From Cyclobacteriaceae bacterium (GTDB lineage Bacteria > Bacteroidota > Bacteroidia > Cytophagales > Cyclobacteriaceae), in NCBI GenBank assembly GCA_012033595.1, contig JAAUQL010000043.1, positions 1 to 44,138 on the forward strand: a stretch of DNA of 44,138 bases. The letters run 5' to 3'. Made by a program: the position numbers and the translations under genes. A model generated the notes under the pieces. The model had not been told where the DNA came from, did no database searches, and saw only the letters and a list, made by a program, of their open reading frames with translations. Positions 1 through 44,138 of the stretch are shown here, piece by piece. The number at the start of each line of letters is the position of its first letter. Position 1 is the stretch's first letter.

Positions 1-312
1 TTTAAAATCAAGTGCAAAAATAGAAAAGAAATAGATAGTAAGTAGGTATGGCTACAGTAAATGGATTGTTGGTTAAAATGCTATTTTTCTTTATAGGAAA
101 TTATAAAATAAATATGCATATTTGATATTATCCCTGCAAACGTTGAATAGACCCATATAGGCACATATTTTAAAATTTGTCATGACTTTGCAGTTGGGCA
201 TTTTATACTAAAGACAGCGAAAAAACTAGATAATATTAAGACAATTCATTTCCTTTTTGCTCAAAAGCTTTAAGGTTTTGATTATTATTTTTTCACACTT
301 AAACACACTATT
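1..312. other. Leader region upstream of susC-like gene
   Basis: AT-rich noncoding stretch before the SusC-like start at 313. I see no open reading frame with coding character, no tRNA-like fold and no strong terminator. A TTTTTG at 254-259 followed by TAAGGTTTTG at 271-280 resembles a loose Bacteroidota promoter, but the spacing does not fit the TTTG-N19-TAnnTTTG consensus, so I do not call it. The susC transcript probably starts somewhere in the last 60 bases. Confidence 0.4.
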
Positions 313-3300
313 ATGAGAAACAAGTTACCCATCAGACTCTTGGGGGTACTTCTGTGTGCAGTATGGTTTGCAACTGCCGCAAAGACCCAGGATTTAGTAT
401 CAATGAGTAGGAATTACAGCAATTCCGAAAATCAACCTAGTACCACGCTGCAAACAAAGTCTGAAATTTTCAGTCAAGAACAATTACTGGCAAGGTCACG
501 GGTGCCGAAAATGACGAAGGCCTTCCGGGTGTAAATGTGATCGTAAAAGGAACCACTACAGGGGGAATCACGGGACTGGACGGAGGATATTCGGTTACCA
601 TTCCAGATGACGATGCAGTTCTGATTTTTAGTTCGGTAGGCTACGAAACCATCGAAGTTCCCGTGGGCAACCAGTCTGTTATCGACATTTCATTGGTCCC
701 TGACATCACCTCATTGGAGGAGATAGTAGTAATTGGCTATGGCACGTCCAAGAAAAAAGACCTGACTGGGTCTATTGTCAATGTAAAGGCAGAGGAAGTT
801 TCTAAATATAAACCTACCAGTGTTTCTGAAATACTTAGAACTACAGCGCCAGGCTTGCAAGTTGGCTATGCGACCAACGCGCGAAACGTCCCGGACTTTG
901 AAGTAAGAGGGGATGCTTCGATAAAGGCTAACGACAATGATGAACGGAATGCTAACAAACCATTGATCGTTGTAGATGGAGTTATTTTTCTGGGCGACCT
1001 GGCAGAAATCAATCCAAATGATATTGAAAGTGTCGATGTACTGAAAGATGCAAGTGCAGCGGCTATTTATGGATCTCAGGCTTCTAATGGGGTGGTGATT
1101 TTTACAACCAAAAAAGGGGAATATGGTAAGCCCAAGATCAATTTCAGTTCCAGGATAGGCCTGATAACAGGCGCCAAGCGTCAAGAGACATTTAAAGGTG
1201 GGGATGAAGTGCTGAACTGGCTCACAGATATGAATGAGTCAATTAACGAATTGCTAGAGGAGCCTTGGACTAAATACCGTGACTATTATAGCATACCGGC
1301 TGAATATCAAGATGATTGGCTTTTGGCCAACGGCATCCCTGGGGAAACTGATCCAGCTGTGATAAATGGAGCCAGGGTCGATAATTTTGGCTTTTGGGAG
1401 ATCGAGAAGGAAAATTTTAATAACGGCACTGTTTATGACTGGCAGGATTTCCTGTTCCATACGGGGGTAAGACAAGATTATGATCTAAGCGTTTCCGGCC
1501 GCAATGAGCGGGTTTCATATTACTATTCACTGGGGTACAGTGATCGGGAATCAGTACAGATTTGGGAATCTTTCAAAACCATTACTTCCAGACTTAATCT
1601 CGATGTATCTATTGCCGAATTTTTGAATGTGGGCGTTAACGCCAGCTTTTCTTACCAGGATGAAGGTAGGCAGCCTGTGGGAAGTGGAGGATATATCACC
1701 GCATCTCCCTACGATCAGCCCTGGCAAAATGGGAAACCAAACACAAGGGAGTTTTTGAACGATCAAAGCGCCGGTTCCAATCGTGGTAATCCTTATCAGG
1801 ATCCTTCATGGAATACCCGTGAGCATGATCGCTATATGATCAACCCAACTTTGTTTACGAAAGTTACTCTTCCATTGGGTTTTAGCTTTAGGATGGACTA
1901 CACACCTCGCCTGGATATAAGGAAAAGATTTGACTTTGATGACAGCGGTAACCCTGGACGAGCTGTAGATCGGGGCCTCAGGCGGCATAACCAATCTGTG
2001 GCATGGCAGTGGAATAATATTTTAAGCTGGGATAAAGAATTTGGTGAGCATCGGTTTTCACTAACAGGCTTGTACAATGCAGAAAGAACCAAAAACTGGG
2101 AAACCTATGTGGTGTCTAGCAACTTTTCGCCAACATCAGAACTAGGGTACAATGGGTTACCATTTGGTTTAAATCCTTCAATTCCTTTTAGGGATGTCGC
2201 TGATGAAAATGACGTTAATCTGGATGAGGTTTATTCAAGAACTGCTTTGATGGGTCGTATCAACTATGCTTTTGGAGACCGCTACAACTTTTCCGCATCC
2301 ATAAGACGTGATGGATTCTCTCGTTTTGGCCAGGACAATACACTGGGTAATTTCCCATCGCTTTCCGGGGCATGGACTATTACCAATGAAGACTTTATGG
2401 TCTCGGCGCCAAAGTTTCTTAACTATCTGAAAATTCGGGCTAGCTGGGGGATCAATGGAAATAGCAGTGGGTTGGAATCATACAATGCCTATGGAAGACT
2501 TAGTAACAATCTGTACCTAAACTATAGTGGAGGCTATATTGCTACTCCTTATGTGGAACTGGTGCGGATTGCCAATCCTAATTTATCCTGGGAACGAAAC
2601 GAAGCTTTCAACATCGGGCTGGATTTTGGCCTTTGGAATGACCGCCTTAGTGGCTCCTTCGATGCCTATACTTCCGAAACCAAAGACTTGTTACTTGATC
2701 AAAAATTACCTGAGGTCACAGGATTTGGCTCAGCTAAAACTAATGTTGGCAATCTGAAAAATAGTGGATTCGACCTTGGCCTGAACAGCATCAACATGAG
2801 CTCTGAAAATTTTGTATGGACCAGCGCCTTTAACATCACTTACGCGGTCAACAAAATCACCACTTTTGGAAATAAGCCCATTCCACTCAAAGATTCTGAA
2901 GGAAATCCGGTGTTGGACGGCAGTGGCAATCCTGTACTTGCAGAACCTGACGATTTGCAAAACGGATGGTTTATCGGGGAAAATAAGGATGTGATTTGGG
3001 ACTACGATGTGAATGGAGTCTACCAAATTGGCGAAGAAGCTGAAGCAGCAAAATTCGGATTGTTTCCTGGTGATTTCAGAATAGTAGACCTGGATGGAGA
3101 TGGTAATATTGATGTCGATGACAAAACCTTCCTGGGCTTGAAGCAAAATCCATGGTACATCACCTTTAGGAACGACTTTGAGTACAAAGGCTTTGATCTG
3201 GGTATCGTATTTCTCGCAAAGCTTGGCTATAAGGGAGGGTCAGATTATCCCTTCAACAACCGCCAGGAATATATCAAAAACCATAACTGGTATAACCTTC

Positions 3301-3584
3301 CTTATTGGACACCACAAAACAAGTCTAATGACGCAGCCAGGATAAATTCGATCCGCTTAGGTGGACAGCAAATTTGGGTTTCAAAGTCATATCTCCGTTT
3401 GCAAAATGTTTCTTTGGGTTATAGCCTCCCTGAAAACATATTGGAAAAGATCAAACTGGACAGGTTGCGGCTTTCGGTAAATGTGGAAAATGCAGGTGTT
3501 TGGACTAAGTGGATATTGGGCGACCCGGAATCGGAAAGGGAAATGCCCAGAACTTATTCCTTCAGCATAGACTTCACTTTTTAA
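313..3584 (+). CDS. SusC/RagA-family TonB-dependent outer-membrane receptor (one frameshift)
   Basis: Outer-membrane beta-barrel that imports oligosaccharides or similar ligands using TonB energy, with the SusD-like lipoprotein encoded next to it as lid. The N-terminus has a signal peptide (MRNKLPIRLLGVLLCAVWFA). It is followed by a carboxypeptidase-regulatory-like beta-sandwich (ITGKVTGAENDEGLPGVNV, then the SVGYETIEVPVG region), a plug domain with the hallmark VDGVIFLGDLAEINPND and DVLKDASAAAIYGS, and a long barrel ending in the aromatic YSFSIDFTF. The reading frame breaks between 465 and 482. Adding one A next to 479-480 joins SQE to TITGKVTG and yields about 1,090 residues, normal for the family. 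Only about 35 residues separate the signal peptide from the beta-sandwich, so there is no STN anti-sigma-interacting domain. Without repair, translation would have to begin at GTG 537 and the product would lack a signal peptide. The family call is certain; the substrate is unknown. Confidence 0.93.
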
Positions 3585-3637
3585 GTAATTTTCTGATTTG
3601 GATTTGAAACATTGTAACACTGAAAAAAAAATCGAAT

Positions 3638-5674
3638 ATGAAAAGTATAAAAATATTGAGAGGGACTATCATAGTGCTGTTCCTTCTGTTTTCGTTTTCT
3701 TGTAATGATGAATTTCTAACTGAAGAACCTTTGTCATTCTTAAGCCCTGGCAAAACCTTCGTCGATGCAGCTGGCTTGCAAACCGCCTTAGAAACCTCGA
3801 TAAAAGGTGTCTTCGACCAATGGAATGGAGATACCAGGGAGCTTATGTTCAACCATAACATGAGCGATGCCTCAGTGGTGAGCGCAACTGATAAGCCTGA
3901 TGCTTTTGTGGATCTACGCACCTACGCTACCCCGGTAAACGACAGGAACAACGATGCCGGAAGGACACTGTCTTTTTACGCAGACAATTACAGATATATT
4001 AAAGCAGCAAATACGGTTATAGATTATATTGATAATCCCGTGTGGCCAGAGGGAGCCAACGACCCCGAGAGGAATCATCTGTTAGGAACTGCCTATTTCA
4101 TGAGGGCTTTTTATTATATGCAATTGACCATGCAATTTGGAAATGTGGCCTTTCCACTCAATGTGGTTACGGAAGCGAGAAGAGATTACAAGGCTTTTCA
4201 TATGCAGGGTATTTGGGATCAGATGATTAGCGACCTTGAATATGCGGTGCAACATGTGAAGCCCAAAAACCAGTTGCCTCTTGGTCAGCCGCCCAAAGAT
4301 GCCGTGAGGATTCTTTTGGCAAAGTATTACATGATGAACTTGCGGTTTTCGGATGCTGAAAAATTAATGGATGATGTGATTAGCGATGGACAATCGAGAT
4401 TGTTTACAGATGCCGATATCCCTTCCGGAGTAGATTCTGTTGAAGTCGCCAATACGCTTAGCCCTTTTACCGGCGAGAGATATCCCGGAAGAAGCGGATA
4501 TGCCTCGGCGGATGCAGTCAATTACCTCCATATGGACAGAGGTGCCCAAAAAACCAGCAATCCCGAAGCGATATGGCTTGTGGTCAATGAGCCATTTGTA
4601 CTTGGAACTCAAGGCCGTGCAGCGAGGATACGATCCTGGGGACCCAATTTTGTGAGTACGAATAAGGGTGTGCAGGCTCCGCCAAACGGATCTCTAATTG
4701 GCACAAATGTGCAGCAAGGTACCGGAGAAAAAGGTGGAAAGATGATGCAAAAATGGGGCAGAGGCCAAGGATTTGCCCGACCAACCAACTATTCACAATT
4801 CGATATATGGAATTACGGGGGAATGGTCGATGAGCAGGATTACAGGCACAAAGACCTCAATTGGTTTGAAATGGAAGATGTATTGTACGACAATCCTGCA
4901 CTTTTGAAAAATGAAGCCACTGCTCCTTTTTATCTGCAGCCACTGCGATTGTACCACAACGGAAAGCTGCTCTGCGAAGACACCATCAGATGTTGGTTTG
5001 GTTATCCCAGGTATAAATTTTATGCACTCAACCAGGAAGACAACGTGCAAAGGCAGGACGGTGGGAAAATGGATATGTACATTATGAGGATGGCTGAAGT
5101 GTATCTCTTGAGGGCCGAGGCCAGAGTCTGGCAAGACAACTATGCAGGTGCTGCCGCTGATCTCAATACTATCAGAGAACGTGCAAATGCCATTACTATG
5201 TATTCAGCGGGAGATATACAAAATATGGGTATCGGGGCTGTATTGGATGAGCGATGCAGGGAATTATATGGTGAAGAATATCGCCATGACGAGTTGGTCC
5301 GTTTATCCGTGGTATTTGCTAAATCTGAAAAGATAGCATACAATGGCAAGACCTACAACATAACAGGAAATGATATTGAAAAATCTCTTTCGTCTGGTAG
5401 TTTCTATTATGATAGAATGATGGAAAAAAACAGCTTTTTCAGAGATGAGGTACCTTGGGCCACTTATACCACTACCAGATATACCATAGATCCCATGCAT
5501 ATATTCTGGCCTGTTTATCAAAACTATATCGTGGGCAATGTGGAGAATGTCTTGAATCAAACCACAGGATACAATGGCGCAGAAAACAATGTTGAACCGC
5601 TGACACATCAGGTGCAAGCCGCAGGCATACCCAATATCGATCCGATGGAAGCTATTGGCGCCAGAGACGAATAA
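3638..5674 (+). CDS. SusD/RagB-family nutrient-binding outer-membrane lipoprotein
   Basis: Surface-exposed ligand-binding lipoprotein that caps the SusC-like barrel encoded 53 bp upstream. The signal peptide ends in a lipobox-like FSFSC at about residue 22, followed by NDEFLTEEPLSFLSPG, the usual SusD N-terminus (aspartate- and proline-rich, then a helical TPR core). The C-terminal RagB/SusD region includes MRMAEVYLLRAEARVW, LNTIRERANA and LDERCRELYGEEYRHDELVR, which are the conserved helices of the family. At 678 residues it is at the long end for SusD proteins. It is very likely co-transcribed with the susC-like gene and ends 10 bp before a strong terminator. No glycoside hydrolase lies in the same unit, so the cargo cannot be deduced from neighbours. 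Confidence 0.95.
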   Translation: MKSIKILRGTIIVLFLLFSFSCNDEFLTEEPLSFLSPGKTFVDAAGLQTALETSIKGVFDQWNGDTRELMFNHNMSDASVVSATDKPDAFVDLRTYATPVNDRNNDAGRTLSFYADNYRYIKAANTVIDYIDNPVWPEGANDPERNHLLGTAYFMRAFYYMQLTMQFGNVAFPLNVVTEARRDYKAFHMQGIWDQMISDLEYAVQHVKPKNQLPLGQPPKDAVRILLAKYYMMNLRFSDAEKLMDDVISDGQSRLFTDADIPSGVDSVEVANTLSPFTGERYPGRSGYASADAVNYLHMDRGAQKTSNPEAIWLVVNEPFVLGTQGRAARIRSWGPNFVSTNKGVQAPPNGSLIGTNVQQGTGEKGGKMMQKWGRGQGFARPTNYSQFDIWNYGGMVDEQDYRHKDLNWFEMEDVLYDNPALLKNEATAPFYLQPLRLYHNGKLLCEDTIRCWFGYPRYKFYALNQEDNVQRQDGGKMDMYIMRMAEVYLLRAEARVWQDNYAGAAADLNTIRERANAITMYSAGDIQNMGIGAVLDERCRELYGEEYRHDELVRLSVVFAKSEKIAYNGKTYNITGNDIEKSLSSGSFYYDRMMEKNSFFRDEVPWATYTTTRYTIDPMHIFWPVYQNYIVGNVENVLNQTTGYNGAENNVEPLTHQVQAAGIPNIDPMEAIGARDE

Positions 5675-5683
5675 TACTAAAAG

Positions 5684-5721
5684 AAACCACCTGCAGGCCA
5701 TAATGGCCGGGGTGGTTTTTT
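5684..5721 (+). terminator. Rho-independent terminator of the susCD unit
   Basis: Arms AAACCACC (5684-5691) and GGTGGTTT (5711-5718) pair perfectly. An inner GGCC/GGCC stem sits in the loop, and the second arm runs straight into a T-tract. It lies 10 bp after the SusD stop codon and separates this unit from the oxidoreductase gene. Confidence 0.85.
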
Positions 5722-5875
5722 AATTGAATTCGTAACTAAGAAGAGATGTAAAATGCCATCAAAAGAATGCATAGTCCCTGAACACAACATGACAATAGTT
5801 GCTCATTTTTACTGTTTTATATATTATTACAGCTCTTATAGAACACCATAATTTTTAACCCAAAAAATAAACAGT

Positions 5876-7213
5876 ATGGAAGAATCAAGAAGATCTTTTA
5901 TAAAGAAAACAGCGGTAGCCGGTTCGGCGGCTATATTCGCACCTACCATTATCTCGGCAAGTGCCTTTGGTGCCAATGACCGCATCAAGGCTGCGGTACT
6001 CGGTGTCAATGGCCGGGGCAAAAACCATATCAGCAGCTTAATGAATCAGGATAATGTACAGGTGGTTACTCTGTGCGATCCGGATATGAATATTTTGAAA
6101 GAGCGACAGAAAACGTTCAAAGAAAAGTACAACAAGGAAGTTGCACTGGAGCAAGACCTGCGTCGTGTGATGGACGACAAAGACATCGATGTGATCAGTA
6201 TTGCCGCGCCCAATCACTGGCATGCTTTGGCTACCATTTGGGCCTGCCAGGCTGGCAAAGATGTGTATGTGGAAAAACCAGGATCGCATAATATTTGGGA
6301 AGGCCGAAAAATGGTAGAAGCTGCCCAAAAGTACGACCGAATAGTGCAACATGGCGTACAGCTAAGAAGCTCTCCGGCCATAAATGAAGCGATCAATTTA
6401 ATGCGCGATGGTTATATTGGCAAAGTGTATATGGCACGCGGACTGGTCTTCCGATGGAGGGCCGATATTGGCGATAAGGGCTTCGAACCTGTACCAGAAG
6501 GCTTAGATTATGATCTGTGGACCGGACCGGCTCCTAAGAGGCCATTTACCCGTAATCTGGTTCACTACAACTGGCATTGGAATTGGGACTACGGTAATGG
6601 CGATGTGGGAAATCAGGGCATTCACGAAACGGATCTTTGTATGTGGGGGTTGGATGTGGGGCTACCTACTAAAATCACGGCTATGGGAGGTAAATTCCTC
6701 TGGAACGATAGCAAAGAAACACCAGAAGTATTATCATCAGTATATAAATATCCTGACGAAGGTAAAATTATTCAATTTGAGGTGCGTCCATGGTGCACCA
6801 ATACCGAAGATGGAGCCACTGTTGGCAATATTTTTTATGGCGACAAGGGTATTCTGGTAGTAGAAGGTTACGACAAATACAAAACCTATCTGGGTCAAGA
6901 CAGGACGCCAGGTCAATCTGGAAGCGACGGAGCCACATCCGGCAGTGAAATGGATCGGGGTGATGGCGGTACCGACGGACACTTCAAAAACTTTATCTCG
7001 GCAGTAAGGGCACATGACAAAACCATATTGACAGGACCGGTAGAAACCGCGCACCTTTCATCTGGCCTGGCGCATTTGGGCAATATCGCTTACAGGCTCG
7101 ACAGGGTGTTGACTTTCAATCCACAATCGGAAACCTTCGTTAACGATCCGGAGGCTGACCAAATGCTAACAAGAAATTATCGCAAGGGATTTGAAGTACC
7201 GGAAAACGTGTAA
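5876..7213 (+). CDS. Tat-exported Gfo/Idh/MocA-family oxidoreductase
   Basis: NAD(P)-dependent sugar or cyclitol dehydrogenase family protein, predicted to act outside the cytoplasm. Residues 5-30 form a twin-arginine signal (RRSFIKKTAVAGSAAIFAPT). The Rossmann fold follows (IKAAVLGVNGRGKNH, a GxNGRG variant of the nucleotide-binding loop), then the family motif VYVEKPGSHNIWEG carrying the conserved EKP lysine. The C-terminal substrate domain includes HYNWHWNWDYGNGDVGNQG and IHETDLCMWGLDVG. The length of 445 residues is typical of Bacteroidota members with Tat signals. It sits 200 bp downstream of the susCD terminator and may process the imported sugar, but this is only inferred from proximity. 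The exact substrate and whether the cofactor is bound during Tat export are unknown. Confidence 0.9.
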   Translation: MEESRRSFIKKTAVAGSAAIFAPTIISASAFGANDRIKAAVLGVNGRGKNHISSLMNQDNVQVVTLCDPDMNILKERQKTFKEKYNKEVALEQDLRRVMDDKDIDVISIAAPNHWHALATIWACQAGKDVYVEKPGSHNIWEGRKMVEAAQKYDRIVQHGVQLRSSPAINEAINLMRDGYIGKVYMARGLVFRWRADIGDKGFEPVPEGLDYDLWTGPAPKRPFTRNLVHYNWHWNWDYGNGDVGNQGIHETDLCMWGLDVGLPTKITAMGGKFLWNDSKETPEVLSSVYKYPDEGKIIQFEVRPWCTNTEDGATVGNIFYGDKGILVVEGYDKYKTYLGQDRTPGQSGSDGATSGSEMDRGDGGTDGHFKNFISAVRAHDKTILTGPVETAHLSSGLAHLGNIAYRLDRVLTFNPQSETFVNDPEADQMLTRNYRKGFEVPENV

Positions 7214-7538
7214 ACAGCTATTCGGCTAAAGCCCGTATATTCAAAAAAGCCAATGACTCACATACCGGTCATTGGCTTTTATGTTTGCAGGCAGCAAATC
7301 AATTTTAGATCGAGTCGGGGCTGACCGAAAAGGCCACTACGCATACAATTTTTCCCGGCTGGCGATCTGCAAATAATGAATGATGTACGCAAGGAGTGAT
7401 CGCGGCGCAACTTGTAAAAAATTTAGCAGTCATCATATCGTCAGTATGGGCTGATTGCCTGAGGGAAAACCATCTTTTTAAAAGAATGGTCCACGCAAAG
7501 ACAAAACAAAAAGATGAAAATGTGGTAGATTAGCATGG
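7214..7538. other. Intergenic region before the arsenosugar-type cluster
   Basis: Apart from the terminator at 7244-7280 I find no established gene here. On the minus strand an ATG at 7436 opens a 43-codon frame ending at 7305. It contains several Cys and His residues but resembles nothing I recognise, and a frame of this size is expected by chance. Confidence 0.4.
7244..7280 (+). terminator. Rho-independent terminator after the Gfo/Idh/MocA gene
   Basis: Arms AAAAGCCAATGAC and GTCATTGGCTTTT pair over 13 bases around a short loop near 7258-7266. The A-tract on the left and T-tract on the right could make it work in both directions. It starts about 30 bp after the stop codon at 7213. Confidence 0.85.
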
Positions 7539-8213
7539 ATGAGTTTGAATAGTGATATAGCAATTTTACTTTTTTCCAGATCACCTCAGCGGGAGGCTGT
7601 TGCCAAGCGCTGGACTGGTAATGTGGCCCTCAATGCTCAAATCTCCCGCAAACTGCTTTCCAACACGCTGAGCCATCTCCATAAGGCACCCTTTCCGGTG
7701 TTTATGGTAGATGAAACCCTACAAAAGGGCAATACCTTTGGGCAACGCCTGAGCAATGCGTTTGATTATGTCTTTGCCAAAGGCTATTCTCATGTGATAG
7801 CCGTAGGTAACGACAGCGCCGGACTCAACGTGGAATGGGAGCAAATAGCTCAGACACTATATAGCGGTAAAAACATAATTGGACCAGACCACAGGGGAGG
7901 TGTTTATCTGATCGGCATTTCGGCTTGTGTGCAGCATAAAGCTGTTTTTGAAAAAATCTCCTGGCGTGGCAAGTTTGTGTTTGACCAACTGGTGACCCAA
8001 ATGGATAGCCCGCATGTACTGGAAGGTGTCGGAGACATCAATACCTTTGATGACCTGGTAAGTTGCCCGATTTTATTCACCGCGATCAGAAAATTTTTGT
8101 TTAGATATTTCCATAAGGTAATCCAAACCCCTTCAGTTCAACATATTGCCCGAACCATACCTCAGCTTCGCGCTCCTCCAATCCAAATCGCCCATGCTTC
8201 CGCACTGATCTAG
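7539..8213 (+). CDS. DUF2064 / rSAM-associated transferase 1-like glycosyltransferase
   Basis: Nucleotide-diphosphosugar-transferase-fold (GT-A-like) protein of the DUF2064 group. Members are repeatedly found beside ArsS-type radical SAM genes, hence the family name transferase 1, rSAM/selenodomain-associated. Visible family features are the N-terminal strand DIAILLFSRSPQREAVAKRW, the central FGQRLSNAFDYVFAKGYSHV, and the AVGNDSAGL motif at the position of the usual GSDSPGL. This is followed by GPDHRGGVYLIGI, the equivalent of the family's GPxxDGGYYLIG. At 224 residues it is slightly longer than average, with a basic C-terminal tail. Its place 106 bp ahead of the AhpD-like and ArsS genes supports a role in building an arsenic-containing sugar, probably moving a sugar or nucleotide group. 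The donor and acceptor are not evident. Confidence 0.82.
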   Translation: MSLNSDIAILLFSRSPQREAVAKRWTGNVALNAQISRKLLSNTLSHLHKAPFPVFMVDETLQKGNTFGQRLSNAFDYVFAKGYSHVIAVGNDSAGLNVEWEQIAQTLYSGKNIIGPDHRGGVYLIGISACVQHKAVFEKISWRGKFVFDQLVTQMDSPHVLEGVGDINTFDDLVSCPILFTAIRKFLFRYFHKVIQTPSVQHIARTIPQLRAPPIQIAHASALI

Positions 8214-8231
8214 CCGACGTTTTACCCAGCT

Positions 8232-8244
8232 GGTATCAGATACC
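8232..8244. promoter_or_regulatory. Candidate operator: perfect 13-bp palindrome GGTATCAGATACC
   Basis: GGTATC-A-GATACC is a perfect dyad in the gap between the DUF2064 gene and the AhpD-like gene. It resembles the size of a simple dimeric repressor site. No regulator gene is adjacent, so any link to arsenic control is speculation. Confidence 0.3.
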
Positions 8245-8277
8245 TTTACATTTTCAATTTTTAAAAAAAAGCAACGA

Positions 8278-8299
8278 CATGGCCGACCAGCAGGCCATG
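8278..8299 (+). promoter_or_regulatory. Hairpin CATGGCC/GGCCATG just upstream of the AhpD-like start
   Basis: Seven-base perfect arms (8278-8284 and 8293-8299) flank an 8-base loop. The hairpin ends 20 bases before the ATG at 8320 and has no T-tract, so it is not a classical terminator. It could affect translation or mRNA stability, or be an operator. Confidence 0.3.
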
Positions 8300-8319
8300 G
8301 ATGAAAATTTTATAACTGT

Positions 8320-8655
8320 ATGAAAGAGACTTATTACAACAGAGAAGACCTGGGGAAATTTGGTAAAATCACTGAATTCCAAAAAGAACTCGGTGACAAA
8401 TTTTTCGATTATTATGCCAATGTGTTCAAAGAAGGCGCGCTTACCAAGCGGGAAAAATCGCTCATCGCCCTGGCCGTGTCTCATGCCATTCAATGTCCGT
8501 ACTGCATAGATGCCTATACAGCAGATACCTTAAAAAACGGATGTGACGAAGAACAGCTCATGGAAGCCGTGCATGTGTCGGCTGCTATCAGGGGAGGGGC
8601 ATCGTTGGTACATGGTGTGCAAATGATGAATCAGGTGAAAGATAAAATGATGTAA
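8320..8655 (+). CDS. AhpD/carboxymuconolactone decarboxylase-like protein, arsenosugar-associated
   Basis: Small all-helical AhpD-fold protein of the type found next to ArsS, called arsenosugar biosynthesis-associated peroxidase-like protein. The redox motif is CPYC (Cys59 and Cys62) within AVSHAIQCPYCIDAYTADTL, followed by EEQLMEAVHVSAAIRGG, both diagnostic of the fold. The 111-residue length is normal. The gene ends one base before the ATG of the radical SAM gene, so the two are translationally coupled. In this context it may handle thiol redox chemistry or protect the Fe-S enzyme, but its biochemical role in arsenic metabolism has not been settled to my knowledge. Confidence 0.88.
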   Translation: MKETYYNREDLGKFGKITEFQKELGDKFFDYYANVFKEGALTKREKSLIALAVSHAIQCPYCIDAYTADTLKNGCDEEQLMEAVHVSAAIRGGASLVHGVQMMNQVKDKMM

Positions 8656-8656
8656 T

Positions 8657-9694
8657 ATGCCTACGCTGCTCAAACAGAAACATGCCCTCTCCGATGCCGA
8701 AGTCCAGCTAAATTTTCTCTCTGATAATGACGCTGTTGGCATTGCCGATTTTGGATCGCGTCTGGCAGAAGAGGGGCTTTATCCACTCAGACCACGCAAA
8801 ATTGACATCTTGCAAGTTAACCTTGGCAAAATGTGCAACCAGGTATGCAAGCACTGCCATGTCGATGCCGGACCAGACCGCAAAGAAATTATGACCCGAA
8901 ACACCATGCATCAATGCCTGCATGCGCTGGCCAACTCCGCGGTACAACAAGTTGATTTGACCGGGGGAGCTCCTGAGTTGAACCCGGATTTCAAGTGGTT
9001 TGTGCATGAAATATCTGCAATGGGCAAGGAGATCATCGTTCGGTGCAACCTCACCATTATTCTGGCAAATCCTAAATACCATGATTTGCCTGAGTTTTAT
9101 AAAAAACATAAAGTAAACGTGGTTTCTTCCTTACCATATTTCACTTCGCGGCGTACCGATGCACAACGTGGCGACGGCGTTTTTGAAAAATCGATCCGGG
9201 CGCTGCAAATGCTCAATGAAGTAGGATATGGTGTTGATCCCGATCTCAAACTTGACCTCGTCTATAACCCTTCCGGTGCCATACTGCCCCCAGACCAGGA
9301 CGCCCTTGAGCGGGAATTTAAGCGAAAGCTAAAAGCAGCCCATGACATCACGTTCAATCGCTTGTTTGCCATCACCAACTTGCCGGTGAGCCGGTTTTTG
9401 GATTTCCTGATCGCCACCGATCAATACCAACGCTATATGAGCGAGCTTGCCGCAGCCTTCAATCCGCGTGCAGCGCAGGAAGTGATGTGCCGCAATACCC
9501 TAAGCGTATCTTGGGATGGGTATCTATACGATTGTGACTTCAACCAAATGCTGGATATGAAGGCAGAAATTGCCAGGCCACATATTGGTGATTTTGACGA
9601 AGCAGAATTAGCCGCGAGAGTGATAAAGGTAAATAACCATTGCTACGGGTGTACTGCAGGTGCTGGTTCGAGTTGCGGCGGAACAGTAGTTTAG
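8657..9694 (+). CDS. arsS: Radical SAM protein ArsS (arsenosugar biosynthesis)
   Basis: Radical S-adenosylmethionine enzyme thought to transfer the 5'-deoxyadenosyl group of SAM to methylated arsenicals, the step leading to oxo-arsenosugars. The Fe-S cluster cysteines are Cys60, Cys64 and Cys67 in KMCNQVCKHCHVDAGPDRKE. The DUF3641-type C-terminal region has MCRNTLSVSWDGYLYDCDF and ends in CYGCTAGAGSSCGG, with Cys329, Cys332 and Cys340. In some bacteria a selenocysteine occupies part of this region; here all are cysteine codons. The 345-residue length matches the family. It is the last gene of a tight three-gene run. No arsM methyltransferase is visible in the window, so the methylated substrate would come from an enzyme encoded elsewhere. 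Confidence 0.93.
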   Translation: MPTLLKQKHALSDAEVQLNFLSDNDAVGIADFGSRLAEEGLYPLRPRKIDILQVNLGKMCNQVCKHCHVDAGPDRKEIMTRNTMHQCLHALANSAVQQVDLTGGAPELNPDFKWFVHEISAMGKEIIVRCNLTIILANPKYHDLPEFYKKHKVNVVSSLPYFTSRRTDAQRGDGVFEKSIRALQMLNEVGYGVDPDLKLDLVYNPSGAILPPDQDALEREFKRKLKAAHDITFNRLFAITNLPVSRFLDFLIATDQYQRYMSELAAAFNPRAAQEVMCRNTLSVSWDGYLYDCDFNQMLDMKAEIARPHIGDFDEAELAARVIKVNNHCYGCTAGAGSSCGGTVV

Positions 9695-9801
9695 ATGGCA
9701 TGTCTTATTCCTGCTTGTTTGTGATCATTTGGTGTCGCTATAGGTTTATACTTCTTAATATTGGGTTGGTCGCAAGGTGAAAAAGGGCGATCGCCGGCCT
9801 G

Positions 9802-10707
9802 TCAATGAGCGCATAAAAAGGCCGCCCCAAACACCCCGGCACTGTCGCCAAGTTTGGGTTTGAGAAAGAGGGTATCCAGCCTGTCGTTAAATACAAAATT
9901 GGCTGCGGAAGCCACGCCATCGCTATAGAGATCATCTATATTGCCAACCCCTCCGCCTATCACCACCACATCGGGATCGACAATATCTATGACCACAGAA
10001 ATGGCTTTGCCAAAAAAGTGTGTGAGCCGGTTGATGGTCAGAGAGGCATTTTTGTCTTTTCCTGAAGCATGCATTGCAGCAATATCCCTAAGGTCTTTTT
10101 GTTTCCCACTTATTCTGGTGTAGTACTGCTGGGTAGCCGGACCAGAAATTACCGTTTCTACACAGCCTATTTTGCCGCAGTAACATTGCCCGCCCGATTC
10201 ATCGAGAAAATTATGCCCCCACTCCCCACCAAGGCCATTTCTGCCGTGGAGTATTTTGCCGTTTACCACCAGACCGCCACCTACACCCGTGCCCATAATT
10301 ACCCCAAAAACTACCTCAGGTCGGGAATTTAGCGATTTCACCGCCCCCATAGAGGCTTCGGCCAGGGCAAAACAGTTGGCATCATTGGCCATGACGATGG
10401 GCATATCGATGATATGCTCCAGGTCTGCTTTAAAAGGTCGGCCATTGAAGCAGGTGGTATTGGAATTTTTGAGCTTTTTGCTTTGCGGATCGAAGATGCC
10501 CGGAGTGCCAATGCCAATATGCTCAGCTTTGGAGCCGATTTCTCTTTCCATCTGTCTGATCAGCTTGTGGATTTGCCGTAGAATGTGATCATATCCACCT
10601 TCCTGCTCTGTTGGCAATCTTTTCCTCACCACTACTTGTGGATCATCCGCAGATTTCAATACCACTCCTTCTATTTTGGTGCCACCCAGGTCTATTCCCC
10701 AAAGCAT
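9802..10707 (-). CDS. ROK-family sugar kinase (glucokinase/fructokinase type)
   Basis: Cytoplasmic ATP-dependent hexose kinase. The N-terminal phosphate loop is GIDLGGTKIEGVVL. The catalytic aspartate is Asp109 in MANDANCFALAEA. The ROK signature is GVIMGTGVGGGLVVNGKIL, followed by GEWGHNFLDE and the zinc site His165 with Cys175, Cys177 and Cys182 (CYCGKIGC). No DNA-binding helix-turn-helix precedes it, so it is a kinase and not a NagC-like repressor. The 301-residue length is standard. It lies 57 bp downstream of the AsmA-like gene on the same strand and converges on arsS with a 107-bp gap. Glucose, fructose or an N-acetylhexosamine could be the substrate; the sequence alone does not decide. 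Confidence 0.93.
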   Translation of the reverse strand: MLWGIDLGGTKIEGVVLKSADDPQVVVRKRLPTEQEGGYDHILRQIHKLIRQMEREIGSKAEHIGIGTPGIFDPQSKKLKNSNTTCFNGRPFKADLEHIIDMPIVMANDANCFALAEASMGAVKSLNSRPEVVFGVIMGTGVGGGLVVNGKILHGRNGLGGEWGHNFLDESGGQCYCGKIGCVETVISGPATQQYYTRISGKQKDLRDIAAMHASGKDKNASLTINRLTHFFGKAISVVIDIVDPDVVVIGGGVGNIDDLYSDGVASAANFVFNDRLDTLFLKPKLGDSAGVFGAAFLCAH

Positions 10708-10764
10708 ATAATAGTATTCTTAATTAATTGGTTACAGGGTGTAAAGCCCGTGTGTGCCGGCTTT

Positions 10765-13700
10765 TCAATTACCCTTCTTTTTCTTAAACAGATCCTGAAG
10801 TGATTTTTTCAACTCCTGGGCAGTACTATCTACCTGCTCGTTGATCACATCGCCGGCTCCTTCCTTCAGGCTTTCATTCAATTGTTTTTTCAGGGTGTCA
10901 ATCTGCGGTTGCAATTGCTTTTCGGCTTCTTTCACTATTTTGTCTGTTTCTTCTTTTATTTTTTCCTGTGCTTCTTCTTTGGCGGCTTCTACTTGCTTTT
11001 CGGCTTCTTGTTTCAATTCTGTTTTTACCGCATCTTCTACAGTAGTCGTGGTGCCGTCGGCATTGGTGGTACCCGCGAGCACAATTTTAGGATTGTCATA
11101 GGTGCCGCCTACATTAAAATTGAGCTTTATTTTCGAACTTGCCGCATCGGTGTTTTCTCCTTTCAGGTTGGCCAGCAACTGATTCACCTGTTGGCCTACA
11201 GCACCGGCATCCACTTCGGTTTTTACATTGTAATCGAGCGAACCGTCAATGCCAATGCTGCCTGCCAATGTGGCCTGCTGGCCTCCCAAAGCCACATCAA
11301 ATGGCTGTACATAGGCACGGCCATTTTTCAGGCTGGCGCTCATCACCACGTCTTTCAACGACATTTGACCAGATGTGGCATCGCTTTTCAGGAATCCCGC
11401 AACTCCGGTCACCAACTTCGATTCCTTCAGATAGGCCTCGGCTATTTCAATCAGCCCGCCGCCATTGATGCTTTCATAGACCGGCGTGAGATCTTTTTTG
11501 AGCAGGCCGCTGATAGCGAAATTGCTGGAAAACTCGCCGTTCATGTGTCTGGCCATTGGGGCAAAAGTTTGTACTGTAGCAAAACTGCTAAAGGCCTGGG
11601 GTATGGACAACCCTTTCACGTTCAGCTTGTAATCGAAGGCGGGCTTTTGAGGAGTGCTGGTATCATAAAATCCATTCATCACTATGGCGCCTCCGAGCAG
11701 GTCGAAAGAAAGGTTGCGCATATCCAGCACCCCATTGCGAACCGTGAGCAAGCCCTGTGCATTTTTCAGCGTGAGGTTGTCATAATAAATATTTGTGATA
11801 GAAGAATTAAACTCAAAATCAACATTTTTCGGAATTTCTACCACTTCCATTTGTGTGGTATCCTCTGCAGTGGTGGGTTCATCGCTCATCCATTCATTCA
11901 CATCCAACACCTTGGATTTCAGTGTCATTTTTCCTTTGAGCAATTCGTTGTCCTTGAAAATGTAATCGATATAATTGCTGATAAATCCTGTAATATCCAT
12001 GTCGCTGCGTCCTACAGTGCCGCTAAAGTTGTCAATGCTAAGCTGGTGCGGATCGAAGGTAACCTGCGTATTGGATATCTTCATGCCTTGGGGCAAGTCC
12101 ACACTTCTAAACGAAAAGTTGCTTAACGCAATGGTACCGCTGGTCGGGAAGCGATCGTAGCGCTCGGCTTCCACATCAGAATATTTACCTGCGGTTTGCA
12201 CATCGGCGGTCAGGTGGCCACTGTACTTCATGTCTTCTATGGGGTACACTTCAGAGATTACTTCCAGATCGAGTCCTCCTTTGAGCGCCAAGTCCCATTG
12301 ATAATCCACCAGGTTTTTCAGTTCCAACCTGCCAGATAGCTCTTCTCCTTCCATGGCTATCCTGAAACGCTCTATCAATACCGTGATATCTTCCATCTTG
12401 CCGCTGGCACCATCAACCGAAGCCTTAAAGGAGATGTCTTCCAGGGCCTTTGGAAACTCCGTTGATTTAATATATCCATTTTCCATGGACATAGCCGCAG
12501 TAATGGCCGGCATAATATTGCGTACCGAATCGTAAATTCCATCTGCCTTTACATCCAGTGCAAACAGTCCTTTCATATCCATGCCTTCTACCGGAAACAT
12601 GGTGCTGATGTCGGCCAGGTTTAGCTTGGCTTGTACATTAGCCTTCATGCTGTAATCTGTGAGATTGCGAATCAGGAGGTTGGCATCTACCGGATTTTTG
12701 CCAAGATCCATATGAAATTGTTTGATGTCGATGATGGTATGGTCGATGTTGCCATCTTTGTTATCTACTACCATATCTATGTTGATGTTTTTGACCGGAG
12801 TGGGCAAATCGGGATAGGCGATCATACCATCTTTGGCTTTGAGGGCCACGTTGAAGGCAGGCATCGACTGCTCGTTGTAGGTGCCTTTGGCAAACCCCGA
12901 AAACGTCAAATCTCCTTCTGCCTTTACGCCATCAAAACCCTCGGTGTACACTCCCGGAATAAGGGAGTAAAGGCTTTTGATGCTGGCATTGGCCGATGAA
13001 AAATTTAAGTCCATTTCTATGTCATCGCCAGGCATGGCCACATAGCCATCAAAGGCCAAGGGAAAGTCATTCACCCTGATCTCATTGTTTTTGAAGGTGA
13101 ATTTGAAGCTGGGCATATTAATGTGCATGGTAATATCTGCATACAAGGTCTGGCCATTGAGGTATTTGGTGCCATCATAGGCTATCATTGATTTTTTTAT
13201 GGTGGTCTTTGTGCTCAGGTCATAATCGTCAGAAGAGATGTCGCCGCTACCCGAGTGATCGAGGCCTGCCAATAGCATCGAAAAACCCATGCTTTTGTCC
13301 GTATAGCTCACCCTCCCGTTGCTTATCGACCAGCTATTGATGGACAAGTTGTAGTCAGACGATTCTTCCACAACGGTATCGGGTTCAGACTCTGTAACGA
13401 TATTGTAATTGGCATCGCCATTTTCGAGTACAATCACGTTGATGTTTGGCCTGTCGAGGCTTATGGAGTTAATTTTATAATTGTCGCCAAAGAGGCTGAA
13501 CAAGTCTATCGAAATATTGAAACTGCCCACACTCACCAGCGTATCCCCTTCGAACTGGCCTTTGCCCACCATGCCGAAGTCATCGATGGAAGCCGTAGGG
13601 TTTGGAAAGTTTTTGAATAAGGTCAGGTCAAATTTGGAAGGGTCGTAAAATACGTGAGCATCAATATTTTCATTCAGCGTTTTATGCACTAATTGCTGAA

Positions 13701-13788
13701 TGTCGTCTTTGAATATGATAGGAACCAAAACGGCTGCCAATAATATCAGGGCAACTATAACAGTGAGTATGATGAGGAATTTTTTCAT
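10765..13788 (-). CDS. AsmA-family protein with a coiled-coil tail
   Basis: Large envelope protein of the AsmA family, anchored in the inner membrane and extending into the periplasm. Related proteins are implicated in lipid transport to, or assembly of, the outer membrane. I start at MKKFLIILTVIVALILLAAV (13788) because this gives a clean membrane segment at residues 1-27; an in-frame ATG at 13851 would add 21 residues without a signal. The body holds repeated beta-rich segments such as DLTLFKNFPNPTASIDDFGM near the start and SGQMSLKDVVMSASLKNGRA near the AsmA C-terminal region. The last 90 residues are lysine/glutamate-rich (EAEKQVEAAKEEAQEKIKEE) and should form a coiled coil. The product has 1,007 residues. 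The ROK kinase gene follows 57 bp downstream, probably by chance of gene order. Confidence 0.88.
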   Translation of the reverse strand: MKKFLIILTVIVALILLAAVLVPIIFKDDIQQLVHKTLNENIDAHVFYDPSKFDLTLFKNFPNPTASIDDFGMVGKGQFEGDTLVSVGSFNISIDLFSLFGDNYKINSISLDRPNINVIVLENGDANYNIVTESEPDTVVEESSDYNLSINSWSISNGRVSYTDKSMGFSMLLAGLDHSGSGDISSDDYDLSTKTTIKKSMIAYDGTKYLNGQTLYADITMHINMPSFKFTFKNNEIRVNDFPLAFDGYVAMPGDDIEMDLNFSSANASIKSLYSLIPGVYTEGFDGVKAEGDLTFSGFAKGTYNEQSMPAFNVALKAKDGMIAYPDLPTPVKNINIDMVVDNKDGNIDHTIIDIKQFHMDLGKNPVDANLLIRNLTDYSMKANVQAKLNLADISTMFPVEGMDMKGLFALDVKADGIYDSVRNIMPAITAAMSMENGYIKSTEFPKALEDISFKASVDGASGKMEDITVLIERFRIAMEGEELSGRLELKNLVDYQWDLALKGGLDLEVISEVYPIEDMKYSGHLTADVQTAGKYSDVEAERYDRFPTSGTIALSNFSFRSVDLPQGMKISNTQVTFDPHQLSIDNFSGTVGRSDMDITGFISNYIDYIFKDNELLKGKMTLKSKVLDVNEWMSDEPTTAEDTTQMEVVEIPKNVDFEFNSSITNIYYDNLTLKNAQGLLTVRNGVLDMRNLSFDLLGGAIVMNGFYDTSTPQKPAFDYKLNVKGLSIPQAFSSFATVQTFAPMARHMNGEFSSNFAISGLLKKDLTPVYESINGGGLIEIAEAYLKESKLVTGVAGFLKSDATSGQMSLKDVVMSASLKNGRAYVQPFDVALGGQQATLAGSIGIDGSLDYNVKTEVDAGAVGQQVNQLLANLKGENTDAASSKIKLNFNVGGTYDNPKIVLAGTTNADGTTTTVEDAVKTELKQEAEKQVEAAKEEAQEKIKEETDKIVKEAEKQLQPQIDTLKKQLNESLKEGAGDVINEQVDSTAQELKKSLQDLFKKKKGN

Positions 13789-14029
13789 GTGAGATTGATT
13801 TAGAATAACAAAAATATAATTTAATGCCTCAATTTTTTGGTGTCCATGCATTAATTGAGCTCGATGTTGGATATTGGATCATTTTGTACCGGATTGTACC
13901 AGGTTTTTATTCAACCAGCTTAAAATGGAATGTATTTCAATCCTTTGGGATAACAGGTGACAGCGTCCGGGAGATGATAGTTGGTGAAAGATTGACCCTT
14001 GACCAAATCTAAAAACATTCAGAAAGGGA

Positions 14030-14235
14030 AATCTGGCCCTCGGGTAAGGCGAAAAGATCATTGGAAGTACAATCTGACCCTCGGGTAAGGCGAAAAGATC
14101 GTTGGAAGTGCAATCTGACCCTCGGGTAAGGCGAAAAGATCATTGGAAGTGCAATCTGGCTCTCGGGTAAGGCGAAAAGATCGTTGGACGGGCAATCTGA
14201 CCCTCGGGTAGCACGTCAAAAGACAAAGGAAGTAC
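14030..14235. repeat. 41-bp tandem repeat array, five clear units
   Basis: Contiguous units start at 14030, 14071, 14112, 14153 and 14194. The shared core is CCCTCGGGTAAGGCGAAAAG (one base differs in some units) followed by ATCRTTGGAAGTGC and the AATCTG that begins the next unit. The first four units differ at only a few positions. The fifth (42 bp) keeps its two ends but has a changed middle. Decayed copies seem to flank the array (about 13991-14029 and 14236-14277). There are no spacers, so it is not CRISPR. The period is not a multiple of three, so it cannot encode a repeated peptide. It is close to four turns of DNA helix. Confidence 0.9.
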
Positions 14236-14476
14236 AATCTGAGGCTTGTTTAGCACAAAAAACACCATGGGCGTACCACTGCGCCTTCGACATTGAGCAT
14301 AATGAGGGTAGCGTTGCCTGGTGTCAGGGTAATGGAAAAAAAGGGAAATAGCAAAGGCAACAAGCATGCCTTGTCGCTGGGTGCGGCAGTCCTTTCGCTT
14401 GAAAATATGCTCCACTGCACCCCGGGAATTTGATAAAATGGAAATAAAAAGTGCTTTAAAGTATCCACCTTTATTA

Positions 14477-14507
14477 TTTTTCAAATCAAAGTGAAACCTT
14501 ATATTTG
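14477..14507 (+). promoter_or_regulatory. Candidate Bacteroidota sigma-ABfr-type promoter for glycogen synthase
   Basis: TATATTTG at 14500-14507 matches the -7 consensus TAnnTTTG exactly. A TTTT at 14477-14480 is 19 bases upstream, in the place of the TTTG -33 element with one mismatch. Transcription would begin near 14514, which supports the ATG at 14571 as start and excludes the upstream TTG at 14505. Confidence 0.45.
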
Positions 14508-14570
14508 GTTGTAAGGCGGCTGAGCCGACTTTTTAGATTAATTCAGGTAAAAACCATTTCCATACAGCTT

Positions 14571-16418
14571 ATGATGCACATTAAGAGAAATAAACCACCC
14601 ATCAAAGGAAGACTCACCAAAAAGATGATAGAAGATACCCTGCTTACCGAAATAGCATGGGAAGCCTGCAACCAGGTAGGCGGTATCTACACCGTTTTGC
14701 GTAGTAAGGTACCCACGATCGTGGAAAAATTTGGAGGCAATTACTGCCTCATCGGCCCTTATGTTAGCACCAGCGTGAGTACTGAATTTGAAGAAATCAA
14801 GGAAATTGAAGGACCTTTTTCAAGAGCAGCCGCCAAAATGAGGGAAATGGGTTTCGATGCACGCTATGGCAAGTGGCTGGTGACCGGCCGACCCAAAATT
14901 GTGCTGCTCAACCCCAATAGCGTGATGGATAAACTCAGCGAGATAAAATATGGCCTTTGGGAGCACCATCACATCACCACCCCCGACGACCACCTCGTCA
15001 ACCAGGTAGTCGCTTTTGGCTTTCTCACCCGCATTTTTATGGAAGTATTGGCCGGGAGGAAAACCAAGGATCAGAACATCATCGCTCACTTTCACGAATG
15101 GATGGCCGGCACGCCCATTCCCGATATCCGCAAGGCAAAATTGCCCATCAGCATCACTTTTACAACACATGCCACCATATTGGGTCGCTACCTGGCCATG
15201 AACGATCCGGAATTCTACAACCATCTTCCCTTTTTTGATTGGTTGCAGGAAGCACGAAATTTCAATATCGAATCGCAGGTGCTCATAGAGCGTGCCGCCG
15301 CCCATGGCGCTCATGTTTTTACCACGGTGAGCGAAGTTACGGCCATGGAATGCCAATACCTGCTAGGTCGCGAGCCCGATATTGTCACCCCAAACGGCAT
15401 CAACATAGAGCGATTTCATGCCCTGCATGAGTTTCAAAATCTCCACGAAAAATACAAAGACCGCATCCATCAGTTTGTGATGGCGCACTTTTTTGGCAGC
15501 TATACCTTCGACTTGGACAAAACACTGTATTTCTTTACTTCCGGTCGCTTTGAGTTTAGAAACAAGGGTTTTGGCCTCACCCTGGAAGCACTCGCCAGGC
15601 TCAACTACATGATGCAAAAAGAGCATATCAACAAGACGGTAGTTATGTTTTTTATCACCAAACAGCCCTATCATTCGGTCAATCCTGATGTGCTTCAAAA
15701 TAAAGCCATAATGGAAGAGCTTCGCAAGACCTGCCAGGCCATCGAAAGGCAGGTGGGAAGCCGCTTGTTTCATGCTGCTGCCAGTATCCCCGACAACAAG
15801 CTTACCTCACTGAGCGACTATGTCGATGACTACTGGAAGTTGCGCTTTCGCAGAACCCTGCAATCATGGAAATCTGACAGGCTACCCCCAGTGGTTACCC
15901 ACAACCTGGTCAACGATACCGACGATCCGATACTGATGTTTTTGCGCAGTTCCAACCTGGTGAATAAAGAAAGCGACCGGGTCAAAATAGTCTATCACCC
16001 AGACTTTATCGTTCCTACCAACCCGCTATGGGGCATAGAATACGACCAGTTTACCAGGGGCTGCAACTTGGGGGTGTTCCCAAGCTACTACGAACCTTGG
16101 GGCTATACCCCCCTCGAGAGCATTGCCCGCGGGGTGCCGGCCGTTACCAGCAACTTGTCTGGCTTTGGCGACTTTGTGGTACATAACATTCCAAATCCCG
16201 AAGAAAAAGGCATAGTGGTGATCGACAAAGTCAAAAACACCTTCCATGAGTCGGCCCAACAACTGGCCAATGATATGCTGCGCTTTGTAAAGCAAAACCG
16301 ACGAGAAAGGGCAGAGATGCGCAATAAATCAGAGGCTGCCTCTGTCAGCTTCGATTGGGACATCCTCACCAAATACTACGATAAGGCATATTTGCTTTCC
16401 ATCCAGCGGGGAAGCTGA
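14571..16418 (+). CDS. Glycogen synthase, GT3 (eukaryotic-type) family
   Basis: Transfers glucose from a nucleotide sugar to the non-reducing end of glycogen. The sequence follows the animal/fungal GT3 pattern, not the bacterial GlgA (GT5) pattern: LLTEIAWEACNQVGGIYTVL, then GGNYCLIGPYV, AHFHEWMAGTPIPDIRKAKL, TFTTHATILGRYLA, TVSEVTAMECQYLLGREPDI and VTPNGINIERFHALHEF. The C-terminal catalytic part has GCNLGVFPSYYEPWGYTPLE and SIARGVPAVTSNLSGFG, with the conserved glutamate pair. Start: ATG at 14571 or the next codon, giving about 615 residues; ATG 14625 is also possible. It stands alone, without glgB, glgC or glgP neighbours, and ends just before two stacked hairpins. Confidence 0.93.
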   Translation: MMHIKRNKPPIKGRLTKKMIEDTLLTEIAWEACNQVGGIYTVLRSKVPTIVEKFGGNYCLIGPYVSTSVSTEFEEIKEIEGPFSRAAAKMREMGFDARYGKWLVTGRPKIVLLNPNSVMDKLSEIKYGLWEHHHITTPDDHLVNQVVAFGFLTRIFMEVLAGRKTKDQNIIAHFHEWMAGTPIPDIRKAKLPISITFTTHATILGRYLAMNDPEFYNHLPFFDWLQEARNFNIESQVLIERAAAHGAHVFTTVSEVTAMECQYLLGREPDIVTPNGINIERFHALHEFQNLHEKYKDRIHQFVMAHFFGSYTFDLDKTLYFFTSGRFEFRNKGFGLTLEALARLNYMMQKEHINKTVVMFFITKQPYHSVNPDVLQNKAIMEELRKTCQAIERQVGSRLFHAAASIPDNKLTSLSDYVDDYWKLRFRRTLQSWKSDRLPPVVTHNLVNDTDDPILMFLRSSNLVNKESDRVKIVYHPDFIVPTNPLWGIEYDQFTRGCNLGVFPSYYEPWGYTPLESIARGVPAVTSNLSGFGDFVVHNIPNPEEKGIVVIDKVKNTFHESAQQLANDMLRFVKQNRRERAEMRNKSEAASVSFDWDILTKYYDKAYLLSIQRGS

Positions 16419-16438
16419 GGCTGTTAATTTCTGGTGAT

Positions 16439-16460
16439 CGGGTGACAATGCCATCACCCG
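16439..16460 (+). terminator. Hairpin CGGGTGA/TCACCCG after glycogen synthase
   Basis: A perfect 7-base stem with an 8-base loop, 21 bp beyond the stop codon. It lacks a T-tract and lies directly before the stronger terminator at 16464-16507. It probably protects the mRNA 3' end or helps termination. Confidence 0.4.
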
Positions 16461-16463
16461 TTG

Positions 16464-16507
16464 AAAATGCCATAGCGGTAATGATATGCCACTATGGCAT
16501 TTTTTTA
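16464..16507 (+). terminator. Rho-independent terminator between glycogen synthase and clpB
   Basis: Arms AAATGCCATAG (16465-16475) and CTATGGCATTT (16493-16503) pair perfectly over 11 bases and lead into a T-tract. This separates clpB transcription from the upstream gene. Confidence 0.9.
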
Positions 16508-16513
16508 TTAATT

Positions 16514-16544
16514 CTCCGGAATATTCATGTCATTATTTCCGGAG
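16514..16544. promoter_or_regulatory. Inverted repeat CTCCGGAA-N15-TTCCGGAG upstream of clpB
   Basis: Perfect 8-base arms at 16514-16521 and 16537-16544, with a 15-base AT-rich spacer. It lies between the glycogen synthase terminator and clpB. A near-consensus -7 element (TGTTTTTG, 16552-16559) follows, so the right arm would overlap or touch the promoter. It does not match CIRCE (TTAGCACTC-N9-GAGTGCTAA) or the HspR site. A stress-regulator operator is a reasonable inference but unproven. Confidence 0.45.
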
Positions 16545-16609
16545 TATAACATGTTTTTGGAATGGTAAAATAATTGAATGCCCTTGGGGGAATACAAAAT
16601 TGATGACAT

Positions 16610-19221
16610 ATGAACTTTAATAATTATACCATAAAAAGTCAGGAGGCCATCCAAAAAGCAATAGAAATTGCGAATGGTCACCAACAACTCTCCATTGAGA
16701 CGGCACACCTGATGAAAGCGCTGCTGTTGTCCGATGAGAATGTGATTTCCTTCATGCTCAAAAAGCTTGCGATCAACAGATTGCAGCTTGACGAAAAGCT
16801 GGACGAAATCATAGGTACCTATCCCAAAAGTTCCGGACAACAGCCCTATCTTTCCAACGATACCAATGCGGTGTTGCAAAAGGCAACCTCCTTTCTCAAA
16901 GAGTTTGGCGACGAATACATTGCTATTGAGCATCTGGTGTTGGCGCTGATCGCCGGATCGGACAAGACGGCCAGCCTGCTGAAAAGCCTGGGTTTCAACA
17001 AAAAGGACCTTACGGCCATCATTCATGAGTTGCGTGGTGGAGACAAAGTAAGTGACCAAAATGCCGAATCGAAGTACAGGTCGCTGGACAGGTATTCCAA
17101 AAACCTGAACAAAATGGCTGCTGAGGGCAAAATTGACCCTGTCATTGGTCGCGATGAGGAAATAAGGCGGGTACTGCAAATACTCAGCCGGCGCACCAAA
17201 AACAACCCCATATTGCTAGGAGAGCCGGGAGTAGGTAAAACGGCCATAGTGGAAGGAATGGCGCAGCGGATCATAGATGGCGATGTGCCGGAAAACCTGA
17301 AAAGCAAGACCATCATTTCCCTCGACATGGGATTGCTGATCGCCGGCGCCAAGTACAAGGGAGAATTTGAAGAAAGGCTCAAAGCGGTAATCAAAGAGGT
17401 GACCGATTCCAACGGGGAGATTATACTATTTATAGATGAAATCCATACCCTTATTGGTGCCGGCGCAGGTGGTGAGAGTGCCATGGATGCTGCCAATCTT
17501 TTGAAACCGGCCCTTTCGCGGGGTGAATTGCATGCCATCGGCGCTACCACGTTGCAGGAATACCAAAAGTATATTGAAAAAGATAAAGCGCTCGAAAGGC
17601 GTTTTCAGGGTGTCATGGTCGATGAACCTTCGATTCCCGATGCCATTTCGATACTTCGTGGTATCAAAGACAAGTATGAGCTGCACCATGGTGTGCGCAT
17701 AAAAGACGATGCCGTCATTGCGGCGGTAGAGCTCTCGAGCCGATATATTTCTGATCGCTATCTGCCGGATAAGGCGATAGACTTGATGGATGAAGCTGCT
17801 TCGAAATTGCGCATAGAGATAGATTCGCTTCCCGAAGAGCTGGACGAACTACAACGCAAGATTATGCAGCTGGAAATAGAACGTGAGGCCATCAGACGCG
17901 AAAAGAATAAGGAGAAGGAAAATTTCTTGTCCAAGACCATCGCCGAGTTGTCTGATAAGCGAAATGAGTTGAAAGCCCAGTGGGAAAATGAGAAGAACAT
18001 GATCCAGGGCATTCAGCACGAGAAGGAAAATATCGACAGGCTCAAGCTGGAAGCAGAGCGTGCCGAACGCGCTGGCGACTTTGGCAAGGTGGCTGAGATC
18101 AGATATGGCCTCATTCTCGAAAGCCAAAAAAAGCTGGAAACCCTCCAACAACAAATAAAGGAAATGCAAAACTCGGACACCCTGCTCAAAGAAGAAGTGG
18201 AAAGCGAAGACATTGCAGAAGTGGTGGCCAAATGGACAGGCATACCGGTTTCGAAGATGATTCAAACAGAAAAGGACAAGTTGATGCACCTGGAGGATGA
18301 ACTTGCCAAACGGGTTGCCGGACAGCAGGAAGCCATAGAAGCCGTGGCCGATGCGGTACGTCGCAGCCGCGCGGGCTTACAGGATCCTAAGCGTCCGATC
18401 GGTTCATTTATTTTCTTTGGAACTACCGGAGTAGGCAAAACGGAATTGGCAAAAAGTCTGGCAGAATTCCTGTTCGACGACGAAAATAACATGGTGCGGA
18501 TCGATATGTCGGAGTTTCAGGAGCGGCATGCCGTGTCCCGGTTGATCGGCGCCCCTCCGGGCTATGTGGGCTACGACGAAGGAGGACAACTTACTGAGGC
18601 CGTTCGCAGAAAACCGTATTCGGTGATCCTGCTCGACGAAATAGAAAAGGCACATCCGGATGTGTTCAATATTTTGTTGCAAGTACTGGATGATGGCCGA
18701 CTCACGGACAACAAAGGACGCGTAGCCAATTTCAAAAACTCCATCATCATAATGACTACCAATATCGGCTCGCATTTGATTCAGGAGCGTTTTGCCGAAA
18801 TGAATGAGTACAACCAGGCAGAAGTGATAGAAAACACCAGAAAGCAGGTTTTTGACTTATTGAAAAGATCTGTTCGCCCAGAGTTTCTCAATCGTGTCGA
18901 TGAGATTATTATGTTCCAGCCACTGACCGAAAAGGATATCAGAAAGGTGGTGGAAATCCAGTTCCACATCATCCAGAAAAGGCTGGAAGAAAACCATATT
19001 AAGCTGGAGGCCGACGACAAAGTGCTCGACTATCTGGGCGAAATAGGCTTTGATCCTCAATTTGGAGCCCGGCCTCTGAAAAGGGTGATGCAAAAGCATA
19101 TCCTTAATGAGCTCTCCAAAAAATCCTGGAGGGCATGATTTCACCAGACTCCATCGTCGGCCTGACCCTCAGTGAAAACAGGGAAATTGAGTTCATCAAT
19201 CTCGATGAGGTAAAAATTTAA
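16610..19221 (+). CDS. clpB: ATP-dependent disaggregase ClpB (C-terminal frameshift)
   Basis: Hexameric AAA+ chaperone that extracts polypeptides from aggregates together with DnaK. Domains in order: Clp N-terminal repeat domain (1-145), first AAA+ module with Walker A GEPGVGKT (204-211), the long middle-domain coiled coil around 410-530 (the M-domain that distinguishes ClpB from ClpA), and the second AAA+ module with Walker A GTTGVGKT (604-611) and sensor/C-domain FDPQFGARPLKRVMQKHI. The frame stops at 19138 after KKSWRA. Adding one A to the six-A run at 19118-19123 instead continues KKILEGMISPDSIVGLTLSE to the TAA at 19219-19221. This restores about 870 residues, the normal family length. 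The missing tail is part of the hexamer-forming C-domain, so the uncorrected protein would probably assemble poorly. Confidence 0.95.
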
Positions 19222-19242
19222 ATTCAAAAGGACTACATAAGC

Positions 19243-19274
19243 AAAACAGCCATCTGGCCGACGGCTGTTTTTTT
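19243..19274 (+). terminator. Rho-independent terminator of clpB
   Basis: Arms AAACAGCC and GGCTGTTT surround the loop ATCTGGCCGAC and are followed by a T-tract. It lies 21 bp after the restored clpB stop at 19221. That position supports the longer, frame-corrected clpB. Confidence 0.88.
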
Positions 19275-19336
19275 GTGCCTATAGTTGGAGATAAATACCT
19301 ACATTTGGATGTAATTCAAATGAAAGTGAAGGGATA

Positions 19337-20447
19337 ATGCAGATCAGGGTCGGGGTTTTTACTCTTTTTTTTTATTTGTTCACAGGGTTGCTCACAGTGC
19401 CATTATCAGCACAAAGTGACAGCACCAGCAGCCACATGCTAAAGTTTTCTATCTATCCTGTACTGGGTTATCAGCCCGAAACCAGCATGATGTTTGGTGC
19501 GATCGGCTTTATAGTCTTTAGCAAATCGGGCAGCGAGCAAAGCGATCATTTTCGCCCTTCTAATATTTCCCCTTATTTTTTATACACCCTCAACAATCAG
19601 ATGCTCTTCGCCATAGATGTGGAGCTGTATCTCAATAATGACTACAACCTTCAGTTCAAACCCCGGCTATACAATTACCCCGACTTCTTCTTTGGGATCG
19701 GCAATGGCAATGAACCGGAAGATGAAGAAATATATACCAATGTCTTCCAGCAGGTGGAAGGTACGTTTATGAAATTCACAGACGAAGAATGGTCGCTGGG
19801 AATCCGTTTCGATATCCAGCACAATACCTTGAGGGATTTCAGCGAAAACGGACAATTGATCAGCAGCGGGCTCCCCGGTCTGCGCGGAGGATTTAATGTA
19901 GGTATAGGGCCGGCAGCACAGTACGACAGCAGAGACAATATTTTGTACCCGGGCAAAGGAGCATATCTCCGCTCAGAGGTCAATTTTTATTCAGATGCCC
20001 TGGGAGGTGATTTTAACTATACGCTGTTTAAGATCGATCTCAGGAAATATTTCTCTATTAAGAATAGCAAAATATACTGGCATTCCAGGGGGTGGGCAAT
20101 TTTATCAGCGGGGCGGAAGTGCCTTTTTACAAATTGCAAAAATCGGTGGCGATATCAGGCTCCGGGGAATTGCCAATGAAAACCTGTACATGGACAAACA
20201 GTCATTTTGGATGCAGGCAGAATTTCGCCGCGATTTGTTTTGGCGATTTGGTGGCGTTGCCTTCGCGGGAATTGGAGATGTAGCACCCGAAATCGACCAG
20301 TTCGTTTTCGATGAAATGAAGTATGTAGTTGGCCTGGGGGGAAGATTCCAGGCATTGAAAGATGAAAAACTCAATGCCCGCCTCGACGTAGGTTTTGGCC
20401 GGGGAGGCCAACATGCAGTGTATTTATCAATCAAGGAGGCATTTTGA
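19337..20447 (+). CDS. Omp85/BamA-like surface-antigen barrel without POTRA domains (two frameshifts)
   Basis: Outer-membrane 16-stranded barrel related to the D15 surface-antigen domain. The signal peptide is about residues 1-25 (ending LSAQSD). Barrel-like segments follow, including GFNVGIGPAAQYDSRDNILY and PGKGAYLRSEVNFYSDALGG. The diagnostic strand is split between frames. At about 20077 the frame changes (one base lost near the C of TACTGG), giving LAFQGVGNFISGAEVPFYKL. At the five-A run 20138-20142 it changes again, giving IGGDIRLRGIANENLYMDKQ, the family's GG..RLRGY-like loop that enters the barrel. With both bases restored the protein has about 370 residues and ends in the aromatic AVYLSIKEAF. 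POTRA repeats are absent, so it is not BamA itself; a phospholipase-linked or small translocon role is possible. The function is unassigned. Confidence 0.8.
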
Positions 20448-20596
20448 TAGCAGTGCTACCAAAATCCCTAAGATTATTCACCCTGTCACCTTGCCGGCGT
20501 ATCTGAAAAACATCAAAAACCCCTGACAAAACGTGCTATTATCCGTATTTCCATTAATTTGCCTGAACAATTCTTTCACTCAAAAATCACAAATCT

Positions 20597-21172
20597 ATGT
20601 GCAAACGCTGTAAATGGGTAGAAAACCAGTTTCCGGAATACATCAAATACCACGATGAAGAATGGGGTGTGCCGGTGCATGATGATAAAAAACACTTTGA
20701 ATTTCTGATCCTCGAAGGTGCACAAGCAGGACTAAGTTGGAGCACCATCTTAAAAAGAAGAGAAGGGTACAGGCAGGCATTCGCCGATTTCAATGTAGAT
20801 GAAGTTGCGGCATTTGACACACGGATATTAGATGCATTGTTGCTCGATGGGGGCATTATTCGCAACAGGCTTAAAATTTTTGCCGCTGCGTCCAATGCCA
20901 GGGCATTTCAAAAGGTACAACAAGACTTTGGCAGTTTCGACCATTATATCTGGGGTTTTGTACAGCATAAGCCGGTGGTGAATGCCTGGCAGTCATTTTC
21001 CGAAGTTCCGGCCACAAGTCCGGCTTCTGATGCTTTAAGCAAAGATTTGAAGAAACGGGGATTTAAATTTGTCGGCAGCACCATTATGTATGCGCATATG
21101 CAAGCTTGTGGGCTGGTCAACGACCACACCAGCGATTGCTTCCGGTTTCAGGAGATTGTAGCAATGTATTGA
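20597..21172 (+). CDS. tag: DNA-3-methyladenine glycosylase I
   Basis: Base-excision repair enzyme that removes 3-methyladenine from alkylated DNA. The structural zinc site is complete: Cys5 and His19 (KYHDEEWGVPVHDD) near the N-terminus, His177 and Cys181 (CGLVNDHTSDCF) near the C-terminus, as in E. coli Tag. The catalytic glutamate is Glu40 in FLILEGAQAGLSWSTIL. The family length is about 190 residues and this has 191. It is monocistronic and converges with the minus-strand haem lipoprotein gene with 42 bp between the stop codons. No other ada/alk repair genes are nearby. Confidence 0.95.
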   Translation: MCKRCKWVENQFPEYIKYHDEEWGVPVHDDKKHFEFLILEGAQAGLSWSTILKRREGYRQAFADFNVDEVAAFDTRILDALLLDGGIIRNRLKIFAAASNARAFQKVQQDFGSFDHYIWGFVQHKPVVNAWQSFSEVPATSPASDALSKDLKKRGFKFVGSTIMYAHMQACGLVNDHTSDCFRFQEIVAMY

Positions 21173-21214
21173 AAGAGCCAGACCAATAAGCGAATGAGCC
21201 GGTTACCAGTCAGC

Positions 21215-21870
21215 CTATTCTATGGACTGCACCACCTCTTTTTTATCGATGACTATACTCCACATGCCCCGAAGGTCGCCCAAGCTGTAGCCCGTCGCTT
21301 CGTCATCAGGGTATTTAGTTTTAATAAATTCAAGGGTTTCTTCCTTCAATCCATTGTGCAGGGTGCCGTGGCAGGTGAGGCACAGGGCATTGTCAATAAG
21401 AATTGGTTTGGTAAACAAATATCTGTGTTCATCCAGAGCTTGCACATTGGCCTTTAGTGCTATGGAATCTTTCCATTGATAGGAATAAGCTTCCAATAAT
21501 TGACTTTCGATATCATTTGGCCTGTCCGCAGGATTTCGTGCTTTTGTGCTCACCCGGCTTATGTTCGCGTGGTATTTATGGCTCAGCGAATCCACCAGGG
21601 GCATAGCTTGCAGGTTGCAAAAGGCGATGGCATGCTCTACTCCGCCCCGGGCGATGGCATTTTGTAAGTTTTTGCCCAAGGTACTTTTAGCGGACATCGC
21701 TATTTCCTCGCCTATTGCATATACTTTGTCGATGATTTCGGCTTCACTTACCTTCTTGATTTCCCTATTTTCAATTTCTTCACGTACAGCGTCACTATCT
21801 ACTTTTTTTCAGATGTACATGCCCACGGTAAGAGCAGAGCGGCAAATATAGCGAGGTAAGGCCTGTTCAT
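21215..21870 (-). CDS. Tll0287-like (DUF3365) c-type haem lipoprotein (one frameshift)
   Basis: Predicted periplasm-facing haem protein. The start at ATG 21870 gives a lipoprotein signal, MNRPYLAIFAALLLPWACTS, with the lipid cysteine in WAC. The frame then stops after SEKK. One extra A in the seven-base run 21803-21809 (read as T on the plus strand) continues into VDSDAVREEIENREIKKVSE and the conserved domain. The domain contains KNLQNAIARGGVEHAIAFCN, PADRPNDIESQLLEAYSYQW and the haem-attachment motif CLTCH in LCLTCHGTLH. The corrected length is 218 residues. The gene begins 5 bp after the stop of the HAMP/GAF/PAS sensor, so the two are one operon. In other proteins this domain forms the sensing part of kinases and chemoreceptors; here it is a separate lipoprotein. 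A redox or gas-sensing partner role is inferred. Confidence 0.82.
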
Positions 21871-21875
21871 GGTGA

Positions 21876-23794
21876 TCAACTCAGTTTGCTGATATTTTTG
21901 CCATAGAGCACATACATCAGGTCGTTGTTAATGGAGTCTTGAATTTGACCTGCCGAGGCGAGCAATTCTATTTGGTTTCCACTCCTGTCTTTCATCATAA
22001 GCACGCCATTCCAAAAGGTATCGGTGGTGGCCTGTTCTTTGATTTCGCTCAAGTCGGCACTCGACACCATCAGGTCTTTAAACAATTTGCCTTCGAGTTC
22101 GCTTGGAGAATACTTAAATACTGTTTTGCAAACGTCATTGGCCGTACGCACCACAAAGTTCTTGTTGAGTTCAAACAATACGGTATCGCTCAAAACGATA
22201 CGTTCACGCGATTCGCGATCTAGCTGGTCACGTTGTATTTTTTCCTGAGTGGCTTGGAGTTCTTCCATGTTTTGCCTCATTTCCTCTTCCTGGGCACGCA
22301 TCTGCTCGGTCATCATGGTCGATTCTTCCAGCAATTTAGAGGTGCGTTCATTTACTTTTACAGAAGAGATGGTCGAAGCGATGTTTTCTGCAATGCGCTC
22401 CACAAATTCTATTTCGTACTCATCGTATTCTTTGAATGAGGCCATTTCTATTACCCCATGAATTTCATCGTTAAGTTTCAGTGGTACAATGAGCACGCTT
22501 CGAGGATTTGCCTGACCAAGACCGGAAGTGATGGATACATAGTCATTTGGCACTTCGGTGAGGTAGATTACATCACCTTCTATCCATGCCTGACCCGACA
22601 GGCCTTCTCCTTTGTAAATTTTCTTTTCTAGAAATTTCTTCTTGTCCCAGGCATAGCACGCTGCCAATTCCATGTACTCTCCATCTGCAGCGGCATTGTT
22701 GGCTTCGATAATAAACAATGCACCCTGGTTGGCGCCGATGTATTTTACCAGGTTGGAAATGATCTCATCGGCAAGTTTCTCAAAGTTGTCGTTGTAGCTG
22801 CGCAGTATGTCTCCAAACTTGGCCAATCCGCTTGTAGCCCAGTTTCGTTTTTTATCTTCTTCGGCAACTTTTTTCAGGTTGGAGCGCATTTCAAGTAGCG
22901 CATTGCCAAGCATGTCGCTCTCGCTTAAAGGCTTAAATTCACTATCATACTTACCATCGCCGATATTTTCGGCAAATACCGTGATTTTACCAAAGCCCTC
23001 AGCCATAGAAGATAGCGAGTTGGCCATATCACCAATTTCATCATTGGATACCTGGCTTTTGTCAATTTTTACCAGATCGCCCTGTCCCAGCCTGTCGATC
23101 ACTGCCCTGAGGTAATTGATGGGCTTGGTGATGGTTGAAGAAATAGAAAATGCGAGGATAATGCCAACGATGAGCAAAATGACACCCAGTATAGAGGTGG
23201 TATTGATCAATTGCTTGAAGTTGGCCATGAGCCCGGCGTCGGTTTCGGCTTTTTGCGTGTTGAGATAATCGTTGATGGTTTCCAGATAGACAATGAGGTC
23301 GGCAGACCGGGGCAACACTTCACTTTCAATGGCCTCTTCGGCCATAAATTTCTTTATGGGGTCTTCATAGTCTTCGAAAGCATCCAGTTCGGTCATAATT
23401 CCCTGTTCGATTTCGAGCAATTCTTCAAACAAAATAAAGGCGGAATCCGGCTTCAACACCCCTTCGCCATAGCTTATGTCTGATGAATATTGCAGGATTC
23501 GATTTTTTACCTCCAGGTATTCATGGTCATGAATGGCCCTCAAAGCTGCCTTGTCGTCTTCGTTGGTCTGAAGATATACCCAGTTGGTGATGAGCATTTT
23601 GGATCGGGTTACCAAAAAATGAAATCATTTACAGCTTCGGTGATCGGATTGATCACTTCCTGAGATTGCTTGATAATGGCATTTCCCTTGTAAATGGTAA
23701 AAACACTATAGGCAGCATTGGCACTGAAAATGATGATCAAAGCTAAAAACCCCCAGATTATTTTTCGCCTGATAGTAAATCGTATTCCCTTCAT
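21876..23794 (-). CDS. Membrane sensor: HAMP, GAF, coiled coil, PAS; no output domain (one frameshift)
   Basis: Integral inner-membrane sensory protein of about 639 residues once a base is restored. The first membrane helix is at residues 11-32 (KIIWGFLALIIIFSANAAYS). A helical periplasmic domain of about 165 residues follows, then a second helix near 200-220 (LGVILLIVGIILAFSISSTI). Next come one or two HAMP units (ITKPINYLRAVIDRLGQGDL), a GAF domain (GEGLSGQAWIEGDVIYLTEV, SVLIVPLKLNDEIHGVIEMA), a short coiled coil (MRAQEEEMRQNMEELQATQE) and a C-terminal PAS domain. There is no histidine-kinase, cyclase, phosphatase or methyl-accepting module, so the signal must leave through a partner. The frame breaks at the six-base run 23614-23619; one more base changes the premature FIFW stop into FIFLVTRSKMLITNWVYLQT. 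It is co-transcribed with the haem lipoprotein gene downstream. Confidence 0.85.
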
Positions 23795-24408
23795 CGGTTA
23801 GAAAATTGTTGAATAAAATTATTTGCTAGTTAATCAAAATCAAAAAATGTGGTCAGTCGTTCGGATAATTCTTTCCAAGGTATAAAAAACAATCAATTAA
23901 ATGGATATTTGACTTTATACCTTGTGTAATAAATACTTATTCACCTCAATAAAACTTATCGCAGCCATATTTTTTCGTACAAAATGCCCAAAAATCTTCA
24001 ATCATCAATCCGGATGCAAAACAAATTTGAGCTTTCACCAACTTATTTCACTTCCCCGCAGTGCCAGTTCTAATGTTGGTAAAGGTCATACTACACACGT
24101 GCACGTATGCCGGCAAACACTTGTATGCACTGGCCAGGTCGGACACAGGAATTGGCCAGGTCAAAAACACAGGGGCAAAAGTAAAAATAAATTGCATTCA
24201 GGCCACCTACCTCAAGTGCCCTTCATCGTCGTGCGGATCATAAAAATGCCCATGGTCAGGCTCATACCCAGGCAAAATGGTTCCTGCTATGCCAACTCAG
24301 GGCATTTGTCATCTAACCTTACATTTTATCAAAATATTACACATATTATTTTTCTTTTATATTTAAACGATCATAAAATATTAACTTTGCGGCTTCAAAT
24401 GACATGCT
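23795..24408. other. Divergent intergenic region between sensor gene and prfA
   Basis: About 610 bp with no gene I can support. A plus-strand frame from 23922 to 24419 (165 codons) has no recognisable signal, domain or composition typical of the neighbours. It runs into prfA out of frame, so I leave it out. The region should hold promoters for both flanking genes; only the prfA -7 element is clear. Confidence 0.5.
24382..24389 (+). promoter_or_regulatory. Candidate -7 element (TAACTTTG) for prfA
   Basis: TAACTTTG matches the Bacteroidota -7 consensus TAnnTTTG. Transcription would start about 7 bases later, leaving a leader of only about 12 bases before the ATG at 24409. A convincing -33 TTTG is not present. 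Confidence 0.45.
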
Positions 24409-25482
24409 ATGATCAATAAATTAGAAGCCATCAAAGAACGATTTGAGGAAGTGGGGCAGCTGATAGTGCAGCCGGATGCCATGGCTGATATGAAACAATT
24501 TTCGAAACTTAGCAAAGAATATCGGGACCTCGAAAAAATCGTCGAACAATACCATCAATACAAAAAAATTCTGGATGGATTGAAAAGTGCTAAAAATATT
24601 TTGGAAACAGAAAAGGATCCGGAATTTCGTGAATTAGCCAAAGACGAGCTCGAAGAATTGCAACCGCAAAAGGAGGCAATGGAAAGTAAGCTAAAGCAGT
24701 TGCTGATCCCCAAAGACCCCAATGACAGCAAAGACGTAATCCTGGAAATACGCGCCGGAACCGGTGGAGACGAAGCAGCAATATTTGCCGGAGACTTGCT
24801 AAGGATGTATCAGAAATTTTGCGAAAAGCAGGGATGGAAAATATCGCTGTCTGACTACGTAGAGGGTACCTCCGGAGGATACAGCAGGCTGGTGGCCAAC
24901 GTGTCGGGCAATGATGTGTACGGCATGCTCAAATTCGAAAGCGGTGTGCACCGTGTGCAGCGTGTACCTGCCACAGAAACTCAGGGACGCGTGCATACCT
25001 CTGCTGCCAGTGTAGCTGTGCTACCGGAAATGGACGACGTAGAAGTGGATATAGATTTGAATGATGTGCGGCGGGATGAATTTTGCTCTTCAGGCCCGGG
25101 TGGACAATCGGTCAATACCACTTATTCGGCGATAAGGTTAACGCACATTCCTTCGGGCATAGTGGTGCAATGTCAGGATCAGAAATCGAAACTGAAAAAC
25201 TACGATAAGGCACTCAAAGAACTTAAATCCAGGCTGTATGCTATAGAAGTGCAGCGCCAGCAGGACGAAATTGGCGCTGAGCGCAAATCGATGATTGGCA
25301 GTGGCGACCGATCAGATAAAATACGTACCTACAACTATCCCCAGGGCAGGGTCACCGATCATCGCATAGGGTATTCGCAGCATAACCTGCCCCATGTCAT
25401 GGATGGAAATATTATTGATTTTATAGAAAAGCTGCGTATCGCCGAGAACACCGACAAACTCAAAGCCGGTCAGCCAGGTTGA
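24409..25482 (+). CDS. prfA: Peptide chain release factor 1
   Basis: Recognises UAA and UAG in the ribosomal A site and triggers release of the finished peptide. The codon-recognition tripeptide is Pro-Ala-Thr at residues 187-189 (HRVQRVPATETQGRVHTSAA), which marks RF1, as RF2 carries Ser-Pro-Phe. The catalytic GGQ is at 231-233 in SSGPGGQSVNTTYSAIRLTH, where the glutamine is the target of PrmC methylation. The domain 1 helical region and the C-terminal ASH-like tail (GYSQHNLPHVMDGNIIDFIE) are complete, and the 357-residue length is standard. No prmC is adjacent. The TGA stop shares its last base with the ATG of the next gene, so translation of the two is coupled. Confidence 0.97.
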   Translation: MINKLEAIKERFEEVGQLIVQPDAMADMKQFSKLSKEYRDLEKIVEQYHQYKKILDGLKSAKNILETEKDPEFRELAKDELEELQPQKEAMESKLKQLLIPKDPNDSKDVILEIRAGTGGDEAAIFAGDLLRMYQKFCEKQGWKISLSDYVEGTSGGYSRLVANVSGNDVYGMLKFESGVHRVQRVPATETQGRVHTSAASVAVLPEMDDVEVDIDLNDVRRDEFCSSGPGGQSVNTTYSAIRLTHIPSGIVVQCQDQKSKLKNYDKALKELKSRLYAIEVQRQQDEIGAERKSMIGSGDRSDKIRTYNYPQGRVTDHRIGYSQHNLPHVMDGNIIDFIEKLRIAENTDKLKAGQPG

Positions 25483-26882
25483 TGCCAAGCAAAAACCATA
25501 TTGGGCACTTTCCTCTTTTGATCGTATTATTTATGGTCAGTGCCGGCATGTTTCAGTGCCGACCAGAGGATGAACTCTTCGATTTTGATTTTACAGGCGG
25601 GTTGGAGTTTTCTACAGATACGGTGCTTTTCGACACGATATTTACCGGGGTTGGCAGCATTACCAAAAGGTTTAAAATCTATAACCGTCACGCAAAGGCA
25701 TTGCGGATCGACAGAGTGCAGCTTGCAGGTGGAGCCGGATCACCTTACAAAATCTATGTGAGCGGGCAGGAAAATACAGACTATCATGATCTGGAGATTT
25801 TGGGCAAAGATTCTATGCTGGTGTTGATAGAGGCATTCATCGATCCTAAAGATGAAAACATGCCTTATCTGGTGGCTGATTCGATGATTTTTGAAACCAA
25901 CGGCAAGTCGCAACAGGTAAAACTGGTCGCCTGGGGGCAGGATGCCAACTACCTGGGCAATGAGGTACTGGATTGTGATATTACCTGGACCAAAGAAAGG
26001 CCATACGTCATCTACGGCTCCATCGTCATCGATAGCCTTTGTCAATTGACCGTTCAAAAAGGAACGAAAATATTTTGCGCTAAAGGGGCCTTCATTTACG
26101 CTAAAGGAAATATCGTAGCTCAAGGGACTGCCGAAGAACGCATCGTATTCCGCAATGAGCGGCTTGATCCTGCGTTTGAAAATATCCCCGGACAATGGGG
26201 CGGAATCTTTCTGCTGCCGGGCAGCCATGGCAATTGGATGGAATTCACCAATATACGAAATGCCCAATATGGTATCAGGCTTGGCTCTCCCGATCAGGAC
26301 ACCATCCCCGATATTGTGATGATAAATATGATCATAGAAAATATGAGCAACGCAGGCATTTTGGCTTTTACATCCGATCTATACGCCGAAAATGTACTCG
26401 TCAACAATTGTATTGAGTTCAATTGTGGCAATATTGCGGGTGGCAACTACAGCTACCGGCACTGTACCTTTGGCAACTATCAATTTGATTTTAACCGGCA
26501 GAACCCATCATTTTATATCTCTGATAATATATTGCTGAATGATAATAGCACCATTGTAGAAGACATCTCTGTTGAAATCAGCAATTGCATTGTCGAGGGC
26601 AACCTGAAGGATGAACTGCTTATCGACCTGGGGGGTGGTGCGGACTATTCATTCGCGTTTACGCATAGCATGTTCAGATCTACCATCGAAGGACTGGATA
26701 CGCTGGGAAACATACTGAATCAAGACCCGGCGTTTATTGACCCTGCCAGGCACAATTTCCGGCTCGACACCTTGTCACCTGCCAAAGATCGCGGCGTGTT
26801 TATTGGGGTGCTCACCGACCTCGACAATAAGACCCGTGATGCTATGCCCGATATGGGGGCTTATGAAAGAATAGAAAAGTAG
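25482..26882 (+). CDS. Lipoprotein with right-handed beta-helix repeats
   Basis: Predicted lipid-anchored envelope protein of about 466 residues. The start is ATG 25482, whose A is the last base of the prfA TGA; it gives a lipoprotein signal ending FQC at about residue 26. The N-terminal part (GGLEFSTDTVLFDTIFTGVG, SITKRFKIYNRHAKALRIDR) looks like an immunoglobulin-like domain seen in Bacteroidota surface proteins. From about residue 175 onward, repeated short strands (GAFIYAKGNIVAQGTAEERI, WMEFTNIRNAQYGIRLGSPD, NMSNAGILAFTSDLYAENVL) fit a parallel beta-helix of the pectate-lyase-like type. It ends in DLDNKTRDAMPDMGAYE, the common C-terminus of such proteins. I see no catalytic motif that proves enzyme activity. 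The link with prfA appears to be positional, not functional. Confidence 0.8.
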   Translation: MPSKNHIGHFPLLIVLFMVSAGMFQCRPEDELFDFDFTGGLEFSTDTVLFDTIFTGVGSITKRFKIYNRHAKALRIDRVQLAGGAGSPYKIYVSGQENTDYHDLEILGKDSMLVLIEAFIDPKDENMPYLVADSMIFETNGKSQQVKLVAWGQDANYLGNEVLDCDITWTKERPYVIYGSIVIDSLCQLTVQKGTKIFCAKGAFIYAKGNIVAQGTAEERIVFRNERLDPAFENIPGQWGGIFLLPGSHGNWMEFTNIRNAQYGIRLGSPDQDTIPDIVMINMIIENMSNAGILAFTSDLYAENVLVNNCIEFNCGNIAGGNYSYRHCTFGNYQFDFNRQNPSFYISDNILLNDNSTIVEDISVEISNCIVEGNLKDELLIDLGGGADYSFAFTHSMFRSTIEGLDTLGNILNQDPAFIDPARHNFRLDTLSPAKDRGVFIGVLTDLDNKTRDAMPDMGAYERIEK

Positions 26883-26929
26883 CTGCCTGTTGCTAAATCA
26901 CCGTATCGACCTAAAATTTAGTATTCGCA

Positions 26930-28006
26930 TTATGGGATGGTTCTTTGGGCAACTCCTTTGTCCGTGATTTTTACCGGGTTAATTTTGCCATCCTCATCAA
27001 AAGTCATGCGATCTATACAGGTGACACGGTGGTTGGCATTGGTAGTATTGAGTGGCCTGCGATGGTAAACAATGTACCATTCGTCGGTACCGGGCAGGTG
27101 TATAAGCGAATGGTGACCCGAACCGGTGGCTACTTCGGGGTCTTGCTTCAATACCTTTTCGATACGGTCAAAGGGTCCTAGTGGCGAATCAGCCATGCCA
27201 TAGGCCACACTATAGTTCGGCCCTCCCCAGCCACCTTCTGACCACATCATATAGTATTTTCCGTTACGCTTAAAAACAAATGGACCTTCCGTATAGTTTT
27301 CGGGCGTTATTTCTTTGTACAACTCACCGTCGTCATGAGGCCGCAGTCCCAGGAGGTCGTCGGTTAGTTTCACCACATTGCAGTGTCCCCAGCCGCCATA
27401 GTACATATAGATTTGCCCGTCATCGTCTCTAAAGACAAACTGGTCGATAGGCTGGGCGCCATGGTGGAACTGGTTGATCAGCGGCTTACCAAGAGCATCT
27501 ACATAAGGCCCGGCAGGCCGATCGGCCACAGCCACACCTATTCCTCCGGGTTCATTGTCGCTTTGAATGTCGTTGGCTCCAAAAAACAAATAGTACTTGT
27601 CGTTGGCTTTGATGATGGATGGAGCCCATAGCGAATAAGCCGCCCAGTCTACATTTTTGATGTCGAGCACATGCGAATGCTTAGTCCAGTTTACCAGGTC
27701 TTTGGAAGAAAAAGCATCAAAAAAGGTTTGCTTCAGGTATTGCTGATTGATGGTGTTTTTTTGAAGAGCTCGCTGTTCATCGGTGATTTCTGCGGAAATA
27801 TCCGGTTCGCCATAGTGATCGGAATAAGTGGGGAAAATCCAATACTCATCATCGAAAATAATGGCTTCCGGGTCGGCATACCACCCTGGAAATACCGGGT
27901 TGCCGGAAAATATGGTATCTTCAGGCACCGCTTCGGTGGTCTTGGGTTTTTGGCTGCAGGAAGATAGTATTGCCAGAGCCACAGTGATGACCGCGAATTT
28001 TTGCAT
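26930..28006 (-). CDS. Glycoside hydrolase family 43 lipoprotein
   Basis: Five-bladed beta-propeller glycosidase, probably acting on arabinose- or xylose-containing oligosaccharides. I start at ATG 28006 because it gives a lipoprotein signal, MQKFAVITVALAILSSCSQK, with the lipid cysteine at residue 17; the upstream in-frame start at 28093 has none. The catalytic base is Asp45 in FPGWYADPEAII. The middle acidic/aligning region is AAYSLWAPSIIKANDKYYLF, and the general acid glutamate is in ENYTEGPFVFKRNGKYYMMW. The C-terminal blade has GSGHHSLIHLPGTDEWYIVY. At 358 residues it is a single-domain enzyme. It is transcribed away from the sulfatase gene, suggesting a small polysaccharide-utilisation locus, but no susCD pair is adjacent. 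The exact linkage cannot be read from the sequence. Confidence 0.9.
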   Translation of the reverse strand: MQKFAVITVALAILSSCSQKPKTTEAVPEDTIFSGNPVFPGWYADPEAIIFDDEYWIFPTYSDHYGEPDISAEITDEQRALQKNTINQQYLKQTFFDAFSSKDLVNWTKHSHVLDIKNVDWAAYSLWAPSIIKANDKYYLFFGANDIQSDNEPGGIGVAVADRPAGPYVDALGKPLINQFHHGAQPIDQFVFRDDDGQIYMYYGGWGHCNVVKLTDDLLGLRPHDDGELYKEITPENYTEGPFVFKRNGKYYMMWSEGGWGGPNYSVAYGMADSPLGPFDRIEKVLKQDPEVATGSGHHSLIHLPGTDEWYIVYHRRPLNTTNANHRVTCIDRMTFDEDGKINPVKITDKGVAQRTIP

Positions 28007-28344
28007 AATTGTTTTTTTCCTAAAAATAGGAATTTCAGACATTGAAGCAGCGAATTTTAATACGATTAAAACTTCATTTAAATAATAAAACAAGAAACAG
28101 GATTTGGCACGTGTTTCTACTTCCCTACCGGCACTTTTTTTAAAAAGATGTTCAACATCCTTATTGGCGAATACTATGACGGAACCAAATTTCGGAATAT
28201 GAAGCTTTAGGTTATTTCCTCAGAGACAATGATGAACTAAAAAAATGATTTTTGAAGGATTTTCCCAAATTCCCTTTTCATTTCCCCAGCCTGATTTTAC
28301 TTTTCGTTAAATTTACTTTTTACCCTTTTCGACAACATATTCCT
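28007..28344. other. Divergent promoter region, GH43 and sulfatase genes
   Basis: The stretch separates two oppositely oriented secreted-enzyme genes and must contain both promoters. I see AT-rich tracts and a near-match to TAnnTTTG (TAAATTTA, near 28309) but no convincing full promoter, operator dyad or terminator. Confidence 0.4.
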
Positions 28345-29874
28345 ATGAAAGCTTATTTGCCCTACTTTCCGATTGTATTTTTTATATTTTTTAGTTGTAA
28401 TCAAAAAAATCAGCAAAAACCCAACATCCTGTTGATCATGGCCGACGACTTGGGTTGGTCAGATATTGGCTGCTATGGCAGCGAAGTGTCCACGCCAAAT
28501 CTGGATCGGCTGGCCTCCAATGGCATACGCTTTACCCAAATGCACAATACTTCCAAGTGTTTTCCATCGCGAGCCACGTTGCTAACAGGCATTTATGCAC
28601 AACAAAATGGATATGCTCTAGGCTACAACCAACCGTTAAAGAACGCTGTGACCCTGGGCGAAGTGCTGCAAAGCGCGGGTTACCGAACTTTATGGTCGGG
28701 CAAACATCATGGAGTAGAAACGCCGGTCGACCGGGGATTTGACCACTACTACGGACTTCGCGAAGGCGCCAGCAACCACTTTAATCCTGGTCCGCAGCGC
28801 GAAGGCGAAGTAGTACCGGCGCAAAAAAGGCCAGATCGCCCATTCTTTATCGACCACCAGCTATTCCAGCCGTATTCACCGCCCAAAGATTTTTATACCA
28901 CGGATTATTTTACAAAGTATGCACTGGAATGGCTCGATAAGTACAAAGAAGATGATAAACCATTCTTTCTATACATGGCTTATACCGCCCCTCACGATCC
29001 GCTCATGGCCTGGCCTGCGGATATCGATAAGTACAAAGGAGTTTACGACGAGGGTTATACGGCCATCAGAGCCAGACGATACGCGAAACAAAAAGAGCTA
29101 GGATTGACCAATGACAGCTATATTTTATCAGAAGAAAGCTACGACCCATGGGATTTGATGAGCGATTCGCTCAAAAGGGTAGAAAGCCTGAAAATGACTG
29201 TGTATGCTGCTATGATAGACCGGATGGATCAGAAAATTGGCGAGATACTGGACAAAATCGAGGCGATGGGCAAGCTGGAAAATACACTGGTGCTCTTCGT
29301 GTCAGATAATGGCAGCTCAGCAGAGGTGGTAAACATAGCAGGAGACGGCCAAATCGGCACCCTGGGGCAGTGGACTTCGCTCGGAAAAAACTGGGCCAAT
29401 GTCAGCAATACTCCATTCCGCTATTATAAAAACTATTCTTTCGAAGGGGGCATTTGCACCCCCATGATCGCCTATTGGCCAACTGGCATTGGAGCCAAAA
29501 ATGCCATCAGTCGATTTCCTGCCCATTTTATCGATATCATGCCGACCCTGGCCGAAATCGCTGGGGCAGATTATCCATCGACTCACCTGGGTCAAAAGAT
29601 AGTACCGATGCAAGGCATGAGTCTGCTGCCTATCTTGAAAGGGGAGAAGCTCGAAAGAGAAAAGCCACTCTATTGGCAGTGGCAAAAAGGCAAGGCAGTT
29701 CGCGATGGAAAATGGAAAATAGTGGCTCATGGCGAACATGCTGAATGGGAATTGTACAACATGGACAATGATGCTACCGAAACTGAAAACCTGGCGTCAA
29801 GCCATCCCGAAATAGTGCTGAAAATGAATGAGCTGTTTGTACAGTGGGAAAAGGAAAATGAGCAATGGAACTAA
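28345..29874 (+). CDS. Type I (formylglycine-dependent) sulfatase lipoprotein
   Basis: Removes sulfate esters, most likely from a sulfated polysaccharide, outside the cytoplasm. The start at ATG 28345 gives a lipoprotein signal, MKAYLPYFPIVFFIFFSC; the longer frame from 28252 lacks one. The calcium-binding aspartates are Asp34 and Asp35 (ILLIMADDLGWSDIGCYGS). The S1 sulfatase signature is KCFPSRATLLTG, with Cys72 as the residue converted to formylglycine and Arg76 completing CxPSR. Further motifs are TLWSGKHHGV and LVLFVSDNGSSAEVVN, the latter holding the metal-binding DN pair. The length of 509 residues is typical. No formylglycine-generating enzyme or anaerobic sulfatase maturase lies in the window. 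The next gene overlaps its last 10 bases. Confidence 0.94.
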   Translation: MKAYLPYFPIVFFIFFSCNQKNQQKPNILLIMADDLGWSDIGCYGSEVSTPNLDRLASNGIRFTQMHNTSKCFPSRATLLTGIYAQQNGYALGYNQPLKNAVTLGEVLQSAGYRTLWSGKHHGVETPVDRGFDHYYGLREGASNHFNPGPQREGEVVPAQKRPDRPFFIDHQLFQPYSPPKDFYTTDYFTKYALEWLDKYKEDDKPFFLYMAYTAPHDPLMAWPADIDKYKGVYDEGYTAIRARRYAKQKELGLTNDSYILSEESYDPWDLMSDSLKRVESLKMTVYAAMIDRMDQKIGEILDKIEAMGKLENTLVLFVSDNGSSAEVVNIAGDGQIGTLGQWTSLGKNWANVSNTPFRYYKNYSFEGGICTPMIAYWPTGIGAKNAISRFPAHFIDIMPTLAEIAGADYPSTHLGQKIVPMQGMSLLPILKGEKLEREKPLYWQWQKGKAVRDGKWKIVAHGEHAEWELYNMDNDATETENLASSHPEIVLKMNELFVQWEKENEQWN

Positions 29875-30383
29875 TCCAGGGCAGGCTGATCCTCAGACCC
29901 ATCAGGTATGACGACAAGGAAAGCTTGGCCAAATTGGCCAACAACAAAAAAATCTGGCTGTCGCTTCGCGATACCTTTCCCTTGCCGTATCGCATTGCCG
30001 ATGCCGAAAATTTTATAGAAATGACTAAGAATTTCGGCTCTTGGCGTGTGTTTGCCATTACCTATGACTATGAATTTTGTGGTGTTATTAGCCTCATTTT
30101 GCAACATGATGTCTATTGCAAAAGTGCCGAAATTGGATATTGGCTTGGCGAATCATATTGGAACAAGGGCATAGCGAGCACCGCAGTAAGCCTGCTCACC
30201 ACATATGGCTTTGAAGACCTGGCATTGGAACGAATATTTGCCGCTGTCTTTTCGGGAAATCAAGCTTCGATACGTGTGTTGGAAAAGTGCGCTTTTCGTC
30301 AGGAAGGCTTGTTCAGAAAAGCTGTTTTCAAAAACAATGTATTATTGGATGAGCTCAGGTTTGCCAGGTTAAAAGGAGAATGA
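29865..30383 (+). CDS. GNAT-family N-acetyltransferase (RimJ/RimL-like)
   Basis: Acetyl-CoA-dependent acyltransferase of 172 residues. The fold is visible from LIQGRLILRPIRYDDKESLA at the start. The CoA-binding strand and loop follow (SAEIGYWLGESYWNKGIAST, with the Q/RxxGxG/A-like NKGIAS), then ERIFAAVFSGNQASIRVLEK and CAFRQEGLFRKAVFKNNVLL. These are typical of the RimJ/RimL ribosomal-protein or small-molecule acetylating group (Acetyltransf_3). The start codon is inside the sulfatase gene (10-base overlap), so expression is coupled. Its substrate and relation to the sulfatase are unknown; overlapping gene order alone does not show a shared pathway. Confidence 0.88.
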   Translation: MELIQGRLILRPIRYDDKESLAKLANNKKIWLSLRDTFPLPYRIADAENFIEMTKNFGSWRVFAITYDYEFCGVISLILQHDVYCKSAEIGYWLGESYWNKGIASTAVSLLTTYGFEDLALERIFAAVFSGNQASIRVLEKCAFRQEGLFRKAVFKNNVLLDELRFARLKGE

Positions 30384-30484
30384 ATGCAGCCTTGGACTGC
30401 TTGACCATAAAAGGGCTAAAAGGGCTACCATTACTTTAATTTGGCTCTGGTAAAAATTGGTAAAGAAAATAATACCTTACTTTT

Positions 30485-30492
30485 TATTTTTG
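30485..30492 (+). promoter_or_regulatory. Candidate -7 element (TATTTTTG) for rnhB
   Basis: Exact match to TAnnTTTG, 26 bases before the ATG at 30518. A TTG at 30457-30459 could be the -33 element, but the spacing (25 bases) is longer than usual. Confidence 0.4.
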
Positions 30493-30517
30493 TACATCAT
30501 TTTTTGAATCGGGATTT

Positions 30518-31114
30518 ATGCTATTATCGAGCTATACTACCAATAAAATAGAAGCAGGATGTGATGAAGTGGGGCGGGGGTGTCTGGCCGGTCCTGTGGT
30601 GGCGGCTGCGGTGATATTGCCTTACGGTTACTCCCATCACTTATTAAACGACTCAAAGCAACTTAATAAAAGGAAAAGGGATGGTGTGAAAAATGATATT
30701 CTTAATGATGCCATAGCCTGGGCCATTGCCGAAATCAGTCATGCGGAGGTGGATAAAATCAACGTGCTGCAGGCGTCATTCCTGGGTATGCACCGTGCCC
30801 TCGACCAACTAACGGTAGTGCCTGAGCTGATATTAGTAGATGGAAACAGATTTAAAAATTACCGATCCATTCCGCATCAGTGCATTGTGAAAGGAGACGG
30901 CAAGTATATGAGCATTGCAGCCGCCTCAGTATTGGCAAAAATTTATAGAGATGAATTGATGGAAAAATTATCCTTTTCCCATCCGGAGTACAGATGGGAA
31001 AAGAATGTGGGCTACCCAACCCTGGAGCACCGGGCAGCAATCATAAAATACGGCATTACGCCATACCATCGCAGGTCGTTTAGGCTGCTGCCCGACCAGC
31101 TAAGCCTCTTCTGA
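30518..31114 (+). CDS. rnhB: Ribonuclease HII
   Basis: Cuts the RNA strand of RNA/DNA hybrids and starts removal of single ribonucleotides from DNA. All catalytic acids are present: Asp16 and Glu17 in [20 protein letters not shown], Asp108 in LILVDGNRF, and Asp127 in [20 protein letters not shown]. The tyrosine-containing ending [20 protein letters not shown] and [10 protein letters not shown] matches the family. The 198-residue length is normal. Its last 15 bases overlap the 3' end of recA on the opposite strand, and no terminator lies between the two genes. Confidence 0.96.
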
Positions 31115-32140
31115 TGCTACGGGGCTTTTTGCGGCTTTGACCACTACCGGATTAATTTTCTCTTTAATTTTCTTCTCTAATTCCTCCATCAATTCGGGAT
31201 TGTCTTCTATCAGTACTTTTACGGTGTCTCTGCCCTGGCCGAGTTTGTTGCCATCGTAAGAAAACCATGAACCCGACTTCTGTATGATTTCCAGTTCCAC
31301 GCCTATATCTAGTATTTCACCGCTTTTGGAAATACCCAAGCCATACATAATGTCAAACTCAACCACTTTAAAGGGTGGAGCCACCTTGTTTTTTACAACT
31401 TTCACCCTGGTCCTGTTGCCCAGGATGTTATCCGAACTCTCTTTGATTTGCCCGATCCGGCGAATATCCAACCTGACCGAAGCGTAAAATTTGAGGGCAT
31501 TTCCACCGGTCGTGGTCTCGGGATTGCCAAACATCACGCCTATTTTTTCCCTCAATTGGTTAATGAATATACATGAGCAACCCGTCTTGTTGATGGTACC
31601 TGTCAGCTTTCTGAGCGCCTGTGACATCAGTCTGGCCTGGAGGCCCATTTTGCTGTCGCCCATTTCCCCTTCCAATTCTGCCTTGGGCACCAAAGCAGCT
31701 ACAGAGTCGATCACTATGATGTCGATAGCGCCTGAGCGGATCAGATGTTCGGCTATTTCCAGCGCCTGCTCACCATTGTCGGGTTGAGATATCAACAGAT
31801 TTTCTATATCTATGCCCAATTTCTCTGCGTAGGTTTTGTCAAAGGCATGCTCAGCATCTATGAAGGCTGCCAGGCCTCCTTTTTTTTGTGCTTCGGCAAT
31901 GCAGTGCATGGCCAGTGTGGTTTTACCGCTCGATTCCGGGCCGTACACTTCTATCACCCTGCCACGGGGTATGCCGCCGATGCCAAGTGCTATATCGAGC
32001 CCCAGCGAACCTGTGGAAATGGCTGGTACATCGATGACACGTTCATCGCTGAGTTTCATCACGGTTCCTTTTCCATATGTTTTGTCAAGCTTATCCAGCG
32101 TAAGCTGTAGGGCTTTTAGTTTTTCTTTATTGTCGCTCAT
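31100..32140 (-). CDS. recA: Recombinase A
   Basis: Forms ATP-dependent filaments on single-stranded DNA for homologous recombination and activates the SOS response where present. Walker A is GPESSGKT at residues 67-74, and Walker B lies in [20 protein letters not shown]. The loop L1 region ([20 protein letters not shown]) and L2 ([20 protein letters not shown]) are intact. At 346 residues it has the normal length with a charged tail ([19 protein letters not shown]). There is no intein, and neither recX nor cinA is adjacent. I see no LexA-box-like dyad in the 250 bp upstream, but a Bacteroidota-specific site could be missed. Confidence 0.98.
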
Positions 32141-32389
32141 TTAAAGGTATTTTTTATATTTACGGGATGTGAAAATAAGACTTCGTCGGTCAATATCAAA
32201 GAGGGTGATTTAAGAAATCGGAAATGGCCTGCCTGCCGGGTTTAACATCGTACAAACATGTTGTTCAAGATAAAGGCCTTATGGAAAAACTTCTTAATCA
32301 TTAAATTTTCCCGTTTTCAAGCTCAACCCATCCTGCGAAATGTTCAGGAAAAGCAAGAGACGTAAATTGAACGATCACAATCAAAAAAA

Positions 32390-33424
32390 ATGCCCATGCT
32401 TAAAAAACTTTTTTTAGCGCTAACCTTCATTTTTATAGCTTTTGTTGCTTTCAACTATGAACTGGTGCTATATGGTTTGGGTCAGGCTCGCGGGCAAATG
32501 CACATTTTGATGAATACGCGTACAATAGCCGAAACGCTGGCAGACCCCAACTTCCCCGACTCGCTCAAAACAAACCTGAGGCTGGTAACAGAAATAAAAA
32601 ACTTTGCCTTTGACTCACTGGGCATCAGGTATTCCACAAACTATTCAAACGTTTATGACCAGCAAGGTAAAGAGCTCATGTTTGTCGTCACAGCCTGCGA
32701 GCCGTTTATGCTGGCTGCAAAAGAATGGCATTTCCCCTTGCTGGGCACCTTTTCGTATAAGGGCTTTTTTGATCAGGAAAAGGCCATTGAACTGGCAAAA
32801 GCTTTGAAAAATAAAGGGTTGGACACCAATGTCAGAACTGCCGGCGGCTGGTCTACTCTTGGCTGGTTCGAAGATCCCATATTATCCAACATGCTTGACG
32901 ATACCGAAGCAGGATTTGCCGAACTCATCATACATGAGCTTACCCATGGTACACTATTTGTAAAAGATAGCGTTAGATTTAATGAAAACCTTGCCACTTT
33001 TGTTGGCGTGAAAGGCACAGAGAGATATCTTGAAGCTAAATATGGGAAAGATAATAATGAAGTAAATCAATATAGGCAGCAATGGAAAGACCGCAACAAA
33101 CTGACAGAACACATATTGCATGGTGCACAATATTTAGATAGTTTGTATCAAAATATGGATCAGCATTTGCCTTACGAAGAAAAAATGGAAATGAAGAACA
33201 CCGCTATCAGCTTAATAATCAACAACATTGATACCTTGTCTTTGAGTGACAAGCAAAAGTATCTGGATTTTTACAGCAAGCATAAGCCAAACAATACTTT
33301 ATTCATGTCGTATTTGAGGTATAGAGGCGAATTTGCCTTGCTGGAAAAGCAGCTTGAGAAAAATTATAATGCAGACATAAAAGAAATGCTGGAAGATTAT
33401 AAACATACATACGCATCGCTTTAA
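32390..33424 (+). CDS. Putative zinc aminopeptidase (Aminopep, PF10023-type)
   Basis: Predicted membrane-anchored metallopeptidase of 344 residues. The N-terminus has one membrane helix (LFLALTFIFIAFVAF, residues 7-21) followed by the conserved LGQARGQMHIL. The family block TAGGWSTLGWFEDPILSNML precedes the zinc motif HELTH, with His182, Glu183 and His186 (AELIIHELTHGTLF). A third ligand is probably Glu199 in RFNENLATFVG. The C-terminal third is helical and charged. Start: ATG 32390 or 32396. The DUF3108 gene begins 12 bp after its stop, so they form one operon. Peptidase activity is inferred from the motif and the family name. Confidence 0.87.
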   Translation: MPMLKKLFLALTFIFIAFVAFNYELVLYGLGQARGQMHILMNTRTIAETLADPNFPDSLKTNLRLVTEIKNFAFDSLGIRYSTNYSNVYDQQGKELMFVVTACEPFMLAAKEWHFPLLGTFSYKGFFDQEKAIELAKALKNKGLDTNVRTAGGWSTLGWFEDPILSNMLDDTEAGFAELIIHELTHGTLFVKDSVRFNENLATFVGVKGTERYLEAKYGKDNNEVNQYRQQWKDRNKLTEHILHGAQYLDSLYQNMDQHLPYEEKMEMKNTAISLIINNIDTLSLSDKQKYLDFYSKHKPNNTLFMSYLRYRGEFALLEKQLEKNYNADIKEMLEDYKHTYASL

Positions 33425-33436
33425 GCTTCACAAAAA

Positions 33437-34251
33437 ATGACATCACATCATCCAGGTTTCTTTATAAAAATTTGCAAATGGGCTCTTTTAGTAATTATGC
33501 CTGTTTTTTTTGCCTTTGACAGCAAAGTCGCTCCATATCGTATCGTACATCAACAGTCGGTAAAGCAAGGGGAACAAATAGAATACCGGGTACACTATGG
33601 TTTTATCAATGCAGGAGAGGCGATTTTAAAAACCGATAAAAAACTACATCGCAAAAATAAAAGACCCTGCTACAAAATAGATATTTATGGCAAAACCACC
33701 GGTCTTTTCGATATGGTCACCACCGTGCGCGACAATTGGGGTACCTATCTGGACACTGCTGCATTTGTTCCCCACATGTTTTATCAGAGCATCAAAGAGG
33801 GCAACTATATGAAAAAGGAGGTCATTGAATTTGACCAGATCAATCATGTAGCAATGGTAAACAGAATCAACAAAAAGGATAGCACACTCATCAAAAAGGA
33901 CCGATTCAATATTCCGGCCAACGTACAGGATATCGTTAGTGGCTATTATTACATGCGCACATTTGACTACGACACTATGAAAAACAATCAAATATTCACA
34001 ATTAGTGGCTTTTTTGATGATACCACTTATCATGTGAAAGTAAAATTTTTGGGGAGGGAAAAGCTCAAAACCAAAGTGGGCACCTATAAAACCTTTATCA
34101 TTTCGCCTATCATGCCCAAAACTCGTTTTTCAGAGGTTCCGATCCGATTAAGGCGTGGATTTCCGATGACAAAAGACGAATACCCCTTAAGGTAAAAGCG
34201 GAACTTTTGATCGGTTCATTGGAAATAGATATAAAGTCCTATTCTGATTAA
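33437..34251 (+). CDS. DUF3108 secreted protein (one frameshift)
   Basis: Exported protein of the DUF3108 family, which has an uncharacterised beta-rich fold. The N-terminus has a membrane or signal segment (WALLVIMPVFFAFDSKVAPY). The family start EQIEYRVHYGFINAGEAIL is clear, followed by KTTGLFDMVTTVRDNWGTYL and YYYMRTFDYDTMKNNQIFTI. The uncorrected frame stops at 34195 after TKDEYPLR. Adding one T in the five-T run 34126-34130 gives FFRGSDPIKAWISDDKRRIP, the strongly conserved C-terminal block of the family, then LKVKAELLIGSLEIDIKSYS to the TAA at 34249-34251. The product has about 271 residues. It lies between the aminopeptidase-like gene and the two-component pair; a role in the envelope is likely, but the function is unknown. 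Confidence 0.85.
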
Positions 34252-34383
34252 TTCAATTATTACTCATAAATTAAGGTATTGTTATGATATTTATGCAAAC
34301 CCTTTTTAATGTTTAGATATAAAACTTAGTTCTTAATTTCGCATGGGTTAAGTATATTAAAACGTACAACACATCATTTTGAA

Positions 34384-35072
34384 ATGAGTAATAATACAAG
34401 CAAAAAAATCTTGGTAGTCGATGACGAGGTGGATATACTCGAATTGCTCAAATACAATCTAAAAAAAGAAGGCTACCTGGTAAAAACGGTGACCAATGGA
34501 ATAGATGCAGTAGAAACCGCCAAGGATTTAGTCCGGACCTGGTGCTGTTGGACATTATGATGCCGCATCAAGACGGCGTAGAAACATGCCGGCAGATACG
34601 TGAATTGCCTCAGATGGAAAATGCGTTTATCATCTTTCTCACGGCCAGATCCGAAGAGTATTCAGAAGTGGCCGCCTTTGATATCGGAGCAGATGACTAC
34701 ATCACCAAGCCGATAAAACCCCGCGCACTCATGAGCAGGATTGGCGCCATGTTTAGAAGGGGCGAAGTAAAAAATAGTGATAACAATATGATTGCAATGG
34801 GCGATCTTACCATAGATAAGACCAGTTACACCATATTGGTAAAAGACAAAAAAATCACCCTTCCAAAAAAAGAATTTCAACTTCTATACTTTTTGGCTCA
34901 AAATCCTGACAAGGTGTTTAGCCGCGACGACCTCCTGCAAAATATCTGGGGCACCGATGTATATGTACTCGCACGCACGGTAGATGTTCATATAAGAAAA
35001 GTCAGGGAAAAAATCGGAGAAGGATTTATCAGAACAGTAAAAGGTGTAGGCTATAAATTTGAAATGAATTAA
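34384..35072 (+). CDS. OmpR/PhoB-type response regulator (one frameshift)
   Basis: Two-component transcription factor with an N-terminal receiver and a C-terminal winged helix. The ATG at 34384 opens KKILVVDDEVDILELLKYNL, which contains the acidic pair Asp13 and Asp14. The frame then runs into a stop at about 34558. One T added to the TTT at 34527-34529 restores AKDFSPDLVLLDIMMPHQDG, with Asp57 as the phosphorylation site. The receiver ends in GADDYITKPIKPRALMSRIG, carrying the conserved lysine. The DNA-binding domain has TLPKKEFQLLYFLAQNPDKV and ARTVDVHIRKVREKIGEGFI. The product has 229 residues. The histidine kinase gene begins 8 bp later. PhoB/PhoP-like control of phosphate or envelope genes is possible, but no target is visible. 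Confidence 0.92.
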
Positions 35073-35080
35073 ATTGCCGC

Positions 35081-36141
35081 ATGCTTTCAAGTTCGAGAAG
35101 TGTGGCGCTGCTCATAGCCGCATCGGTTTCTATCATCACTACTTCTTTTTTGTCCCTGGTCAATGGCGTGCCCATTGGCGGGCTTGTGGTGGTACTTGTA
35201 CTGGCATTTTCATCCACCTATATTCTTACCTACTTCACGGTCGATGTATTTATTTTTGGCCAGATAGAAAAAATCAATGAGCGGCTCACCAAGCTCAAAG
35301 GAAAGGACTTTTCCTTTATCGAAGATGGCAACAAGCAGATAAAGGTAAACCCGCTCATTAGAATAAATCAGGAAATACTTACCTATGCCGAGGCCAAACA
35401 AAGCGAAATAGATCAACTCAAAAAAGCCGAAAGCTTTCGACGCGAGTTTATTGCAGATGTCTCTCATGAATTGAAAACACCAATATTTGCTGCCCAGGGA
35501 TTTGTGCATACCCTCCTCGATGGGGCGGTAAAAGATAAAAATGTGAGGAACAAGTTTTTGAAAAAAGCAGCCAAAAGCCTCGATGGCCTCGACAGGCTCG
35601 TTCAGGATCTGCTTACCATTCGCAGGTTGAAACCGGCGTGATAAAAATGGAGATGGAAAACTTCAACATCAATGTGCTTATTCAGGAAGTATTTGATCAA
35701 TTTGACAGCAAAGCAGAAAAGAAGGATATTGAGCTGAAATTTGCAGATGATTGCCCGGCCGATTTATATGTCTATGCCGATCGGCACAAGATTTTTCAGG
35801 TTGTGCTCAACCTGGTGTCTAACTCCATCAAATATCGTAAAGATATCCATACCTTTATCATAGCCAATCTGGTAGAAGAAGAAAAGAATGTGGAAATCAC
35901 TATCAGAGACAATGGCATCGGAATACCCGAAGAGCATATCCACAGGATTTTTGAGCGATTTTACAGAATCGATAAAAGCAGATCCCGCGAAAAGGGGGGT
36001 ACCGGTCTGGGCTTGTCCATTGTTAAACACATTCTTGAGGCGCACCATAGCCACATCACCGTCAAGAGCAAACTGCATGAAGGGGCCCAGTTTAAATTTA
36101 AATTGAAAAAAGGCCAGGCCTACAACTGGGTCAAGGACTGA
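35081..36141 (+). CDS. PhoR-like sensor histidine kinase (one frameshift)
   Basis: Membrane kinase for the response regulator encoded immediately upstream. Two hydrophobic helices lie at about residues 8-24 and 32-56, with almost no periplasmic loop. A HAMP-like linker (INERLTKLKGKDFSFI) follows, then the phosphorylated His129 in EFIADVSHELKTPIFAAQGF. The first frame ends TIRRLKPA at 35641. Adding one T to the pair 35619-35620 gives DLLTISQVETGVIKMEMENF and joins it to the ATPase domain. That domain contains VVLNLVSNSIKYR (N box), RDNGIGIPEEHIHRIFERFY (G1 and F boxes) and GGTGLGLSIVKHILEAHH (G2). The corrected length is 353 residues. The short input region suggests membrane or partner-protein sensing, as in PhoR-type enzymes. 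Confidence 0.92.
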
Positions 36142-36167
36142 TCAGTTGGTTCTGCAGCAATCATTTT

Positions 36168-36187
36168 TTTTTGCAGCAATGCAAAAA
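36168..36187. other. Hairpin with GCAA tetraloop after the kinase gene
   Basis: TTTTTGCA-GCAA-TGCAAAAA is a perfect 8-base stem with a GNRA-type loop, 26 bp past the kinase stop. No T-tract follows on the plus strand, so simple intrinsic termination is unlikely. It may stabilise the mRNA end. Confidence 0.35.
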
Positions 36188-36423
36188 GACGGAGACTGTT
36201 AAAAGCAGTTTGAAAACCCATACTTTACGGCAAATCTATAAACGCAGCCGGCAAAGGGCATAGCCACCAAGCAAATACTAAAAATGAAATACCAGTGGAC
36301 TCAGTCCTTAGACCATAGTACCTTAACCCATAGGCATGGCTTGCTTCACGCCAAACAGGCAGATACAGCATGCACCAGGCTGCTTCTTTGTAACCTTTGC
36401 CGGCATACGTCGTATTGGTGTTT

Positions 36424-37314
36424 ATGTGGAAAAAAGGTATGCTAATAGGATTGGTTTGCATCGCAAATCTGGAGCTCATCGCTCAGTTTAACAATTCGTA
36501 TACCGTGTCCGACAATCAGGAATTTGATAAAATAAAATTTTCACTGAACGCAACCAACGGACAGTGCTTCATAGAAGCAGGTGACGAAAGTGGTATTTTA
36601 AATATTCATAGCAATTCACCCACCGAAGCTCAACCGCTGTTTAAAGAAGACATCAGCAACCGAACCAAAGAAGTAAAAGTAAAGCTCAACGAAGACCAAA
36701 ACTCGCTCCTCTCTTCTTCTATCTCCAAGAGGCTTTTCAGTTCTCAGGCAGTCGAAGAATATACCTGGAAGGTCTATCTCTCAAAACTAAAGCCAATGGA
36801 TCTGGATCTTACCTATGCTATTGGCGATACCTATATCGACTTATCTGATTTGCCAATTGAGCGATTGAAAATGCGTACTGGCACGGCCAATGTGAGGGTC
36901 AATTACAAAAATGGATTGGGCAACCGCCTGGCGATGGATACTTTTATGATTAAAGTGGACATGGGTACGATGACTGCAAAAAACCTGCATTTATCCAATG
37001 CGAAAAACATCATTGCCAATGTAGGATTTGGCAAGGTGAAAATGGATTTTGAAGATGCCAAAATACTGGGTACAGAGGTGATGGCTACCGTAGGCGCAGG
37101 CAGTCTGGAGGTTTTGCTCCCCGGAGGGTCAATACCCGTGCGCATCAATGTAAATGATTCTCCGCTTTGCAGGGTCAAAATCCCGGAGGGCTTTGTCAAA
37201 TCTTCAGATAATGTGTTTTTGAGTGCAAATTATACTAATGGACAGGTCAACTACATCAATTTCAGTGTGGATGTGGCGGTAGGCAATGTCATTTTTAAAG
37301 ATTCAAATCAATAA
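36424..37314 (+). CDS. Secreted toast-rack/LiaF-DUF4097-like beta-strand repeat protein
   Basis: Exported protein of 296 residues. I start at ATG 36424, which gives a signal peptide (MWKKGMLIGLVCIANLELIA, cleavage near AQ-FNN). The second half is made of regular short strands with small-residue turns: TYIDLSDLPIERLKMRTGTA, NLHLSNAKNIIANVGFGKVK and EVMATVGAGSLEVLLPGGSI. This pattern is typical of the DUF4097/LiaF C-terminal 'toast-rack' beta-solenoid found in many Bacteroidota proteins. I see no catalytic residues. It precedes the ABC exporter by about 140 bp with a weak terminator in between, so co-regulation is not assured. The family assignment is tentative and the function is unknown. Confidence 0.65.
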   Translation: MWKKGMLIGLVCIANLELIAQFNNSYTVSDNQEFDKIKFSLNATNGQCFIEAGDESGILNIHSNSPTEAQPLFKEDISNRTKEVKVKLNEDQNSLLSSSISKRLFSSQAVEEYTWKVYLSKLKPMDLDLTYAIGDTYIDLSDLPIERLKMRTGTANVRVNYKNGLGNRLAMDTFMIKVDMGTMTAKNLHLSNAKNIIANVGFGKVKMDFEDAKILGTEVMATVGAGSLEVLLPGGSIPVRINVNDSPLCRVKIPEGFVKSSDNVFLSANYTNGQVNYINFSVDVAVGNVIFKDSNQ

Positions 37315-37368
37315 AAGTAGAAGATATCAGCTAATGATATCCCCCCCGGAATTTAAAGTGATTGGCAG

Positions 37369-37394
37369 ACAAAAAGCCCGCGTTGCTTTTTTTT
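37369..37394 (+). terminator. Weak hairpin terminator before the ABC exporter
   Basis: Arms AAAAAGC (37371-37377) and GCTTTTT (37385-37391) with a 7-base loop, ending in a longer T-tract. The stem is short and AT-rich, so termination may be partial. Confidence 0.45.
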
Positions 37395-37411
37395 AAAACT
37401 GTTTATTTTTG
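37383..37411 (+). promoter_or_regulatory. Candidate promoter for the ABC exporter operon
   Basis: TATTTTTG at 37404-37411 matches TAnnTTTG. TTG at 37383-37385 is 18 bases upstream, close to the expected -33 spacing. It overlaps the weak terminator's right arm. Transcription would start near 37418, upstream of both possible TTG start codons (37433 and 37457). Confidence 0.5.
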
Positions 37412-37456
37412 ATTATTTAGCATAAATTTTTTTTGCCATCTCCAAACCCACTTATT

Positions 37457-38371
37457 TTGAATATTCTCACCGCCAACAACATACATAAATCTTATGGCGA
37501 TTTTAAGGCATTGAATAATGTGAGCCTGTCTATACCCGAAGGATCAATTTTTGGATTGTTGGGGCCCAATGGAGCAGGAAAAACCACTTTGATCCGCATT
37601 ATCACCCAAATAATCGCTGCCGACCAGGGAATAGTTACCATCAACGGCGAGCCCCTCAGCAGTAGCCACATACGCGAAATCGGCTACCTGCCAGAAGAGC
37701 GCGGACTGTACAAAAAAATGAAAGTTGGAGACCACCTGCTTTACCTGGCACAGCTTAAGGGATTGTCAAAGAGCGAAGCCATGGATCGGCTCAAGGTTTG
37801 GTTTAAGCGATTTGAAATAGCGGAATGGTGGGGCAAGAAGGTAGAAGACCTGTCGAAGGGCATGCAACAAAAGGTGCAGTTTGTCGGCACGGTGTTGCAC
37901 AATCCCAGGTTGCTGATTCTCGATGAACCATTTTCCGGATTCGACCCCATCAATGCCAACCTTATCAAAGATGAAATCCTGCAATTGGCAGAGGATGGCA
38001 GCACGATTATCTTTTCGACGCATCGTATGGATTCGGTCGAAGAATTGTGCGATCATATTGTTTTGTTAAACAAGTCGGAGAAAATACTCGAAGGGTCGAA
38101 AAAGGAAATCAAACAAACCTACAAGACCAATACGTTTGAGATATGCCATAAGAATCCGATAGAGACCGTGGAGCCTGGGTTTCAGCTCCTTGCTCAGCAG
38201 GCAATCGAAGATGGCTTATACAAAACCTCAATACAGATTGAAAATGGCCGAGGGCCAAACGAACTTCTCAAATCATTAATAAACCAGGTAGAGGTACATT
38301 CTTTTATGGAAAAGATCCCCGACATGAACGAAATTTTTATATCCAAAGTGAAAGGGGGCCATCGTGAATAA
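37457..38371 (+). CDS. ABC transporter ATP-binding protein (NatA/CcmA type)
   Basis: ATPase subunit of an ABC-2 exporter. Walker A is GLLGPNGAGKTTLIRI, the signature is VEDLSKGMQQKVQFVGTVLH, and Walker B is RLLILDEPFSGFDPINANLI, with the H-loop histidine in IIFSTHRMDSVEELCD. A C-terminal extension of about 80 residues (EILEGSKKEIKQTY onward, DUF4162-like) is typical of NatA-type subunits. The start is TTG at 37457 (reads as MNILTANNIHKSYGDFKALN), which matches the usual family N-terminus; an upstream TTG at 37433 is possible. No ATG is available before the conserved strand. It overlaps the permease gene by 8 bases. The cargo could be Na+, a lipid or a peptide; it is not determined by the sequence. 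Confidence 0.93.
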   Translation: MNILTANNIHKSYGDFKALNNVSLSIPEGSIFGLLGPNGAGKTTLIRIITQIIAADQGIVTINGEPLSSSHIREIGYLPEERGLYKKMKVGDHLLYLAQLKGLSKSEAMDRLKVWFKRFEIAEWWGKKVEDLSKGMQQKVQFVGTVLHNPRLLILDEPFSGFDPINANLIKDEILQLAEDGSTIIFSTHRMDSVEELCDHIVLLNKSEKILEGSKKEIKQTYKTNTFEICHKNPIETVEPGFQLLAQQAIEDGLYKTSIQIENGRGPNELLKSLINQVEVHSFMEKIPDMNEIFISKVKGGHRE

Positions 38372-39662
38372 GATAGCACTGATCATCAAACGCGAATATC
38401 TAAGCCGGGTCACCAAAAAATCTTTCATTATCATGAGCCTGGTAGGCCCCATGCTTTTTGGGATGATCTTCGTAGTGCAATTTTGGCTGGTATCGCACGA
38501 AGGGGAGCAAAAGGTGATAGAGATAATAGATGAAAGTGGCTATTTCCATGGCAACATGGAAGGTACGGGCACCATTTCTTTTATTTACCCGGACGATAAC
38601 CTGACCCGAGCCAAAGAAGAATTGAAAGCCAATGATTCCTATGGCCTGCTTTATATTCCCGATATAGACCTCAACAACCCACAGGGGATCACCTTCTTTG
38701 CTGAGAAAAACCCAAGCATTGAGGTGCAATCGTCGCTTGAGTGGTTTATTAAAAATAGAATTGAAGAAATAAGGCTGGGCAATTTCGGTATTGACAAGCA
38801 GCAATTAGATGAAATAAAAACCAATATAAACCTCAACGTAATCAATATTACCGATGCAGGCGAAAAAGAGGGCGATGTCACCATTTCCCTCATTGTGGGC
38901 TACATTGCTGCGTTTCTGATATATCTCTTTATCTTTTTGTATGGTTTACAAACATTGCGCGGGGTAATAGAAGAAAAGACCAGCAAGATTGTTGAGATCA
39001 TCATTTCTTCGGTAAGGCCTTTTCAGCTCATGATGGGCAAAATCATAGGAATAGGAGCCGTTGGGCTTACGCAATTCGTCATCTGGGCTATTCTCACCAT
39101 TGTCATTTGGCAGGGAGCGCTGACCTTTTATCAGGTGGATATTGCTGAAACAAAAAAGATGGAATTGGTAGAAGGTATGCAGACAAGCCTAGGTGAAAGC
39201 CGGGAGATGCCTGAATTTTTAGAAAAAATCAATACCATCAATTTCCCATTGCTTATCGGGGCTTTTCTTTTTTATTTTATTGGCGGATTTTTGTTTTATG
39301 GCGCCTTGTTTGCTGCTGTTGGATCGGCTGTTGACAATGATTCCGATGCGCAGCAATTCCAGTTACCCATTACGCTGCCACTCATTTTGTCCATTATGTT
39401 GCTTTCGGCCATCATCCGCGATCCGCATGGAAGTCTGGCATTTTGGTCGTCTATTGTGCCATTCACATCGCCAGTTGTGATGATGATGCGCATACCCTTC
39501 GACCCTCCTTTATGGCATATTGGCTTATCGATGGTATGTATGATAGCCGGATTCATTTTCACCACCTGGCTGGCTGGTCGAATATACCGAATAGGTATAT
39601 TGATGCATGGTGCCAAAGTGAACTATAAGGTTCTTGCCCGGTGGTTTATGATGAAAAACTGA
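38364..39662 (+). CDS. ABC-2 type permease (NatB-like)
   Basis: Membrane subunit of the exporter, 432 residues. The GTG start at 38364 lies inside the ATPase gene. The N-terminus has the NatB-like IALIIKREYLSRVTKKSFII, a first membrane helix (residues 22-43), then a large extracytoplasmic domain of about 140 residues. Five further helices cluster in the second half, for example GYIAAFLIYLFIFLYGLQTL and LLIGAFLFYFIGGFLFYGAL. The conserved cytoplasmic segment GVIEEKTSKIVEIIISSVRP and the loop FAAVGSAVDNDSDAQQFQLP are diagnostic of this ABC-2 subfamily. Together with the upstream ATPase it forms a complete half-transporter pair that would dimerise. Confidence 0.92.
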   Translation: MNKIALIIKREYLSRVTKKSFIIMSLVGPMLFGMIFVVQFWLVSHEGEQKVIEIIDESGYFHGNMEGTGTISFIYPDDNLTRAKEELKANDSYGLLYIPDIDLNNPQGITFFAEKNPSIEVQSSLEWFIKNRIEEIRLGNFGIDKQQLDEIKTNINLNVINITDAGEKEGDVTISLIVGYIAAFLIYLFIFLYGLQTLRGVIEEKTSKIVEIIISSVRPFQLMMGKIIGIGAVGLTQFVIWAILTIVIWQGALTFYQVDIAETKKMELVEGMQTSLGESREMPEFLEKINTINFPLLIGAFLFYFIGGFLFYGALFAAVGSAVDNDSDAQQFQLPITLPLILSIMLLSAIIRDPHGSLAFWSSIVPFTSPVVMMMRIPFDPPLWHIGLSMVCMIAGFIFTTWLAGRIYRIGILMHGAKVNYKVLARWFMMKN

Positions 39663-39709
39663 GTGAGGAGCAGCAAATCCGGTAAGAGATTAGATTGGAG
39701 TATATAAAA

Positions 39710-39728
39710 CAGTGCCCGGTTGGCACTG
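39710..39728. other. Hairpin CAGTGCC/GGCACTG after the permease gene
   Basis: Perfect 7-base arms and a 5-base loop (CGGTT), 48 bp beyond the permease stop. There is no T-tract, so it is a weak candidate for termination or mRNA 3'-end protection. Confidence 0.35.
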
Positions 39729-39884
39729 CTTACAGCATAGTGAACTTGCTTCGCGGTGAAGTTTCCGCCTGATCAAGGACAAAAGAAAACGCGTTGAAAC
39801 AACCAAATCGTATGGTCGCACCACAGGTATGCGGTCGGCTTGTAGTTAAATGCTAAGTGCGCTAAAATCTACTAATTGAAGCTT

Positions 39885-41869
39885 ATGGACAATCGGATTC
39901 ACAAAATGGCTAAAAGTATGCGGTCAGCTATCTTTGCCTTCGCTATGTTTTTTACTGGCATCCCTTTCACACATGCCCAGCTCAGGTTGCCTCAGGTTTT
40001 TTCAGACCACATGGTCTTGCAACGCGACATTCCAATAAAAATATGGGGTTGGGCCGACAAAAAGGATAAATTAACCATTGTCTTTCAGGGCGATACCGTT
40101 TATACCACCGCAGATAAGAAGGGCAATTGGCAGGTAGCGTTGCCATCCTACCCGGCTGGTGGACCCTTTGAATTGGCGATATTTGGCAAGCAATCCCTCA
40201 CATTTTCCAACGTACTGCTGGGCGATGTCTGGATATGCTCCGGGCAGTCTAATATGGAATGGCCCCTAAAAGCCAGCAACAACGCCGCCGAAGAAATTGG
40301 GAGCGCAACTTACCCCAGGATCAGGTTGTTGACGGTCGACAAAAATACCAGTGCCACGCCACGTTCAGATATGGCTTCTTCTGGTTGGACAGTATGTAGC
40401 CCGCACACCATATCCGATTTTTCGGCTGTGGCATATTTTTTGGCAGAAAAATATATGAAGATATTGATGTGCCCATAGGATTGATCAATGCCTCATGGGG
40501 AGGCACCAATGTAGAAACCTGGATCAGCGCCCGGGCGATAGAGCAGGTGGAAGGTTTTGAAGGCCTGGAAGAAGAGCTCGCAGCATTTGATGAAACCGTG
40601 TTGGCCAGCGAGCAACGGGCCAGGTTGGAGGCTATTACCGGGCCACTATCAGATATAGATGAAGGAATGGATGGTGCAAAGTATCTATGGTCTGACCCTG
40701 ATACAAACTATACCGCTTGGAAAGAAATGGATATTCCGCAGCTTTGGGAATCTGCAGGCCTGGCCGGATTGGATGGGGTGGTGTGGTTTGCGCACGAATT
40801 TCAACTCGATCCTCAGGACGTACTCAATGATTTGGAGATTCACCTGGGGCAAATAGATGACAATGATATCGCATGGATCAATGGTTTTAAAATTGGGGAG
40901 ACCCAGGGGTACAATCTTCATCGTGCATATCATGTGGCGAAAGATCAGCTAAAGACAGGAAGAAATATAGTGGTGGTACGGGTAGAAGATACCGGTGGGG
41001 GCGGTGGAATATACGGTGAAGCTGCTGATATGTACGTAAAGCTCAGCGAAAAGAAAATTGCCCTGTCGGGGAGTTGGAGGTTTCGTATTGGTAAGGGGGA
41101 TTTCAGTTCCACTGTAGGCCCCAACAGCATGCCATCTTTGTTGTACAATGCCATGATTCACCCACTCATACCTTACGGAATCAAAGGCGCTATCTGGTAC
41201 CAGGGCGAGTCTAACACCAGCCGGGCATACCAATATCGCACCACCTTTCCGCTACTGATCAATAATTGGAGGGAGGATTGGGGGCTCGGGGCATTTCCGT
41301 TTTTCTTTGTGCAGTTGGCTAATTTTATGGCACCTTCAGTGCAGCCGGAGCAAAGTGCCTGGGCAGAATTGCGCGAAGCACAGTCTCTGACCTTGTCGTT
41401 GCCCAATACCGGCATGGCCACTGCCATCGATATTGGCGAAGCCAACGATATCCATCCCCGAAACAAGCAGGAGGTAGGACGTCGCTTGGCGCTAAATGCC
41501 ATTAGGGTGGCTTATCATCAAGATGTCGTTGCTTCCGGACCTAGTTACAATGCGATGCAAATAGAAGGTAACAGAGCTATGATCAGTTTCGACCATATTG
41601 GTTCAGGACTATATCTCAAAGATAAATATGGTTATGTTAATGGATTTGCCATTGCCGGCAGGGACAAAGTGTTTCGCTGGGCAAGGGCGCAGATAATGGG
41701 CGATCAGGTAATGGTATGGTCGGATATGGTGGCTGAGCCTGTCGCCGTTCGCTATGCCTGGGGCAACAATCCCGATGATGTGAACCTGTACAATCTGGAA
41801 GGGTTGCCTGCCGTGCCTTTTCGTACCGACAATTGGCCGGGCATTACCGTGAATGAGCGCTACCGGTAA
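39885..41869 (+). CDS. Sialate O-acetylesterase, SGNH-type (one frameshift)
   Basis: Secreted carbohydrate esterase that removes O-acetyl groups from sialic acid or related sugars. The start is ATG 39885 or 39906; the latter gives a tidy signal peptide (MAKSMRSAIFAFAMFFTGIP, cleaved near THA-Q). The N-terminal beta domain begins LRLPQVFSDHMVLQRDIPIK. The nucleophile serine is in GDVWICSGQSNMEWPL, the block III-like residues are in GAIWYQGESNTSRAYQYR, and the catalytic histidine is in DIGEANDIHPRNKQEVGRRL. A jelly-roll insert lies between (WFAHEFQLDPQDVLNDLEIH). The frame breaks at the five-A run 40447-40451; adding one A gives AEKIYEDIDVPIGLINASWG, which joins the two parts. The corrected product has about 655-660 residues. 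It is monocistronic; other sialic-acid genes are absent. Confidence 0.92.
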
Positions 41870-42075
41870 TACGGCAAATAGGGGATGTTAATACCCATTG
41901 TCTTTCTGCATTTACTGTAAAAGAAAAAATAGAAAGCTGGTGCCATTTGGGTATCGCACTCCTTTTTTTGCTGGTCAAAAAACATTCGAATACCTCATCA
42001 TGAAAATGCATACTTTTTTTTGATTTCGATAAACTGGAATATTCCCTATCTTTAGGTACCTAAATCTCTGATCAT

Positions 42076-42588
42076 ATGAAAAATTTTTTAACACCATTGG
42101 CTGCCGTTGTCCTCTTGACCATGGGTTTCAGCATGAAGTCCACTGCGCAGGAAAGCCCGTCAGCTACCGCGCAAAACACCATAGACGGCGTGAGCATAAC
42201 TATTGAATACCACTCCCCAAAGGTAAAAGAAAGGATTATCTGGGGTGGACTAGTGCCTTACGACAAAGTCTGGCGTACGGGAGCAGATGCCGCCACTACG
42301 CTCGAAGTAAGCGATGACGTAAATATTGAAGGCCATACCATTCCCAAAGGTAAATATGCTTTATTCACCATACCACAAAAGGGGGATACCTGGACGGTGA
42401 TTCTAAGCAACAAGGCCGACCAATGGGGTGCCTTTAATTACAAACAGGAAGACGATTTTATTCGATTTGATGTGAAAGGAAGCAGAACAGTGGACTTGCA
42501 CGAATCACTCCAATTCGATATTACGGACGAAGGTATCATCACTTTTGCATGGGAGTACAAAACCTTTAGTTTAAAGGTTGAAAAATAG
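42076..42588 (+). CDS. DUF2911 secreted protein
   Basis: Exported 170-residue protein of the DUF2911 family, which is common in Bacteroidota and of unknown function. A signal peptide is present (FLTPLAAVVLLTMGFSMKST, cleaved near AQ-ES). The family blocks are SPSATAQNTIDGVSITIEYH, IIWGGLVPYDKVWRTGADAA, TIPKGKYALFTIPQKGDTWT and VILSNKADQWGAFNYKQEDD. Mature proteins of this family are small beta-sandwiches. The nearest promoter-like element (TATCTTTA at 42047-42054, one mismatch to TAnnTTTG) would give a leader of about 15 bases. No operon partner is evident. Confidence 0.9.
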   Translation: MKNFLTPLAAVVLLTMGFSMKSTAQESPSATAQNTIDGVSITIEYHSPKVKERIIWGGLVPYDKVWRTGADAATTLEVSDDVNIEGHTIPKGKYALFTIPQKGDTWTVILSNKADQWGAFNYKQEDDFIRFDVKGSRTVDLHESLQFDITDEGIITFAWEYKTFSLKVEK

Positions 42589-42917
42589 AATTAAGGCCTG
42601 GCCGTGTCCAGTACAGCCAGTTGGTTGCGTTTGGCCGAAAAGGCTTCATCCGCATTGATGTTGGGGAAATGGTGCTGTTGCGAATGTACCATTTAGAGCC
42701 AATACCTTTGGTGAATGACGATGGGTCTGCAAAATTGCTGATTTTTTGGAATTAATTCCCAAAACCCCTTGTACAAAAGGGAAATGTAGTTTTTTGCCCC
42801 CTTAGATGCAAGGGATGCGGGCACGCATCTGAAACAAAACAAATAATCAAGACATTCTTTCGTTTTCACCATCAAGGCTCTTTATTTGTCATAATTTTAG
42901 TTTTTGATGCGTAGTTT
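42589..42917. other. Intergenic region, DUF2911 to LEA14-like gene
   Basis: I see no established gene here. On the minus strand an ATG at 42692 opens a 33-codon frame ending at 42591 (MVHSQQHHFPNINADEAFSA at its start). Its composition looks more protein-like than random, and it could be the remnant of a longer gene, but I recognise no family. The rest is AT-rich with a weak CCCTT/AAGGG dyad near 42766. Confidence 0.35.
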
Positions 42918-43376
42918 ATGAAACAAATCCTTGTTTTTTATCTGTTGATAGCGATGGTATTGAGCGGGTGCAAAACCCCGGAATCGCCGGAATTTAAATA
43001 CCTAGACAATGTTGTGGTTGATTTGCAAAGCCTCACCACCGCCGGGCTGCATGCCGATGCGGTGCTGTACAATCCGAACAGCAATACAATTACCATCAAG
43101 AGCGCATATATTGATATACTGATGGACGAAAAAGTGGTAGCAGTCTTAGACAAAGAATTCAACATTGAGGCGGGTGGTATGCAGGATTTCACTATCCCTC
43201 TCGATGTGCAGATCAAGATCAAAGACCTCAACCTCAACGCCATCAGTTCGGCGCTGGGCTTGTTTGGAGATACCGGCAAAGACATCAGATATGTAGGAAA
43301 AATAAGAGTGAAAGCCTATGGAGTGCCCTTTTCAGTGAATGTGGACTATACCGAAAATCTAAAACTGAAACTATAA
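42918..43376 (+). CDS. LEA14-like (LEA type 2) lipoprotein
   Basis: Small lipoprotein of 152 residues. The signal peptide ends in a clear lipobox (YLLIAMVLSGCKTPESPEFK, lipid cysteine at residue 18). The body is one LEA_2/WHy-type beta-sandwich: TTAGLHADAVLYNPNSNTIT, the hallmark 'NPN' segment, then SAYIDILMDEKVVAVLDKEF and GGMQDFTIPLDVQIKIKDLN. In plants and bacteria such domains are linked to desiccation or envelope stress, but the molecular role in Bacteroidota is not established. It is apparently monocistronic. Confidence 0.88.
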   Translation: MKQILVFYLLIAMVLSGCKTPESPEFKYLDNVVVDLQSLTTAGLHADAVLYNPNSNTITIKSAYIDILMDEKVVAVLDKEFNIEAGGMQDFTIPLDVQIKIKDLNLNAISSALGLFGDTGKDIRYVGKIRVKAYGVPFSVNVDYTENLKLKL

Positions 43377-43539
43377 ACGCATTGCCGGCGAAGGTGAAGA
43401 CCAGACTACATGCTCTTAGTAAAGTGCCGGTAGAAATCGAGAGCTGAAACTTTTGGCTCATCATGTATTGGCCCGTTGTAGTCCATTCAATGCACTTCAG
43501 AAGCCACGGGGCTAAAGGCCTGGCAAAATTAAAACTGAT

Positions 43540-43878
43540 CTAAAGCAATGTTTTGACCAACGCTGGCGGCCTGCCGATTACAGCCCGCTTGCCTGCTACC
43601 ACTATTGGCCGTTCGATGAGTGACGGGTTTTCCACCATTATTTTTATCCACTCGTCATCACTGTGCGACTGTCCCGCAAATTTTTCCTTGTAGATGGTTT
43701 CGCCTTGTCGCAATAGCTGAAAAGGTGAAATTCCCAGGCTGGCTATGATGGATTTCAGTTCTTCGAAAGTAGGTGGTTGATCGAGGTAGTGTACGATTTC
43801 GGGTGTAATTTCCGATTCTCTTAATAGTTGCAGAGCCTCGCGACTTTTGCTACATCTGGGATTGTGGTATATTTTCAT
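43540..43878 (-). CDS. arsC: ArsC/Spx-family arsenate reductase (glutaredoxin type)
   Basis: Thioredoxin-fold protein of 112 residues that would reduce arsenate to arsenite using glutathione/glutaredoxin or a similar thiol. The active cysteine is Cys9 in IYHNPRCSKSREALQLL. The three arginines that form the anion pocket in E. coli ArsC are matched by Arg57, Arg90 and Arg103 (FQLLRQGETIYKE, SLIERPIVVAGKRAVIGRPP). These place it with ArsC and not with the regulator Spx, though small YffB-like relatives with other roles are close in sequence. No arsR, arsB or acr3 gene lies beside it; arsS is 34 kb to the left, so any joint role in arsenic metabolism is inferred. Confidence 0.85.
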   Translation of the reverse strand: MKIYHNPRCSKSREALQLLRESEITPEIVHYLDQPPTFEELKSIIASLGISPFQLLRQGETIYKEKFAGQSHSDDEWIKIMVENPSLIERPIVVAGKRAVIGRPPALVKTLL

Positions 43879-44016
43879 TTTCGATTAAATGGTCTTTTTA
43901 TTCGGCAAAGATAATTCGATGAATATCATGTAAATTATTGGATTCAGAATAAAATGATAATTGTATAGATGCAAGGATTAATTTTTTCATCAGAATATTT
44001 GCATTGGTTTAAAAAA

Positions 44017-44138
44017 TCATCTCAATATCTGCACCCATCCTTTATAGGTTTTTCCGTAGTGTTTTTCTGAAAAGGAATAATAATATACCCCTCCCGGCAA
44101 ACGCTCTCCCGCCCAAGTACCGCGGTAGTTTTCCTCGT
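44017..44138 (-). CDS. Partial gene: gliding-motility-type (CHU_C/type B) C-terminal sorting domain
   Basis: Only the last 40 codons are inside the window; the gene continues past the right edge. Read from the edge to the TGA at 44017-44019, the protein ends EENYRGTWAGERLPGGVYYY, SFSEKHYGKTYKGWVQILR. This is the C-terminus of the gliding-motility-associated (CHU_C, type B) domain, recognised by W-G/A-G-x-x-L-P-x-G-V-Y-Y/F and the final KGWV-I-R. The domain directs secretion by the type IX system, so the full protein is probably a large secreted or surface protein. Confidence 0.75.
   Translation of the reverse strand, partial: EENYRGTWAGERLPGGVYYYSFSEKHYGKTYKGWVQILR

Follow-up and report, generated by a model that had tools for sequence, protein, structure and literature searches.

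Broken reading frames in nine window genes

The window, which is the whole stretch of 44,138 nucleotides that was analysed, contained nine genes with broken reading frames (−1, a missing base; +1, an extra base), several of them encoding surface proteins or sensors according to Pfam:

313..3584, + strand: SusC-like TonB-dependent receptor (Pfam Plug, CarbopepD_reg_2); −1 in the N-terminal part, near 464–479
16610..19220, + strand: clpB; −1 near 19117–19125, about 30 residues from the end
19337..20447, + strand: Omp85-like outer-membrane protein (Pfam Omp85); two −1 breaks, near 20067–20077 and 20138–20144
21215..21870, − strand: lipoprotein (called a haem lipoprotein in the first-pass annotation); −1 near 21803–21809, close to the N-terminus
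21876..23794, − strand: HAMP-GAF-PAS sensor protein (Pfam); −1 near 23614–23624
33437..34248, + strand: DUF3108 protein (Pfam); −1 near 34117–34130
34384..35072, + strand: response regulator with a DNA-binding domain (Pfam); −1 near 34524–34533
35081..36141, + strand: histidine kinase (Pfam); −1 near 35619–35632, between the HisKA and HATPase pieces
39876..41869, + strand: SASA-family (sialate O-acetylesterase-like) protein (Pfam SASA); −1 near 40429–40451

Protein-to-DNA alignment against intact relatives, with frame changes permitted and at most the eight best-scoring references used for each gene after removal of duplicates, gave 10 frame breaks in these nine genes. Each was a −1 and none a +1 (two-sided p = 0.002). 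The alignments covered 27,068 of the 44,138 bases, and the break counts refer to window genes having a relative. The first-pass annotation had described ten single-base deletions in nine genes, mostly in homopolymer runs and with no base in excess, and had proposed a comparison with orthologues of close relatives; in that comparison all ten were recovered in the same direction, and six of the 10 sites had a run of at least five identical bases within 10 bases, compared with 15.8% of random compared positions. Our placements differed from the earlier ones by up to about 20 bases, which is inside the ambiguity of such alignments: about 464–470 instead of 479 in the susC-like gene, about 20067 instead of 20077 for the first Omp85 break, about 34119 instead of 34126–34130 in the DUF3108 gene, and about 40429–40438 instead of 40447–40451 in the SASA gene.

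The most broadly supported breaks were seen with every aligned reference: the response regulator (8/8 aligned, 28 matching; identity of 91% on one side of the break and 93% on the other), the histidine kinase (8/8, 26 matching; 88 and 86%), the SASA gene (8/8, 13 matching), the DUF3108 gene (5/5, 30 matching), and clpB (4/4, 21 matching), whose frame of 843 amino acids compares with 872–880 in G001–G004. The SASA frame had 489 amino acids, compared with 661–674 in the matches of G004, G002, G006, G010, G028, and G001; the 447-amino-acid match of G003, which begins right at its locus edge, itself showed no break. In the susC-like gene the remainder past the break was conserved, with an open frame of 1039 amino acids compared with 1091 in G004, and the −1 appeared with four of eight aligned references (15 matching found), including both at 73% identity or more; the other four, at 44–50% identity, gave no frame change. 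The sensor gene showed 83% identity to a G001 ORF on both sides of its break, which was seen with the one reference aligned. The lipoprotein gene showed 57% identity to a G001 ORF downstream of its break, seen with one of two references, the other being the adjoining sensor gene. Both Omp85 breaks were seen with the one distinct reference available (two matching, duplicates). Plain tblastn also gave a frame jump between conserved halves in the clpB, Omp85, sensor, DUF3108, response regulator, and kinase genes. Its net shift in the Omp85 gene was +1, but the frame-aware alignment resolved this into two −1 breaks 77 bases apart, and a +1 event there was rejected.

Breaks elsewhere in the draft genome

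A screen of the draft, in which alignments below 38% identity or shorter than 15 residues and junctions with gaps of more than 30 were dropped before counting, gave 20 break sites in 114,355 compared bases, six in the window and 14 outside it on unrelated contigs. The rate in the window was not significantly different from that in the rest of the draft (7 of 21 shifts, p = 0.31). Outside the window, rpoC was split by a −1 break, and a genome search found only its two pieces; rpoC was in one frame in five of six congeners, and in G003 it lay as two pieces on two contigs. Breaks of −1 with no internal stops were also present in leuS, metG, cysS (two), the topoisomerase IV A gene, a second dnaE-like gene, and rpoB, where the names other than that of rpoC are ones we assigned by family, length, and recall. 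Sole copies found among the broken genes were rpoC, leuS, metG, cysS, and the topoisomerase IV A gene, the five that the single-copy statement covers. Three family searches reached nine of the draft's own genes, five of which were broken, with six breaks. In one set of 13 aligned non-window loci, eight depend on references at only 43–54% identity.

These breaks bear directly on whether single-base deletions recently inactivated the nine window genes and left them as pseudogenes. Conservation past the break would be expected if the loss were very recent, and frameshifts in runs may start gene erosion, as described for endosymbionts (PMC3017870). However, rpoC, leuS, metG, and cysS were broken with no other own copy found, rpoB was broken too, and the cell could not lose these genes or that of topoisomerase IV A. 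In the window, the breaks fell alike on a chaperone and on the two partners of a two-component system. No convincing nonsense codon was found in the 114 kb of the draft compared, the single internal stop that passed the filter coming from a reference ORF antisense to recA, and insertions were few. Decay would leave nonsense codons, insertions, and deletions together and in dispensable genes only, a pattern that the draft did not show, and we consider this reading very improbable. The breaks are instead most likely ordinary errors of sequencing or assembly, because indispensable genes elsewhere in the draft were broken mostly in the same way. They were spread without regard to function, they hit indispensable single-copy genes, and they were biased, run-enriched indels without nonsense codons.

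The direction of the events was strongly biased. Draft-wide, 33 of 37 aligned events were −1 (sign test p = 1e-6; p = 0.028 assuming a 75% share for real deletions). The one-sided deletion bias claimed by the first-pass annotation thus held in the window (10/10) and on contigs longer than 4 kb (30/30), but not for the draft as a whole. The four +1 events lay on two contigs of at most 4.0 kb, C190 and C181, and because of them the one-sided spectrum does not hold everywhere in the draft. C190 (3.8 kb) had one, in carB close to the contig end; of the two −1 events in that gene, one was combined with a neighbouring event no more than 40 bases away. C181 (4.0 kb) had the other three, all in a second valS, where each of the four references gave three +1 events and a single −1 in the aligner; a same-direction pattern indicated by tblastn for this gene was therefore rejected. 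A second recA on contig C130 carried a −1 break, and no comparable second copy was found in six congeners. C130 and C181 may be foreign to the organism. Contig C193 (G+C 0.32 in its first 20 kb) was rejected as a foreign contig, one of its proteins being 97% identical to that of congener G003. Short contigs had 0.388 sites per compared kb and long ones 0.121 (p = 0.044), which weakly suggests thin coverage.

Run statistics covered 32 of the 37 events, one of them +1, with C181 excluded. A run of at least five bases lay within 10 bases at 16 of the 32 sites, compared with a background of 0.158 (p = 7e-6); the other 16 had no such run, and no site had a run longer than 7 within 10 bases, 7 being the maximum seen. 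Runs of 7–9 bases were not clearly depleted in the draft relative to the relatives. Contingency loci are marked by long simple repeats lying in genes for surface proteins or regulators. Runs that switch genes on and off by phase variation would agree with the surface proteins and sensors among the hit genes and with the six of 10 window sites near a run of at least five. Nevertheless, runs of at most 7, the half of the sites with no run of five nearby, and the breaks in transcription, translation, and other housekeeping genes make phase variation extremely improbable, and the many slippery or phase-variable genes that the first-pass annotation had offered as the alternative were not supported.

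The breaks could also be real, with the cell restoring the frame through transcriptional slippage at runs or through ribosomal frameshifting. The genes stay conserved past the breaks, like the Blochmannia cases described in the same study (PMC3017870). Against this, slippage rescue places the break in a long A/T tract, whereas the draft has a G+C content of about 44%, its runs near the sites do not exceed 7 bases, and half of the 32 sites lack a run of at least five nearby. The extrapolated number of breaks is several hundred or more, and no common slippery motif was visible by eye among the printed break contexts. We regard correction of this kind as highly improbable, and give equally little weight to the general form in which the short forms are real and some unknown recoding, during transcription or translation, restores frames at hundreds of arbitrary sites throughout the genome.

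Controls in relatives

No break sites were found in G001 (53,982 bases compared with G000 and 41,321 with others), in G002–G006 (65,661 bases), or in 81 other loci of relatives (133,080 bases). A later check beyond these screens showed that the dnaE gene of G002, a congener, has a −1 break; therefore this assembly is not alone in carrying the break signature. With this exception the screened genes were in frame in six congeners and the named relatives, which also argues against correction in the cell. The first control run gave two +1 calls in relatives, at G001 locus L192 and at Flavobacterium locus L065, with a G000 ORF as the reference both times. The L192 call mirrors the −1 break at L166:3518. 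When the 111-amino-acid ORF of L065 itself was the reference, G000 locus L179 showed no break, so L065 may truly differ close to the start of its gene; the final screen excluded G000 as a reference for named loci, and this call could not reappear. Many internal stops in the first run arose from ORFs antisense to real genes; therefore, references were restricted to the longest non-overlapping ORFs and the screen was re-run. G001 then had two internal stops at one place (L136:1114–1129), where two of its ORFs overlap. The ORF- and run-length spectra did not clearly separate the draft from the relatives (ORF N50 of 395 amino acids in the draft, 430 in G001, 352 in G002–G006, and 359 in the named loci).

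Origin of the breaks and comparison with known systems

The draft is an under-corrected assembly, and we are nearly certain that the window breaks are its consensus errors and not biology. Single bases would be lost in the reads or in building the consensus, more often in runs of identical bases but elsewhere too, and accurate reads would not have been used to correct the assembly. The genes are very probably intact in the cells. The first-pass annotation had preferred uncorrected sequencing error to gene decay, and the genome-wide spread, the split sole-copy genes, and the lack of convincing nonsense codons support that preference. Despite its rating (97.24% complete, 2.58% contaminated), the draft seems to carry about one false frame break per 4–8 kb, since the 44-kb window had 10 and the 74 kb covered by the comparison on other long contigs had nine sites. 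Without correction, no gene loss, pseudogene, or truncated domain reported from this assembly would be credible. The result is thus a data-quality warning of low biological interest, and essential single-copy genes offer a quick, read-free test of assembly error against biology.

Among the possible platforms, long reads of the nanopore type give the best fit and are somewhat favoured over the other option, 454 or Ion Torrent. On the latter two, run indels cause false frameshifts, as here, but both platforms also over-call runs, whereas an extra base was present in only four of our 37 events. The endosymbionts Blochmannia and Buchnera resemble the present case in having single frameshifts in otherwise conserved genes, replication genes included, which are rescued by transcriptional slippage; that study gives eight affected genes for B. 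vafer, and extremely AT-biased genomes with many tracts of at least nine bases (PMC3017870). Their breaks are few and lie in A/T tracts of very AT-rich genomes, whereas those found here are genome-wide, at short runs or none. Uncorrected nanopore consensus retains homopolymer indels that often lead to frameshifts, and the high-quality draft tier can be reached despite large amounts of them (PMC9262707). Unlike typical indels of that kind, half of our 32 sites were not near a run of at least five. The draft nevertheless resembles the uncorrected nanopore-type drafts described there in its gene-splitting single-base indels enriched near runs, their assembly-wide spread, and its high completeness score (PMC9262707).

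Frame breaks inside and outside the window

The draft genome containing the window amounts to 5.75 Mb in 234 contigs, with a completeness of 97.24% and a contamination of 2.58%. Among the Cytophagales-type records found, the best four (Cyclobacteriaceae, Ekhidna, Marinoscillum, and Flammeovirgaceae) had RecA proteins 88–90% identical to that of the window; therefore, the window was placed among Cytophagales. The majority of its genes could be named by Pfam, and their order was partly kept in same-genus relatives.

Frame-aware alignment recovered all ten frame breaks that the first-pass annotation had described in nine window genes, and every one was a base short (−1, ten; +1, none). In a tblastn search with same-genus ORFs, conserved halves lay in different frames in clpB and in the Omp85-like, sensor, DUF3108, response regulator, and kinase genes. 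The susC-like break was seen with four of eight references, the other four being distant (44–50% identity), and the Omp85-like, sensor, and lipoprotein breaks were each assessed with one distinct reference per gene.

For comparison with the rest of the draft, 69 stretches (1,030,173 bases including the window) were set against ORFs of relatives, and a partner was found for 114,355 bases. Within these, 20 break sites were counted, of which the window held 6 (in 27,068 bases) and the rest of the draft 14 (in 87,287 bases). The break rate of the window was not significantly above that of the rest of the draft (p = 0.31) or of the other long contigs (p = 0.15). The same method yielded no break site in the six congener genomes (G001 and G002–G006) and 81 further relative loci. 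In an earlier control with less filtering, two +1 changes were called in relatives. One, in a G001 locus, mirrors a break in the draft; the other, at L065:12633-12667, close to where a Flavobacterium gene begins, was called with a draft ORF as the reference and may be a real change. The aligner placed a single −1 in 12 of 13 non-window loci (rpoC excluded), 8 of the 13 being aligned against references of just 43–54% identity. The thirteenth was carB, which lies near one end of contig C190 (L170:3515-3590) and had two −1 and one +1 within 80 bases.

Of the 37 events aligned in the draft as a whole, 33 were −1. The four +1 events lay on C190 (3.8 kb; one) and contig C181 (4.0 kb; three), and on contigs longer than these all 30 events were −1. 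Half of the sites (16/32) had a run of five or more within 10 bases, against a background of 15.8%, and 9 of 32 had a run of six or more by the site (background, 5.3%). Just one internal stop in the draft passed the filter, against an ORF antisense to recA.

Indispensable genes

The rpoC of the draft was split over two frames, with no further match in the draft, whereas five of six congeners had it in one frame and the G003 copy was cut between two contigs. rpoB, aligned together with rpoC, had one −1 break, its first part being outside the stretch. The rpoC break was already known ahead of the search, unlike the outcome for three families picked blind to it: class I tRNA synthetases, topoisomerase A subunits, and DNA polymerase III alpha. 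Nine of the draft's own genes were reached. Five were broken (leuS, metG, cysS, topoisomerase IV A, and a second dnaE-like gene) and together carried six −1 breaks, none of the five having an internal stop; valS, ileS, gyrA, and dnaE had open frames of about the length in relatives, length being the sole criterion. Gene names other than rpoC are presumptive, given by family and length. Among the congeners, one short frame was noticed in this gene set, in dnaE of G002, and the aligner confirmed a −1 break there (L304:3518); the other congener genes served as references. The G002 assembly may thus suffer, to a lesser degree, from the same problem in its data.

Foreign-looking contigs

Contig C130 carried a second recA (L167:1208-2214), the product of which was unlike the genus type (56% identical to the window RecA over the matched part); no comparable second copy occurred in the six congeners. 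This recA had a −1 break (85 reference alignments; aligner, 3/3 references), and a split gene nearby resembles what we take to be an acyl-CoA dehydrogenase. C181 held an extra valS-like fragment (L312:2625-3955) with three +1 and one −1, and contig C159 an extra dnaE-like fragment (L313:3348-4442) with no frame change over 377 residues, each besides the draft's own gene. C130, C181, and C159 are probably contaminating contigs. If C130 and C181 are, frame errors are a property of the data set rather than of the organism, but the one-sided pattern was absent from C181. Separately, C193:1-20000 (L251) had a G+C content of 0.32 (draft, ~0.44), a 1710-aa ORF at 2392-7524, and one protein 97% identical to that of a congener.

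Origin of the breaks

The boldest reading, a genome-wide recoding system acting on real breaks, is in our view extremely improbable. Uncorrected sequencing error, already preferred to gene decay in the first-pass annotation, was supported, and we conclude that the frame breaks of the window are not a real biological feature. The best explanation is a consensus loss of single bases, which would have been dropped through read errors left uncorrected by accurate reads. The window had 10 breaks in 44 kb, the genes reached by the family searches had 6 in ~25 kb, and the other long contigs had 9 sites in the 74 kb that could be compared; by extrapolation, the whole draft may contain ~700 to 1,400 such errors. 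The sequencing platform of the draft was probably of the nanopore type. In the literature (PMC9262707), false single-base losses from uncorrected read errors are described for nanopore assemblies, and drafts can reach the high-quality tier despite many false frameshifts.
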